Assembly: GCA_003214215.1 (NCBI GenBank)
Contig: QCLX01000002.1
Location: 1-64,000 of the forward strand
Direction of reading: 5' to 3'
Origin: Prochlorococcus sp. AG-418-G18
Lineage (GTDB): Bacteria > Cyanobacteriota > Cyanobacteriia > PCC-6307 > Cyanobiaceae
DNA: 64,000 nt
Below are positions 1 through 64,000 of this stretch, one piece after another. The notes under the pieces were generated by a model, which was not told the DNA's origin, searched no databases, and worked only from the letters and a program-made list of their open reading frames with translations. The position numbers and the translations under genes are program-made. Position 1 is the stretch's first letter, and every line of letters starts with the position of its first letter.

Positions 1-52
1 TTGAGTAAATTGAAAGTAAATAGTAAATCTCACATACCGCAGGTTTTCTTGG

Positions 53-3000
53 ATGAGCAGTAGCGCTTTACAGGTAGCAAAAACAGCTACTTATCTACCA
101 GATTTAGTTGAAGTACAAAGAGCAAGCTTTAAATGGTTTTTGGAAAAGGGTTTAATAGAGGAATTGCAAAACTTTTCCCCTATTTCTGATTACACAGGAA
201 AATTAGAATTACATTTTATTGGTGAAGAATACAGGTTAAAGAGACCTAGACATGATGTTGAGGAAGCAAAAAGAAGAGATGCAACTTTTGCATCTCAAAT
301 GTATGTAACTTGCAGATTAATTAATAAAGAGACAGGGGAAATTAAAGAACAAGAAGTATTCATTGGGGAATTACCATTGATGACTGAAAGAGGAACTTTC
401 ATCATTAATGGTGCTGAAAGAGTAATTGTTAATCAAATTGTTCGAAGTCCAGGAGTATATTTCAAAGATGAGCAGGATAAAAATGGTCGAAGAACTTATA
501 ACGCCAGTGTTATACCTAATAGGGGTGCATGGTTAAAATTTGAGACTGACAAAAATAATCTTCTTTATGTAAGAGTCGATAAAACTAGAAAAATTAATGC
601 TCATGTTCTTATGCGAGCAATGGGTTTATCTGATAATGATGTGGTCGATAAACTTAGACATCCTGAGTTTTATCAAAACTCAATTGAGTCAGCCAATGAT
701 GAGGGTATCACATCAGAAGATCAAGCCTTACTTGAGCTTTATAAGAAACTTCGCCCAGGTGAGCCACCTTCCGTTTCCGGCGGTCAACAGTTATTACACA
801 GTAGATTTTTTGATCCCAAAAGATATGATTTAGGTCGAGTTGGTAGATATAAAATAAATAAAAAATTAAGGCTTACTGTTCCAGATGATTGCAGAACACT
901 TACCCATGAAGATGTTCTATCCACAATAGATTATCTAATTAACCTTGAATTGGATATTGGCGGTGCGAGTTTGGATGATATTGACCACCTTGGTAATCGA
1001 AGGGTTAGATCTGTAGGAGAACTACTTCAAAATCAAGTAAGGGTTGGACTTAACCGTTTAGAGAGAATTATTAAGGAAAGAATGACTGTTGGAGAAACAG
1101 ATTCCCTTACTCCTGCTCAATTGGTCAATCCTAAGCCATTAGTTGCTGCTATAAAGGAGTTTTTTGGCTCTAGCCAGTTAAGTCAATTTATGGATCAAAC
1201 TAATCCTCTGGCTGAATTAACACATAAAAGAAGAATTTCAGCTTTAGGTCCTGGAGGTTTAACACGTGAAAGAGCAGGTTTTGCTGTAAGAGATATTCAT
1301 CCCTCTCATTATGGAAGATTATGTCCTATTGAGACACCTGAAGGGCCTAACGCAGGACTTATAAACTCTTTAGCGACTCACGCAAGAGTAAACGAGTATG
1401 GTTTTATTGAAACCCCTTTTTGGGAAGTTAAAAACGGTCAAGTTAATAAGGAGGGTAATCCTATTTATCTTTCTGCTGATTTAGAAGATGAGTGTAGGGT
1501 AGCTCCAGGAGATGTAGCAACTGATAAGGATGGAAATATCATTGCAAGTCTAATTCCAGTAAGATACAGACAAGATTTTGAAAAAGTGCCGCCTCATCAA
1601 GTTGATTATGTTCAACTTTCCCCTGTGCAAGTAATTTCAGTTGCTACTTCACTAATTCCTTTCTTGGAACATGATGATGCAAATAGAGCTTTGATGGGAT
1701 CGAACATGCAACGCCAAGCTGTTCCATTGCTTAGACCAGAACGTCCTTTAGTTGGAACAGGTTTAGAATCACAAGTTGCAAGAGATTCTGGCATGGTTCC
1801 CATAACAAAAGTAAATGGAACTGTATCTTATGTAGATGCTAATGAGATCGTTATTAAAGACGAGGATGGTAATGAACATTTTCATTACCTGCAAAAATAT
1901 CAAAGATCAAATCAAGATACTTGCCTTAACCAAAGACCCATAGTGAAAATTGGAGATCATGTTATATCTGGGCAAGTTTTGGCAGATGGATCTGCCTGTG
2001 AAGGAGGTGAAATAGCTTTAGGTCAGAATGTACTAATTGCATACATGCCATGGGAAGGATACAACTACGAAGATGCAATTCTCGTAAGTGAGAGGATGGT
2101 TACTGATGATTTATATACATCGGTACATATTGAGAAATACGAAATTGAGGCAAGACAAACAAAGTTAGGACCTGAAGAAATTACAAGAGAGATTCCCAAT
2201 ATATCTGAGGAGAGTTTAAATAATCTTGATGAAATGGGGATAATAAGGATCGGAGCTTTTGTCGAGAGTGGAGATATTCTTGTAGGGAAAGTTACTCCAA
2301 AGGGGGAATCAGACCAACCACCTGAAGAAAAACTTTTGAGAGCTATTTTCGGAGAAAAGGCCAGAGATGTTAGAGACAACTCTTTGAGGGTCCCTAAAAC
2401 TGAAAAGGGAAGGGTGTTAGATGTCCGTATTTACACTAGAGAACAAGGTGATGAGTTACCTCCAGGTGCAAATATGGTTGTTAGAGTTTATGTTGCTCAG
2501 AGAAGAAAAATCCAAGTAGGCGACAAAATGGCTGGTAGGCATGGTAATAAAGGTATTATTAGCAGAATCTTACCCAGAGAGGATATGCCTTATTTGCCTG
2601 ATGGTACACCTGTAGATATAGTTCTTAATCCTCTAGGAGTTCCAAGTAGGATGAACGTAGGGCAAGTTTTTGAATTATTGATGGGCTGGGCAGCCTCCAA
2701 CTTAAATTGCAGGGTTAAAGTTGTCCCATTTGATGAAATGTATGGTCCTGAAAAATCACATCAGACTGTTCAAGCATTTTTAGAGGAGGCTTCAAAACAG
2801 CCAGGTAAAGCATGGGTTTACAATCCTGAAGATCCTGGGAAATTATTATTAAAAGATGGCAGAACGGGTGAACCTTTTGATCAGCCTGTTGCAGTTGGAT
2901 ACTCCCATTTTCTTAAGTTAGTTCATTTAGTGGATGATAAAATCCATGCAAGGTCTACTGGCCCTTACTCGTTAGTAACCCAACAACCACTGGGTGGTAA

Positions 3001-3346
3001 AGCTCAGCAAGGTGGACAAAGACTTGGAGAAATGGAAGTTTGGGCTCTTGAAGCTTATGGAGCAGCATACACTCTTCAAGAACTTTTAACAGTTAAATCT
3101 GATGATATGCAAGGAAGAAATGAAGCTTTAAATGCAATAGTAAAAGGTAAACCAATCCCAAGGCCTGGGACTCCCGAGTCTTTCAAAGTTCTTATGAGAG
3201 AATTACAATCTCTAGGTCTTGATATAGGAGTTTATACAGATGAAGGAAAAGAAGTGGATTTAATGCAAGATGTAAATCCGAGAAGAAATACTCCATCGAG
3301 GCCAACTTACGAATCACTAGGAACCTCTGAATACGAGGAAGATTAA
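53..3346 (+). CDS. rpoB: RNA polymerase beta subunit
   Basis: Beta subunit of the core RNA polymerase, 1097 residues. That is the usual cyanobacterial length and shorter than the E. coli protein because large lineage inserts are absent. The rifampicin-region segment around [13 protein letters not shown] and [10 protein letters not shown] is intact, as are the [16 protein letters not shown] segment and the C-terminal [24 protein letters not shown]-type clamp region that contacts beta'. The ATG at 53 gives the [10 protein letters not shown] start expected for picocyanobacteria. It heads the rpoB-rpoC1-rpoC2 operon; rpoC1 follows after 38 nt, a spacer holding only a weak all-AT inverted repeat. 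Confidence 0.98.
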
Positions 3347-3372
3347 ATAATCAATTAAAAACTTTTAATTAA

Positions 3373-5289
<1,917 letters not shown>

Positions 5290-5296
5290 TCTTTAA

Positions 5297-9424
<4,128 letters not shown>

Positions 9425-9475
9425 ATATTATCTATTATCATTTTTAACTACTAGAATGAATTCTTTATTTTGTAA

Positions 9476-9631
<156 letters not shown>

Positions 9632-9654
9632 AAAGAGTGCTGGTCTAAAAATAA

Positions 9655-10707
<1,053 letters not shown>

Positions 10708-10787
10708 AATTATCCAAGGAAAATTTTTTAAAAGTATATTAAAAGTATATTAAACAGGTTATTATTGACTTAATTAATTTTGAATCT

Positions 10788-10913
10788 TTGGGTTTTATTA
10801 AGACAAAAATTTTACCTTTCGCTATTGTCGCACTTTTTGGAATTGCCTTCTTTGCAGTTAGTGCAAGAATTTGGTTGCCAGGAGATATGATGTCTCCTGC
10901 TCCTATAAATTAG
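10788..10913 (+). CDS. Small hydrophobic membrane protein, 41 residues, function unknown
   Basis: A short ORF starts at TTG 10788 and stops at TAG 10911-10913. After a short basic N-terminus it has one hydrophobic helix (about ILPFAIVALFGIAFFAV, residues 8-24), then ARIWLPGDMMSPAPIN. The frame is open back to an in-frame TAA at 10740 but offers only ATT or TTG starts. The single-helix layout with a conserved-looking PGDMMSPAP tail suggests a small subunit or factor of a membrane complex, but I do not recognise a family. Two 11-bp direct repeats lie about 40 nt upstream. Confidence 0.65.
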   Translation: MGFIKTKILPFAIVALFGIAFFAVSARIWLPGDMMSPAPIN

Positions 10914-10933
10914 TATTTTTTAGTTTTTGAATA

Positions 10934-11701
10934 ATGACAAAAAATAAGGATCCTAAAAAAGAAAGTCTTGCCGAAATTGCAGTTGATCCAGATATTTTGG
11001 CTAGAGAATTGGCTTTAGAGATTGAAATAGATCCATTAGAGCAAATTGATGAAGATGCTTTTTCAAAAGGTTTAAACATAACTCAAGAGTGCAATGAAGC
11101 TTTAAAAATGCTAGAAGGTAACAGAGAAGAGAGAATACAGGGCTTAAGAATATTTTGTGAATATAGAGATAAAAGATCTTTTCCTTTTTTGTTACCATTA
11201 CTTGATCAACCTTGCCCTGTCGAGAGAATGAGTGCGGTATATGCTTTAGGTCGTAATCCATGCCCTAGCGCAGTAGAGAAACTTGTCAGCCTTTTGGAGA
11301 CTGACGATAATGCTTATGTTAGAAGAGCGACTGCATGGAGCTTAGCTAACTATGATGACCAAATTGTTTTAAAGCCCTTAATAAGGGCCTTGAAGAATGA
11401 TGTAGCTGCAGTTAGATTATGGTCATCTAGTTCGTTAGCTGAGATTGGAAATGTTTCTTTGGAAAATGCTGAATTAGCAGCTGAACAACTTTTAATAAGC
11501 TTAAAAATAGATAATGAATCAGGTGTAAGAAGTAATTGCATTTGGTCGTTGTGTAGGCTGTACGAAAAATTAAACAATACATTTCAAGAAAGTTTCGTTG
11601 ATGAATGTACTAAGATAGCTCTTTTTGATAAAGAGCCATCAGTTATGGAAGAAGCAAAAACTGCTCTAGATTCCATGGGTATGCAAGGTTTTTATAATTA
11701 A
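10934..11701 (+). CDS. HEAT-repeat protein (PBS-lyase-like HEAT)
   Basis: Protein of 255 residues. The N-terminal 65 residues are acidic; residues about 68-250 form tandem alpha-helical HEAT repeats (ERMSAVYALGRN, YVRRATAWSLANY, AVRLWSSSSLAEIG, GVRSNCIWSLCRL). These are the pattern of the phycobilisome-lyase-like HEAT family (CpcE, NblB and relatives), which bind tetrapyrroles or proteins. Prochlorococcus lacks normal phycobilisomes, so a bilin lyase role is not implied; chlorophyll or photosystem handling, or plain scaffolding, are alternatives. ATG at 10934 follows 20 nt after the small membrane protein gene. Confidence 0.85.
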   Translation: MTKNKDPKKESLAEIAVDPDILARELALEIEIDPLEQIDEDAFSKGLNITQECNEALKMLEGNREERIQGLRIFCEYRDKRSFPFLLPLLDQPCPVERMSAVYALGRNPCPSAVEKLVSLLETDDNAYVRRATAWSLANYDDQIVLKPLIRALKNDVAAVRLWSSSSLAEIGNVSLENAELAAEQLLISLKIDNESGVRSNCIWSLCRLYEKLNNTFQESFVDECTKIALFDKEPSVMEEAKTALDSMGMQGFYN

Positions 11702-11849
11702 ATACCTTAATTTTTTTTCAGAACGTTACCTGAATAATTGATTTATCAGATATTCATTATAAAAATTAAAAATAATTAACTTGTACCAACTGAAACAAAA
11801 TATTTTCGTTATTCTATATAAAGTAAAAAATATTTAGTACTTGAATTTA

Positions 11850-12065
11850 ATGCCTCAAAAAACATTAAGGTTCAAAATTCATCAAGATGGAAGAGTTGAA
11901 GAGACTGTTGAGGGATTTACTGGAAATTCATGCAATGAAGCTACAAAGAATCTCGAAGAAGCTCTCGGTCAAGTAACAGTTAAGAATAAAACATCTGATG
12001 CTTTCATCTCTAAACAAAATGAAAACTTACAACAATTAAACAACGAATCTAATGTCACATTTTAG
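11850..12065 (+). CDS. DUF2997 family protein
   Basis: Small protein of 71 residues if the ATG at 11850 (MPQKTLRFKI) is used; a TTG three codons earlier is possible but less likely. The sequence RFKIHQDGRVEETVEGF followed by CNEATKNLEEALG is typical of DUF2997, a short family that in cyanobacteria sits beside Ycf35. Its 3' end overlaps the next gene by 14 nt, so the two are co-transcribed and probably translationally coupled. No biochemical function is known to me. Confidence 0.8.
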   Translation: MPQKTLRFKIHQDGRVEETVEGFTGNSCNEATKNLEEALGQVTVKNKTSDAFISKQNENLQQLNNESNVTF

Positions 12066-12444
12066 TACTATTAAAACCCAGCTCAAAGAAGTAGATCCAC
12101 TAATTAAGGCGCTTAATAATCTAGGCTACACAATTAATCAAGAGGAAAAGTTTGTCAAAGGCTATAGAGGCAAGTTTACAGCTGTCGATTTAAGCATGAA
12201 TTTACCTGGTGATACTAAAGTTGGATTTAAATGGAACAATAATTCAAATGCTTATGAATTAGTTACTGATCTTGATCTATGGAAATTTGAGATCCCAGTA
12301 GAAAGATTTATTTCTAAAGTTACTCAAATGTATGCTTACCAAACAATTATCTCTAAAACTAAAGAAGATGGTTATCAAATTGTGGAACAAAAAAATAAAA
12401 ATGATGGTTCTATTGAGCTAGTTTTAACAAAGTGGGATAGCTGA
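12052..12444 (+). CDS. ycf35: Ycf35 / DUF1257 family protein
   Basis: Protein of 130 residues beginning MSHFSTIKTQLKEVDPLIKAL, with LGYTINQEEKFVKGYRG and an IIS-TKEDGYQIVEQ C-terminal segment, which are hallmarks of the DUF1257/Ycf35 family of cyanobacteria and red-algal plastids. The start overlaps the DUF2997 gene by 14 nt and the ferredoxin gene follows after 9 nt. The conserved adjacency of DUF2997, Ycf35 and a ferredoxin suggests a shared role, perhaps in iron-sulfur or redox chemistry, but that is inference from context. Confidence 0.88.
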   Translation: MSHFSTIKTQLKEVDPLIKALNNLGYTINQEEKFVKGYRGKFTAVDLSMNLPGDTKVGFKWNNNSNAYELVTDLDLWKFEIPVERFISKVTQMYAYQTIISKTKEDGYQIVEQKNKNDGSIELVLTKWDS

Positions 12445-12453
12445 TATCTGAAT

Positions 12454-12813
12454 ATGGATTCTATTGATCCATTTGATAATAGTGGAGAAACTATCGAAAT
12501 TTCTGGATGGGAACCTGTATTAGGTGGTCAGTTAGCAGAGAAGGCTGTTTGGGTTGATGAGGCTAGATGTATTGGCTGCCAATATTGTGTACATGTAGCT
12601 TCAAACACTTTCCTAGTTGATGAATTTCATGGCAGAAGTAGAGCTATTAGACAAGATGGAGATGGTTCTGAAGTTATACAAGAAGCGATAGATACGTGTC
12701 CTGTTGATTGTATTCACTGGGTTAGGTTTGAAGAATTAGATGACTTAGAAAATAGTCTTGATAGGGATATGTTTCAATCATTTGGAAAACCACCAAGAAT
12801 GAATAAGCATTAA
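12454..12813 (+). CDS. 4Fe-4S ferredoxin
   Basis: Soluble ferredoxin-like protein of 119 residues. The cluster ligands are visible as C39-x2-C42-x2-C45 (CIGCQYC) with CPVDC at residues 82-86 providing the fourth cysteine and one spare. The spacing fits a single [4Fe-4S] cluster with a long insertion between the halves. N- and C-terminal extensions flank the domain. It belongs to the DUF2997-ycf35-ferredoxin run and is 10 nt upstream of an aldo/keto reductase gene, so it could feed electrons to or stabilise a partner of that unit; the partner is not known. Confidence 0.88.
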   Translation: MDSIDPFDNSGETIEISGWEPVLGGQLAEKAVWVDEARCIGCQYCVHVASNTFLVDEFHGRSRAIRQDGDGSEVIQEAIDTCPVDCIHWVRFEELDDLENSLDRDMFQSFGKPPRMNKH

Positions 12814-12823
12814 ATACCAAAAG

Positions 12824-14017
12824 ATGCAATATCGGAGATTTGGTCGAACCAATTTAAATATTCCTATTTTATCTTTGGGTGGCATGAGATTTCAAAAAAG
12901 TTGGGATCAGTTAGATTTTTCTGAGATTTCATATGAAGAACAAAATAAAGTAGAAAATATATTAAATCTGGCAAATAAATATGGTTTAGGTCATGTCGAA
13001 ACTGCTAAGTACTATGGAACTTCTGAGGCGCAATTAGGAATGGGTTTTCAAAATACTAAAAAAATCCCAAATATTCTTCAAACAAAGATTCCTCCAAATA
13101 GTGATCCAGAAATTTTTGAGAGAGATGTTATGACAAGTTTTGAAAAATTGAAAGTTAAAAGAATTGATTTGCTAGCAATACATGGCATTAATACAGATTT
13201 ACATTTACATCAAGCTGTTAAAGAAGGAGGTTGTATAAATATTTTAAGGAAATTACAAAAAGAAAACTTAATTGGATCTATAGGATTTTCGACACATGGA
13301 AAATCTTCACTTATAGAGAAGGCCATATCAACAAACTTATTTGATTATGTAAATTTGCACTGGTATTTCATCAATCAAGACAATACAAAAGTTATAAATT
13401 TAGCAAAAAAGTATGATCTTGGTGTTTTCATAATAAGCCCCACTGATAAAGGAGGACATCTTCATACTCCCTCAATCAAAATGAAGGAACTTTGTAGGCC
13501 ACTTCATCCAATTGTTTTTAATGATCTTTTTTGCTTAAGAAATAATAATGTCCATACTCTTAGTGTGGGAATTGCAAAAGAGTCAGATTTTGATCTCCAT
13601 TTAGAAGCTGTTTCTTTGTTATCGGAATCTGAGAAGTATATTCCAAAGATAATAAACAGATTAAGGCTAGAATCAATTAATGCTTTAGGTTTTGAATGGT
13701 GTCAAAATTGGAATAGAAATTTACCTAGTTGGGAATATACGCCAGGAAATATTAATCTTCCAGTTCTGCTTTGGCTTTCAAATTTAATAGATTGGTTGGA
13801 TATGGAAGGATTTGCAAGAGCTAGATATCAATTGCTTGGTAATGGAAGTCATTGGTTCCCAGGATGTAATGCTAATTTATTAGATGTTGATGTTTCTGAA
13901 AGTCAATTATTGAAAGTCTTAGAAGGCCATATAGATCCAAAAAAAGTTATAAATAAATTGAGAACTTTAAAAGAAAAGTTTGGAGATAAGGTTGGTAAAA
14001 GATTATCAAAAAAATAA
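12824..14017 (+). CDS. Aldo/keto reductase family oxidoreductase
   Basis: Protein of 397 residues with the aldo/keto reductase start MQYRRFGRTNLNIPILSLGGMRF. The usual catalytic tetrad is partly recognisable: Y in AKYYG, K in LQTKIPP and H in LAIHGIN. The aspartate normally four residues before the tyrosine is glutamate (VETAKYYG). That makes classic NADPH-dependent carbonyl reduction plausible but not certain. The C-terminal 100 residues (WEYTPGNINLPVLLW, GSHWFPGCNA) form an extension without a CxxCxxC iron-sulfur motif. It is the last gene of the ferredoxin run and converges on rsmG. Confidence 0.82.
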   Translation: MQYRRFGRTNLNIPILSLGGMRFQKSWDQLDFSEISYEEQNKVENILNLANKYGLGHVETAKYYGTSEAQLGMGFQNTKKIPNILQTKIPPNSDPEIFERDVMTSFEKLKVKRIDLLAIHGINTDLHLHQAVKEGGCINILRKLQKENLIGSIGFSTHGKSSLIEKAISTNLFDYVNLHWYFINQDNTKVINLAKKYDLGVFIISPTDKGGHLHTPSIKMKELCRPLHPIVFNDLFCLRNNNVHTLSVGIAKESDFDLHLEAVSLLSESEKYIPKIINRLRLESINALGFEWCQNWNRNLPSWEYTPGNINLPVLLWLSNLIDWLDMEGFARARYQLLGNGSHWFPGCNANLLDVDVSESQLLKVLEGHIDPKKVINKLRTLKEKFGDKVGKRLSKK

Positions 14018-14020
14018 TTT

Positions 14021-14734
14021 TCACAATGGATTTTTCTCAGGTCTACCAACTTTTCTTGGGTAAATATCAGGGCAAAAATTTTTTGGTTGAATAAGAATAA
14101 TATTTCGAGTACCTTTATTTTTTGGTAGTAAAATCTTTTTTTTCTCTTTAAATTTTCCTTCTAATATTTCTAAAGTTTTTTCTAGATTTTTACTCTCTCC
14201 ATCGGTCCATTTGCCACAATATAAAACTCCTAACCCGTCTTTTTTTAACATTGGTAAGATATATTCTGAAACTGTTGATGGATTACTCACCGCTCTAGTG
14301 GTAGCTATATTGAAACTATTTCTCATTGACGATTGATGGGCTAAATTTTCAATACGATCATTGATTATATGAATATTGTTTTTGAAATTGATCTCTTTAA
14401 TTAAGATTTTTAGTGCATCTGTTTTCTTTTTGGAAGAATCTATAAGATATATCTCTGAATTAGGATGAATTATGGCATAAGCTAAACCTGGGAATCCACA
14501 GCCTGATCCAATATCTAAGAATTTTTTTTTATTAAAATCAATATTCGTTAAAGCTTTAAATGGCCAAATGCTGTCAAAAACTTGAGATACCCAATAATCA
14601 TCCCCATCAATTAATCTAGTAAGATTGGTTTTATTATTTAATTCCTTAATTTTAATTTGTAACTCATGAAAAATATTTATTTCTTCTCCAGTTATTAAGG
14701 AAAAAATTTCTACGGGAATGTTTTGTTTTTTCAT
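14021..14734 (-). CDS. rsmG: 16S rRNA (guanine-527 N7) methyltransferase RsmG
   Basis: SAM-dependent methyltransferase of 237 residues, GidB/RsmG family, which makes m7G527 in 16S rRNA. The SAM-binding motif LDIGSGCGFPGLAYA spans residues 73-87, with the acidic ribose-binding segment EIYLIDSSKKK after it and the family motif TTRAVSNPS further on. It is transcribed alone on the minus strand between two plus-strand groups; only 3 nt separate its stop from the aldo/keto reductase stop. Length is normal. Confidence 0.95.
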   Translation of the reverse strand: MKKQNIPVEIFSLITGEEINIFHELQIKIKELNNKTNLTRLIDGDDYWVSQVFDSIWPFKALTNIDFNKKKFLDIGSGCGFPGLAYAIIHPNSEIYLIDSSKKKTDALKILIKEINFKNNIHIINDRIENLAHQSSMRNSFNIATTRAVSNPSTVSEYILPMLKKDGLGVLYCGKWTDGESKNLEKTLEILEGKFKEKKKILLPKNKGTRNIILIQPKNFCPDIYPRKVGRPEKNPL

Positions 14735-14823
14735 TTAGTAAAAAATATAAATTTTTGCCTTTAATTAAATACATTCTATTTAGTAAAAATTTATTAGAAT
14801 TGTATTATTAATAAAATATTATT

Positions 14824-15264
14824 TTGAAAGGGGAAATTTCTTATTACAAAATTTTAGGTGTAGATGAAAATGCCTCAAATCATGAATTAAGAAAAGCATT
14901 TTGCAAACTTTCCATTGAGCTACATCCTGATACAACTTCTTTAGAAAGAGACGACGCTAAAAGTAAATTTCAAGAAGTTTTGGAAGCTTATGAAAATTTG
15001 AATAATAGTAATTTGAGGAAAATATACGATAACAAATTAAAGGAAAAATCTAGAAGTAAAAATAATACTAAAGTTTTAAATAATTTGATAATCGATTCAA
15101 ATAATCAAAATTTAATAGGAAATAGAAGACCTTTTTCAAATGGGGAATTGTTTTCTTTATTTCTTTTATTTATTATCATTTCTATTAGTTTAATTTTTTC
15201 AATTTTTATTGCCTCTTTTACTGGCAAAGAATTAGATACAATACCTATCTGGTTATTAAAATAA
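14824..15264 (+). CDS. DnaJ-domain membrane protein
   Basis: Protein of 146 residues. Residues 5-67 form a J domain (YYKILGVDENAS, HPD at 34-36, FQEVLEAYENL), the part that stimulates the ATPase of an Hsp70. There is no G/F region or zinc domain, so this is a type III J protein. Residues about 107-133 form one transmembrane helix near the C-terminus, placing the J domain at a membrane surface. The start is TTG at 14824. It is divergent from rsmG and 16 nt upstream of the DUF3143 gene; this pairing is common in cyanobacteria. Confidence 0.87.
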   Translation: MKGEISYYKILGVDENASNHELRKAFCKLSIELHPDTTSLERDDAKSKFQEVLEAYENLNNSNLRKIYDNKLKEKSRSKNNTKVLNNLIIDSNNQNLIGNRRPFSNGELFSLFLLFIIISISLIFSIFIASFTGKELDTIPIWLLK

Positions 15265-15280
15265 TACTCTTAAAAAGTCT

Positions 15281-15538
15281 GTGAATCTCCCTCCAAAACC
15301 TATTAACCAATATTCACTTCAATCATTGGAATTGTGGCTAATTGATTTAGGTGCTGTGAAAGATATTAATAATCCATCTAAGTGGTACCTGTTCCTTGCT
15401 AATTGGAATGCAACTATTATTTTTGAACAAGAAGATTTAAGTGTTATCTGGGAAAGTGGAGGACAAGAAACAAAAAGACTATTTTCCTATTGCATAAATA
15501 AAGAAGATGTGGAAAATGCAATACTGCAGGGACCTTAA
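15281..15538 (+). CDS. DUF3143 family protein
   Basis: Small soluble protein of 85 residues starting at GTG 15281. The pattern LQSLELWLIDLGAVKDINNPSKW, then ANWNATIIFEQEDLSVIW, and a C-terminal SYCINKEDVENAI matches the cyanobacterial DUF3143 family. It follows the DnaJ-domain gene by 16 nt and is probably co-transcribed with it, so it may serve the same Hsp70 or membrane-associated process; no direct function is known. It converges on bioA with an 8-nt gap. Confidence 0.82.
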   Translation: MNLPPKPINQYSLQSLELWLIDLGAVKDINNPSKWYLFLANWNATIIFEQEDLSVIWESGGQETKRLFSYCINKEDVENAILQGP

Positions 15539-15546
15539 ATTTCTAT

Positions 15547-16848
15547 CTAAAGATTGTTTAAGATTTGCCTTATTATCCAGTAACTTTTCTCTAATTGATC
15601 ATCGGTTATACAAAGAGGCGGCAAGAGGTAAATAACATTACCGAGAGGTCTAATAAACAAACCTTGCTCCATTGCAAGACTCTTTATTTCTTTCCCTATA
15701 TTATTGAAATAACCTTTTTTGTTCCCAATATCTAAATTGAATGCAGCAATTGTGCCTGTCACCCTTATCTTTTTTATGTTAGGTAAGTTTTTAAATTTAA
15801 TTAAATGAGATAAATGTTTTTCTTCAAATGAAAGATATTTTTGTGGTTCTTTTTCTAATAAATCAAGGCTAGCATTTGCCGCAGCACAACCTAAAGGATT
15901 AGCAGTAAAACTATGTCCATGCCAAAAAGTTTTTCTTGGAGAATCATCAAGAAAGGATTGAAAAATTTTTTCTTTACATAAAGTTATTCCCATCGGTAAA
16001 AATCCACCAGTTAAACCTTTTGAAATACTTATTAAATCAGGAATAATTTTTGCCTTTTGAAACGCAAAAAGGCTTCCACATCTTCCAAAACCAGTTAATA
16101 CTTCATCGGCAATTAACAAAGAATTATTATTTTTTATAATTTCTGAAACTTTTTTTATAAACTGAGGCCTAACCATATTCATCCCTCCTGCTCCTTGAAC
16201 AAGTGGCTCTAGGATTACTGCAACTGTGGGAGTTTTAAGTAGAGTTTCTAATTTTTGGATCGCCTTGTTTTCTTTATTTTCTACTTCTTCATCGTTCATC
16301 CATGTTGAAGGCCATGGGACTCTTCTAACTGGGAACATAAGATTATCGAAATTCTCATTAAAAATATTTCTCTCACCTAAAGCCATCGCTCCAAATGTAT
16401 CGCCATGATAGGCGCCATCAAAAGCTACTATTTGGGTTCTTGTCTCTCCTCTATTTTGCCATGATTGGAAGGCAATTTTTAAAGCGACTTCCACTGCAGT
16501 AGAACCGTTATCAGAAAAGAATAATCTTTCTAGTTTTGTTAATTTACTGAGTCGTTCTGCCAATTTTTTTGCCTGTGGATGTAAGAAATCGGCAAATATA
16601 ACTTGCTCAAGTTTTCTTGATTGATCAAAAATGGCATCTGAAATATATTCGTTACTATGACCATGAAGAGTTACCCACCAACTACTAATTGCATCTATTA
16701 GCTTTTTTTTAGGATCTTTAGTAAATAGGAGGGCATCTTTACCATGAGTTACTTCTATTTGAGGTTTGCTGTTATTGATTTGTGTAAAAGGAGGCCAAAT
16801 ATTTGGGTGCCAATCTTGATTTGGAGTTTTTGAATCCAAAGATTTCAT
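15547..16848 (-). CDS. bioA: Adenosylmethionine-8-amino-7-oxononanoate aminotransferase
   Basis: PLP enzyme of 433 residues that converts KAPA to DAPA in biotin synthesis using S-adenosylmethionine as amino donor. The start region has IWPPFTQ, the substrate-site WVTLHGHSN follows, and the PLP lysine is K277 in SISKGLTGG, with DEVLTGFGR upstream as the PLP-pyridine aspartate. It is the last gene of the minus-strand bio cluster and abuts bioD (stop of bioD 16849, bioA start 16848). The presence of a true BioA means the alternative BioU route is not needed here. Confidence 0.96.
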   Translation of the reverse strand: MKSLDSKTPNQDWHPNIWPPFTQINNSKPQIEVTHGKDALLFTKDPKKKLIDAISSWWVTLHGHSNEYISDAIFDQSRKLEQVIFADFLHPQAKKLAERLSKLTKLERLFFSDNGSTAVEVALKIAFQSWQNRGETRTQIVAFDGAYHGDTFGAMALGERNIFNENFDNLMFPVRRVPWPSTWMNDEEVENKENKAIQKLETLLKTPTVAVILEPLVQGAGGMNMVRPQFIKKVSEIIKNNNSLLIADEVLTGFGRCGSLFAFQKAKIIPDLISISKGLTGGFLPMGITLCKEKIFQSFLDDSPRKTFWHGHSFTANPLGCAAANASLDLLEKEPQKYLSFEEKHLSHLIKFKNLPNIKKIRVTGTIAAFNLDIGNKKGYFNNIGKEIKSLAMEQGLFIRPLGNVIYLLPPLCITDDQLEKSYWIIRQILNNL

Positions 16849-17514
16849 TTAACTTATTTTTGAATTTAAAAGTGAGATTAACCTATTTTTAATGTCAAGT
16901 TCTTTCCATAGTATATCTAAATTATTTGAGTCCATTTTTTTGATGTAAGGAAATTCAGTAATTAAAGGAATACCACTAAAATCAAATATAGTTTTTGGAT
17001 TATCTAGGTGTTTTTCGCCATTGACTACTAAACCTAAAATCTCAATATTTCTTCGTTTTAAGGCCTCAATACTAAGTAGAGTATGGTTAATAGTACCAAG
17101 TGAGCTCTTACATACAAGTATTACCGGAAGATTCCATTGTTTTATTTGATCTATTTGCAAAAAATTGCGTGTTATTGGAACCATTAATCCACCTGCTGTT
17201 TCTACAATTAATGAGCCTTTTACTTTTGGTAATCTCAACATGTCAAAGTTAATAGTTTTTTGATCTATTTCAGCAGCCCAATGAGGAGATAGAGGTTTTG
17301 TAAAGACATAAGCTTCTTTAATTATTTTCTCTTTACTTACTTGTGCAAGTTTTTCAACAGTTTGACTATCGGTTTGCGATTCAATACCACTTTGAATAGG
17401 CTTCCAATAAAAGGAATTTAATCCTTTAACGAAAAAAGAGCTTATTAAAGTTTTTCCAATATCAGTATCTGTTCCACAAATTATAAATTTGAAAATACTA
17501 TCCTGACTACTCAT
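16849..17514 (-). CDS. bioD: Dethiobiotin synthetase
   Basis: ATP-dependent carboxylase of 221 residues that closes the ureido ring of dethiobiotin from DAPA and CO2. The P-loop is GTDTDIGKT at residues 14-22, followed by FYWKPIQSG with the catalytic lysine and VETAGGLMVPI, the BioD signature. It overlaps bioC by 4 nt (ATGA type) and leads directly into bioA, so coupled translation in the bio operon is likely. Confidence 0.96.
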   Translation of the reverse strand: MSSQDSIFKFIICGTDTDIGKTLISSFFVKGLNSFYWKPIQSGIESQTDSQTVEKLAQVSKEKIIKEAYVFTKPLSPHWAAEIDQKTINFDMLRLPKVKGSLIVETAGGLMVPITRNFLQIDQIKQWNLPVILVCKSSLGTINHTLLSIEALKRRNIEILGLVVNGEKHLDNPKTIFDFSGIPLITEFPYIKKMDSNNLDILWKELDIKNRLISLLNSKIS

Positions 17515-18281
17515 AATTTCTTAATGATTTGAATCTCAATTTGCCATGAAAGGTTAACTGTATTATTGCAGTTCTTTGGCCAAAACTTTTGAATTTCTTT
17601 TATCTCCTTCACTGTTTTGCGTTTACAATTTGTTGATTGTGCTCCTACATTTTTAATGCTTCTAAAAAGCTTATATACATCTTCAAAATTCTCAAGATAA
17701 TTAAACTTTTCTGAATAATGTAGTTCAGTTGATTTGAAATCTTTTAATAATTTTTTAGAGCAAAGGAAATTAAGACCACTATATTCAACATCAATTTTTC
17801 TACAAGTATCTTTCCATTCAGGAAAACAATCTTTAGTTGGATATGAAATGATTAAAAAACCTCCAGGTCTTAATTTACTAAACCAATTTTTTATTATCTT
17901 TTCTGGGTTGTTTAACCAATGTATGCAAAAGTTAGATATTAATAGAGAACAGCTATTGATTGAAGGAGGCAAATCATTATTCAAATCCCATAAAATTTTT
18001 TTACTAGATAATTTATTTTTAAGAAGCATTTTTTTGCTGAAATCAATTCTGGATACTTTTTGGGAAGAAAATTTTTTTTCTATTTCATCAGCTAATAGTC
18101 CTGGTCCTGATCCTAGATCTATCCATTCACCTCTTTTTTGGGGATTTAATTCTTTGACAAATTGAACAATCTTTTCTGCAAAAAACTTCTGAATATTTGA
18201 ATACTCTAAATACTGATATGCAGCATTATTGAAATTATTTTTTATTTTCTCATTCCACTGTTTATTATCCATTTCAATCAT
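17511..18281 (-). CDS. bioC: Malonyl-ACP O-methyltransferase
   Basis: Class I SAM methyltransferase of 256 residues. The SAM motif WIDLGSGPGLLADEIE lies near residues 53-68, and the segment SNFCIHWLNNPEKI is the post-motif region expected in BioC. The enzyme methylates malonyl-ACP (or -CoA), disguising it so that fatty acid synthase can elongate it to pimeloyl-ACP methyl ester. It overlaps bioK by 8 nt and bioD by 4 nt. Its place between the carboxylesterase-like gene and bioD supports the call. Confidence 0.93.
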   Translation of the reverse strand: MIEMDNKQWNEKIKNNFNNAAYQYLEYSNIQKFFAEKIVQFVKELNPQKRGEWIDLGSGPGLLADEIEKKFSSQKVSRIDFSKKMLLKNKLSSKKILWDLNNDLPPSINSCSLLISNFCIHWLNNPEKIIKNWFSKLRPGGFLIISYPTKDCFPEWKDTCRKIDVEYSGLNFLCSKKLLKDFKSTELHYSEKFNYLENFEDVYKLFRSIKNVGAQSTNCKRKTVKEIKEIQKFWPKNCNNTVNLSWQIEIQIIKKL

Positions 18282-18978
18282 TAAATTGATTAAGTAAAAG
18301 CTCGTATAAATTTAAATTATTCAAGCAATGACCTTGTTGAGATAATTTAATTAATATTGGCTTTCTATTAAGTATTTTATTTAAGGAATCTAAAAAGTTA
18401 TTATTTGATTCGTTGTCAAGAATAAAATCATTTCCTGATTTTATAAAAATAATTTTGCAATCTTTTTTTAAAAATACTGGAAAATCTCTATTTATGTAGA
18501 GTTGTTTTAAATCACTTAAAAGAAGAGTTTTATTTAAACTTTCTAAACTTTTATAAAAGATAGTTTTGAAACTATTATTTATATCATTTGGCATAAATGA
18601 TCTATGTATAAATTCTTTCAACATCTCCTTAGGTTTATCTTTTATGATTTTTGTTTCCATTCTTCTTAGAGACCTCAAAATAAAGTTTCTCTTATCACTT
18701 AGAGGGAGAAAATTATTAAAAGAATTGATAAGAACAATATGAGTTGCTTCTTTTAAAGTATTTTTTTGCATTAAATGAAAACCATATGAATGGCATAAAG
18801 TCATTCTGATTTCTTTTTTAGAGTTGCTTCTAATCCATTTTGCTTGATAATTATTTTTCGAAAAATAGCCTCTTTCATTATCTTGCCAATGCCAATTATT
18901 ATTTAAAAAATCAACTTTATAATCATCCCAGAAATGTTTATTTAGTCCCCACCCATGTTGAGTAATAATTTGTTTCAT
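18274..18978 (-). CDS. bioK: Pimeloyl-ACP methyl ester carboxylesterase, BioK type
   Basis: Protein of 234 residues between bioF and bioC. It looks like a divergent alpha/beta hydrolase: QHGWG at residues 7-11 for the oxyanion loop, a nucleophile elbow LCHSYGFH with S64, a late aspartate in KSGNDFIL and a histidine in SQQGHCL. Known picocyanobacteria use BioK instead of BioH to cleave pimeloyl-ACP methyl ester; the gene order here fits that role exactly. It overlaps bioF by 4 nt and bioC by 8 nt. The assignment rests on context plus the triad pattern. Confidence 0.82.
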   Translation of the reverse strand: MKQIITQHGWGLNKHFWDDYKVDFLNNNWHWQDNERGYFSKNNYQAKWIRSNSKKEIRMTLCHSYGFHLMQKNTLKEATHIVLINSFNNFLPLSDKRNFILRSLRRMETKIIKDKPKEMLKEFIHRSFMPNDINNSFKTIFYKSLESLNKTLLLSDLKQLYINRDFPVFLKKDCKIIFIKSGNDFILDNESNNNFLDSLNKILNRKPILIKLSQQGHCLNNLNLYELLLNQFND

Positions 18979-20114
18979 TTAAACTCTTTTAATACTTCAA
19001 TGAAATTCTTTAGCAGATTGCAATCCAAGTTTCTTCTTATTGTTATTCTGATTCTAGATTGCCCCACCGGAATAGTTGGAGGTCTTATAGCAATTGCTAA
19101 AAACCCATTTTCTTCAAGATATTTTTGAAGATCAATTGCCTTATCTTCTTGGCCAACAATAATTGATAAAATGTGAGAATCACCTTGAACTGGAAAACTA
19201 AAATTTTTAATAATTGCATCTTTCCATACCTTCGCAGTAGATAATAGATCATCACCCCATTCTTTATTTTCTAAAATTTTTTTCAAACCTTCTAGTGCCC
19301 CAGCAGCTAAAGATGGAGCAAGTGCGGTTGTGTACCTAAATGCACCACTTGTTTGGATAATGTATTCACCAACTTCTGAATTGGAAGCTATGAAAGCTCC
19401 ACCGCTTCCAAATGCTTTTCCAAAAGTTCCAGTAATCATAGTTATATCAGAACGGTAATTAAAACTTAAACCCCTGCCTTCAGGGCCCAATATCCCAATT
19501 GCATGAGCTTCGTCGACGAATAATTGAACACGATTTTTTTTGCAAATTTCAGTTATTTCTTTGAGCGGAGCAATTGATCCCTCCATGCTATAAAGAGACT
19601 CAATAACAACTAAAATAGAATTTTTTGTAGGTTGAGATTTAATAATTTTATCTTCTAAATCTTTCAAATTATTGTGTGAAAATCGAACCAGTTTTGCTTG
19701 AGCAGCTTTGACTCCAACCAACAAAGAGTTATGGATCAATTTATCTGCTATTACGATACTATTTCTGTTTGCTAAAGCCTGGATAGCGGCTATATTTGCT
19801 TGAAATCCGCTTGGGAAAAGTAATACTTTCTCTTGATCAAGCCACTTGGCAAGTTCTGTTTCTAATAATTTATGTATTGGTCTTGAACCTGTAATAAACC
19901 TAGAGCTTCCTGAACCAATACCTTCTAAAAGGCTTATTTCGTAAGCAGCTTTTATTAAATCCTTGTCCCTACTTAATCCAAAATAATCATTACTGCATAA
20001 GTCTATAAGTTTTTTATTTTGCGAATTTAAAGCTAGAAGTTCGAATGGTTTTTTACCTAAAGAAAATGTTTTTAATTTACGGATTCTATTTTTTGGAATT
20101 ATTATTTTTTTCAT
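18975..20114 (-). CDS. bioF: 8-amino-7-oxononanoate synthase
   Basis: PLP enzyme of 379 residues that condenses pimeloyl-ACP with alanine to form KAPA, the first ring-building step of biotin synthesis. The PLP lysine is K233 in TGTFGKAFGSGG; FVDEAHAIGILG upstream gives the cofactor-binding aspartate and histidine, and GSGSSRFITGSRPIH is the substrate loop. It is the first gene of the minus-strand run bioF-bioK-bioC-bioD-bioA, whose overlapping ends imply a single transcript. The promoter should lie in the 140-nt divergent spacer shared with the helicase gene. Confidence 0.96.
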   Translation of the reverse strand: MKKIIIPKNRIRKLKTFSLGKKPFELLALNSQNKKLIDLCSNDYFGLSRDKDLIKAAYEISLLEGIGSGSSRFITGSRPIHKLLETELAKWLDQEKVLLFPSGFQANIAAIQALANRNSIVIADKLIHNSLLVGVKAAQAKLVRFSHNNLKDLEDKIIKSQPTKNSILVVIESLYSMEGSIAPLKEITEICKKNRVQLFVDEAHAIGILGPEGRGLSFNYRSDITMITGTFGKAFGSGGAFIASNSEVGEYIIQTSGAFRYTTALAPSLAAGALEGLKKILENKEWGDDLLSTAKVWKDAIIKNFSFPVQGDSHILSIIVGQEDKAIDLQKYLEENGFLAIAIRPPTIPVGQSRIRITIRRNLDCNLLKNFIEVLKEFK

Positions 20115-20254
20115 TTTGGCAAAAATAAAATATAGTGGATTTAATTAAAAAGATTTAGATTTACTATTAAAGTTTGCAAGGTATTTTTTGTTTATTAATA
20201 TCTATATAGATCATATATGAAGAAGTTAACTCATCCTCAATTCAATCACAATTA

Positions 20255-22981
20255 TTGCTTAATTTAGAGGAATATTTCCCCTTTCCACTAGATGATTTCC
20301 AATTAGAGGCAATACGAGCTATTAATAGCGGAAATTCTATAGTTTTAACTGCACCAACAGGTTCGGGTAAAACATTGATAGGTGAATTTGCTATTTTTAG
20401 AGGTTTATCTCATGACAGCAGAGTTTTTTACACAACACCTTTAAAGGCACTATCAAACCAAAAGTTTAGAGATTTTGCTAATCAATATGGTGAGAATAAA
20501 GTTGGTCTTTTAACTGGAGATATAAGTATAAATAGAGAAGCACCAATCTTAGTTATGACGACTGAGATTTTTCGGAACATGCTTTATGGCGAATTTGATG
20601 AATTTGATGATCCCTTAGAAAATTTAGAATCAGTGATTCTTGATGAATGTCATTACATGAATGACCCCCAAAGAGGCACAGTTTGGGAGGAAACTATAAT
20701 CCATTGCCCTACTAGAACTCAAATAATAGCTTTATCAGCAACAATAGCTAATGCAGATCAACTACAAAATTGGATAGAAAAAGTTCATGGACCCACAGAA
20801 CTAATTAATAGTGATAAAAGACCAGTCCCACTTAATTTTATTTTTTGTAGTGTTAAAGGCCTCCATCCACTTTTAAATAATAAGGGTAATGGAATTCATC
20901 CAAACTGTAAGATTTGGAGAGCTCCAAAAGGGCAGAAAATGAGAGGGAAAGTGGGCAGGATAATGCAACCAAAGTCTCCCTCGATTGGCTTTGTGATCTC
21001 GAAACTAGCTGAACGTAATATGTTGCCAGCTATTTATTTTATTTTTAGTAGAAGAGGATGTGACAAGGCTGTTGAGAATATAAAAGATTTAACTTTAGTA
21101 AGTTATTCAGAAGCAAATATGATATCCCAAAAATTAGATGTTTATCTTCAAAATAATCAAGAGGCAATTAAAGATAAATCTCAATGCGAGGCATTAAAAC
21201 GCGGAATTGCATCTCATCATGCTGGATTATTGCCTGCATGGAAAGAATTGGTTGAGGAATTATTTCAGCAAGGTCTGATAAAAGTTGTTTTTGCAACTGA
21301 AACTCTAGCTGCAGGAATTAATATGCCCGCAAGAACAACTGTTATTTCTTCTTTATCAAAAAGGACAGAAGATGGGCATAGATTATTATTTAGCAGTGAA
21401 TTTTTGCAAATTTCAGGAAGAGCTGGAAGAAGAGGAAAAGATACCCAAGGTTATGTTGTTACATTACAAACAAGATTCGAAGGTGCCAAAGAAGCAAGTG
21501 CACTAGCTATAAGCAAACCAAATTCTTTAGAGAGTCAATTCACTCCCAGCTATGGAATGGTACTTAACCTTTTACAAAGTTATACTTTAGATAAGTCTAA
21601 AGAATTAATTAAAAGAAGTTTTGGTAGTTTTTTATATTTAGGTGAATCATCAGGTGAGAACATAATTCTTGAAAATTTAAATAAGGATTTAATTGAATTA
21701 AAAAAAATTACATCTAACGTTTCATGGAAAGATTTTGATGCCTACGAAAAGTTAAAAAATCGTCTTAAAGAAGATAGAAGACTCTTGAAAATTTTAGAAA
21801 AACAAGCAGCAGAAAAATTATCAGAAGAAATCACTAATGCACTCCCATATATTAAAGATGGAAGCTTAATTTCAATAAAAGCTCCTCAAATTAAAAGAAA
21901 AATTGTTCCAGGATTAATTTGTAAGAAAATATATGAATCCCAAAAAATTAAGAGTTTATTATGTTTGACAATCGATAATTTATTTATTCTTATAAAACCC
22001 TCTTACATAGTAAGCATTTTTAATGATTTGGATGCAATTGATGTCTTAGGACTTGAGGCACCAAAGATGTATTTTTCTGGAGAGGTATTTAGGGGAGATG
22101 ATACGTCGCAGTGTTTTGCGGATCGAATTTTAGAAGTTTCTAAGAAAAATGATTTACAAACTCCACAATATGATCTGACAACGGAAGTTTTGGCACAACA
22201 GCAACAAATTAATAATTTAGAAGAAATAGTCACTGATCATCCCGCACATAGATTTGGAGACTCGAGGAAATTAAAGAAATATAGAAAAAGAATTGTTGAT
22301 GTTGAACAAGAAATAAATATGAGAAAAAAACTTCTTGAGGATAAAGAAAATCATAATTGGAGAACTTTTACCGATTTGATTAAAATTTTGAATCATTTTG
22401 GTTGTTTAAATGATTTGGAATTGACAGAAGTTGGACAAACAGTTGGTGCAATAAGAAGTGAAAATGAATTGTGGATTGGTCTTGTTTTAGTTAGTGGTTA
22501 TTTGGACGATTTAGATCCTCCTGAGTTAGCTGCAATTATTCAAGCTATATGTGTTGATATAAGGAGGCCAAATCTTTGGTGTAACTTCAAGCCCTCTTTA
22601 AAGGTAATAGATGTTTTTAATGAATTAGATGGTTTAAGAAAATTAGTCGTTTCTCAACAAAATAAGTTTCATATTGAAATTCCTATCTATCTAGACACAG
22701 AGTTAACTGGAATTATTTATGAATGGGCAAGGGGAAAAAAATGGAAAGATTTGGTTTTTAATACTTCATTAGATGAAGGTGATGTGGTGAGGATTATTAG
22801 AAGATCAATTGATGTCCTTTCTCAAGTGCAATACTGTATCGGTGTTAGTAATAAATTAAAAAGCAAAGCAAAGCTAGCATTAAAAGCTATTAATCGTTTT
22901 CCTGTTTCTGAGTCTAATGATCTTATAAAAGTCTCTGAAGATATTAATCCTGCAACAAAAAGAATTGACAATAATTCTTAA
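20255..22981 (+). CDS. DExH-box RNA helicase, Ski2-like family
   Basis: Superfamily 2 helicase of 908 residues. Motif I is TAPTGSGKT at residues 32-40, motif II is DECH in ILDECHYMN, motif III is LSATIAN and motif VI is QISGRAGRRG. The C-terminal region (about 620-890) has the helical DSHCT-type domain typical of Ski2/Mtr4 and the plastid ISE2 helicases, so an RNA processing or decay role is likely. TTG at 20255 gives MLNLEEYFPFPLDDFQ; the frame is open upstream to 20207 without an ATG. It is divergent from bioF and converges on fumC. Confidence 0.9.
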   Translation: MLNLEEYFPFPLDDFQLEAIRAINSGNSIVLTAPTGSGKTLIGEFAIFRGLSHDSRVFYTTPLKALSNQKFRDFANQYGENKVGLLTGDISINREAPILVMTTEIFRNMLYGEFDEFDDPLENLESVILDECHYMNDPQRGTVWEETIIHCPTRTQIIALSATIANADQLQNWIEKVHGPTELINSDKRPVPLNFIFCSVKGLHPLLNNKGNGIHPNCKIWRAPKGQKMRGKVGRIMQPKSPSIGFVISKLAERNMLPAIYFIFSRRGCDKAVENIKDLTLVSYSEANMISQKLDVYLQNNQEAIKDKSQCEALKRGIASHHAGLLPAWKELVEELFQQGLIKVVFATETLAAGINMPARTTVISSLSKRTEDGHRLLFSSEFLQISGRAGRRGKDTQGYVVTLQTRFEGAKEASALAISKPNSLESQFTPSYGMVLNLLQSYTLDKSKELIKRSFGSFLYLGESSGENIILENLNKDLIELKKITSNVSWKDFDAYEKLKNRLKEDRRLLKILEKQAAEKLSEEITNALPYIKDGSLISIKAPQIKRKIVPGLICKKIYESQKIKSLLCLTIDNLFILIKPSYIVSIFNDLDAIDVLGLEAPKMYFSGEVFRGDDTSQCFADRILEVSKKNDLQTPQYDLTTEVLAQQQQINNLEEIVTDHPAHRFGDSRKLKKYRKRIVDVEQEINMRKKLLEDKENHNWRTFTDLIKILNHFGCLNDLELTEVGQTVGAIRSENELWIGLVLVSGYLDDLDPPELAAIIQAICVDIRRPNLWCNFKPSLKVIDVFNELDGLRKLVVSQQNKFHIEIPIYLDTELTGIIYEWARGKKWKDLVFNTSLDEGDVVRIIRRSIDVLSQVQYCIGVSNKLKSKAKLALKAINRFPVSESNDLIKVSEDINPATKRIDNNS

Positions 22982-22990
22982 ATTTTTTAA

Positions 22991-24376
22991 TCAAATCATT
23001 GAATTAATATTCATTGCTTCATTAAATTCATCTTCTTTTAGATAACCTAATTTAAGTGTTGCCTCTTTTAAATTTAATGATTCTTTGAAGGCAAGGTTTG
23101 CAATCTCAGCTGCTTTTTCATAACCAACTTTTGGCACTATGGCTGTAACTAACATTAGTGAATTTTTTAAATTTAACTTCATTTTCTGTTGATTAGGTTC
23201 CATCCCATCAACTAATTTTACTCTGAAGTTTTCTATTGCATCTTTAAGTAATTTTATACTTGTAAGAATATTAAATCCAATAAGAGGTTTATATTCATTC
23301 ATCTGTAAAGTGCCGCTAGAATTTGCCATTGAAACTGCATATTCAAGACCCATTATCTGAGTGCAAACCATTGATAAGGCCTCGCATTGAGTCGGATTCA
23401 CTTTGCCAGGCATGATAGAACTTCCGGGTTCATTTTGAGGGATAATTAATTCATATATTCCTGATCTTGGACCAGAAGATAGAATTTTTATATCATTTGA
23501 AATTTTAAATAATGCACCTGCTAATATTTTTATCTGACTCATTACTTGAGCTAGACGATCATGCGAGGCCATGATAGAAAAATTATTTTTTGATGTATAG
23601 AACATTAGATTAGTATCATCTGAAATTGATTTTATAGACTGTTCGCAAAATCCTTTTGGACAATTAATCCCTGTTCCAACTGCAGTTCCTCCCAGAGGTA
23701 AGAAATACAATTCATTCAGACTCATAATAATTGCATTATCAGCATCTTTAAGTTGCTCTGACCAGCCTGATATTTCTTGCCCAAAAGTAAGGGGCACTGC
23801 ATCTTGAAAATGGGTTCTTCCTATCTTTATAAGGTCTTTCCATTCTTCACTTTTTTTATCGAGGATATTCGTCAGTTCTCTTATCGTTGGAACTAAATTT
23901 TTGATTATTTCATTAACAACAGATATTTGAATAGCAGCAGGAAAAGTGTCATTAGTTGACTGAGATTTATTGACATCATCATTGGGATGAATTGGTTGAT
24001 GACTACCAAGCTCTGAATTTGTTTTTAATGCTGCAATATTTGAAATTACCTCATTAACATTCATATTTGTTTGAGTGCCACTACCTGTTTGCCAAACCTT
24101 TAAGGGAAACTGTGAATCATGAAGTCCATCAAGTATTTCTGTACATGCCTCTACAATCAAATCTTTTTTTCTTTTATCTATTAACCCTAAATTGAAATTC
24201 GCAATTGAAGCAGCTTTTTTTATGAGGGTGAGTGAATAAATTAACTCAATTGGAATTAATTCTTCTCCAATAGAAAAATTTATTATCGATCTTTGTGTTT
24301 GAGCACCCCACAAAGCATTGATGGGAACCTCTATTGTTCCCATACTATCTTTTTCGATCCTAAAGGGTTTTTTCAT
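22991..24376 (-). CDS. fumC: Fumarate hydratase class II
   Basis: Homotetrameric, iron-independent fumarase of 461 residues that interconverts fumarate and malate. The family signature GSSIMPGKVNPTQCE is intact, as are TGSGTQTNMNVNEV and GRTHFQDAVPLTFGQE, which build the active site from three subunits. Length is normal. It is on the minus strand directly after purB (48-nt gap). Purine synthesis via PurB releases fumarate, so adjacency with fumarase is metabolically sensible though not proof of co-regulation. Confidence 0.97.
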   Translation of the reverse strand: MKKPFRIEKDSMGTIEVPINALWGAQTQRSIINFSIGEELIPIELIYSLTLIKKAASIANFNLGLIDKRKKDLIVEACTEILDGLHDSQFPLKVWQTGSGTQTNMNVNEVISNIAALKTNSELGSHQPIHPNDDVNKSQSTNDTFPAAIQISVVNEIIKNLVPTIRELTNILDKKSEEWKDLIKIGRTHFQDAVPLTFGQEISGWSEQLKDADNAIIMSLNELYFLPLGGTAVGTGINCPKGFCEQSIKSISDDTNLMFYTSKNNFSIMASHDRLAQVMSQIKILAGALFKISNDIKILSSGPRSGIYELIIPQNEPGSSIMPGKVNPTQCEALSMVCTQIMGLEYAVSMANSSGTLQMNEYKPLIGFNILTSIKLLKDAIENFRVKLVDGMEPNQQKMKLNLKNSLMLVTAIVPKVGYEKAAEIANLAFKESLNLKEATLKLGYLKEDEFNEAMNINSMI

Positions 24377-24424
24377 TATTCCTCTGAAAACACTGTTTTA
24401 ACTTAGATAAGGTTTTCAGTAATC

Positions 24425-25720
24425 CTAGATACCTAACTTCTCCCATATTACACTTAAATTATTGAGATGTATTGAAGGATTAAAACATTCTTCTAAGTCA
24501 CTTTGATCAATAAAATTCATTATTTCATTATCTCTTTCTATATTTTGTTTGAAATTCCCATTCTGAGTATTCCAGGCTTGATGCGCATTTTTTTGTACTA
24601 AGCTATAAGCTTTTTCTCTAGACAAGCCCTTCTCTACAAGCAAAAGTAAAACTTTCTGACTAAAGATTACACCACCATATATATTTAAATTTTTGAGCAT
24701 ATTTTTTGGATAAACTTCCAAATTGCTTACTATATCTTTCATTTCCCTGAGCATAAAATGCAAACAGATTGATACGTCGGGTAACATGATACGTTCATTT
24801 GAACTATGGCTTATATCTCTTTCGTGCCAAAGTGGAACATTTTCCAGTGCTGTTAAGACATAACTCCTTAAAATTCTTGCTAAACCGCTTACTCTTTCAC
24901 TTCGAATAGGATTTCTTTTATGAGGCATGGCAGAACTTCCTTTTTGCCCTTTTGTAAAGCCTTCCTCAACTTCTAAAACATCAGTTCTTTGTAAATTTCT
25001 TATTTCAGTTGCGAATCTATCTAGAGAAGCACCAACTAGTGCAATAGTTTGCACATATTCTGCATGTCTGTCTCTCGATATAACCTGCGTACTTGCTGTA
25101 TCTGGTTTTAAGCCGAGCAAATCACAAGTTATTTGTTCTACTTTAGGATTCGTATTAGCGTAAGTTCCCATTGCACCACTTATTTGTCCAATTGCTACAG
25201 ATTCTTTCAGTGTTAACAATCTTTTTTTGTTCCTTATTATTTCTGCTAACCATCCAGCAAGTTTAAAACCAAAGGAAATTGGCTCCCCATGAATTGCATG
25301 AGATCTGCCAATCATTAATGTATTTTTATGCTTCCTTGCTAATAATCTGACTTCATTTTCTAGGTTCTCAATTTCTTCTAATAACAATTCGCAAGAATCT
25401 TTTAACTGAAGAGACAAGCCAGTATCAAGTACATCACTACTGGTCATACCAACATGTATGTATCTTCCAGAATCTCCTACAAATTCATTAACGCTTGTAA
25501 GAAATGCTATGACATCATGTTTAACTTCTTTCTCAATTTCTGTAATTCTTGATTCATCAAACTTTGCATTTGAACGTATCTCTTTAATGGAATTCTCAGG
25601 AATTTTCCCGAGGGAAAAATTTGCTTCACATGCAGCTATCTCAACCTTAAGCCAACTCTGGAATTTTGCGCTTTCAGTCCAGATTTTCCCCATTTCGGGT
25701 AATGTGTAACGCTCGATCAC
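24425..25720 (-). CDS. purB: Adenylosuccinate lyase
   Basis: Lyase of 431 residues in the aspartase/fumarase superfamily that cleaves SAICAR and adenylosuccinate, releasing fumarate, in purine synthesis. The catalytic serine loop is SSAMPHKRNPIRSE, and the N-terminal signature VGMTSSDVLDTGLSLQ and GRSHAIHGEPISFG carry the general acid/base histidines. The start MIERYTLPEMGKIW at 25720 is canonical. It belongs to the same superfamily as the adjacent fumC but is far too diverged to be a recent duplicate. Confidence 0.97.
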   Translation of the reverse strand: MIERYTLPEMGKIWTESAKFQSWLKVEIAACEANFSLGKIPENSIKEIRSNAKFDESRITEIEKEVKHDVIAFLTSVNEFVGDSGRYIHVGMTSSDVLDTGLSLQLKDSCELLLEEIENLENEVRLLARKHKNTLMIGRSHAIHGEPISFGFKLAGWLAEIIRNKKRLLTLKESVAIGQISGAMGTYANTNPKVEQITCDLLGLKPDTASTQVISRDRHAEYVQTIALVGASLDRFATEIRNLQRTDVLEVEEGFTKGQKGSSAMPHKRNPIRSERVSGLARILRSYVLTALENVPLWHERDISHSSNERIMLPDVSICLHFMLREMKDIVSNLEVYPKNMLKNLNIYGGVIFSQKVLLLLVEKGLSREKAYSLVQKNAHQAWNTQNGNFKQNIERDNEIMNFIDQSDLEECFNPSIHLNNLSVIWEKLGI

Positions 25721-26002
25721 AATTTTTATTCATTATCAATTTAAACTTTATAACCAAAATCGAATTATTGCCCTATACCTTAAAGATGTACTTGCCATTG
25801 AACATATTTGCCTGATTATTATTTTCTTATGTAACATTTTTTTGGCTAGTCAAGAAAGCTTAAATATAAAAATGTTTACATTTATCCCTTTCGTTAAAAA
25901 TGGGTAATTTATTAGTTCTAATTTAAAATTGGAAGGTATAAAAGAATTTGGATCTTAATCTTGTAGAAGTTCATTATTCAGTCTTTTTTTATTGATTACT
26001 AG
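25721..26002. other. Divergent intergenic spacer (purB / tlyA)
   Basis: This 282-nt AT-rich spacer separates the divergent purB and TlyA-type genes. No ORF longer than a few codons, tRNA or strong hairpin is seen. It should hold promoters for both genes; several TATA-rich stretches exist (for example near 25937), but no single -10/-35 pair stands out. Confidence 0.5.
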
Positions 26003-26815
26003 ATGATTAAAAAAAGTAGATTAGACCTTTATCTTCTAAACAAAGGTTTATGTGAAACTCGTCAAAAAGCCCAAGGTTTAATTCTTGCGGGCAAGGTTAG
26101 AGATATCAATGGAAAAGTATTGGATAAACCTGGACAACAAGTATTAATTGGATCTGAATTTTTTATTGATTCCGAACCTATGTTTGTATCTAGGGGCGGC
26201 GAAAAATTATTGGAGGCATTTAAAAAACTTGAAATTAAAGTAAAAGATAAAATATGTATTGACGCAGGAATCTCTACTGGGGGTTTTACTGATTGCTTAT
26301 TGCAAAAAGGCGCAAAATTAGTTTATGGGATAGATGTTGGTTATGGACAGACTGCATGGAAGATTAGAAATAACCCAAAAGTCATACTTTTTGAACGAAC
26401 TAATATTCGAAATTTAAAACCTAATGATCTTTTATCTAGAAATAATGAATTACCAAATTTTGTGGTTGCTGATTTGTCTTTTATTTCATTAAAGTTAGTT
26501 TTTAAATCTATTGGTAATTTATTAGAAGGTGATTGTATTGAGGGAATATTTTTAATCAAACCACAATTTGAGGTGGGTAAGGATAAAGTCAGCAAAGGTG
26601 GAGTAGTTCGTAATCCTAAATTCCATACTGAGGCTATAGAGTCTGTTATTGATGCTGCTAAAAGTTTTCAATGGAATGTAAAGAATTTGATAGCTTCTCC
26701 CTTGGTAGGCCCTGCTGGAAATCATGAATATCTAGCTTGGATGTGCTTAAAAAATGAATCAAACCCAAAAATTAATAGTGAATATATACAAAATTTAGTA
26801 GAAGAAACTCTTTGA
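26003..26815 (+). CDS. tlyA: TlyA-family rRNA 2'-O-methyltransferase
   Basis: Protein of 270 residues. An S4 RNA-binding domain occupies about residues 1-65 (RLDLYLLNKGLCETRQKAQGLILAG), followed by a FtsJ/RrmJ-type methyltransferase domain with the SAM motif IDAGISTGGFTDCLL and the downstream DVGYGQTAW. The family is often labelled hemolysin A for historical reasons; characterised members methylate the 2'-OH of 16S/23S rRNA cytidines. Convergent with glnB, only 1 nt apart. The exact target nucleotide in this organism is unknown. Confidence 0.9.
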   Translation: MIKKSRLDLYLLNKGLCETRQKAQGLILAGKVRDINGKVLDKPGQQVLIGSEFFIDSEPMFVSRGGEKLLEAFKKLEIKVKDKICIDAGISTGGFTDCLLQKGAKLVYGIDVGYGQTAWKIRNNPKVILFERTNIRNLKPNDLLSRNNELPNFVVADLSFISLKLVFKSIGNLLEGDCIEGIFLIKPQFEVGKDKVSKGGVVRNPKFHTEAIESVIDAAKSFQWNVKNLIASPLVGPAGNHEYLAWMCLKNESNPKINSEYIQNLVEETL

Positions 26816-26816
26816 A

Positions 26817-27179
<363 letters not shown>

Positions 27180-27425
27180 TTAATTGTTTTTTGGGAAAAC
27201 ATCCAACATTGAAATATCGGAAAAACATTTAATATTAAGGCCTGCATTCGTTGCGTCTTCAATTAATAGTTTGGAATTTTCTTCGGAAATAATAACTCTA
27301 CTATTTGATAATGCTTCCCATTGATCATTCTCAAAGTGTGTTTGAAGCCATAACATTCCAATTGCACTTTTAGGGTGAAGGGATTTATTTAAGTTGTTAT
27401 CAATCGTTATTAAACAAATGTCCAT
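27180..27425 (-). CDS. Conserved-looking hypothetical protein, 81 residues
   Basis: Small soluble protein beginning MDICLITIDNNLNKSLHPKSAIGMLWLQTHFE. It has no transmembrane helix, cysteine cluster or motif that I recognise. The alternation of a beta-like N-terminus, a WLQTHFENDQWEAL helix and a C-terminal segment NIKCFSDISMLDVF suggests a compact folded domain. It is 24 nt upstream of glnB on the same strand, so it may be co-transcribed with PII; whether it has any part in nitrogen signalling is open. Confidence 0.7.
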   Translation of the reverse strand: MDICLITIDNNLNKSLHPKSAIGMLWLQTHFENDQWEALSNSRVIISEENSKLLIEDATNAGLNIKCFSDISMLDVFPKNN

Positions 27426-27615
27426 TAATTTTCTTTTGAACTAAACACATATAACTCCTTGGAACAGGATTATGATTGTCACCGTTGATACAAAAATAAG
27501 ATTTAATGCTTTCTGACTTAGTCAATTGTAATACTTAGATTTGTTGATAATTTTGCGAATTTTTATCTTTAATATATAGTTTTTATATAGGTTTAGTAAA
27601 AAAGTTATACTAAAA

Positions 27616-28026
27616 ATGAGTACAGCTAAATTAGAAGATTCGACTCAAAGACCACTATATGGTGAAAGAATTATTGAAGAAGCAAAAATAATTTGTTTCG
27701 ATAATCCAAACAAGAAAAGAATTTATGAAATTTCTATTCAGTTACCTGAATTTACATGTAAGTGCCCCTTTTCTGGTTATCCGGATTTTGCTAAGCTAAA
27801 TATTATTTATCAACCTAATTTGAGAGTCTATGAGTTGAAGTCTTTAAAGCTTTATATCAATAATTTTAGAGATATAAAAATATCACATGAGGAAGTTGTT
27901 AATAGAATTATGGATGATTTAGTGAATGAAGGCTCCCCTCACTGGATACATTTAAATGCTGCATTTAACCCCAGAGGGAATGTTTCTATGCAGTTAGATA
28001 TTTTTAGTGGACAGAAAAGAAATTAG
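27616..28026 (+). CDS. queF: NADPH-dependent 7-cyano-7-deazaguanine reductase
   Basis: Monofunctional QueF of 136 residues, reducing the nitrile preQ0 to the amine preQ1 in queuosine tRNA modification. The catalytic cysteine sits in [14 protein letters not shown], the NADPH-binding QueF motif is [14 protein letters not shown], and the C-terminal [15 protein letters not shown] is conserved. The start ATG 27616 is canonical. The 190-nt upstream spacer was searched for a preQ1 riboswitch pattern and none was convincing. Its stop overlaps the convergent ccsB stop by 4 nt. Confidence 0.94.
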
Positions 28027-29309
28027 AAATTTTTGATTTCTTCTGATAATTTAAAAAATTCCTTTTTAAAACCAACTAGATTTTTATTGCTGAGACCTCC
28101 AATGGATAACTTTTGTGATTCTTTATTTACAAGGATCCATAATTGGTTAGTTGGGATAAGACTTATTATTGTTCCAAAAATTATTAAAATAAAGGAAAAG
28201 TAAATAAAGGGTATAGACGGATCATTTTTAATTATTAATCCACTGCTTGGGATTATTTTTTTCAGGGCTACTTTTGAAGAGTTAACTTCTAAAGAATTGT
28301 CATTGATATAGAGATTGTTCCCAGTAAAATTTTCTATATTGGAAATTTTAAGTGGACCATTTTCATTATCTATTGTTAAAAGGAAATTTTTTTTAGTCTC
28401 TGATCCTAATTCAACTAAAACTCCATAAACTTGATTGCCGATTTCGGGAATCTCTTTTAATTGTAATTGATAAAGGATATTATCTATTTCTAAAACAATA
28501 TTAGATATTGCCCAATCAGCTTGATAAATAGTTAATCCTCTAAACCTTATTGGATGATTAACTTTGGCAGTTTTTATTTCATTTAAATTTAAATCTTCAG
28601 AAGAAAAATTTAACTTTGAAATGAACTGTTTTGGTACACCATCACTTTCTCGCTCTATAGCAAAATCGACTAATTTGATATTGGCTTTTGAATTCGTGCT
28701 CTCATTAACAAGATCCAAACTTTCTCCAGGCAATAAATATTGTTCTTTTGATTGACTTGTAAAACTTCCATATGCTGAACCTATCAGTAAGACTATTAAT
28801 CCGATATGTACAACTAAAGGACCGATTTTTCCAATTAAACCCCTTCTTGCAGAAATATGACTTTTGAATTTGTATGTTTTCCATCCTCTTTTTTTAAGTA
28901 ATAAATCTACTTTTGATATGTGGTCTCCATCTTTATTGATTATGTGACTTGAAGTTAATTGCAGTTTGCTGAATTTTTTTTCGCTGTTGTATTCAATCCA
29001 TTTTATTGAAGCTTTTAATGAAGGGATTTGCCTCCTGAAACTACAAGCTGCTAGGGAAATGCAAAGAAGAATTAATGTAAATAAAAACCAAAAGCTTGTA
29101 TATATATGATCCAATTGAAGTTTTAAGACTTTTTCTCCATCTAAAAATCCAAAAATGGGTGCATTATCGAAATTATCTTTATAGAATTTATTATTACTAC
29201 CTTGTGGTATAAAAGTACCAATACCACTTGTAATAGCTATGAAAATTATCAGTGATATGGCGAATCTTAAACTTGATATTTTTAAAATTAGATTTTTGAA
29301 AATAATCAT
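28023..29309 (-). CDS. ccsB: Cytochrome c biogenesis protein CcsB (ResB/Ccs1 family)
   Basis: Membrane protein of 428 residues of system II cytochrome c maturation, where CcsB (Ccs1) with CcsA carries and attaches heme to apocytochromes on the lumenal side of the thylakoid. Transmembrane helices are visible near residues 13-30, 68-90 and 160-182, then a large lumenal domain, and a final helix near 365-385 ([19 protein letters not shown]). It starts at the base following the ccdA stop, so the two genes form an operon. CcsA is not in this window. Confidence 0.92.
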
Positions 29310-29972
29310 TTAAATCCAATTTGAAAATAAATTTAATAAACCCAGGGCAACTAAAAATATCCCACTTAAGGTGGGAATTATTTGACTAAATTTTCTAAGC
29401 TCTAAAAATTTTTTTAAGTTTTCTGCTGTTGCTCCTGCTATGATTAATGGAGTAACTTGGCCTATACCAAAGAAAAATAAAAAAATAATTGAGATTATCG
29501 GGTTTTTAGCTTGCGATACCCAAGCCAGAAGAGTTGCTAAAACTGGAGTAATGCAAGGCGAAGAGGCTAATCCAAAAGTAGTTCCTATCGTAAAAGGTGC
29601 TATGAGGGATGGTATTTTGTCTTCTATTATTTTTAGATCAGGTCCATTCGGAAACTGAAACTTTAGAATTCCTAATAAATTTAAACCCATTATTATTGCT
29701 ATTAGGGCAACAAATGAAGTGTAATAAGATGGAATTTGCCCGTATATTTTACCTAAGAATCCACTCGCAGCGCCCAGTGCAACAAGCGAAAAAACGACAC
29801 CTCCTGAAAAACTAATAAGTTTAAATTTATTTTTCTCTGTTCCTCCTATATAAGCAATTGTTACTGGAAGTAATGATAATGAGCATGGCCCAAGACTTGT
29901 TAAAAGTCCTGCGCTGAAAACCAAAAATATAGTAAATGGACCAGGACTATTAAGACCATTCTGCATAAGCAA
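29310..29972 (-). CDS. ccdA: Thiol-disulfide transporter CcdA
   Basis: Six-helix membrane protein of 220 residues that moves reducing equivalents across the thylakoid membrane to keep apocytochrome c CXXCH thiols reduced. The paired redox cysteines are in SLGPCSLSLLP (first helix) and ASSPCITPVLATL (fourth helix), each followed by a proline-rich turn as in the CcdA/DsbD family. It is directly joined to ccsB, the functional partner, with no spacer between them. Confidence 0.93.
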   Translation of the reverse strand: MLMQNGLNSPGPFTIFLVFSAGLLTSLGPCSLSLLPVTIAYIGGTEKNKFKLISFSGGVVFSLVALGAASGFLGKIYGQIPSYYTSFVALIAIIMGLNLLGILKFQFPNGPDLKIIEDKIPSLIAPFTIGTTFGLASSPCITPVLATLLAWVSQAKNPIISIIFLFFFGIGQVTPLIIAGATAENLKKFLELRKFSQIIPTLSGIFLVALGLLNLFSNWI

Positions 29973-30048
29973 ATTGCCCTTTTGAGATAATTCTGAAATA
30001 ACTAAATTAAATGATTCGATAGCTTGAAGAAAATCCTTTAAATTCTAA

Positions 30049-31284
30049 CTAATTGAGAGTCTTTCGTGTACTAATCATACCAATTAATCCTGTTGATTCT
30101 AATGAACATCTCACTAACATCCCTGCAATAAAAAAAGAAGATATTAATGAATTACCACCATAACTAATGAAAGGTAGTGGTAAGCCTGTAGTAGGCATTG
30201 AACCTGTTGCTACAGCAATATGCATTATTGATTGACCTGTCAACAATACACCACATCCGATAGCAACTAATTTTGTATAGTTGTTCCTGCACTTAAGACT
30301 AATTCTTAGGCTTATATAAGAGAATACTGCTAAAAATCCTAAAAAAAAAGTACACCCCAATAAACCAAATTCTTCCGCAAAAATGGCAAAAATAAAATCT
30401 GTATACATGAACGGTAGATACTGTAATTTTTGTATGGAAAGTCCAAAACCTTGGCCAAATAGACCACCTGAACCTATAGCTAATAAACTCTGAACTAATT
30501 GAAATCCATTTTCTTGTTGATCTTTCCAAGGATTTATAAATGAAGTAATTCTGAGTTTTTGATATTCGTTATTACGGATGCTGATACATCCAGTAATGAA
30601 TCCTATTGAAGCAAATGAGCAAAGAGAGCTAAGTTTTACTCCTCCACATAAACCCATTACCCAAAGAAGAATTCCAGTTAATGATGCAGTACTTAAATTA
30701 GGCTGTTTAAGTATTAATAAAATTAATAAACCAAAGGTTATTATTGAAATTAATTTTTTATCATTCTTTACTAGATTCCAATGTGCGAAAAGATTAGACG
30801 CTTCTAGAATTAGAAAAGGTTTAATTAATTCAGATGGCTGCAGACGTAAATTGCCAAGCACTAGCCATCTTGAAGATCCATTCACTGTAATTCCAGTAAA
30901 ATTGGTAAGGAAAATCAAAAAGAAAAAAATATAAAAAATAATTCTTGAAAACTTTAAAAGATTTCTAATGTTTGTATTAAGAACGAAATAAAATAAACCA
31001 ATTCCTGGAATTGTCCAAATTATTTGTTTTTTTAAGAAGTAAGCCCAATTTCCCATTTCCCTACTAGCCACCCACCAACTTGATGATCCTAGTATGCATA
31101 TTCCTAGTATTGACCAAATTCCAATGATGACAATGAGGATTTTTGCCTCATAAGGCCATATCGTCCAAGGTAAGGGAAATATAGACTCTGTTAAATTGCT
31201 TAAATTTTTTTTGTAATTAGAACTAAAGGGTTTTTTTCTTTTAGAAATTCTTTTATATTTTATTTTTTTCTGACTTATCTCCAA
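30049..31284 (-). CDS. ftsW: SEDS-family peptidoglycan polymerase, FtsW
   Basis: Polytopic membrane protein of 411 residues. A basic cytoplasmic N-terminus of about 50 residues precedes roughly nine to ten helices. The SEDS signature near the C-terminus reads GLPLPFISYGGNSL, and NGSSRWLVLGNLRLQPSELIK is the extracytoplasmic loop with the catalytic region typical of FtsW/RodA glycosyltransferases. FtsW makes septal peptidoglycan with a class B PBP. RodA cannot be fully excluded from sequence reading alone. It is a single gene, divergent from the ATP synthase operon. Confidence 0.88.
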   Translation of the reverse strand: MEISQKKIKYKRISKRKKPFSSNYKKNLSNLTESIFPLPWTIWPYEAKILIVIIGIWSILGICILGSSSWWVASREMGNWAYFLKKQIIWTIPGIGLFYFVLNTNIRNLLKFSRIIFYIFFFLIFLTNFTGITVNGSSRWLVLGNLRLQPSELIKPFLILEASNLFAHWNLVKNDKKLISIITFGLLILLILKQPNLSTASLTGILLWVMGLCGGVKLSSLCSFASIGFITGCISIRNNEYQKLRITSFINPWKDQQENGFQLVQSLLAIGSGGLFGQGFGLSIQKLQYLPFMYTDFIFAIFAEEFGLLGCTFFLGFLAVFSYISLRISLKCRNNYTKLVAIGCGVLLTGQSIMHIAVATGSMPTTGLPLPFISYGGNSLISSFFIAGMLVRCSLESTGLIGMISTRKTLN

Positions 31285-31480
31285 TTTTTTAGATGTATAT
31301 TTACTATTGAGACGTTTAATTGAGATTTTGCCAAGTGTTTTATTAACGTTTTAAAGTGTTAATGCAATTAAAAAGATGACTTTTTCATAAATTTTATTTT
31401 TGAAGAATAAAGTAAAAATGGTCTACAGATTCATCATAAATCTTAAGAATTAATTTTTTATAAAAAAAAAACTAGCTAAA

Positions 31481-31551
31481 AGGCACCTCTCCGTGATAGA
31501 TTCCGTGGGTTTATATACTTACTTTAAACCATTCAGAGGGGTTCCTAAACT
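31481..31551 (+). promoter_or_regulatory. Structured leader sequestering the atp1 ribosome-binding region
   Basis: The 71 nt before the atp1 ATG can fold. CCTCT (31486-31490) pairs with AGAGG (31535-31539), and AGGCA (31481-31485) pairs with TTCCT (31542-31546) apart from one mismatch, across a GG bulge. A second stem is GGTTTA (31508-31513) with TAAACC (31525-31530). The purine tract AGAGGGG at 31535-31541, about 10 nt before the ATG and a good Shine-Dalgarno candidate, lies inside the closing stem. This suggests translational control of the operon's first gene. Structure inferred by eye. Confidence 0.4.
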
Positions 31552-32028
31552 ATGTTCACATCAGTGGACTCAAATAGAAAAAAACTTGAGCATCCTTCTA
31601 ATGAGAATGTTCAATTTCCTCAATCCCTGAATAATTCGATCATCAAGGAAAGTAAATCTGGCATTGCCAATCAAATAGATCATTTACTTTTTCAAAATGA
31701 TGAATATACAAAATTGCAATTAACAATTTTTGGAATTACTTTTATTGTTTCTATTTTATTAGCATCAATAACTGGAATTTTTCTAGGCTTTAATTTTGGT
31801 TTTAGTATTTTTATAGGTGCAATTGCCGGCATTTTTTACCTTCGTTTGCTTGCTAAAAGTATAGGAAAACTTGGTAAAGAATCATCAGGTGTATCAAAAT
31901 TGCAACTATTAGTTCCAGTTTGCCTCTTTATTTTTGCGAGCAAGCTAGGATCTTTGGATATTTTTCCTGCGATGATAGGTTTTTTCATTTATAAGCCTTC
32001 ACTCATTCTTTATTTTTCACGTTCTTAA
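31552..32028 (+). CDS. atp1: ATP synthase protein I
   Basis: Membrane protein of 158 residues at the head of the ATP synthase operon. About 50 hydrophilic N-terminal residues precede four predicted helices (from LQLTIFGITFIVSILLASI to the C-terminus), the layout of cyanobacterial Atp1/AtpI, thought to help c-ring assembly. Sequence conservation in this family is low, so the call leans on position 24 nt before atpB plus topology. Its start codon directly follows the structured leader. Confidence 0.85.
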   Translation: MFTSVDSNRKKLEHPSNENVQFPQSLNNSIIKESKSGIANQIDHLLFQNDEYTKLQLTIFGITFIVSILLASITGIFLGFNFGFSIFIGAIAGIFYLRLLAKSIGKLGKESSGVSKLQLLVPVCLFIFASKLGSLDIFPAMIGFFIYKPSLILYFSRS

Positions 32029-32052
32029 GTAAATTTTTTTTATTCAAAACAA

Positions 32053-32778
32053 ATGTTTTTTAATTCCTTGCTAACAAATTTTGCAGCATTAGAAGTTGGT
32101 CAACATCTTTATTGGCAAATTGGAAATATCAGACTTCATGGGCAGGTATTTTTAACATCTTGGATTTTATTGGGAGCTTTATTAGTTTTTATTTCTTTAG
32201 GAACTAAAAAAATGGAAAATGATCCTAAAGGTCTTCAAAACTTGCTTGAGTTCCTCTGGGATTACATAAGAGATCTTGCTAGGACGCAAATAGGTGAAAA
32301 AGTATATAGAGATTGGATGCCATTTATAGGTACTTTATTTTTATTCGTCTTTGTTAGTAATTGGGGAGGAGCTTTAATTCCTTGGAGATTGATTAAGTTA
32401 CCAAGTGGAGAATTAGGAGCACCTACTGCAGATATCAATACAACTATAGCCTTGGCTTTATTGGTTTCACTTTCTTATTTCTATGCAGGTTTAAGCAATA
32501 AGGGTTGGAGATACTTCGAATATTATGTTCACCCAACTCCTATTATGCTTCCTTTCAAAATTCTAGAGGACTTCACGAAACCTTTATCACTCTCTTTCAG
32601 GCTATTTGGAAATATTTTGGCTGATGAACTTGTTGTTGGTGTTTTAGTCTTTTTAGTTCCGCTAATTCTCCCAATACCTGTTATGTTCCTAGGATTATTT
32701 ACTAGTGCAATTCAGGCCTTAATTTTCGCAACTTTAGCGGCCTACTACATTGGAGAAGCTGTTGAAGAACATCATTAG
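32053..32778 (+). CDS. atpB: ATP synthase F0 subunit a
   Basis: Proton-channel subunit of 241 residues with five to six helices. The essential arginine is R183 in [17 protein letters not shown], which faces the c-ring glutamate. [22 protein letters not shown] and the C-terminal [15 protein letters not shown] are the usual conserved parts. It follows atp1; a 165-nt spacer with competing hairpins separates it from atpE. Confidence 0.97.
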
Positions 32779-32794
32779 CTGCCTTCTAATACAT

Positions 32795-32865
32795 TCAGAC
32801 GCTTTTACAAAGGGTCTGTGATCTGGCAAAATATCTAATCGCGTAGGTCTGAAAATATCAGACCC
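32795..32865 (+). promoter_or_regulatory. Competing hairpins in the atpB-atpE spacer
   Basis: Four related elements occur in order: TCAGAC (32795-32800), GGGTCTG (32812-32818), GGTCTGA (32846-32852) and TCAGACCC (32858-32865). Elements 3 and 4 form a perfect 7-bp stem with loop AAATA. Elements 1 and 2 can form a 5-bp stem. Alternatively 2 and 4 pair over 7 bp (GGGTCTG with CAGACCC), and 1 and 3 pair over 6 bp. Mutually exclusive pairing of this kind is typical of attenuators or RNA-processing switches, and it precedes the most highly needed subunit gene, atpE. Function inferred. Confidence 0.45.
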
Positions 32866-32925
32866 ATTCTTAATATTAAAGGATGTCCAAGCGTGTATGA
32901 CAACAAAGATTATCACAAGCATTAA

Positions 32926-33189
<264 letters not shown>

Positions 33190-33194
33190 AAGTT

Positions 33195-33225
33195 AATATT
33201 GCTTCTAATCCTTATTAGCAATATT
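33195..33225 (+). terminator. Inverted repeat after atpE (attenuator or mRNA-processing hairpin)
   Basis: AATATTGCT (33195-33203) is exactly complementary to AGCAATATT (33217-33225), a 9-bp stem with a 13-nt loop, 6 nt after the atpE stop; a U-rich stretch (TTTAATTTTTT) follows about 10 nt later. The stem is AT-rich, so it is a weak terminator at best. A partial terminator or 3'-end stabiliser for an atpE-rich transcript is a reasonable reading. Confidence 0.4.
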
Positions 33226-33257
33226 TAAATTTAATTTTTTAACTTCAACTGAATCAT

Positions 33258-33719
33258 ATGTTGGCCTTTAATTTCTTTGGTGCTACAGAAGGTGGATTAT
33301 TTGATATAAATGCCACTTTGCCACTAATGGCGATACAAGTAGTTGCGCTTACTTACATTTTAAATTCTCTCTTTTTTAAGCCTGTAGGCAATGTTGTAGA
33401 AAAAAGAGAAAAGTTTGTGAGTAATAATATTATTGAGGCCAAAAATAAACTTTCTGAGGTTAAAAAATTAGAAGCTGAATTATTAACTCAGCTTCAAAGT
33501 GCTCGTACAGAAGCCCAAAGAATTGTGAGCGAAGCTGAGGATGAGTCTGACAAGCTCTATAAAGAAGCACTAGAACTTGCTAACAATGAAGCGAATGCTT
33601 CAAAAGAAAAAGCAAGACTAGAAATTGAAAGTCAGACATCTGCTGCTCGTGATGAACTTTCTAAACAGGCTGATGATCTAAGCGAACTTATTGTTAATAG
33701 ATTGATTCTAGAAAAATGA
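33258..33719 (+). CDS. atpF2: ATP synthase F0 subunit b' (peripheral stalk)
   Basis: Subunit b' of 153 residues: one N-terminal membrane helix (about [20 protein letters not shown]), then a long coiled coil rich in E, K and A that forms half of the peripheral stalk. Photosynthetic organisms use a b/b' heterodimer instead of b2. It sits between atpE and atpF and overlaps atpF by 4 nt (ATGA), so translation is likely coupled to keep the 1:1 ratio. Confidence 0.93.
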
Positions 33720-34228
33720 ATTTAACTCTTTTAGCTACAGAAGGTTTTGGATTGAATTTCAATTTATTTGAAACTAATATCCTTAATTGGGCTGTAGTAG
33801 TCTTCGGTCTTTATAAATTTTTGCCTGGTTTCCTAGGTAAAATGCTTCAAAAAAGGAGAGAAGGAATCCTTCTTGAATTAAAAGATGCTGAAGATCGACT
33901 CCTAAATGCAACTCAAGCTTTAGAAAAGGCGAAGAAAGATTTATCTTCAGCAGAAGAAAAAGCTTCTCAAATAAAAGCAGATTCCCTTAAAAGATCTGAA
34001 TCAATCAGAATGGAAAGTGAGAAAAAAGCGATAGAGGAGATGGCACGAATTAAACAAAGTGCAATCTCTGATGAGAGCTCTGAAGCATCCAGAGCAATTT
34101 CTCAACTTCGAAAAGAAGCTGTTGAACTGGCAATTAAGAAAGCTCTAGATTCTCTCCCAAATCGACTTGACATAACAACACAAGAAAATTTGGTAACTCA
34201 ATCAATTAATAATATTGAGGTGAACTAA
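33716..34228 (+). CDS. atpF: ATP synthase F0 subunit b (peripheral stalk)
   Basis: Subunit b of 170 residues. An N-terminal helix near residues 18-40 ([19 protein letters not shown]) anchors a long charged coiled coil ([19 protein letters not shown] and onward). It pairs with b' and contacts delta at the top of F1. It overlaps b' by 4 nt and atpH by 1 nt (TAATG), evidence of tight translational coupling. Confidence 0.95.
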
Positions 34229-34770
34229 TGCCACTTTTAAATTCAGTTACTACACCATACGCAGAGGCATTACTTCAAGTTGTGAATGAAAATTTGCAAA
34301 CTGAAGAGATCGTTTCTGAGGTTAAACAACTTTTGGAATTAATAAATGATTCCCCTGAATTGGAGAAGGCACTATCCTCTCCCATTTTAGAGACAGATGC
34401 TAAGAAGAAAATCATTATTGAAATTTTTTCAAATAAGGTTAATTCTTCTTTATTGAATTTCTTAAAATTATTGGCCGATAGGCAAAGAATTGGAATCCTT
34501 ACTTCAATTCTTGATAGGTTTTTAGAGATTTACCGAGAAAATAGTAATATTGCTTTGGCAACTGTTACTTCTGCAGTCGAGCTTACTGATGAACAGAAAG
34601 GTTTAATTACCAAAAAGATCATCAATATTGCTGGAACAGAAAAATTAGAACTTGTAACTAAAATCGACCCATCTCTTATTGGTGGTTTCGTCGCCAGTGT
34701 AGGATCAAAAGTAATTGATGCTTCCCTTGCTTCACAAATTAGAAAACTTGGCTTAACTCTTTCCAAGTAA
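34228..34770 (+). CDS. atpH: ATP synthase F1 subunit delta
   Basis: Delta (OSCP-type) subunit of 180 residues connecting the peripheral stalk to the alpha3beta3 head. The N-terminal helical domain starts TPYAEALLQVV, and the C-terminal conserved segment reads IDPSLIGGFVASVGSKVIDASLASQIRKL, the delta signature. It starts inside the atpF stop (TAATG) and is 30 nt before atpA. Confidence 0.96.
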   Translation: MPLLNSVTTPYAEALLQVVNENLQTEEIVSEVKQLLELINDSPELEKALSSPILETDAKKKIIIEIFSNKVNSSLLNFLKLLADRQRIGILTSILDRFLEIYRENSNIALATVTSAVELTDEQKGLITKKIINIAGTEKLELVTKIDPSLIGGFVASVGSKVIDASLASQIRKLGLTLSK

Positions 34771-34788
34771 CTTTTAAATCAACCTTAA

Positions 34789-36318
<1,530 letters not shown>

Positions 36319-36336
36319 ATTTATTTAGGAGATACC

Positions 36337-37287
36337 ATGGCAAATCTTAAAGAGATTAGAGATCGAATCGTTTCCGTTAAAAATACAAGAAAAATAACGG
36401 AGGCAATGAGACTTGTCGCAGCTGCAAAAGTTAGGAGAGCTCAAGATCAAGTTCTTAAGAGTAGACCTTTTGCAGATAAACTTGCACGGGTCTTAGAAAA
36501 TATTCAATCTAGAGTACAATTTGAGGCTGTCGATTCTCCTCTATTATCCAAAAGAGAAGTAAAGAGCATCAGCTTGGTTTGCATAACTGCGGATAGAGGT
36601 TTATGCGGAGGCTACAACACAAATATAATAAAAAAGGTAGAAATAAGATATGCAGAATTAGTCAAACAAGGGTATCAGCCAAATTTAATTTTGGTAGGGA
36701 AGAAAGCTATTGGATATTTTCAAAATAGAAAGGATAGATATGTAATTAAAAGTACTTTCAAAGAACTTGAACAGGTACCCACAGTTAAAGATTCTGAAGG
36801 AGTTACTAATGAGATTTTAGCTGAATTTCTTTCGGAAAATTCTGATAGAGTGGAAATTATTTACACGAAATTTATCACTCTAGTTAGCTGCGCCCCTGTC
36901 GTTCAAACACTATTGCCACTTGACCCTCAAGGAATTGCCGAGGAAAACGATGAAATTTTTAGGTTGACTACAAAAGATAGTAAGTTACTTGTTGAAAAAT
37001 CAAATATTGAAAAAAGTGATTCAGAGAAGTTGCCATCAGATATTGTTTTTGAACAAAGTCCTGATCAACTATTAGATTCGTTATTACCATTATATTTACA
37101 GAATCAGATACTAAGAGCTCTTCAAGAGTCGGCAGCTTCAGAACTCGCTTGCAGGATGACTGCGATGAATAATGCGAGTGACAATGCTAAAGAATTAGCA
37201 AGTACTTTGAATCTAACCTATAACAAAGCAAGACAAGCAGCTATTACTCAAGAAATATTAGAAGTTGTAGGAGGTTCAGCAGTTTAG
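36337..37287 (+). CDS. atpG: ATP synthase F1 subunit gamma
   Basis: Central rotor shaft of 316 residues. N-terminal [21 protein letters not shown] and C-terminal [18 protein letters not shown] coiled-coil parts are conserved. The middle region (about residues 195-235) contains the cyanobacterial/plastid insertion, without the cysteine pair that makes the plant enzyme redox-regulated: the only cysteines here are elsewhere. It ends the F1F0 operon; beta and epsilon are encoded separately, near 64 kb. Confidence 0.97.
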
Positions 37288-37303
37288 CAACAAGATTTAG
37301 GAT

Positions 37304-37630
37304 ATGCCTGAATACAATATCAAAGTTCAATTTGAGCAAAAGACTTTTAGTTTTTTATGTTCTGAAGATCAAGATATTATTTCAGCGGCAAAAATGAATG
37401 GCATAGATTTACCAAGTAGTTGTTGTTCAGGAGTGTGTACAGACTGTGCATCCATGATATTGGAAGGATCTGTAGATCAAGAAGATGCTATGGGATTAAA
37501 CGATGATTTGAGGGAAAAGGGCTTTGCACTTTTATGTGTGGCATATCCAAAGTCAGATTTGAATATTGTTATTGGTAAAGAAGTCGAAGATGATTTATAT
37601 AATGATCAATTTGGTAAATATCAAAAATGA
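37304..37630 (+). CDS. Plant-type 2Fe-2S ferredoxin
   Basis: Ferredoxin of 108 residues with ligands C40-x4-C45-x2-C48 and C78 (SSCCSGVCTDC ... LLCVAYP), the plant-type [2Fe-2S] pattern. An extra cysteine, C41, adjoins the first ligand. It is longer at the C-terminus than PetF and less acidic, so it is likely a paralog with a dedicated partner instead of the main photosynthetic ferredoxin. It follows atpG by 16 nt and overlaps the next small gene by 4 nt. Confidence 0.9.
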   Translation: MPEYNIKVQFEQKTFSFLCSEDQDIISAAKMNGIDLPSSCCSGVCTDCASMILEGSVDQEDAMGLNDDLREKGFALLCVAYPKSDLNIVIGKEVEDDLYNDQFGKYQK

Positions 37631-37818
37631 AATTAAGTTCAATTGATTATTATTTAGATTGGCCAGTTTCAATAAAATTAAAAAATTTAAGAGAATTTAT
37701 CATTGCAAATTTAGAAAAAAAAGGTGATTTAATTCGATGGTCAATTGTTGATATTCAAAATTCTATTGACTCTTCTGGAACAAAAAAACTTAAAATTAAA
37801 GCTGTGTTAGCTAATTAA
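37627..37818 (+). CDS. Hypothetical protein, 63 residues
   Basis: Small basic protein overlapping the 2Fe-2S ferredoxin stop by 4 nt (ATGA). The sequence IDYYLDWPVSIKLKNLREFIIANLEKKGDLIRWSIVDIQ, ending in a lysine-rich beta-like strand KKLKIKAVLA, looks like a compact alpha/beta unit. No cysteines, no membrane helix, no family that I recognise. Tight coupling suggests it works with the ferredoxin. Overlap and Prochlorococcus-like codon use argue that it is real. Confidence 0.72.
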   Translation: MKLSSIDYYLDWPVSIKLKNLREFIIANLEKKGDLIRWSIVDIQNSIDSSGTKKLKIKAVLAN

Positions 37819-37845
37819 AAAATATAAATTGAAATATTTTTAATA

Positions 37846-38994
37846 ATGGAAAATTCACCAACACTATTCATTATTCCAACTGGTATTGGTTGTGAACTTG
37901 GAGGTTTCGCTGGGGATGCACTTCCCACCGCTAAACTATTAGCATCGGCAAGTGGATGTTTAATTACTCATCCAAATGTTATGAATGGCGGTACTCTTTC
38001 TGAAAAAGATAAAAATATTTTTTATGTTGAGGGTTATAGTTTAGACCGACTTGCTAAAGGAGAAATCGCTTTAAACAAAGTAAAGCAACAGAAAATTGGT
38101 ATAATTTTTGATTCAGCCATTGAAAAAGAAATATTAGTGAGACATTTACAAGTTGCTGATGCATGTGTTTCTACTTTAGGTATTAATGTTCATTCTTATG
38201 TGATTACAAAAAAGCCATTAAACATAGTTATTGATTCTGGTTCTTCAAAAATTAGTGGTGGTACAATTGAAAATCCTGATAGTCTAATTGATGCTGGAAA
38301 ATGTTTAATCGAAAAAGGAGTTACAGCAATAGCAATTGTGGCAAAATTTCCAGATGATTCAGATTCTTTAGAAACAAATATCTATCGAGAGGGGAAAGGG
38401 GTTGATCCTATCTCTGGAGTCGAAGCAGTTATAAGTCATTTAATAAGCAAATTTTTAAAAGTCCCCTGTGCTCACGCACCTGCTTTAAGTTCAATTGAAT
38501 TGAATGAAAATTTAGATCCGCGTGCAGCTTCAGAAGAAATAGGTTACACTTTTTTACCATCAGTACTGATTGGGTTAAGCAATGCACCTGACATTGTTGA
38601 ATTGCCCGCTAAAAATGAATCAATCTCACTACACCCTGATCAGATTGAATCTATTGTTGTTCCTAATGGTGCATTAGGTGGAGAAGCAGTACTAGCAGGG
38701 ATTGAAAAAGGTTTAAATATTATCTCTGTAAAAAATCAAAATACATTAAAAGTGACAAATGAGTTTTATGATTATCCCAATCTTTTTGAAGTGGATAATT
38801 ATTTAGAAGCTGCAGGCATAATTCTTGCTATCAAAAAAAGGTATAAATCTAAAGTCGCTTCAACGGCCTTTAAAAAAAATCCAAGAATATTCTTATCCTA
38901 TAAACAATATGGAGTAAGCTTGGGCTGCTATAAAGAAATTGCGAATCTCGTAATTAAGCCAAATCAAGTATCTAAAAGGAGAAAGAGTTTTTAA
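37846..38994 (+). CDS. DUF3326 family protein
   Basis: Protein of 382 residues starting MENSPTLFIIPTGIGCELGGFAGDALP. The glycine-rich N-terminus, ITHPNVMNGGTL, VIAIVAKFPDDSD-like centre and VVPNGALGGEAVLAGIEKG match the DUF3326 family, widespread in cyanobacteria and plastid-bearing lineages without assigned activity. Glycine-rich loops suggest a nucleotide or dinucleotide ligand, but no catalytic motif is clear to me. It is the last core-genome gene before the accessory block. Confidence 0.85.
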   Translation: MENSPTLFIIPTGIGCELGGFAGDALPTAKLLASASGCLITHPNVMNGGTLSEKDKNIFYVEGYSLDRLAKGEIALNKVKQQKIGIIFDSAIEKEILVRHLQVADACVSTLGINVHSYVITKKPLNIVIDSGSSKISGGTIENPDSLIDAGKCLIEKGVTAIAIVAKFPDDSDSLETNIYREGKGVDPISGVEAVISHLISKFLKVPCAHAPALSSIELNENLDPRAASEEIGYTFLPSVLIGLSNAPDIVELPAKNESISLHPDQIESIVVPNGALGGEAVLAGIEKGLNIISVKNQNTLKVTNEFYDYPNLFEVDNYLEAAGIILAIKKRYKSKVASTAFKKNPRIFLSYKQYGVSLGCYKEIANLVIKPNQVSKRRKSF

Positions 38995-38997
38995 GTA

Positions 38998-39936
38998 TCA
39001 ATTTTTTATTACTTCCCCTGAAAAAGCTTTTGCAAGGTTGGTTGCTGCTTTTAAATTCTCTTCTTTAGGTGGAGAATACCTTTCTTTTATCTTGTATGTA
39101 AGAGTATTTTCTTTTCGGTCATATTTCCAACTTCCTTTTGTATGGCCTTTGGCATCTGAAAAATCTGGATAATTTTTAAAAATAAAATCTATTAGGTTAT
39201 TCCTTCTGTCTTCATATCCTGGATGGGTACATTTTTTTCCTGTTTCATAACCATAACCATTTTTCTTTGAAATAAAATCATGTGCCTTTATAGGTATAGA
39301 TGTTGAATATCCAGCATTTATTAACATTTTTGCTGAGCAGATATCAGCCTCCTTTTCGCACTCTCTAGAAACTTCAAAACCATATTCAATTGTCTTTTTC
39401 TTTTTCAGATTTTTACCTTCTTTGCTTACCTTCAATGAGCTATTAAAACTATCTTCATTAAGTACATGGCTAATTTCATGTCCTATCACAAAGGCCAGAT
39501 AATCTTCAAAATTTTCATTTGACTTAAAACTCGACCTGCTGATCTGAATATATCCATTTGGATATGCACAAGCCTCTACATTATCTAAAAGATATGCTTG
39601 TCTTATTGCTTCATTAATTTCATGAGATAGCTTACCTTTATATTTAATAAAAGGATTAACATGCTTTAAATGAAGGCATGATTCATTTTTTGTGGATAAA
39701 CCAAGAGATTTAGCAATCCAAGTACCTCTTGAACCTGCAGTAATTGAAAAAGTAAAAGGATAATTACCAAGATCATTTTTCTTAGAAATTTTATTAACAA
39801 TTCTTTTTACAGTTTTATATTCATTTGGCATAAATAATTGAGAATTATTTCTAAATTTTTTTCCAAGAAAAATTATCAGAGCCATAAGACTTATCAAAGA
39901 AATAAAGATATAAGAAATATCTAAAAAATCCTGCAT
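38998..39936 (-). CDS. M48-family membrane metallopeptidase
   Basis: Protein of 312 residues. An N-terminal helix (about residues 7-25) anchors it. The zinc motif is HEISH at residues 153-157, with the third ligand probably E196 in ECEKEADICSAKML, the arrangement of M48 (Ste24/HtpX/Oma1-like) peptidases. The mature domain would lie on the lumenal or periplasmic side, or in the cytosol, depending on topology that cannot be decided here. It converges on the DUF3326 gene (3-nt gap) and is divergent from the sigma-like gene at 40060, so it borders the accessory block. Confidence 0.85.
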   Translation of the reverse strand: MQDFLDISYIFISLISLMALIIFLGKKFRNNSQLFMPNEYKTVKRIVNKISKKNDLGNYPFTFSITAGSRGTWIAKSLGLSTKNESCLHLKHVNPFIKYKGKLSHEINEAIRQAYLLDNVEACAYPNGYIQISRSSFKSNENFEDYLAFVIGHEISHVLNEDSFNSSLKVSKEGKNLKKKKTIEYGFEVSRECEKEADICSAKMLINAGYSTSIPIKAHDFISKKNGYGYETGKKCTHPGYEDRRNNLIDFIFKNYPDFSDAKGHTKGSWKYDRKENTLTYKIKERYSPPKEENLKAATNLAKAFSGEVIKN

Positions 39937-40040
39937 TGGTATAAAAATAATTTTCGAGAAAAATATAGTTTTAAATAATTGCGAATGATTCCAAAATTTT
40001 TTTAAACTTAAAATTTAGATTTAAAATTTAATTGCTTAGG

Positions 40041-40046
40041 TATAAT
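40041..40046 (+). promoter_or_regulatory. -10 element before the 40.1-kb operon
   Basis: A perfect TATAAT at 40041-40046, preceded by TAGG, lies in the 123-nt divergent spacer. Transcription would start near 40053, giving a very short leader before GTG 40060 or about 19 nt before TTG 40072. No good -35 is seen. Confidence 0.45.
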
Positions 40047-40059
40047 TTTTAATTAATAA

Positions 40060-41388
40060 GTGACTATAAGCTTGAGTACTGAATTTGAAAATTTGTGTTT
40101 AATAGATTCTTTTAAAAAGAGAGTCAAAACTAAAAATATAGGAATTTGTACTGAATTTATTAATAAATCAAATATTTTGAATGAAAAAAATTCAAATAAA
40201 TTTTCAACAAGAATTATTTACTACACTAAAAATGAAGATTCATTAGAAGCATTACTTTGCATGAGGTGCAGAGTGAGTCACCCAATAAAAAATGCTATTG
40301 GTAGCCTTTATAAAAAACATAGAGCTATTTATGAAATTGATTACCTAGATATGATTAGCTATGTATTAGATGATTATGGTGAAACCTACTTAAGAAATTC
40401 CAATAAAAAGAAAGAAAAAAGTAAAGACAAAGTGTTTAGGTGGAGCAATGTTATTAAAATTGATAAAAATAAATTACGACCATTTGGTGTAAGAGTATTA
40501 TTAGACTTCAATCCTGAGTTATCAAATATAGATACGTGGACCTTTCACAAAGTTAAATCTAATGCTGAACTTAAAGCTTATTTAGAAAGTTTTGGATTGA
40601 ATCTAAAAGGAACATGGTCGTTGATAGCTGATCAAAGTTCTTCGAGAGTTAAAGAGGCATGGGGACTTTATGGAGATAGTTCTATGAGTATTAATGAAAT
40701 AGATATTCTTCATAGGTCGTATGTTGAAAATTATAAAAAAGCTAAAGAAGAATATAAAAAAAGAAAAAAAAGAATAATGGGATGGCATCCTGACTTTAAA
40801 TTTCTTCAGTCTTTAACTCCCAAACAGGAAAACACTGAAAATCTCGAAAAGATAGCCCAAGCCATTCACAAATTATTATCTGTATCTAAAGGTGCTCCTC
40901 AAAATTTTAGACAACTTGAAGGGTTAAGAAATGATGAACTATTTAAAGTGTCAGTTAAAAATTCAGAAGCAGAAAATAATTCAGAACAGAAATTAATTAA
41001 TTTAATTCAAAAAATAGTAAGAAAATCTGCATTAGAAATACTAAGAGATGTTTTGAAATCTGAAAAAATAAAATGGAAAGAAAATGATGATAAAAGATTA
41101 GCTTGGGAATTATATTCTGATGGTTTAAGCCAAAGAGAAATAGCTAAAAGATGTAATCACAAACAAGGATGGGTAAGTAAGCTTATAAAAGAAAAATTAA
41201 TTTTAGAAAGAATATCCTTGCTTGCTGCAATAGAATTAAAAGAGTACGTTGAATTTGAAAGTTTAAAGAAGGATCCAGATAAAATTGACAATTTAATTAT
41301 GCAATTACAAGATTATTTGATTTCAAAGCAGTCTGATTCAGATATATCAATCTTAAAAAGTATTCTTAAAGAGGTTTTAAGGAAATGA
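40060..41388 (+). CDS. HTH protein, sigma-like, of the DUF1822/CHAT neighbourhood type
   Basis: Protein of 442 residues with no recognised enzymatic domain. Residues about 344-382 form a helix-turn-helix, WELYSDGLSQREIAKRCNHKQGWVSKLI, of the type seen at the end of sigma-70 family and related regulators. A lysine-rich segment (KKAKEEYKKRKKRIMGWHP) lies near 225-250. The N-terminal half may be a degenerate sigma region, but motif evidence is weak. The start is GTG 40060 or TTG 40072; the latter fits the -10 position better. It is the first of three genes joined by ATGA overlaps and is inferred to regulate or be part of this unit. Confidence 0.65.
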   Translation: MTISLSTEFENLCLIDSFKKRVKTKNIGICTEFINKSNILNEKNSNKFSTRIIYYTKNEDSLEALLCMRCRVSHPIKNAIGSLYKKHRAIYEIDYLDMISYVLDDYGETYLRNSNKKKEKSKDKVFRWSNVIKIDKNKLRPFGVRVLLDFNPELSNIDTWTFHKVKSNAELKAYLESFGLNLKGTWSLIADQSSSRVKEAWGLYGDSSMSINEIDILHRSYVENYKKAKEEYKKRKKRIMGWHPDFKFLQSLTPKQENTENLEKIAQAIHKLLSVSKGAPQNFRQLEGLRNDELFKVSVKNSEAENNSEQKLINLIQKIVRKSALEILRDVLKSEKIKWKENDDKRLAWELYSDGLSQREIAKRCNHKQGWVSKLIKEKLILERISLLAAIELKEYVEFESLKKDPDKIDNLIMQLQDYLISKQSDSDISILKSILKEVLRK

Positions 41389-42596
41389 TAGAAGAAAATA
41401 AAATCAATAAGAATAAAACAATTGATGCATTACCTATCCCAGAGGATGCTGTAATTTTAAAATCCAAGAACATTCTTGATGCAAGTCAATTGGCTTTATT
41501 GGGAATAAAGGAAATAATTAAGCAAAGAGGAATTAATTTAAAAGTCAAAAAGAGAAGAGATTTAACAGAATTAGATTGTATTTTTGAAATAAATAATTTT
41601 TCTATTCAGGTTGTTTTTGCAGGTTTTAGTTCTGATCAGATAATAATTCCTTTAAAAAGATGGTACAAAATTAATAATGCACCGCAAATTATATTAGCTG
41701 CAAATATTGATGAAGAAAGTAATATTGTTTGCTTTAAGGGCATAATGACTTCAAAAGAATTTATCAATATATATTTAAAGAAAAATGCTAAAGGTCAATC
41801 TTTCGAAATTCCTTTAAGTGAATTTAAAGGAGGTATAAATAGACTCTTAAGCTTTGTTCAAATTCTTGAATCTGAGGCCTTATCTAGTAAGGGTATAAGT
41901 AGAAATATTGATTTCTTAGAATCTTTATTAAAGAAATTAGGATTATCAAGAAAAAATATATCTATAGTTATAGCAGCAGCTGGAGTAATTATATTTGGAC
42001 CTTCTATCTTTAGACCAAGACTTCTAGGAAATATTGCATCTGTTCCTTTTAGTAAGACTCAGATTACAAAAGATACAAGGGGTATCGGTAAAGACAAATC
42101 ACAAAATTTATGTTTATTTACCCCTACTTTTTTATTTGATAAATCAACATCTGCTCAAATTGCTAAAACTTCTATTAATAAACCCTTGATTTTCTCCCCA
42201 GATCCATTAAATCAGATATCAATAATAAAAGATGGTAATTTATTATGGTCTAGGAATGCAAGTTTTAATAAAAAAATAAATGAACCAATACCTTGGCCAA
42301 TTAAACCTATAAAACCTAATGAAGAATATGTTTTAAGTTTTAGACCCGCAGGAGCAGTAGTTGGGGAGTCAGCAAATATTATTTTGAGAGCAGAACCAAA
42401 AACTTCTTTTAAGAAACTTGAAAAAATTATTGAAAATTTAGGGGATAATTCGGGAGATTGGAGTAAAGAAATAAATATACTAATTAAACAAGATACTAAT
42501 GCAGCTCTAGCTCTATTATTTTCTGATAAGGCACCTCAATCAAAGATCATAAATAAAGCGAGAAGATTAATTCTAGAAAGAGAGGGTTGTTTATGA
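41385..42596 (+). CDS. Single-pass membrane protein resembling DUF1822/DUF928 proteins
   Basis: Protein of 403 residues overlapping the upstream gene by 4 nt. The N-terminal 175 residues (ASQLALLGIKEIIKQRGINLKV, ELDCIFEINNFSIQVVF, SDQIIIPLKRW) resemble the cyanobacterial DUF1822 arrangement. A helix follows near residues 190-208 (ISIVIAAAGVIIFGPSIF). The C-terminal part (LIFSPDP, LWSRNASF, PIPWPIKPIKPNEEYVLSF) looks like the beta-sandwich of DUF928-type proteins. These two families often neighbour CHAT genes in cyanobacteria. The family links are by eye and tentative. Confidence 0.55.
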   Translation: MIEENKINKNKTIDALPIPEDAVILKSKNILDASQLALLGIKEIIKQRGINLKVKKRRDLTELDCIFEINNFSIQVVFAGFSSDQIIIPLKRWYKINNAPQIILAANIDEESNIVCFKGIMTSKEFINIYLKKNAKGQSFEIPLSEFKGGINRLLSFVQILESEALSSKGISRNIDFLESLLKKLGLSRKNISIVIAAAGVIIFGPSIFRPRLLGNIASVPFSKTQITKDTRGIGKDKSQNLCLFTPTFLFDKSTSAQIAKTSINKPLIFSPDPLNQISIIKDGNLLWSRNASFNKKINEPIPWPIKPIKPNEEYVLSFRPAGAVVGESANIILRAEPKTSFKKLEKIIENLGDNSGDWSKEINILIKQDTNAALALLFSDKAPQSKIINKARRLILEREGCL

Positions 42597-43273
42597 TTAT
42601 TCTATTCACAGAATATGATGTAGATGAAACTGGGATGTCTATCCCCAGAGGAGGAATAAAAAAAGATGCCTATGAAGTTAGGGCTCTAACTGAAGCTTGG
42701 AATTATACACCTCTAAATCCTTACTTAAATAATAGGCAAAAAAATATTTGCGAAGTTTCTTATAATCTCCCATCATCAGCTTTCATTTACTCTTTTATTT
42801 TTTTTTCTTGGGTTTCATTAGAATTTCTCAATCCTGTTATTCTCGCAATATATGTTTCTCTTTTTTTTGGTTGGCTACTTACAGTAGTTAATCAGAAGAT
42901 ATTAGAATATTTAATTCCTTTGAATTATTTTATTTTTGCTAATCCATTCTTAGTTCCTTTTATAACTGCAATCACATTGTTTTCTGGTCGAATGAGCTGG
43001 AAAAGTGCAATTTTTTTAGTCCCTTTATCCTTCACTTGTTTGTTTGCTCCAGGTAGATTTATTTGTGACAACTTTTCACGTAATCATTTTCCTGAACTTA
43101 ATCCTAGATATGCTTTTGCAAAAATAAAATTTGGGATTAAATTCCCTTTTGAAAGATATTTACCAAAAAATAAAATATTTAATGAAGATAATATTGCAGG
43201 CAGAATTGGTTATGAATTATTCTCATGGATATTTCTTTTTGTCCTTATATTTTTAACAGCTATTTTTTGGTAA
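42593..43273 (+). CDS. Polytopic membrane protein, function unknown
   Basis: With ATG 42593 the protein has 226 residues and overlaps the previous stop by 4 nt (ATGA); a TTG two codons upstream is less likely. Residues about 1-60 are soluble (DVDETGMSIPRGGIKKDAYEVRALTEAW), followed by four to five hydrophobic helices, the last at the C-terminus (ELFSWIFLFVLIFLTAIFW). No known family. Third gene of the operon starting at 40060 and convergent with the TPR-CHAT gene, 30 nt away. Confidence 0.7.
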   Translation: MIILFTEYDVDETGMSIPRGGIKKDAYEVRALTEAWNYTPLNPYLNNRQKNICEVSYNLPSSAFIYSFIFFSWVSLEFLNPVILAIYVSLFFGWLLTVVNQKILEYLIPLNYFIFANPFLVPFITAITLFSGRMSWKSAIFLVPLSFTCLFAPGRFICDNFSRNHFPELNPRYAFAKIKFGIKFPFERYLPKNKIFNEDNIAGRIGYELFSWIFLFVLIFLTAIFW

Positions 43274-43303
43274 ATATATCTTAAGTTAACAATTTTACTT
43301 AAT

Positions 43304-46300
43304 TTATATTTTAATAGCTTTCCAATCCCCAGTAAGGATAAATGCGCCCCAATAGAATGGTTTTGACCAGTCACTTTTGATTGAATTAGGACTTTTTATT
43401 ACACCTAATCTAAAATCTCTTTGTGTTTTCATGAGAGCTTCTTCTTTGCTTTTGCCAAGTTTAAGATTTTTATAAAAGCCCTCCATAAATGCTGCCGTTG
43501 CAATATCTTCTACTTTCCACAAAGTTAAAATACTTGATTTTGCTCCTGCAATATTGATTGATCTTTTTAGACCATATACTCCTTCTCCTTCAATTATGTC
43601 TCCCTTGCCAGACTCGCAAGCTGAGATAACTACTAGTTCAGTATCTTTCCAGTTAAGGAGCGATATTTCCATTGCAGTTAAGTAACCATCATCATTTGAA
43701 AAAGAAGTTTGATTGTTAGCACCAGCTAAAACAACACCACTTCTTAATAAAGGATTCTCATTTTGAAATCTTATTGGAAGTAAATTTAAATCATTTTGTA
43801 ATCTAAAGAGATTGGGTGTCTGATAAGAATTATTTTTTGGAGTTGGGATATAAAATGCATGACTTGCAATATGAATTAATTTTGGAGATATATGTTTTTG
43901 TAATTTTGTTGTTGTAGCTTCGCTAAGTGTAAATAACTTAGCATTTGTAATTTGTGAAATTATTTCGCCTTCTGCCTGAGAACCTGGTAAAGATTTCCAT
44001 AATTTATCTTTTAAATTTACAGATATTTTTTGCTCTATAGGATGAGTTATAAAGTCGCTGATTAATTCATTATTTTTATTATCAAAGTCTGGATTAGCTA
44101 TAACAATAGATGAATTTAAGGAATTTTCTGAAGTTTCAGATAATTTAATTAAATCTCTCCCAGTAGTTAAGTTTCTTATTTTTATTTCTTCAACAAGTAA
44201 TTTTTTGCTTGAAGGTAAACTTAATACATTAAATGGAAGACTATTTAATTCTCCATCTAATGAAATAAACCATACATCCTTTTCTCCTATAGCTTCATAT
44301 AAAGGTTTTATTACTAAATCACTAATTTCTTTAAATACTTTTGAATCCAATGTAGACCCCTGTTTAATTTCAAATATGGTTTCTCTAACCTTTTTTTCTA
44401 AAATATTAGAAGAACCTAAATCAATAGATATTATTTCTTTGTTTGGTTTTAATATTAAAGCTAAATATTTAGACTGAGTTTTAATAGGTTCATCTTTACT
44501 TTTAAAAATAATTTGATTATATTTTTGAAATTCTATTAAAACAGAATTCTCAGGCAATACTTCACTTATTTGTTCTATTTCAACAACATCATTTTTAATA
44601 GATGGAAGTTTTTTCTCAAGAATTGATTTTCGTTTAGTAAGACGATCTCTTAATTCTTGGGATAATTCATAAGATGATAATTGACTAACTATTTTTGATA
44701 TTTCTTTGAAATTAGAATCTTGAGAAATAGATTCTCTTGCTATTTGTGACTGTTTTTTTTCTATATCTTGAAGTAAACCTTGATGATTTAGTCTAGAAAA
44801 TAATGCCATGCGGGCACCAGATTTACTATTCAATGCCCATTGAAAAGGGGACATGAAAGAACTTCTCATGGATTCTAGAAATTGTTCTCTACTATTTAAG
44901 GCAAGGTACTGAGTTTCTTTTTGTATTAAACTAAATATTCCTTTTAAACCTTCATAAGCATAGGGTTCAATTTTATTTTCTTGATCTATTAAAGAATATA
45001 TAAAAGCTAAGTTGATACTTATTTGATTAGTTTCAGCATCATTATTACCGAGAATCTTTTTTCTTATATTAAATGCCTCTAAAAGATATGGTTCGGCTTC
45101 TAAAAAAAGATTTTGACCAATATAATTAACAGCCATATTATTTAAGATATTTGATATCAGTAATTTATTTTCTGCCAAATAATTTTTACTTAGTTCTAAT
45201 GCCTCTTGGTCAAATAATTGAGCTTTTTTATATCTTCCTTGTATTCTATTGATATGACCTAGGTTACTTATAATTGTAATGTAAAAGCTATTTTTTTTGC
45301 CAACTGATTTTTCTGTAATTTTTTTTGATCTAATTAATTGTGATTTAGCTTCTTCTAATTTGCCTTGTTTTAATAGGACTACATATAGATTGTTTAAAAC
45401 TGAGGAAACTAAAATCTCATTATTTTCACTATCAGTCTTATAGCTTAATAAAGCCTCTTTATAAATTTCCTCTGCTTCTTCATATTTTCCCTGTTTTGAA
45501 TATAACATTCCTAGACGATTTCTCATCTTTACTAAATCCCTACTTTCAGGTTTCAACAAGCCTTTTTTTGTATTGAAAGAAATCAAATATAAATCTTCTG
45601 CTTTTCTGTAAAGATCAATTTCGAAATATAAATCTGCTAATAAACTTTCAAATTCGGCAGTTGTTATATCATTATCTCCATTTTTATTTTTTATGATTTC
45701 TAGATTTGAAACAAGTATATTTTCTGCTTCCTTATAATCACCTTTTAATGTATAAAACTTAGCTAAGTTACTTTTTACCATTAATGTCTCTAAATGCTTT
45801 TCACCAATTGTATTTTTTAAAATATTAATAGAATCCAAAAAAAAGTTCTTTGATAGATTATATTTTCCTTTAATTAGAAAAATATAGCCTAAATTATTTT
45901 TAGATAATGCTAATTTAGGATCATTTTTGTTGAAGTATTTATTTGCAAAAATCAATGCTTTTTTTGCTTTTAATTCAGCTTTTTCATAATCTCCAAGTCG
46001 AGAATAAAGTTCATAGAGGTTGTTAGTTGTATTAAAAATCTCTTCATCATCATCATTTAATATTTTTTCTTTTATATTTAATGCTTTAAGAAGATTATTT
46101 TCTGCATCATTATATTTTCCTTGATAAATGTTGGTATATCCAAGATTATCAAAAGTAATTGCAACCTCTATATCATTAATACCAAAAAGATTTTTTTTTA
46201 TTTTTAATGAATCTTTAAATAATTTTTCTGCAGAATTATAATCGCCAAGAAAAATATGGTTTTCTGCAATCTCTTGAAATATTGATGCTGAAATATCCTC

Positions 46301-46597
46301 AAATTGTTCCTTGGGAGCATATTCTGATAAAACATTCAAAGCTTGATAAAAGGTTTTAATTGAGTTTTGATATCTCAAGTTTTTGTTTTCTTTCCTTGCT
46401 TTTTCTATAAGAGTTGAAAACTTTTTTATTTGTGATTTATTTTTTTTATTAGAATTTTTATTGACTAGTACAGACTTTTCTAAATTATATTTACTAGTCT
46501 GAATATTCTCTTTAGGTATTGAAAAGTACCTTCCAGCAATAATAGCTAAAGGTACTACTATTGAAAAAGTTATTGTATTTGTAATTTTTTTATTCAT
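43304..46597 (-). CDS. TPR-CHAT caspase-like protease
   Basis: Protein of 1097 residues. A membrane anchor or signal sequence is at residues 7-26. About residues 55-560 are tandem tetratricopeptide repeats of the 42-residue kinesin-light-chain type (YNSAEKLFKDSLKIKKNLFG and many similar units). A helical linker follows, then a C-terminal CHAT domain (about 780-1097) with the catalytic histidine H913 in HIASHAF and cysteine C994 in SACESGKGD. CHAT proteins are peptidases related to caspases, activated through their sensor repeats. Substrate and trigger unknown. Membrane anchoring suggests an extracytoplasmic or membrane-surface role. The active site is intact. Confidence 0.9.
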   Translation of the reverse strand: MNKKITNTITFSIVVPLAIIAGRYFSIPKENIQTSKYNLEKSVLVNKNSNKKNKSQIKKFSTLIEKARKENKNLRYQNSIKTFYQALNVLSEYAPKEQFEDISASIFQEIAENHIFLGDYNSAEKLFKDSLKIKKNLFGINDIEVAITFDNLGYTNIYQGKYNDAENNLLKALNIKEKILNDDDEEIFNTTNNLYELYSRLGDYEKAELKAKKALIFANKYFNKNDPKLALSKNNLGYIFLIKGKYNLSKNFFLDSINILKNTIGEKHLETLMVKSNLAKFYTLKGDYKEAENILVSNLEIIKNKNGDNDITTAEFESLLADLYFEIDLYRKAEDLYLISFNTKKGLLKPESRDLVKMRNRLGMLYSKQGKYEEAEEIYKEALLSYKTDSENNEILVSSVLNNLYVVLLKQGKLEEAKSQLIRSKKITEKSVGKKNSFYITIISNLGHINRIQGRYKKAQLFDQEALELSKNYLAENKLLISNILNNMAVNYIGQNLFLEAEPYLLEAFNIRKKILGNNDAETNQISINLAFIYSLIDQENKIEPYAYEGLKGIFSLIQKETQYLALNSREQFLESMRSSFMSPFQWALNSKSGARMALFSRLNHQGLLQDIEKKQSQIARESISQDSNFKEISKIVSQLSSYELSQELRDRLTKRKSILEKKLPSIKNDVVEIEQISEVLPENSVLIEFQKYNQIIFKSKDEPIKTQSKYLALILKPNKEIISIDLGSSNILEKKVRETIFEIKQGSTLDSKVFKEISDLVIKPLYEAIGEKDVWFISLDGELNSLPFNVLSLPSSKKLLVEEIKIRNLTTGRDLIKLSETSENSLNSSIVIANPDFDNKNNELISDFITHPIEQKISVNLKDKLWKSLPGSQAEGEIISQITNAKLFTLSEATTTKLQKHISPKLIHIASHAFYIPTPKNNSYQTPNLFRLQNDLNLLPIRFQNENPLLRSGVVLAGANNQTSFSNDDGYLTAMEISLLNWKDTELVVISACESGKGDIIEGEGVYGLKRSINIAGAKSSILTLWKVEDIATAAFMEGFYKNLKLGKSKEEALMKTQRDFRLGVIKSPNSIKSDWSKPFYWGAFILTGDWKAIKI

Positions 46598-46705
46598 TTG
46601 AGACCTTTATTTACGTAAATTTTATAAATTCAAAATATTAAAGTAATTTTTAATTAAACATTAACATCAATATATTAGATCTTGATTTTCTTGATAATTA
46701 TTTTT

Positions 46706-47608
46706 TTAGTATATATTTTCATTTATTACTTTTATTGCCTGTTCATTTTCATCAATCATTTTATCCATATTAGCTTTATGTCCAGGTGAAATTAATATAG
46801 ACTTTGCTTTTAATATAGCCTTTGCTTTTTCTAAGTCTTTATTAGAATCTTTAAAATATTTTATTTTTGATTCAATGCTTCGAGAATTCTTAGCTACAAG
46901 ATTTTTGACGTATCCTCTATCATAATATGCCCATCCTAATTCTGAATTGATTTTGATAGCTGTGTCTAAATCCTTTATTGCACTTTTAAAATTACGTATA
47001 TCTATTTTTACTTCTCCTCTTCTTAAGTACAAATTTTCATTAGCAGGATAAAATTTAATTGCTTTATTTAAATCTTTTATAGAGGCAGAAGAGTCTCCTA
47101 GTAGTAAGTTTATTTCTGCTTTTTTTGCAAATAATTTTTTTGTTTTATTTTTATTGATTTTGATAGCATCATCATAATCCTTTAAAGCTCCTTTTAAATA
47201 ATCCTTTACAGCTCCTTTTAAATTTTTATTTTGTTCTTTTATCCTTCCTCTTAAGAAGTAAACATAATAATATTGTTTTTTTAATCTTTCTGCTTTTTCA
47301 TAATCTTTAACAGCCCCTTTAATATCTCCAATCCTCGATTTAGCATATCCTCTATATATATGCATGATATTAAATTTCATGGCTTTATCATAATCATCTA
47401 ATGCTCTATAAAAATCTCTATTAATTTCTTTTTCTTTCCCATTTTTAATAAAAATAAAGGGATCTTTAGGATAAATATCAATAGCTTTATTAAGATCAAT
47501 TAGTGCTTCTTCAAATCTATATAATTCGATTTTTATTTTTCCCATTTCAATTAGTTCATTTTTTAAATACCATGCATGATCTTCCCATGGAATATTTTCA
47601 CTGCTCAT
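46706..47608 (-). CDS. TPR protein with internal 8-residue duplication
   Basis: Protein of 300 residues made almost wholly of 34-residue TPRs (RFEEALIDLNKAIDIYPKDPF, DIKGAVKDYEKAERL, DSSASIKDLNKAIKFYPAN, NFKSAIKDLDTAIKINSELG). Near residues 130-145 it has a duplicated unit, KGAVKDYL/KGALKDYD, caused by a 24-bp tandem repeat. No signal peptide or catalytic domain, so it is probably a scaffold. The N-terminus, SSENIPWEDHAW, resembles that of the 98-residue TPR protein at 52482-52778. It is divergent from the MoxR gene. Confidence 0.85.
   Translation of the reverse strand: MSSENIPWEDHAWYLKNELIEMGKIKIELYRFEEALIDLNKAIDIYPKDPFIFIKNGKEKEINRDFYRALDDYDKAMKFNIMHIYRGYAKSRIGDIKGAVKDYEKAERLKKQYYYVYFLRGRIKEQNKNLKGAVKDYLKGALKDYDDAIKINKNKTKKLFAKKAEINLLLGDSSASIKDLNKAIKFYPANENLYLRRGEVKIDIRNFKSAIKDLDTAIKINSELGWAYYDRGYVKNLVAKNSRSIESKIKYFKDSNKDLEKAKAILKAKSILISPGHKANMDKMIDENEQAIKVINENIY
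47175..47222 (-). repeat. 24-bp tandem duplication inside a TPR gene
   Basis: Two adjacent 24-bp units (47175-47198 and 47199-47222) differ at one base. They keep the reading frame and encode the successive octapeptides KGAVKDYL and KGALKDYD, lengthening one TPR beyond the 34-residue register. Near-identity indicates a recent slippage event. Confidence 0.9.
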
Positions 47609-47762
47609 AATGAATATTATTTTTAATTAGATAATTTCTTATAGTTTTATTTCTTTTAGTTGATTCCAATTTATTTATAGAGCTTTGAAAATAATGAGAA
47701 ATAAATTTTTGGAATCATTTTTATTATTTGGAACTATTAATTTTCTAGAAAATAATTTTGTT

Positions 47763-48785
47763 ATGAATCCAAAAGAGCTAATTAATTTTTTAGAAAAGCT
47801 AATTTCAGATAATTTAAATATAAGTACTATGATTTGGGGCCCACCTGGGATTGGTAAATCAAGCATTGTTGCTTCAGCTGCCAAGAATGCAAAAATTGAT
47901 TTTATTGATTTACGTTTAAGCCAACTTGCGCCAACTGATTTAAGAGGATTACCTGTTCCAATTCATCCAAAGGATAATAATGAGCAAGGGACATCAAAGT
48001 GGTATCCTCCAGAATTTCTTCCAAGAACTGGGGAAGGAATTCTCTTTCTTGATGAATTGAATATGGCTCCTCCTGTAATGCAAGGAGTTGCACAGCAATT
48101 AATACTTGATAGGAAAATAGGAAGTTATAAAGTACCAGATGGTTGGAAGATATTATCAGCTGGAAATAGAAAAGAGGATAGGGCTTCAGTTTTTGAAATG
48201 CCTTCGCCATTAGCTAATAGATTTATTCATTTGGAAGTAGAAGCAAATTATGAAAGTTTTAAAAATTATGCAATTAGTAAAAATATTGCAGAAGAAATAA
48301 CTGCATTTTTAGCTTTTAGACCTAAGCTGCTGCATTCAATGAATATAGATCAGAAAGCTTGGCCCTCTCCTAGATCATGGGAAATTGCCAGTAATCTTTT
48401 TAAACACGATCTGCCAATTGATATTGCAGTTGGAGATGGTGCCGCCTCTGAATTTAATTCATATATAAATGTTTATAAAAAGATTCCTAATCTTGAAAAT
48501 ATATTAAAAGGAAAGGGCAAGAGTATTAGTTTTCCAAAGCAAATATCTTCTCAGTGGGCTACGACAACGGGACTTATATATAGATCAAAAAGTGCAAAAG
48601 AAGTAAAAAATGTTTTTGTTTGGTTAATAGAAAATGCAACTCCTGAATGGACACAATTATACGCTTCAGATATTGTAGAAAGCTTTAAAAGCCAAGGAAA
48701 GCTATCTGAGTTGGCAAAGGTAGTAATGAATGATGAAAGGATTATCAAATACTTTAAAGATTTTGAATCAATTTTAAATAAATAA
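47763..48785 (+). CDS. MoxR-type AAA+ ATPase
   Basis: With ATG 47763 the protein has 340 residues; an in-frame TTG at 47685 would add 26 residues that do not look like the family N-terminus. Walker A is GPPGIGKS at residues 26-33, Walker B is LFLDEL at 93-98, and SAGNRKED near 140 is sensor 1. These features and the pattern APTDLRGLPVP place it in the MoxR/AAA_5 group, chaperone-like ATPases that act with VWA proteins. The VWA gene starts 6 nt downstream, so the pair is certainly co-expressed. Confidence 0.88.
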   Translation: MNPKELINFLEKLISDNLNISTMIWGPPGIGKSSIVASAAKNAKIDFIDLRLSQLAPTDLRGLPVPIHPKDNNEQGTSKWYPPEFLPRTGEGILFLDELNMAPPVMQGVAQQLILDRKIGSYKVPDGWKILSAGNRKEDRASVFEMPSPLANRFIHLEVEANYESFKNYAISKNIAEEITAFLAFRPKLLHSMNIDQKAWPSPRSWEIASNLFKHDLPIDIAVGDGAASEFNSYINVYKKIPNLENILKGKGKSISFPKQISSQWATTTGLIYRSKSAKEVKNVFVWLIENATPEWTQLYASDIVESFKSQGKLSELAKVVMNDERIIKYFKDFESILNK

Positions 48786-48791
48786 AGACAA

Positions 48792-49955
48792 ATGGAATCC
48801 ACCAAACTTTTCGAATATATAAGTGCAACAAAAATAAGATTACGCAAGTTATCTCCTTTTTTTGCAGCATTATCTCTATATGCAGAAATTGATTTTTCTG
48901 ATGAAGTACAACTTGCAGCAACAAATGGTAAAAAGATAATCTTCAATCCGACAACTTATATTCAATTGCCTCCATCTGAAAGAGATGGCGTCTTCCTACA
49001 TGAACTATTGCATATGGCTCTTCTTCATCATTTAAGAAGAGGAGTTAGGGATCATTATATTTTTAATATTGCAGCGGATATTGTAGTAAATGGGATGATT
49101 GTAAATGAGGGTAATTTTAAAATCCCAAAATACGGAATAAGAGATGAGGATTTAGAGCATTTAAGTGTTGAGGAAGTTTATGAATTAATAATTAAAAATA
49201 AGAAAAAATATAATTTGAATTTAGTCGATTTAATTAATGATGAAAAAGATTCTGAAGATAAAGATTCTAAAGGGAAAGGTGATGATCTTAAAACTGGAAT
49301 TAGTGATTTAAATACTGAAGCTGAAATCAGAAATTATTGGAAACAAGCAATTAATGATGCGAAATTAATTACTAAAGGTTCTTCAGGACATTCTTTGCCA
49401 GAATCATTTGAAAGGAATTTTGGAGAGGTCTTAGAGCCTGAGATTGATTGGAAGACAAAGCTTTGGAATTTCTTAGTAAGAACCCCTATAGATTTTGGTG
49501 AATTTGATAGAAGACTTATATATTCAGGCTTATATTTAGAAAACCTTGAAGGTGAAAGTATTAATGTTTTTTGTTGCATAGATACAAGTGGATCTATATC
49601 AGAATATGAAATAAATAAATTTATGAGAGAGATAAAAGGAATTATTAATGCTTATCCTAATTTAAATTGCAGATTATGGTATGCCGATCATGAATGCTAT
49701 GGTCCATATAATATTGACTCTATAGAAAATGTTCCAAAGCCCAAGGGTGGAGGAGGAACAGATTTTGAACCATTCTTTAAGGACATCACTAAAAAAGAAT
49801 TTAATAATAATGAAGGTGTTTGCATTTATTTAACTGATGGATATGGTTATTTCCCTGAGAAGGAACCAGATTTACCAGTCCTTTGGGTTGTTATTCCAGG
49901 AGGAGCTGAACAGGAATATTTTCCTTTTGGTGAGATAGTAAAACTTACTAATTAG
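48792..49955 (+). CDS. DUF2201-type protein: HExxH metallopeptidase-like domain plus VWA-like domain
   Basis: Protein of 387 residues with two parts. The N-terminal domain has HELLHMALLHH at residues 70-80, a zinc peptidase-like motif. A charged linker (about 140-185) leads to a C-terminal VWA-like domain with MIDAS motif DTSGS at 264-268 and a later GGGGTDF. This is the arrangement of DUF2201 proteins, which pair with MoxR ATPases. The MIDAS metal would bind a partner protein while the ATPase remodels it. Peptidase activity in this family has not, to my knowledge, been shown. Gap to the ATPase gene is 6 nt. Confidence 0.88.
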   Translation: MESTKLFEYISATKIRLRKLSPFFAALSLYAEIDFSDEVQLAATNGKKIIFNPTTYIQLPPSERDGVFLHELLHMALLHHLRRGVRDHYIFNIAADIVVNGMIVNEGNFKIPKYGIRDEDLEHLSVEEVYELIIKNKKKYNLNLVDLINDEKDSEDKDSKGKGDDLKTGISDLNTEAEIRNYWKQAINDAKLITKGSSGHSLPESFERNFGEVLEPEIDWKTKLWNFLVRTPIDFGEFDRRLIYSGLYLENLEGESINVFCCIDTSGSISEYEINKFMREIKGIINAYPNLNCRLWYADHECYGPYNIDSIENVPKPKGGGGTDFEPFFKDITKKEFNNNEGVCIYLTDGYGYFPEKEPDLPVLWVVIPGGAEQEYFPFGEIVKLTN

Positions 49956-50015
49956 TAAAAAAAGGAATCATAAATATTTTCTCAAACTATATAAAAATAG
50001 AAATAATTTTCAAAA

Positions 50016-51011
50016 TTGGATATTAAGAGGATCGTAATTGAAAATCAAGTTGATAGGAAAAAGCAAATTGATTTTAAAAAACATATAGATGGATGTAGTA
50101 AGTTAGATTATCTTTTCACTAAATTTCTAGAATATAGAACATCTTACAGTAGATATCCAACAATAAATAAATGGAGAGAATTTGTTGTAACTTCCCTTTT
50201 AGAAAGTCTATCAGAAAATAAAAAATTGAAATTTGATATGGTTGGTATTAATAGTAATAAAAAACTTAAAGAAAACATTTACATATATCAAAAAAATAAA
50301 ATAGTTTTATATGATTTTTATTTTTCTTGTGCTTTAGATTTCTATGAAGGAAATGATATTACAATAAATTCTTTGAGTATGGAAATATGTTATGAGATGA
50401 TTTTTGAAAAAAGTTATTATGGCTTTGATATATTTTATTTACCTAGTCAAATAGAAAGAAATATTTTTAAGGTACTTTCTAGAGTTAATTATTCTAATGG
50501 ATTCGAAAATAGTATTGGACAAAATTCTATTTTGAATGAATTAGAGACTCAACTCTGCAGGACGTTAGTTAATTTTGAAAATATCGAATACAGCAATCTT
50601 TTTTCTTTGGATAAGGTATTAATTCAATTAAGTTATAAAATTTCTCCAGAAAATATTTTACATAACATAAATTATTTTAAAAAAATTATTTTTAAAGAAC
50701 AAATGCTTTTAGCTCAAAGGTTGAGCTCTAAAAATATTATTGCTAAGAAATATAATGAAATTTCAAAAATGCTTCTTAGTATATTGAATTCTAAGGAAAA
50801 GGAACTTATTAATCTTAGATATGGATTAGATAATGAGAGAAGATATACTTTATTTGATATATATCATATGAAGCAATATAAAAACTATAAATTGCTTTTA
50901 GAGGATTTAATAAGGGCATTATGGAAAATAAAGATCTGTTGGCCAAATGGAATAATATATAAATTACTTTTTTGTAGTGATGAACAATATCAAGAGGAAT
51001 CACTTTTTTAA
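50016..51011 (+). CDS. Unknown protein with a sigma-70 region 4-like C-terminus
   Basis: Protein of 331 residues starting at TTG 50016 (MDIKRIVIEN). Most of it is all-helical without recognised domains and rich in Asn, Ile, Lys and Tyr. Near residues 247-275 it reads LLSILNSKEKELINLRYGLDNERRYTLFDI, which matches the first helices of sigma region 4 (E-x3-LRYGLD-x-TL-x-I), but the DNA-reading helix is degenerate (MKQYKNYKLLLEDLIRALWKI). No region 2 is visible. Same strand as the MoxR-VWA pair and 60 nt after it, so it may belong to that unit. Confidence 0.6.
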   Translation: MDIKRIVIENQVDRKKQIDFKKHIDGCSKLDYLFTKFLEYRTSYSRYPTINKWREFVVTSLLESLSENKKLKFDMVGINSNKKLKENIYIYQKNKIVLYDFYFSCALDFYEGNDITINSLSMEICYEMIFEKSYYGFDIFYLPSQIERNIFKVLSRVNYSNGFENSIGQNSILNELETQLCRTLVNFENIEYSNLFSLDKVLIQLSYKISPENILHNINYFKKIIFKEQMLLAQRLSSKNIIAKKYNEISKMLLSILNSKEKELINLRYGLDNERRYTLFDIYHMKQYKNYKLLLEDLIRALWKIKICWPNGIIYKLLFCSDEQYQEESLF

Positions 51012-51047
51012 ATGGGAACTAAATAAATATTGAAAATTATTTTTATT

Positions 51048-51503
51048 ATGAGAATCCCAACTAAAAACTTATCAAATGGATTTATTTCTGAAATTTTAAA
51101 TTTATTTGGAGTTAAATCAAATGATATAAATAATCAAATTTCATTAGTAGAAGAAAGTTTTCTTTACAATATTTTTTATAATCAAGAATCTAAATCAATA
51201 GAATTTAGTTCATTTATATCTGTTAAAGAATTACTAGAAACTCAAAAAGATAACTTGAATTTTATCATAAAAAATCATGATCCAAGAATCAATATCTCTT
51301 TTGAGAATAGTAAGGAAAAGGAAGAAGAAATAGATATATACATCTTCTTTGATTACTCTCTTTCAAAAAAGGATTTTTTAGAAGATATTGAGATTCTAAA
51401 TCTTCATAATTTATTTAATTCACTTTTATACAAAGTAAATCATATTTGTAGGGAAATTAATATCAGGAAAAGAATTAATGAACTTAAATCATTAGATATT
51501 TAG
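51048..51503 (+). CDS. Hypothetical protein, about 151 residues
   Basis: ORF on the same strand, 36 nt after the sigma-like gene. Start chosen at ATG 51048 (MRIPTKNLSNGF); TTG 51030 would add six hydrophobic residues. It has a central acidic KEKEEEIDIYIFFDYSLSKKDFLED region and a helical C-terminus INIRKRINELKSLDI. No family recognised and strong AT bias. It is likely real because the frame is long and the strand consistent, but with no functional hint beyond its place between two sigma-like genes. Confidence 0.55.
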   Translation: MRIPTKNLSNGFISEILNLFGVKSNDINNQISLVEESFLYNIFYNQESKSIEFSSFISVKELLETQKDNLNFIIKNHDPRINISFENSKEKEEEIDIYIFFDYSLSKKDFLEDIEILNLHNLFNSLLYKVNHICREINIRKRINELKSLDI

Positions 51504-51553
51504 AATCGTCGATATATTTAATTAATTTAAAATTCAAAAATGTAATTTAAAAA

Positions 51554-52078
51554 ATGACTGAATCCAACGCTTCAAAGAAAAATCATTCAAATAAAGATGA
51601 TTTACCTTACATAAAATATTTGAATGAAGGTAATAAAAAATTCTACGAAAATGACTTCGAAGGAGCTATAAAATCCTTGAATACTGCTTTTAGACTAGGT
51701 TGCAATGATAGATATGCTTTTTGGAAAAGAGGCCTAGCTAAGAGTAAATTAGGAGATCACAAAGGTGCTCATAATGATATGGTTCAATTCGGTTTTCATC
51801 TGGAAAGTGATTATATGATTAAATTATTAAATGAAAAAATCAAAGAGAAATCTTACTTTACAGATGATTTTATTGATTTAATCTCATCATCTCTTGATGT
51901 CCAGGAACTTAAAGTAATTACAAATCGTTTTGGACTTGTAGATGGTGTATTTAGAACCCAAAGAGAAGTTGGTCAATTTTTAGGAATTACTCCTCAAAGG
52001 GTTTCTCAAATAGAATTAAAAGCAACAAAAAAAATTCAAATTGCCAAGTCTCTCGAAAATCTATTTGAAAGAAAATAA
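51554..52078 (+). CDS. TPR fused to sigma-70 region 4
   Basis: Protein of 174 residues. Residues 18-90 hold about two TPR units (YLNEGNKKFYENDFEGAIKSLNTAFRLG, AFWKRGLAKSKLGDHKGAHNDM). Residues 112-172 match sigma-70 region 4.2: VITNRFGL, then RTQREVGQFLGITPQRVSQIELKATKKI, the helix-turn-helix that reads -35 elements. Regions 1-3 are missing, so it cannot itself act as a full sigma factor; it might be an activator or a decoy binding the beta flap or -35 DNA under TPR control. Its 3' end overlaps the convergent TPR gene by 18 nt. Confidence 0.82.
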   Translation: MTESNASKKNHSNKDDLPYIKYLNEGNKKFYENDFEGAIKSLNTAFRLGCNDRYAFWKRGLAKSKLGDHKGAHNDMVQFGFHLESDYMIKLLNEKIKEKSYFTDDFIDLISSSLDVQELKVITNRFGLVDGVFRTQREVGQFLGITPQRVSQIELKATKKIQIAKSLENLFERK

Positions 52079-52465
52079 TTCGAGTAATTTTAATTGTGTT
52101 TCTAAAATGTCTTTTGCTTTACCATTTAATTTTTGAAAAAATTCATAATCAATGCAATAAAGAGTTTCCTTTATAGCGTTGTCAAAATCTTTACTAGCTT
52201 TTTCTAAATTATTAACCTTTGCAAAAGCATAACCCCTATAGAAAAGAGATTCACCTAATTCTTTAGAAGTATTAAACTTTACATTTCTTTTCCATTTAGT
52301 AACCTTATTTAATAAATTTATACTTTGAGTAAAATCATAGATTGATTCTTTGTAAAATCCTTTTTTTAGATAAAATACTCCTCTAAATTTAAAACAAATA
52401 ATTTTTTTGTAAGTTGATTTATTATTTTCAATAATTTCAGTAAGGTATTGAATATCACTAATCAT
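52061..52465 (-). CDS. Small TPR protein, 134 residues
   Basis: Protein with about three TPR-like helix pairs: FRGVFYLKKGFYKESIYDFTQSINLL, FYRGYAFAKVNNLEKASKDFDNAIKE. No catalytic motif, no membrane helix. It is the last of four minus-strand genes in order 54456 to 52061 with small gaps (16, 28, 15 nt), so a single transcript is likely. Its 3' end overlaps the TPR-sigma gene on the other strand by 18 nt. Confidence 0.75.
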   Translation of the reverse strand: MISDIQYLTEIIENNKSTYKKIICFKFRGVFYLKKGFYKESIYDFTQSINLLNKVTKWKRNVKFNTSKELGESLFYRGYAFAKVNNLEKASKDFDNAIKETLYCIDYEFFQKLNGKAKDILETQLKLLELFSFK

Positions 52466-52481
52466 TTATTTTTTCAATTAT

Positions 52482-52778
52482 CTAATTTTTGAATTTATCT
52501 ATATATTGCTTTTCTATTTTTTCTAAAATGTATGATTTCGCAAAACATGTATTACTTTTATTGAGAGCTTCTTTATAGTCTTTTATAGCAAGATGGTGAT
52601 TCCCTAAAATTGAATATATATTTCCTCTATGAAAAAAAGCATTACTTAATTTTTTACTAGTAATTATGGCTTTAGTATATTCTTGAATAGCTCCTTCAAA
52701 ATCCTCTAAGATTTTCTTTGCCCTTCCTAATCTGATAAACCTCCAATAATCTAATGGGACATTTTCTTCTTTAAACAT
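52482..52778 (-). CDS. Small TPR protein, 98 residues
   Basis: Two TPR units, RLGRAKKILEDFEGAIQEYTKAI and NAFFHRGNIYSILGNHHLAIKDYKEALNKS, make up nearly the whole protein. The start MFKEENVPLDYWRFIRLG resembles the start of the 300-residue TPR protein at 46706-47608, suggesting a shared ancestor or shared docking peptide. No other domain. Minus-strand operon with the two neighbouring TPR genes. Confidence 0.75.
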   Translation of the reverse strand: MFKEENVPLDYWRFIRLGRAKKILEDFEGAIQEYTKAIITSKKLSNAFFHRGNIYSILGNHHLAIKDYKEALNKSNTCFAKSYILEKIEKQYIDKFKN

Positions 52779-52806
52779 AATCTAATTTTTTAATTCTTTT
52801 ATTTAT

Positions 52807-53358
52807 TTAGTTCTTATTTTTTCTAGCGATTCCTAAACTGAAATCTATCAATTTTATTGATTGATTCAAATTTTGATTATTCTTTATTGGTAAAAGATTA
52901 AACAAATCTTCTTCAAAATCCATTAATTCTTTAGCATAGGATCTGAATGTGGAATAACTATAAATAGCTTTTTCAGTTTCATCCTGTAAAACAGCCCAAG
53001 AAAAAAAAATAAAATAAGGATATTCTTTCTCGCAATCAGATTTGGTCAAAAAAGTATAATCCTCACAAGATTTTTCAAAATCACCTGAAAGTGCAAATGC
53101 CAAGCTTCTAAATAGACATGTTTTATAAAGGTTATTTTTTTGTAAAAAGTAAGTCTTATCACCTGTATATGAATATATCCTTGTATCTATTTGACCATTT
53201 CTCTTAATAACTGTATTAAAATCATTAATTGCTTTTTGATAATTTTTATTTTGTAGATAAATAAATCCCCTTTGCATTAATAAAATTAAGCTATATTTAT
53301 CAGCTTTTATCTCAATAGTTAACTCTTTTATAAGAGATAAATATACAGATCTTTTCAT
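52807..53358 (-). CDS. TPR protein, 183 residues
   Basis: Contains TPR-like units, for example LLMQRGFIYLQNKNYQKAINDFNTVIKRNGQ, and a second CLFRSLAFALSGDFEKSCEDYTFL. The C-terminal 60 residues are helical and not repeat-like (FNLLPIKNNQNLNQSIKLI). No signal peptide. It follows the 360-residue orphan gene by 15 nt on the same strand and precedes the 98-residue TPR protein. Confidence 0.75.
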   Translation of the reverse strand: MKRSVYLSLIKELTIEIKADKYSLILLMQRGFIYLQNKNYQKAINDFNTVIKRNGQIDTRIYSYTGDKTYFLQKNNLYKTCLFRSLAFALSGDFEKSCEDYTFLTKSDCEKEYPYFIFFSWAVLQDETEKAIYSYSTFRSYAKELMDFEEDLFNLLPIKNNQNLNQSIKLIDFSLGIARKNKN

Positions 53359-53373
53359 AGTATTAATAATTAA

Positions 53374-54456
53374 TTAACTACTAGATTTTGATTTACTCTT
53401 TAAAAAATTTAATGCGGTATTAATAATATGCTCAATTCTTTTTAGATCAATACCCGCTAAATAAGTATCTTCATCAAAAAGAATCTTTACTGGTTTAGCT
53501 TTTCTACCATATAGATCATATTGATTTTCAGCATTTTCTTTTAGTTTTAAATTTTCTTTTTTTTGTTTTATTATCCATTCCTCAAAATTATTTTTACTTT
53601 TTTCTAAGTAATTTTTAATAGCATTTATAGTTATTTGATCATCTGAATCATTAAGAGTATTTATTTTTCTAAAAATTTCTTCAAGTAAATCCAAACTGGT
53701 AATACTTTTGAAACCATAATCATTAGTTTTTTCACCCCATTGATCTTTTTTAGTTTCTACATCTTTTATATAATTAATTAATTCCCAATTAATTTTTGCT
53801 TTTTGTTTAGGATATAAATCTTTTACTTTGAAGTATTCAATTATTTTTACGTCTATATAAGTCTTATCTTTATTTGACGGATGATCAGGTTCATATGTAT
53901 TAGATGGATCATAAAAATAAATCTCTCTATTCCCAACCTCAGCAAAATCAGTATCTATAAAAATATTTCCAAATCTAATTATCCCAGTACTAATATCGTA
54001 ATTAACAGTAAATGGTTTGGGAAACAAAGCTACTTTGTTGTAGTCTCCTAAAATAACTTCTTTAGCAGAAATACATCCAATAGATCCATGATCTACATTG
54101 TATTCATTTCCTTGGTTATCTATATAAATCCCATCACCCCAACAAGTTTTCAAGTTAGCAAATAATGATCCTTGCATTGCTCTAAAAACCCCGTTTATAT
54201 CAAACCAATATCCTTCATAAAACTCCTCAAGTCTCTCATCATGCATATCAATATTAGTTAAGTCTTTTTCGAACTCAGATAATTCTCCAATTACATATAA
54301 ACCAGGTTCAAATAATTTATTTGAGATGTCTTCAGTTAATGTATATCTAGTTGCTGGGCTACCTCCTAATGAATTAACTAAGTTTCGATAGCCCTTTATT
54401 TTATCTAAATATTCCTTAGGAGGTAATATACTATTTCTATTTTTAGAGTTAGACAT
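53374..54456 (-). CDS. Orphan protein, 360 residues, function unknown
   Basis: First gene of the four-gene minus-strand unit. Residues 1-200 appear globular and beta-rich (LFEPGLYVIGELSEFEKDL, YWFDINGVFRAMQGSLFANL, GSIGCISAKEVILGDYNKV, GIIRFGNIFIDTDFAEVGN), unlike the helical TPR neighbours. The rest is helical and charged, ending in a lysine/serine tail (KSKSKSSS). No transmembrane helix. I recognise no family. The beta-rich half with many aromatic residues could be a ligand- or protein-binding domain, and its TPR partners could form a complex with it; this is speculation from context. Confidence 0.75.
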   Translation of the reverse strand: MSNSKNRNSILPPKEYLDKIKGYRNLVNSLGGSPATRYTLTEDISNKLFEPGLYVIGELSEFEKDLTNIDMHDERLEEFYEGYWFDINGVFRAMQGSLFANLKTCWGDGIYIDNQGNEYNVDHGSIGCISAKEVILGDYNKVALFPKPFTVNYDISTGIIRFGNIFIDTDFAEVGNREIYFYDPSNTYEPDHPSNKDKTYIDVKIIEYFKVKDLYPKQKAKINWELINYIKDVETKKDQWGEKTNDYGFKSITSLDLLEEIFRKINTLNDSDDQITINAIKNYLEKSKNNFEEWIIKQKKENLKLKENAENQYDLYGRKAKPVKILFDEDTYLAGIDLKRIEHIINTALNFLKSKSKSSS

Positions 54457-54515
54457 AAAAAAATATAGACTATTTTTTTAATAGTTCTAAATCTACTTTG
54501 ATGATTCCATTAGTA

Positions 54516-55457
54516 TTAAACTTTTATCTTAAGATAAATACTAATAATATTTTTTATACCTTCTGGAATTTTGTTTAATGAATTTGGATATTTTTTTAAA
54601 CAATTTTCATCAATTGATAATGCATATTCAAAGTCATTTATAGCTTCTTCAATATTTCCATTTTTTATTCTACAAAAACCTCTAATAATATAAGCATCAA
54701 GTAGACGTTTTTCTTTAGGATATAGATTTTTAATAGCTTCGCTAAACATACTTATAGACAAGTTGTAGTTGCTTAGGTTTCTATAAATTATTCCTGCTAA
54801 AAAATAAGATTCAGGGAACTTTTCAATTAATAATGAATTATTAATATCATCTATAGCTTTCTCATAACTTCTTTTCCTTATGTAAATTAGGGCTCTTTCA
54901 CGTAATAAAAAACAAAAATCAAAATTTTCAAACCAATCATATTCTTTCTTTTTATTAATTTCAAATTTATATTTAAATAAAGAAATTGCTTTTGAACAGA
55001 AAACTAAATCCCACCTTATATTTCCTAATATTCGATAAAGAATTGCCCTCATCCAATAAATTTCTATTAAATAACTTGTAGGATTTTTAATTAAAATGTG
55101 ACCCCAAGATTTTTTAATTAAGGATTCAAATATTTTTAAAAAGTTATTTAAATCCTTAATTTTCTTTTTATTCAATTTCTTTAATCTTAAATCCTCTACT
55201 AATTCCCTTATCTGACCATGAGAAAAATTATATTCTTTCTTAAATGCGATTTTGACATAATAAATTGCATTTTCTAAATCCTTTAAAAAATAATATGTTG
55301 AGGCCAAATATATACTTGTTAAGCAATTATTATTTTTATTTCTTGTGTTTTTATTTAAAGCATTTTTAAAAGATTTTAAGGCCGATTTATAATTTGATAA
55401 TTCGAATTCCTTTTTCCCTTTGTAGAAATATGTTCTCCAAGTTACTTTTTTATTCAT
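54516..55457 (-). CDS. TPR protein, 313 residues (paralog A)
   Basis: TPR protein starting with RTYFYKGKKEFELSNYKSALKSFKNAL, with further repeats (ALIYIRKRSYEKAIDDINNSLLIEKFP, AGIIYRNLSNYNLSISMFSEAI, RGFCRIKNGNIEEAINDFEYALSIDEN) and the C-terminal IPEGIKNIISIYLKIKV. It is clearly paralogous over its full length to the next gene upstream (55621-56556), sharing for example KDLNNFLKI, SHILIKN-like and IEEAINDFE segments, yet the proteins are well diverged. A conserved non-coding element lies 46 nt upstream of the start. Confidence 0.82.
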   Translation of the reverse strand: MNKKVTWRTYFYKGKKEFELSNYKSALKSFKNALNKNTRNKNNNCLTSIYLASTYYFLKDLENAIYYVKIAFKKEYNFSHGQIRELVEDLRLKKLNKKKIKDLNNFLKIFESLIKKSWGHILIKNPTSYLIEIYWMRAILYRILGNIRWDLVFCSKAISLFKYKFEINKKKEYDWFENFDFCFLLRERALIYIRKRSYEKAIDDINNSLLIEKFPESYFLAGIIYRNLSNYNLSISMFSEAIKNLYPKEKRLLDAYIIRGFCRIKNGNIEEAINDFEYALSIDENCLKKYPNSLNKIPEGIKNIISIYLKIKV

Positions 55458-55503
55458 TAAATAATATTTACCTCTTAAAACTTAAATAGTTCTAATAAAT
55501 CAG

Positions 55504-55619
55504 AAATGATTCCTGTTCACGCTATTTCTTATGTAGGAAAAGTATTTGTGAAGTAAAGATAATAAGGACGTCCGCCTTTAGAACTCCTTTTTTTTAGTTA
55601 ATTTGTTTATGCAAAATAA
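55504..55619. repeat. Conserved non-coding element R1, upstream of paralog A
   Basis: 116-nt element about 90% identical (by eye) to R2 at 56600-56718. It contains TTCCT/AGGAA arms, the segment GTAAAGATAATAAGGACG, a TAAAG/CTTTA stem and an 8-T run on the plus strand at 55588-55595. It fills nearly all the spacer between the two paralogous TPR genes. It may be a small RNA on the plus strand ending at the T-run, or a leader for the minus-strand gene. A one-base indel relative to R2 makes a shared coding frame impossible. Confidence 0.75.
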
Positions 55620-55620
55620 T

Positions 55621-56556
55621 TCAAATTTTTATTTGAGAATTCATTAGGATAATATTTCTTACACCTTTAGGAATCTTTTTAGTAATTTCTCTATTCTTTG
55701 TCATGCAAAATTTATCTACAGAATATGCTAATTCAAAATCATTTATTGCATCTTCAATATTTTCATTTTTAATTCTTAAATAACCTCTGTTCAAATAACA
55801 AGAAACCAACTCTTCTTTATATGGTACAAAATGATAACGTAACTCTATTGCTTTACTAAACATACTTATGGCTAAACTATTGTTTTTAAAGTTCCTATAG
55901 ATTTTGCCTGCTCGCATATAAGCTCTATAGTTACATCTCTCCATTTTTAATGCATTATTTACATCATTAATTGCCTCACTAGCGCAATTTTTTTTAATAT
56001 AAGTAGTCGCTCTACAAGTTAATACAAAGCTATAGAAGTATTTCTCCCTTTTAGTCAGCTTTGAGAAATCAATATTGGAGGGGATTATTTTACGAAAATA
56101 AAATAATGACCATCTTAATTGTCCTAGCCTTCTTAAAATAAAAGCACGCATATAATAGATTTCTTTAAGAGTTTCTCCCGAATTTTTTATTAAAATATGC
56201 GATTTATTTTTGTTAATTATATTTTCTAGGATTTTTAAAAATTTATTTAAATCTTTTAGTGTTTTTAAATCATCACTCATACTCAAATTATTTATTAATT
56301 CCCATAATGGAGATAAAGAGAATTTATCTCTAGGCTCAGTTAAGTATATAGAAAAATAAATTGATTCAGTTATATCTCTTAAATAGTAATGCGAAATTAC
56401 ACGATAAATTAGAATTAGAGTTCTGCTATTTTTAGTTCTCGCACATCTTCTTGTTTTTTGAAAGTAAACTGTAGCAGGTTTATATTTTTCTTTTCTTAGT
56501 TCTTCTTTTCCTAATTCAAAATATGTTTTCCAAGTTGGCTTATAAATCTTTTTCAT
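55621..56556 (-). CDS. TPR protein, 311 residues (paralog B)
   Basis: Paralog of the protein encoded at 54516-55457: TWKTYFELGKEELRKEKYKPATVYFQKT, TLKDLNKFLKILENIINKNKSHILIKN, AGKIYRNFKNNSLAISMFSKAIEL, RGYLRIKNENIEDAINDFELAYSVD and the same C-terminal IPKGVRNIILMNSQIKI. TPRs fill the C-terminal half; the middle is a helical non-repeat part shared by both paralogs. Element R2 lies 43 nt upstream of its start, as R1 does for paralog A, so the duplicated unit was element plus gene. Confidence 0.82.
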   Translation of the reverse strand: MKKIYKPTWKTYFELGKEELRKEKYKPATVYFQKTRRCARTKNSRTLILIYRVISHYYLRDITESIYFSIYLTEPRDKFSLSPLWELINNLSMSDDLKTLKDLNKFLKILENIINKNKSHILIKNSGETLKEIYYMRAFILRRLGQLRWSLFYFRKIIPSNIDFSKLTKREKYFYSFVLTCRATTYIKKNCASEAINDVNNALKMERCNYRAYMRAGKIYRNFKNNSLAISMFSKAIELRYHFVPYKEELVSCYLNRGYLRIKNENIEDAINDFELAYSVDKFCMTKNREITKKIPKGVRNIILMNSQIKI

Positions 56557-56599
56557 AAAAATAATAATCTTTGAGAAATTATTAGTTTTTAATATTTAT

Positions 56600-56718
56600 A
56601 AATGATTCCTGTTTTACGCCATTTCTTATGTAGGAAAAGTATTCTTGAAGTAAAGATAATAAGGACGCCCCCCTTTAAAACTTCTTTTTTTTCTAACTAA
56701 TTTATTTTTGCAAAATAA
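56600..56718. repeat. Conserved non-coding element R2, upstream of paralog B
   Basis: 119-nt copy of R1. On the plus strand GAAGT-AAAG pairs with CTTT-(AAA)-ACTTC to give a bulged stem, directly followed by eight T residues near 56685-56692, the shape of an intrinsic terminator. TTCCT (56606-56610) can pair with AGGAA (56632-56636). The remaining spacer to nadE (56719-56827) shows no gene. Confidence 0.75.
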
Positions 56719-56827
56719 ATTGAGAGCAAAGCTTTCTAGTGTGCTCATGATTAGATTTTAGTTTTTCAGAAATATATATACTCCTTTCTTGTTTAATTTC
56801 AAAAAAATATTCAATTTAATCAATCAA

Positions 56828-58525
56828 TTAGTATGATATCGCAATTGGAATTCTCCAATCACTTCCTAATGATTGACTGCTTAGTTTTAGGATAGGGGGA
56901 GCCTGCTTTCTTTTGAATTCTGCTTTTTTAATAAGTGAGATTATTTTTAAGACTAATTCTTTTTCGTAACCGTCTTCTTGAAGTTGTTTTATATCTTTTT
57001 TCTCTTCAATAATTCCTTTAAGAATATTATCTAAAATGGAATAAGGAGGGAGAGAATCAGTATCTAATTGATCAGGACCTAATTCGGCGCTAGGAGCTTT
57101 CGTACGTATATTTTCTCCAATTAAATCTTCACCAGAATCTAACCTATATGATTTTCTATGATTAATTGAATCTTCGCTATCAAGCCAATTGCATAATTTA
57201 AAAACATAAGTTTTATATAAATCCCCAATTACCGATAATCCCCCATTCATATCACCATAAAGTGTGCAATATCCTACAGCTAGCTCTGATTTATTTCCTG
57301 TTGAAAGTAATAAATGCTTTTCTTGATTTGCTAAAGCCATCAAAAGCGTTCCTCTGATTCTTGATTGAATATTTTGATTTGTTATTTCAGCCATCTCGAA
57401 AGATATTGTATTTATAAAAGATTCTTCAAAGGAGCTCATCAAATTTTCAATTGGGATGCTATTGAAATTTATTTTTAATCTTCTAGCTAAATCTTTCGCA
57501 TCACTCTTTGAATGTGATGAGCTCCACTTAGAGGGCATTGAGACGCAATAAATATTATTACTGCCAAGAGCAGCTGTCGCAATTGCTGAAACTAGTGCTG
57601 AATCAATGCCACCACTTAGTCCAATTAAAGCTGTTTTAAAACCGCATTTTTGAGCATAATCCCTAACACCAAGGACTAATGCATCAAAAATTGATGACAT
57701 CTCAGACTTTTCAAATTTATTTTTTTGAGTTTTGGTTTGCTCAATGTCCCAACTGGAGAGGTCTTCTGAAAAAGATTTTAATTGCTTAATTTTAGATCCA
57801 TTCTTATCAAGAATAAAACTATTTCCATCAAAAATTAAATTATCATTTGCACCAATCTGGTTTACATATATCAGCGGTACTTGAAGATATTGAGCAGCAA
57901 AACTGGAAACTTTGGATCTTAGTTCTAACTTTTTAAAGGTATATGGGGAGGCTGATAAGTTCACTAAAATATCAACTTTTTTTTTCTTTAAATCAAAAAT
58001 AGGATTCTTTTTATGAATCCCTCTACCTTCTATATTTTTGTTGACCCACAAATCCTCACATATAGTAAAGCCAAGTCGCCAAGTCTTATTATTAATTTCT
58101 TTTGTTAATACGGAAACTTTTTCTTCTGATCTAAAGTATCTTTTCTCATCAAATACTTCATAGGTGGGAAGAATAATTTTACGAGCAATTATTTTCCACT
58201 CACCGCGCTCAAGCAATGCAATAGAATTATAAAGATTTGGGAAAAAAGAATCATTTATTATCTCAGCTATCCCTACTGTGATACCCAAGTTTCCATATTT
58301 TTTATGAATATCCAAGGCTAATTGGTCAAGAATTTGATATTGATTTTTGATTAAATTTTTTTTAAGAAGTAGGTCGTTTGCTGGATATCCCCATAGTGAT
58401 AATTCTGGAGTAAGAACTAAATCAGCAGAATTTGAGCTAGCTTTCGAAGCAGTAGAAAGTATTTTTTTTGCATTACCCTCTAAATCACCAACAACTGGAT
58501 TAATCTGAGCAAGTAAAAACTTCAT
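56828..58525 (-). CDS. nadE: NAD+ synthase (glutamine-hydrolysing)
   Basis: Two-domain enzyme of 565 residues. The N-terminal nitrilase-type glutaminase has the Glu-Lys-Cys triad in TPELSLWGYP, RKIILPTYEVF and CEDLW near residue 156. The C-terminal synthetase has the P-loop-like SGGIDSALV near residue 300 and STGNKSELAVGYCTLYGD. Ammonia released from glutamine is used to amidate NaAD to NAD+. It overlaps nadD by 4 nt, and nadD makes its substrate. Confidence 0.96.
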   Translation of the reverse strand: MKFLLAQINPVVGDLEGNAKKILSTASKASSNSADLVLTPELSLWGYPANDLLLKKNLIKNQYQILDQLALDIHKKYGNLGITVGIAEIINDSFFPNLYNSIALLERGEWKIIARKIILPTYEVFDEKRYFRSEEKVSVLTKEINNKTWRLGFTICEDLWVNKNIEGRGIHKKNPIFDLKKKKVDILVNLSASPYTFKKLELRSKVSSFAAQYLQVPLIYVNQIGANDNLIFDGNSFILDKNGSKIKQLKSFSEDLSSWDIEQTKTQKNKFEKSEMSSIFDALVLGVRDYAQKCGFKTALIGLSGGIDSALVSAIATAALGSNNIYCVSMPSKWSSSHSKSDAKDLARRLKINFNSIPIENLMSSFEESFINTISFEMAEITNQNIQSRIRGTLLMALANQEKHLLLSTGNKSELAVGYCTLYGDMNGGLSVIGDLYKTYVFKLCNWLDSEDSINHRKSYRLDSGEDLIGENIRTKAPSAELGPDQLDTDSLPPYSILDNILKGIIEEKKDIKQLQEDGYEKELVLKIISLIKKAEFKRKQAPPILKLSSQSLGSDWRIPIAISY

Positions 58526-59100
58526 TCAACTAATTTAGTGGATTCATATAAATTATTCTTTTTAACAATATCTATTAAAGAAGTTGGTAAATTAGAATAA
58601 TTAAAATTTGACCTGATCTTAGAACTTGAAATGTTTGGGATTTTTATGGTTGAAATCTTAAATTTCACTTTATAAGTTTCTAACATTTTAAGAGTATTTG
58701 ATTCAACAGGATATCCCTCTCTTAAGATTACTAAAAAACTAACCTCATCAGTAATTTCATCAAAATTTTTCCAGGAGAAAATATCTTTAATTAAATCACT
58801 CCCAATAACAAAATCTAAATTTTTTAATTCATAAATTCTTTTACATTTTTTGATTGACTCTACTGCCCATTGGCTACTAACACTTTGATTAAATAAAATT
58901 TTAGGATTATCTAAATCTTCAATAAGAGTTTTTAATAAATGGCTTCGAATTGAGATATCCTCTTTGTGATTTTTGTTGGGGTTGTTACTAACATAACCAA
59001 TTGTAAAAGCATATATTTTGGATAATTCTTCAAGTATTTTTTTATGTCCAATGGTAGGTGGATCTGCACTGGTACCAAATAATGCAATGCTTTTTACCAT
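58522..59100 (-). CDS. nadD: Nicotinate-nucleotide adenylyltransferase
   Basis: Nucleotidyltransferase of 192 residues that converts nicotinate mononucleotide and ATP to NaAD. The N-terminal FGTSADPPTIGHKKIL is the (H/T)xGH phosphate-binding motif, and the C-terminal ISSSKIRSNF is the second signature (ISSTxIR). It is directly upstream of nadE with a 4-nt overlap, forming a two-step NAD unit, and 7 nt after the GTPase gene. Confidence 0.93.
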   Translation of the reverse strand: MVKSIALFGTSADPPTIGHKKILEELSKIYAFTIGYVSNNPNKNHKEDISIRSHLLKTLIEDLDNPKILFNQSVSSQWAVESIKKCKRIYELKNLDFVIGSDLIKDIFSWKNFDEITDEVSFLVILREGYPVESNTLKMLETYKVKFKISTIKIPNISSSKIRSNFNYSNLPTSLIDIVKKNNLYESTKLVE

Positions 59101-59107
59101 TTAACTT

Positions 59108-60352
59108 TTAAGGCAGAATGCTAACAAAATTATTATTTGAATTTCTATTTGAGAAATAAATATTTATGTGGTTAAAAAAATCTGGGTCATTAAAAGTCAT
59201 ATTTTGGATCATAATAGAGGGTTCTATAAAAGAAGCTTTGCTTCTTATGAATATCTCGTTTGCAGCTAATTTACCAAGGGTTTTTGTAGAATATACTGCC
59301 ATTGCTGCTTGAATAATTGCTATAGGTCCATAAGGTAATAATGATAACCCGTTTGTAAAAGGCGCTGTTAATAAAATTACTTTTTTAATGACGTTGAAAG
59401 ATGTATTGATACCAATTTGAGTGACTCCTAAAAATAAATTATTAATGGATATATTTTTGAATATTTTCCTTGTAGATTCACCCTTTAAATTAAAGCCATA
59501 AATCTTACTTAATTCGCTTATTAATGCAGTATCTAGTGCAAAACTACCAGCAACATCAAAAAAAATAAAAGGATTAAAAGCTACAGCCGATGCCTTTATA
59601 GTTGAAAATTTACCAATAGTGGACTGAGCTAATTTCTTTCTTTTTTTTAATCTTTGTTCTTTTATTTGCATAAACAATTTGTCAGCTAATTGAAGAGAAT
59701 TTAGTGTCAATAATATCTCTCCATAATGATTTATTATTTTTTTTATATAGTCTCTCAGATTGTTTTCATAGTTAATAATTATGGGAATATTTAAATCTTT
59801 TGGTAGCTTAAGATTTATATTTTCTATAATTTCTTTTAATTCATTATTTTCTAAAAGATCGACTTTATTTAAGATTAAAATTATTTTCTTACCAGCTTTA
59901 ATGAAGGCTTTGATTTCACTTAATTCATTTCTATTTATATCTCCTGCGACTACAAATAAAATAAGATCTGAATTCTTGATATCAGAGAAGATTTTCTCTG
60001 GAAATTTAATATTACAGAAATCAAATCCAGGAGAATCAATTAACTCTACCCTTTGAAGGGTTTGATCTTTTCTAAGGAGCCACTCTTCAGCTTTCGTTTC
60101 TTTCGTAGACCCGTTTATAATGTTTGTTTTAAAAAAGTCTTTTTTTAATAGAGAATTTAAAAGGGAGGATTTACCAACGCCTGATTTGCCATATGCGCCA
60201 ATTCTTATTTGTTTTTCTTTGAGCCTAAAAAGTTGTTGATTAAAAGAAATTATTTCTCTATTAAAAAAACTCTTTTCATAATTGGTAAGATCCAAATTCT
60301 CCCACCAATTTTTTAAAAGTAAATAATTTTTATTAATCTTTAATTGTGGCAT
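59108..60352 (-). CDS. Membrane-associated dynamin/Era-like GTPase with C-terminal hydrophobic (DUF697-like) domain
   Basis: Protein of 414 residues. G1 is GAYGKSGVGKSS at residues 52-63, G3 is DSPGFD and G4 is LNKVDLL. The C-terminal half has hydrophobic helices (SAVAFNPFIFFDVAGSFALD, VILLTAPFTNGLSLLPYGPIAIIQAAMAVY) like the DUF697 domain of cyanobacterial and plastid GTPases. It probably works at the thylakoid or plasma membrane. It precedes nadD and follows the CNNM/CBS gene by 3 nt on the minus strand; the grouping is likely one transcript. Confidence 0.85.
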   Translation of the reverse strand: MPQLKINKNYLLLKNWWENLDLTNYEKSFFNREIISFNQQLFRLKEKQIRIGAYGKSGVGKSSLLNSLLKKDFFKTNIINGSTKETKAEEWLLRKDQTLQRVELIDSPGFDFCNIKFPEKIFSDIKNSDLILFVVAGDINRNELSEIKAFIKAGKKIILILNKVDLLENNELKEIIENINLKLPKDLNIPIIINYENNLRDYIKKIINHYGEILLTLNSLQLADKLFMQIKEQRLKKRKKLAQSTIGKFSTIKASAVAFNPFIFFDVAGSFALDTALISELSKIYGFNLKGESTRKIFKNISINNLFLGVTQIGINTSFNVIKKVILLTAPFTNGLSLLPYGPIAIIQAAMAVYSTKTLGKLAANEIFIRSKASFIEPSIMIQNMTFNDPDFFNHINIYFSNRNSNNNFVSILP

Positions 60353-60355
60353 AAT

Positions 60356-61333
60356 TTATTTTTTCCACCAACCAGCTAATACTGATAAAACAACTTCTGC
60401 ACCAATAATTCCCACAAAACCCCCAAATTCATCTACTACTACTTTCACTCCTTTATGATTCTTGTCAAATCTTGTTAATAATTGATCTGCCTTAATCATT
60501 TCGGGAATGTAGTCCACAGGTTCGCAAATTTCTAATAATGATTTTTTATGTTGCCCATTAATCAATTCTGTTAGTATATTCTCACGTTTTACCACACCTT
60601 GTATTTTGTCAACTTTATCTCCTAAAATAACCCACCATGGGGAGTTATCTGACATTATAAGTTCTGAAATTTCATCTAGATTTGAAGACCCATCAAGGCA
60701 AGGTGCTGATACCCTTGGGATCATTAAATCTTTAGCTTTTAAATCATTTAGTTGAAAAACCTTAAATATCATTGCTGCTTCATCAGCTTCTATCAAACCT
60801 TTTTGACTGCCAATTTTTGCCATTTGTCTAATTTCTTCTTCATCAGTTGAAATTTCATTTTCTGCAGTAATAACTGGAAATATTTGCTCTATTAATATTA
60901 AAAATGGCCTCATTAAAGTATTTAATATTCTTAGGATTGGAACAGATAATAATGCTATTTGCACTGAAAATCTTGTGCCAAGAGCTTTAGGTAGCACTTC
61001 TCCAACTAAAACAACTAGCATATAAAAAATAATTGAGAACAGAGTTAAGCCAAACCTACTATCAATAATCAATGCTCCGTATACCCCTAAAATGAGGCTT
61101 CCAATTATGTTAAATCCATTATTAGTTATTGTTATTACAGTTAATGTCCTTCCTAAATGTTTCCTGAGTTTAAGAAGTTGATTCGCAGAGCTTTTGGGCT
61201 TCTGTTTGGATGCTATTTCTAAAATTCTAATTGAATTTACTGCTAAAAAAGCCGCTTCTACTCCCGAACAACATGCTGACCCAATTAAAATAATTATGAT
61301 AAGTAAAATTAAACCGTAAACAGTTGGTTCCAT
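60356..61333 (-). CDS. CNNM/CBS-domain membrane protein (HlyC/CorC family)
   Basis: Protein of 325 residues. Residues about 1-150 form the CNNM (DUF21) domain with four helices (GLILLIIIILIGSACCSGVEAAF at the start, VVLVGEVLPKALG as the conserved motif). Residues about 200-315 form a CBS pair (LMIPRVSAPCLD, VVVDEFGGFVGIIG). The C-terminal transporter-associated CorC_HlyC domain is absent. The family is linked to magnesium or cobalt export; the hemolysin label is historical. First gene of the minus-strand unit leading to nadE. Confidence 0.88.
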   Translation of the reverse strand: MEPTVYGLILLIIIILIGSACCSGVEAAFLAVNSIRILEIASKQKPKSSANQLLKLRKHLGRTLTVITITNNGFNIIGSLILGVYGALIIDSRFGLTLFSIIFYMLVVLVGEVLPKALGTRFSVQIALLSVPILRILNTLMRPFLILIEQIFPVITAENEISTDEEEIRQMAKIGSQKGLIEADEAAMIFKVFQLNDLKAKDLMIPRVSAPCLDGSSNLDEISELIMSDNSPWWVILGDKVDKIQGVVKRENILTELINGQHKKSLLEICEPVDYIPEMIKADQLLTRFDKNHKGVKVVVDEFGGFVGIIGAEVVLSVLAGWWKK

Positions 61334-61407
61334 TAAGATAGTTTAGTTACTAAATCTGTTTTAATTTATTCTTCCATTTTTTTTTAAAACACGCCAATAC
61401 ACAATTC

Positions 61408-62733
61408 ATGCTAAAACCTGATAGAAAAGTTTTTGAAAAAAGAAGAGAAATTTTCTTAGATAAATTAGGTGGTAAATCTGCTATTATCCCTGGAGCAAGA
61501 CTCGTCAAGCATCATGCAGATTGCGAATATCCTTTTAGACAAGATAGTAATTTTTGGTATTTAACTGGTTTTGATGAGCCAGATGCAATTGCTCTTTTTT
61601 TATCTCATAAGCCAAAGGGTGAGAGATTTATATTGTTTGTTGCTCCTAAAGATGTTATTAGCGAGGTTTGGCATGGCTTTAGGTGGGGTTTAGAAGGGGC
61701 TGAAAAAGAGTTTAAGGCTGATAAGGCACATTCAATCAACGAATTAAAACAATTACTCCCAAATTATATAAATGGTTCTGATGAACTTGTTTTTTCAATT
61801 GGTAAGCATCCATTTATTGAGAAAATAGTACTGGAAATATTCTCACAACAACTTGAAAATCGCTCAAGATTGGGAATTGGTGCAGATTCTATAAAATCTC
61901 CAGAAATTTATTTAAACGAGATGAGATTAATAAAAAGTGAATTTGAAATTAATAGAATGAGAGAGGCCGTACAAATTTCAGCAGAAGCTCATGAACTTGT
62001 CAGAAAATGTATATCAACTAAAAATAATGAAAGACAAATTCAGGGTTTGTTAGAGGGATTTTTTTTGGAAAAAGGGGCTAGAGGACCTGCTTATAACTCT
62101 ATTGTTGCCTCAGGAGATAATGCATGTATCTTGCATTACACTTCAAATAATTCCCCTTTGAATAATGGGGATTTATTGCTAGTAGATGCTGGCTGCTCAT
62201 TAACTGATTATTACAATGGAGACATAACAAGAACTATTCCAATTAGCGGTAAATTTTCTAAAGAGCAAAAAGCTATCTATGAGATAGTACTAAGTGCTCA
62301 GAAAGCTGCAATTAAAAGCGCTGTAATTGGATCAAATTCTAGTGCTGTCCATAATGTAGCTTTATCAATTCTTATAGAAGGATTAAAAGATATTGGGTTG
62401 TTATCAGGCAGTACTGAAGAGATAATTGAGACTCAATCCTATAAACATCTTTATATGCATCGAACTGGACATTGGCTTGGTTTAGATGTTCATGATGTAG
62501 GGGCATACAGAATGGGTGACTATGAAGTGCCATTACAGAATGGAATGATTCTTACAGTAGAGCCTGGTATTTACATAAGTGACAGGATCCCAGTTCCAGA
62601 TGGACAACCCATTATTGATGAAAAATGGAAAGGTATCGGTATTAGGATTGAGGATGATGTTTTAGTAAAAGATAAAAACCCAGAAATTTTAAGTATTTCT
62701 GCACTTAAAGAAATTTCTGATTTAGAATCTTAA
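61408..62733 (+). CDS. pepP: Xaa-Pro aminopeptidase
   Basis: M24B peptidase of 441 residues removing N-terminal residues before proline. The C-terminal pita-bread domain has the five dimetal ligands in LLVDAGCSLTDYYNGDITRT (two aspartates), HRTGHWLGLDVHDVG (histidine), LTVEPGIYI (glutamate) and GIRIEDDVLV (glutamate). The N-terminal domain DSNFWYLTGFDEPDA is the PepP/AMP_N part. Divergent from the CNNM/CBS gene with a 74-nt spacer. Confidence 0.95.
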   Translation: MLKPDRKVFEKRREIFLDKLGGKSAIIPGARLVKHHADCEYPFRQDSNFWYLTGFDEPDAIALFLSHKPKGERFILFVAPKDVISEVWHGFRWGLEGAEKEFKADKAHSINELKQLLPNYINGSDELVFSIGKHPFIEKIVLEIFSQQLENRSRLGIGADSIKSPEIYLNEMRLIKSEFEINRMREAVQISAEAHELVRKCISTKNNERQIQGLLEGFFLEKGARGPAYNSIVASGDNACILHYTSNNSPLNNGDLLLVDAGCSLTDYYNGDITRTIPISGKFSKEQKAIYEIVLSAQKAAIKSAVIGSNSSAVHNVALSILIEGLKDIGLLSGSTEEIIETQSYKHLYMHRTGHWLGLDVHDVGAYRMGDYEVPLQNGMILTVEPGIYISDRIPVPDGQPIIDEKWKGIGIRIEDDVLVKDKNPEILSISALKEISDLES

Positions 62734-62786
62734 ATTTGACTTATCTAGTTAATAGAATTAACTTTTATAGAGGTAAAAATACAAAA

Positions 62787-62945
62787 ATGGATAAATCAGA
62801 TTCATACGATATGAAACTTTCTCAAGCTAGAGGTTTGGCTAGTCAGCTTGGTATGTTCGCAGAAGAAAATGATATCCCCAAAGATCTTTGGGATTCATTG
62901 GAGGCTACAATTTATGATTTTTATCAAGTTTCTCACGATAGATAA
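62787..62945 (+). CDS. Small helical protein, 52 residues, function unknown
   Basis: ORF starting at ATG 62787 (MDKSDSYDMKLSQARGLASQLGMFAEEN) and ending at 62945. The frame is open further upstream from a TTG at 62736, but the ATG gives the compact helical protein and leaves a normal 53-nt spacer after pepP. Two amphipathic helices with a DIPKDLWDSLEATIYDFYQ segment. No family recognised. Confidence 0.6.
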   Translation: MDKSDSYDMKLSQARGLASQLGMFAEENDIPKDLWDSLEATIYDFYQVSHDR

Positions 62946-63050
62946 AAATTTCTTTAATTATGTATCGATAACTAAAATCAAGAAATTTTGAATAAATCAA
63001 TCAAAATGTGACCATAAACTGATAAATTATTTATAAACATAAATAAGTGA

Positions 63051-63527
63051 ATGACCTCATCAGATAAGTTAAATCAAAATTCAACTGAAAAAAATGAAAA
63101 AAATAGTGACAACACAAAATCTAAAAATTCCTCTCCTAATTCAGGAATGATGGGTGCTACAGCTGTATTAGCTGCTGCTACAATTGATGAAGATGGAGTA
63201 CCTACTGGATATACCCCTAAACCTGATGAAGGTAGGTTCATTATTAAAGTTTTATGGTTGCCTGATAATGTTGCTTTAGCTGTTGATCAAATAGTAGGTG
63301 GAGGGCCAAGCCCTCTTACTGCTTATTATTTTTGGCCAAGAGATGATGCTTGGGAAAAATTAAAAAGCGAACTAGAGAATAAAGGTTGGATTACAGATAA
63401 TGAAAGAGTGGAAATACTAAACAAAGCTACAGAAGTAATAAATTATTGGCAGGAAGAGGGTAAAACTAAAAAATTAGAAGAAGCCAAATTAAAGTTCCCT
63501 GAAGTAACTTTTTGTGGAACTGCTTAA
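63051..63527 (+). CDS. ycf65: Ribosomal protein PSRP-3 / Ycf65
   Basis: Protein of 158 residues. Residues about 62-158 match the Ycf65/PSRP-3 family, a plastid- and cyanobacterium-specific 30S ribosomal protein: [40 protein letters not shown] and [10 protein letters not shown]. The first 33 residues are a low-complexity S/N/K/E-rich extension with no Cys or structure. The start at ATG 63051 is clear in frame; an internal MM at 33/34 could be an alternative start giving the usual length. Convergent with atpC, 3-nt gap. Confidence 0.9.
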
Positions 63528-63530
63528 AAA

Positions 63531-63935
63531 TTAGTTTTTTGCTGCTTGAATCCTAGCCTCAGCTTTTGAAATCTCTTTCAGAGCTTTAATTTTTTCTGGA
63601 TTCTTTTCATTTTCAGAAAATTTACTAATTGTTAATTTTGCTTCTTGAAGATCTTGTTCGGCATTTTGAACATTAATTTCAGATCCAATTTCTGCATTGT
63701 TTACTAAAACTATGACTTCATCTGATTCAATTTCAGCGAAACCACCCATTAATGCGATTGATTTCCATTGAGAATTCATTCTTAGCCTTAGAACACCAAT
63801 ATCTATGGCTGTAACTAAAGAAATATGTCCTGGAAGTACACCAAGTTGACCAGTAGTACTCGGAAGTATTACTTCTTCAGCTTCGCCTTGATAAACATTT
63901 TTATTAGGAGCTAAAACTTTAAGTGAAATTGCCAT
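63531..63935 (-). CDS. atpC: ATP synthase F1 subunit epsilon
   Basis: Epsilon subunit of 134 residues, which can inhibit ATP hydrolysis. The N-terminal beta sandwich has [32 protein letters not shown], the family signature, and the C-terminal helical hairpin ends [10 protein letters not shown]. It follows atpD on the minus strand, apart from the main atp operon, which is the usual cyanobacterial arrangement. Confidence 0.96.
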
Positions 63936-63975
63936 TAATTTAAAATTATTGAAGGTTAAATATATGTTTTGATAT

Positions 63976-64000
63976 TTATTTTTCAGACCTTATTTTTTCG
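63976..64000 (-). CDS. atpD: ATP synthase F1 subunit beta, last codons (partial)
   Basis: Reading the minus strand from the window edge gives EKIRSEK then TAA (stop at 63976-63978), 40 nt upstream of the atpC start. A lysine/glutamate-rich tail in this position fits the C-terminus of AtpD, which normally precedes atpC. Only eight codons are visible, so the call depends on gene order. Confidence 0.5.

Follow-up and report, generated by a model that had tools for sequence, protein, structure and literature searches.

In RseA/DegS-type anti-σ proteolysis, a signal passes from an extracytoplasmic protease to a membrane anti-σ factor and from there to the σ factor. Further systems that bear on the locus described here come from two publications, PMC8195603 (eLife 2021), which we take to be Kaur et al. 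2021, and PMC10028731 (Science 2022), presumably Strecker et al. The part of the latter considered here mentions RseA/DegS-type proteolysis and describes the type III-E CRISPR relay of Csx29 (a TPR-CHAT protein), Csx30, and CASP-σ. In the sections of PMC8195603 on which we draw, systems of EACC2-caspase, ECF σ factor, and DUF1822 protein are predicted from gene neighborhoods, and MoxR-vWA ternary conflict systems are reported in cyanobacteria.

We analyzed a stretch of 64,000 nucleotides from Prochlorococcus sp. AG-418-G18 (the window), which contains an island between a DUF3326 gene and nadE. Its closer family is the ECF-σ/DUF1822/caspase group, here in reduced form: as in those sections of PMC8195603, a σ factor (here a putative one), a DUF1822 protein (here the N-terminal half of a fusion), and a caspase-superfamily protease are neighbors. 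Unlike these systems, the Prochlorococcus form is without a CHAT-CHASE2-type protein, fuses DUF1822-like and DUF928-like halves over one transmembrane (TM) segment, and retains a TPR-CHAT protein with predicted export. It also has a dedicated promoter motif that extends to MoxR-VWA, and no such promoter is described in the same sections. Cyanobium-type relatives encode an additional protein, a homologue of CHAT-CHASE2 proteins from other cyanobacteria; this protein gave no BLASTP match at E 1e-3 among 20 window genes, and Pfam revealed no CHASE2 domain in 17 block proteins.

With type III-E CRISPR, as described in the part of PMC10028731 considered here, the island shares a TPR-CHAT protease and, in putative form, an ECF-type σ factor, an inhibitor, and σ motifs within the locus; it differs in that the protease appears exported and the candidate inhibitor spans the membrane. 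No Cas family, Cas7-11 included, was found in 17 block proteins with Pfam or in ten with NCBIfam and PADLOC. By analogy, and tentatively, the island could be a CRISPR-free, membrane-spanning counterpart in logic of the Csx29-Csx30-CASP-σ relay, in which an exported caspase-fold protease would free a mobile, near island-only σ factor that activates TPR proteins and a machine of MoxR and metallopeptidase-VWA, all within a free-living cyanobacterium with a streamlined genome. The relay logic would be that of the RseA/DegS type, with a caspase-fold protease in the island. It would place a protease-σ relay in Prochlorococcus, a genus with streamlined genomes, and tie an accessory MoxR-metallopeptidase-VWA pair to it.

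Insertion site and core genes of the island

The island (38897..56826, no strand assigned; about 17.9 kilobases) was delimited by homology to six empty sites and by gene adjacency elsewhere, and was found in one Prochlorococcus genome, that of the window. Homology to the empty sites stops at ∼38896 and restarts at ∼56827, which sets the edges slightly wider than in the first-pass annotation. The DUF3326-nadE gap measures 17,839 bp in the window; of the 119 congeneric genomes in which a single contig carries both genes, the other 118 have 222 bp or less there. With the site empty in every other informative genome (118 of 118), this synteny check bears out the earlier description of the region as an accessory block. 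As also stated there, mobility genes and tRNA borders are missing: Pfam found no integrase or transposase family in 17 block proteins, and the window contains no tRNA. No direct repeat was visible by eye at the junctions, where a few bp are missing, and a 26-mer of the empty site is absent from the window. Locus L111 was considered as an identical insertion site and rejected, its DUF3326 match comprising the last 30 codons only, at the tail of a 115-aa ORF.

Three genes form the core of the island. The first, which we named sigA (40060..41388, plus strand), encodes a divergent σ70-like protein according to its predicted structure, Foldseek, and VIA rows. Its AF2 model (pLDDT 81.5, pTM 0.48) retrieved σ factors or RNA polymerase models at Foldseek ranks 1-5, every E value being at least 0.001. 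The 50 VIA rows gave likewise σ factors or RNA polymerase models, with a best Z of 7.5 and a large rmsd over the whole chain, and Z values under about 13 can arise by chance for helical models. Nothing in Pfam or NCBIfam exceeded its cut-off (best HTH_37, E 0.0043, and sigma70-ECF, E 3.9e-4), and no σ factor emerged when SigA was used for a profile search against PDB sequences. We regard the resemblance of the predicted fold to σ factors as a moderate match. A viral contig (L140) encodes a relative of SigA with 27% identity.

The second gene (41385..42596, plus strand) encodes a candidate anti-σ factor, named TMb here, with a DUF1822-like N-terminal half, one TM segment (residues 191-209), a DUF928-like C-terminal half, and the invariant residues C243 and C402. 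TMb itself has no Pfam match. In hhalign, its N-terminal half matches DUF1822 with 94% (E 1.3e-7 across 137 columns), and the Cyanobium intermediate does so with 97.6%; the C-terminal half gave no match to DUF928 in direct profile comparison and is linked to it via Cyanobium intermediates. In Cyanobium-type loci the halves correspond to separate genes, one DUF1822-like and one DUF928-like with a signal peptide. The fusion predicts that DUF1822 and DUF928 proteins cooperate across the membrane in other cyanobacteria. A resemblance of the N-terminal half to PD-(D/E)XK nuclease-type folds (Z 8.1 to 6.4) was too weak to build on. Next to TMb lies mem (42587..43273, plus strand), a gene for a protein with multiple predicted TM segments that, among the loci examined, was seen in L035 as well (45%).

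The third gene (43304..46597, minus strand) encodes the TPR-CHAT protease (Pfam CHAT 7e-58). Its His-Cys dyad (H913/C994) is intact and conserved in all 48 aligned rows (BLASTP E below 1e-40, duplicates counted). A hydrophobic N-terminal segment (residues 9-27) is of export type, as are the N termini of relatives, and by its sequence the protease appears exported.

The trio of sigA, TMb, and CHAT genes is complete in 19 of 21 distinct picocyanobacterial sigA loci, the window included; several of these rows form pairs over 90% identical, and double-fetched contigs were counted once (L034=L120, L091=L114, L094=L113; L098 and L126 by identical ORFs). TMb adjoins sigA in 20 loci and CHAT lies in the fetched stretch of 20, the two misses being short contigs that end nearby. 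Alignment A3 omits L127 and L131 (uncertain start, partial), alignment A4 omits L121 and the unfused Cyanobium-type loci, and the tree omits L124 and the Cyanobium-type loci (identity threshold 33% to the window).

A promoter-like motif and the genes behind it

Most transcription units of the island are preceded by an ECF-like promoter motif, GGAATCA-N15/16-(AG)AACTA, which gives the block the look of a single regulatory unit. This element is new with respect to the first-pass annotation, which had suggested a single system; the common motif lends that suggestion support beyond co-occurrence alone. In the window, the σ-TMb and CHAT units are without the motif, indicating no simple autoregulation.

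An initial automatic test for motifs did not reach significance (six shared sites, a number reached in 4 of 60 shuffles); the motif was spotted by eye in its output and then tested with longer boxes, and its definition is thus post hoc. The checks comprised scans of the own genome and of 251 genomes, permuted boxes, a spacing scan, control stretches, and other loci. All nine exact matches in the window (0.19 expected) lie inside the island, with none in the remaining 46 kb, and nine of the 12 matches in the entire genome are those of the island. The 22 sigA loci, among them the five where the motif was first spotted, hold 60 sites, compared with a mean of 0.42 and a maximum of 5 for 300 permuted boxes. 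No site occurs in 15 control stretches (236 kb). Spacing between the boxes is sharp at 15/16, and the boxes are kept while the spacers diverge. An open frame begins 5-60 nt downstream of 49 of the 60 sites versus 16% of random positions, most sites lying 25-34 nt upstream of one. The 251-genome scan yielded five multi-site clusters, each no more than 15 kb away from a match to sigA or TMb; its pattern required a spacing of 16-17 to ACTA and hence missed sites of spacing 15. Six of the 22 sigA loci are without a site of spacing 15/16 (L092, L093, L113, L114, L119, and L124; the L114 contig measures 7.8 kb), and a single site each was counted in L095, L117, and L121. In G191, from which L093 derives, three sites lie at a distance of 9-13 kb from sigA, and the lone-CHAT locus of G041, with no sigA in the fetched stretch, has one spacing-17 site ∼2 kb from CHAT.

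At the left end of the island, an exact site with spacing 16 (39966..39992, minus strand) lies ∼30 nt upstream of the ATG of an M48 metallopeptidase gene (38998..39936, minus strand; Pfam M48 2.5e-9). The protein has an N-terminal TM segment and an intact HExxH, which is conserved, as is the downstream E, in all 7 aligned orthologues; of the 21 distinct loci, 7 contain the gene in the stretch that was fetched. A TPR gene (46706..47608, minus strand; Pfam) has its site at 47642..47667 (minus strand). The site at 47711..47736 (plus strand), both boxes of which are kept in 5 of 5 MoxR loci with differing spacers, precedes the MoxR-VWA pair, making the pair look like regulon output. MoxR (47763..48785, plus strand; start codon chosen by orthologue comparison) is an AAA+ ATPase (AAA_5 4.8e-5, above its cut-off; phrog_1297 6e-83) whose Walker A and B motifs are intact in all 7 aligned sequences. 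Its partner (48792..49955, plus strand; Pfam DUF2201_N 2e-27, DUF2201 4e-17) combines a HELLH metallopeptidase-like domain with a VWA domain carrying a MIDAS; HExxH and DxSxS are each present in 10 of 10 aligned proteins. DUF2201 spans residues 261-385 of 387, and an effector tail is absent.

Further sites precede the gene for a 331-aa protein (site 49964..49989, gene 50016..51011, plus strand) and, at 50996..51021 (plus strand), that for a 157-aa protein (51030..51503, plus strand), probably serving also the TPR + σ region 4 gene behind it (51554..52078, plus strand). The 331-aa protein has two relatives in L112 and no effector family match in Pfam, NCBIfam, or PADLOC. The 157-aa protein is 43% identical to an L111 protein whose gene also has a site (L111 13257), and the TPR-σ protein has a 72% relative there. 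Two small TPR genes (52061-52465 and 52482-52778, minus strand; Pfam) lie near a variant site, GGAATCG (52808-52833), and the second contains an exact site whose spacing is 17 (52576-52603). Beyond them, a TPR gene (52807-53358, minus strand) is followed by that for a 360-aa protein (53374-54456, minus strand; site 54482..54508) and two TPR genes (Pfam), 54516..55457 and its apparent tandem duplicate 55621..56556, with sites at 55487..55513 and 56583..56609 (all minus strand).

Pfam confirms the CHAT protein, the MoxR-type AAA ATPase, the DUF2201 VWA protein, and the TPR proteins named in the first-pass annotation, of which at least six are stand-alone. Of the three HTH or σ-like ends listed there, that of the TPR-σ protein stands (Sigma70_r4 1.7e-7); the other two come down to a predicted model (SigA) and a weak match (331-aa protein, NCBIfam RpoD_Cterm E 0.0018).

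A possible membrane relay and its alternatives

On balance, we favor the view that the island is one self-contained transmembrane signaling module. The TPR-CHAT protease, exported from the cytoplasm, would sense or process something outside. TMb would span the membrane, the DUF1822-like half lying inside and the DUF928-like half outside, and would hold SigA as a candidate anti-σ factor. In a putative step, CHAT would act on TMb, which, cut or reshaped, would release SigA. Together with core RNA polymerase, SigA would then read the dedicated, almost island-restricted ECF-type promoter GGAATCA-N15/16-AGAACTA and switch on the M48 protease, the MoxR and metallopeptidase-VWA pair, and the TPR proteins. 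Through the motif, such a system gains an output that can be read: sequence alone suffices to list the likely regulon, effectors can be identified by name, and the circuit becomes accessible to a reporter assay. Our listing covers 17 loci, the six site-less sigA loci and seven of eight Cyanobium-type loci being left out.

This listing bears on a rather less likely reading, an envelope or cell-surface program in which the σ module governs functions that are exported or located at the surface, with envelope maintenance carried out by the M48, MoxR, and TPR proteins. The motif precedes genes for small proteins with signal-peptide-like starts in L096, L116, L120, L121, L130, and L128, in keeping with such a program, as is a CHAT protein that appears exported. 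Among the motif-linked proteins of the window tested, however, only M48 has a TM segment; the TPR, MoxR, and VWA proteins were negative.

It is improbable that a different regulator, housekeeping or unrelated, reads the motif, or that the motif marks cassette-type recombination, with the genes as co-located cargo. The six sigA loci without the motif and the different gene contents of L111 and the window would fit such an explanation, but all five clusters in the 251 genomes lie near sigA or TMb matches, and sites of spacing 15/16 are absent from control stretches that have CHAT or MoxR-VWA but lack sigA. A recombination mark is further disfavored by the promoter-like placement of most sites 25-34 nt before an open frame and by the unconserved spacers.

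Least probable is a MoxR-vWA ternary anti-phage conflict system in which TPR-CHAT would replace VMAP/iSTAND or act as effector: such systems are known in cyanobacteria (PMC8195603, in the sections used), with which the island shares neighboring MoxR and VWA genes, and MoxR-VWA, CHAT, and TPR occur together with the trio in 5 of the 21 distinct sigA loci, but the fetched stretch of the other 16 is without MoxR-VWA, CHAT and MoxR/VWA are also found apart, the CHAT N terminus is of export type, and the VWA protein is of DUF2201 type, metallopeptidase-like, motif-linked as regulon output, and ends without an effector. PADLOC gave weak matches (MzaA 8.7e-4 for the TPR-σ protein, capP 0.001 for M48, generic TPR models 1e-6 for CHAT) and no strong match among ten block proteins; VMAP, iSTAND, and TERNS3 were not found by name in Pfam, NCBIfam, and PADLOC scans, libraries that may lack such models. 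Of the earlier interpretation as a whole, the accessory block stands, the genes appear to form one system, and membership in the ternary conflict systems is not supported.

Cyanophages S-TIM5, S-TIM54, S-TIM61, and S-TIM66 carry a MoxR-DUF2201 pair in their genomes (matches 17-32 bp apart, ∼47% and 33-35% identity), in the same gene order as in the island.

The island between DUF3326 and nadE

The first-pass annotation had named a CHAT protease, a MoxR/VWA pair, sigma-like regulators and TPR proteins between the DUF3326 gene and nadE. All are present, as revealed by a Pfam scan of the 17 main ORFs, ten of which were also compared with NCBIfam and PADLOC. Of 151 congeneric genomes, 126 contain DUF3326 and 120 contain nadE. 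Where both are present (119 genomes), they lie on one contig in convergent orientation, separated by at most 222 bp in 118 cases versus 17,839 bp in the window. Homology to six empty sites ends at ∼38896 and resumes at ∼56827, and the final codons of DUF3326 are swapped for island sequence. At 38850-38994, its C-terminal tail gives way to the last part of an island ORF; a 115-aa ORF of another sigA locus (L111, 3896-4243), with a weak phrog_34910 match, ends in the same tail. In 2-kb steps, G+C content is 23-31% in the block (40001-56000) versus 28-39% elsewhere in the window. The source genome comprises 40 contigs and is 66% complete. Two tandem TPR genes (54516-56692), whose 80-nt upstream stretches (55516-55595 and 56613-56692) are 90% identical, apparently arose by duplication.

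SigA, TMb and the CHAT protease

The AlphaFold model of the divergent σ70-like protein SigA (40060-41388, + strand) has a pLDDT of 81.5 and a pTM of 0.48. In a Foldseek search, ranks 1-5 were σ factors or RNA-polymerase models (E values 0.07 to 1.8, none below 0.001). VIA returned 50 rows, with a best Z of 7.5 at 17 Å rmsd for the whole chain, and for residues 17-180 a Z of 6.7 at 3.7 Å over 105 residues, values that may arise by chance with helical models. Because every listed VIA row is a σ factor or RNA-polymerase model, the predicted structure persuades us that SigA is a σ-like protein. A sequence-profile search of PDB chains found no σ factor.

TMb (41385-42596, +), a candidate anti-σ factor, is by sequence comparison a fusion of two halves. 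In Cyanobium-type genomes, these match two separate genes on either side of a gene for a CHASE2-type protein (CHASE2 match below threshold, E 2e-4) with homology to a CHAT-CHASE2 protein from a different cyanobacterium. Profile comparisons matched the N-terminal half of TMb (94%, E 1.3e-7) and the first Cyanobium gene, along its length (97.6%), to DUF1822, and the second gene to DUF928 (86.5%, E 4.5e-6); direct comparison of TMb with DUF928 reached no match. The N termini of the Cyanobium DUF928-like proteins look signal-peptide-like by eye. TMb has a single predicted transmembrane segment (residues 191-209), a presumed inside/outside topology and two invariant cysteines in its C-terminal half. 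The predicted fold of the N-terminal half (41463-41879) resembles PD-(D/E)XK nuclease-type folds (best Z 8.1), and this half is possibly an inactive nuclease-like domain. The multi-TM protein encoded after TMb (42587-43273, +) was matched only in L035 (45%) among the compared loci.

CHAT is scarce among the same-genus genomes compared, with matches in five of 61, the source genome included and one of them (G053) weak. The sigA and TMb genes are neighbours and recur together. An alignment of 13 SigA rows, including that of the window, identified 21 loci among named genomes, in Prochlorococcus and Cyanobium-type genomes; judged by SigA, the nearest named relatives are Prochlorococcus. In a tree of 21 distinct SigA rows (window included), TMb adjoins sigA in 20 loci and CHAT lies within the fetched stretch in 20; the sole misses are on contigs of 7.5 kb (L121, TMb) and 7.8 kb (L114, CHAT). 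Within the fetched stretches, M48 occurs in seven and MoxR-VWA in five of these loci. The tree groups the window with L111, L118 and L112 with support, and L035 attaches close by on an open fork, so the five MoxR-VWA bearers are neighbours that may share a single origin.

A promoter-like motif at sigA loci

Upstream regions of M48, sigA, CHAT and MoxR were compared in five loci, and the bipartite sequence GGAATCA-N15/16-ACTA was spotted by eye; the automatic statistic of this comparison was not significant, and the motif tests came afterwards. We take the –35 box to be ECF-like (GGAAC type); the extended –10 box is AGAACTA. All nine exact matches in the window (spacing 13-17) lie within the island, against 0.19 expected and a maximum of three in 100 shuffles, while GGAATC alone is not enriched (38 vs 31). 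The whole genome contains 12 matches (spacing 14-17), nine of them in the island, and the reversed control gave one. At spacing 15 or 16, 22 sigA loci (394 kb) hold 60 sites; 300 permuted box pairs averaged 0.42 sites in the same loci (maximum 5), and 15 control stretches (236 kb) contained none. These controls comprised six homologous empty sites and the remainder of the window, together with three CHAT loci lacking sigA and five MoxR-VWA stretches without sigA or beside such loci. Of the 60 sites, 49 have an open frame of 70 or more codons beginning 5-60 nt downstream, compared with 1074 of 6600 random positions. Upstream of five MoxR and four M48 genes the boxes are kept and the spacers differ, except that one M48 site has ACAA and one site starts AGAATCA.

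Across 251 family genomes, the spacing 16-17 pattern gave 143 matches in 85 genomes, mainly scattered singles. Only five clusters (at least two sites within 20 kb) were found (G000, G129, G115, G191 and G224), all less than 15 kb from a TMb match. Against a link to sigA count six sigA loci without a site (L092, L093, L113, L114, L119 and L124), the lack of any site within 25 kb of sigA in G131, G150, G137 and G323, two of them on short contigs, and, in G041, a spacing-17 site at ∼2 kb from a solitary CHAT gene. Among eight Cyanobium-type loci only L128 has sites (three). Three CHAT-TPR loci from two other Prochlorococcus genomes (L031, L032 and L033) lack the spacing-15/16 motif, and their fetched 20-kb stretches contain neither sigA nor TMb; in L031, a spacing-17 site is located ∼2 kb from CHAT.

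Genes behind the motif and a proposed relay

An ORF starts 9-34 nt downstream of eight of the nine window sites; these ORFs are M48 (38998-39936, –), MoxR (47763-48785, +) and those at 46706, 50016, 51030, 53374, 54516 and 55621. The ninth is inside 52482-52778, and a variant site precedes 52482. Allowing for operons, we infer that the motif covers all island units except sigA-TMb-mem (mem being the multi-TM gene) and CHAT; when the intergenic regions beside sigA and CHAT were scanned with relaxed criteria, neither gene had a good site. With a slightly relaxed motif, 17 loci with sites yielded 64 motif-linked ORFs, grouped by BLASTP into TPR (11), TMb (6), MoxR (5), small proteins (5), M48 (3), seven pairs and 20 singletons. 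The motif-linked output is M48, MoxR-VWA and TPR in the window's group and includes small, apparently exported proteins in others: the five grouped ones (L096 14833-15087, L116 3939-4223, L120 2265-2519, L121 1698-1952 and L130 5233-5529) have signal-peptide-like starts. The six TMb ORFs were counted through a motif-like site in the 3′ end of sigA, ∼50 nt before TMb (L096, L097, L120, L122, L123 and L130), which could regulate TMb by feedback or simply result from the conserved protein sequence at that point.

According to excerpts of one study, a TPR-CHAT protease cuts Csx30, which binds and inhibits CASP-σ, and CASP-σ motifs occur within the locus (PMC10028731). By analogy, we propose a relay in which CHAT would act on TMb, TMb on SigA, and SigA on the island promoter. 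Excerpts of another describe neighbourhoods in which an ECF σ factor is accompanied by a DUF1822 protein and by an EACC2-caspase whose C-terminal domain varies, e.g. CHASE2 (PMC8195603); the Cyanobium-type loci agree with these in outline, as far as their components were compared, and the Prochlorococcus loci look like a reduced form. Secreted CHAT proteins are mentioned for a Synechococcus island in part of a third (PMC7522525). In the portions seen of the literature on DUF1822, DUF928, CHAT-σ, CHASE2 and Prochlorococcus islands, we met no account of the motif or the TMb fusion, either of which may be described elsewhere.

H913 and C994 of CHAT (43304-46597, –) are conserved in 48 of 48 aligned rows, and many CHAT proteins carry a hydrophobic export-type N-terminal segment (Kyte-Doolittle scan or by eye). 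Likewise intact are HExxH of M48 (7/7 aligned), Walker A and B of MoxR (7/7), and HExxH and DxSxS of DUF2201 (48792-49955, +; 10/10). VWA is matched in five of 251 family genomes, three of which (G314, G121 and G267) have MoxR-VWA without the trio, no SigA or TMb being found in the fetched stretches. MoxR and DUF2201 matches also lie side by side in cyanophages S-TIM5, 54, 61 and 66; those of S-TIM5 (JQ245707.2, 156989-159102) share ∼47% and 34% identity with the window pair.
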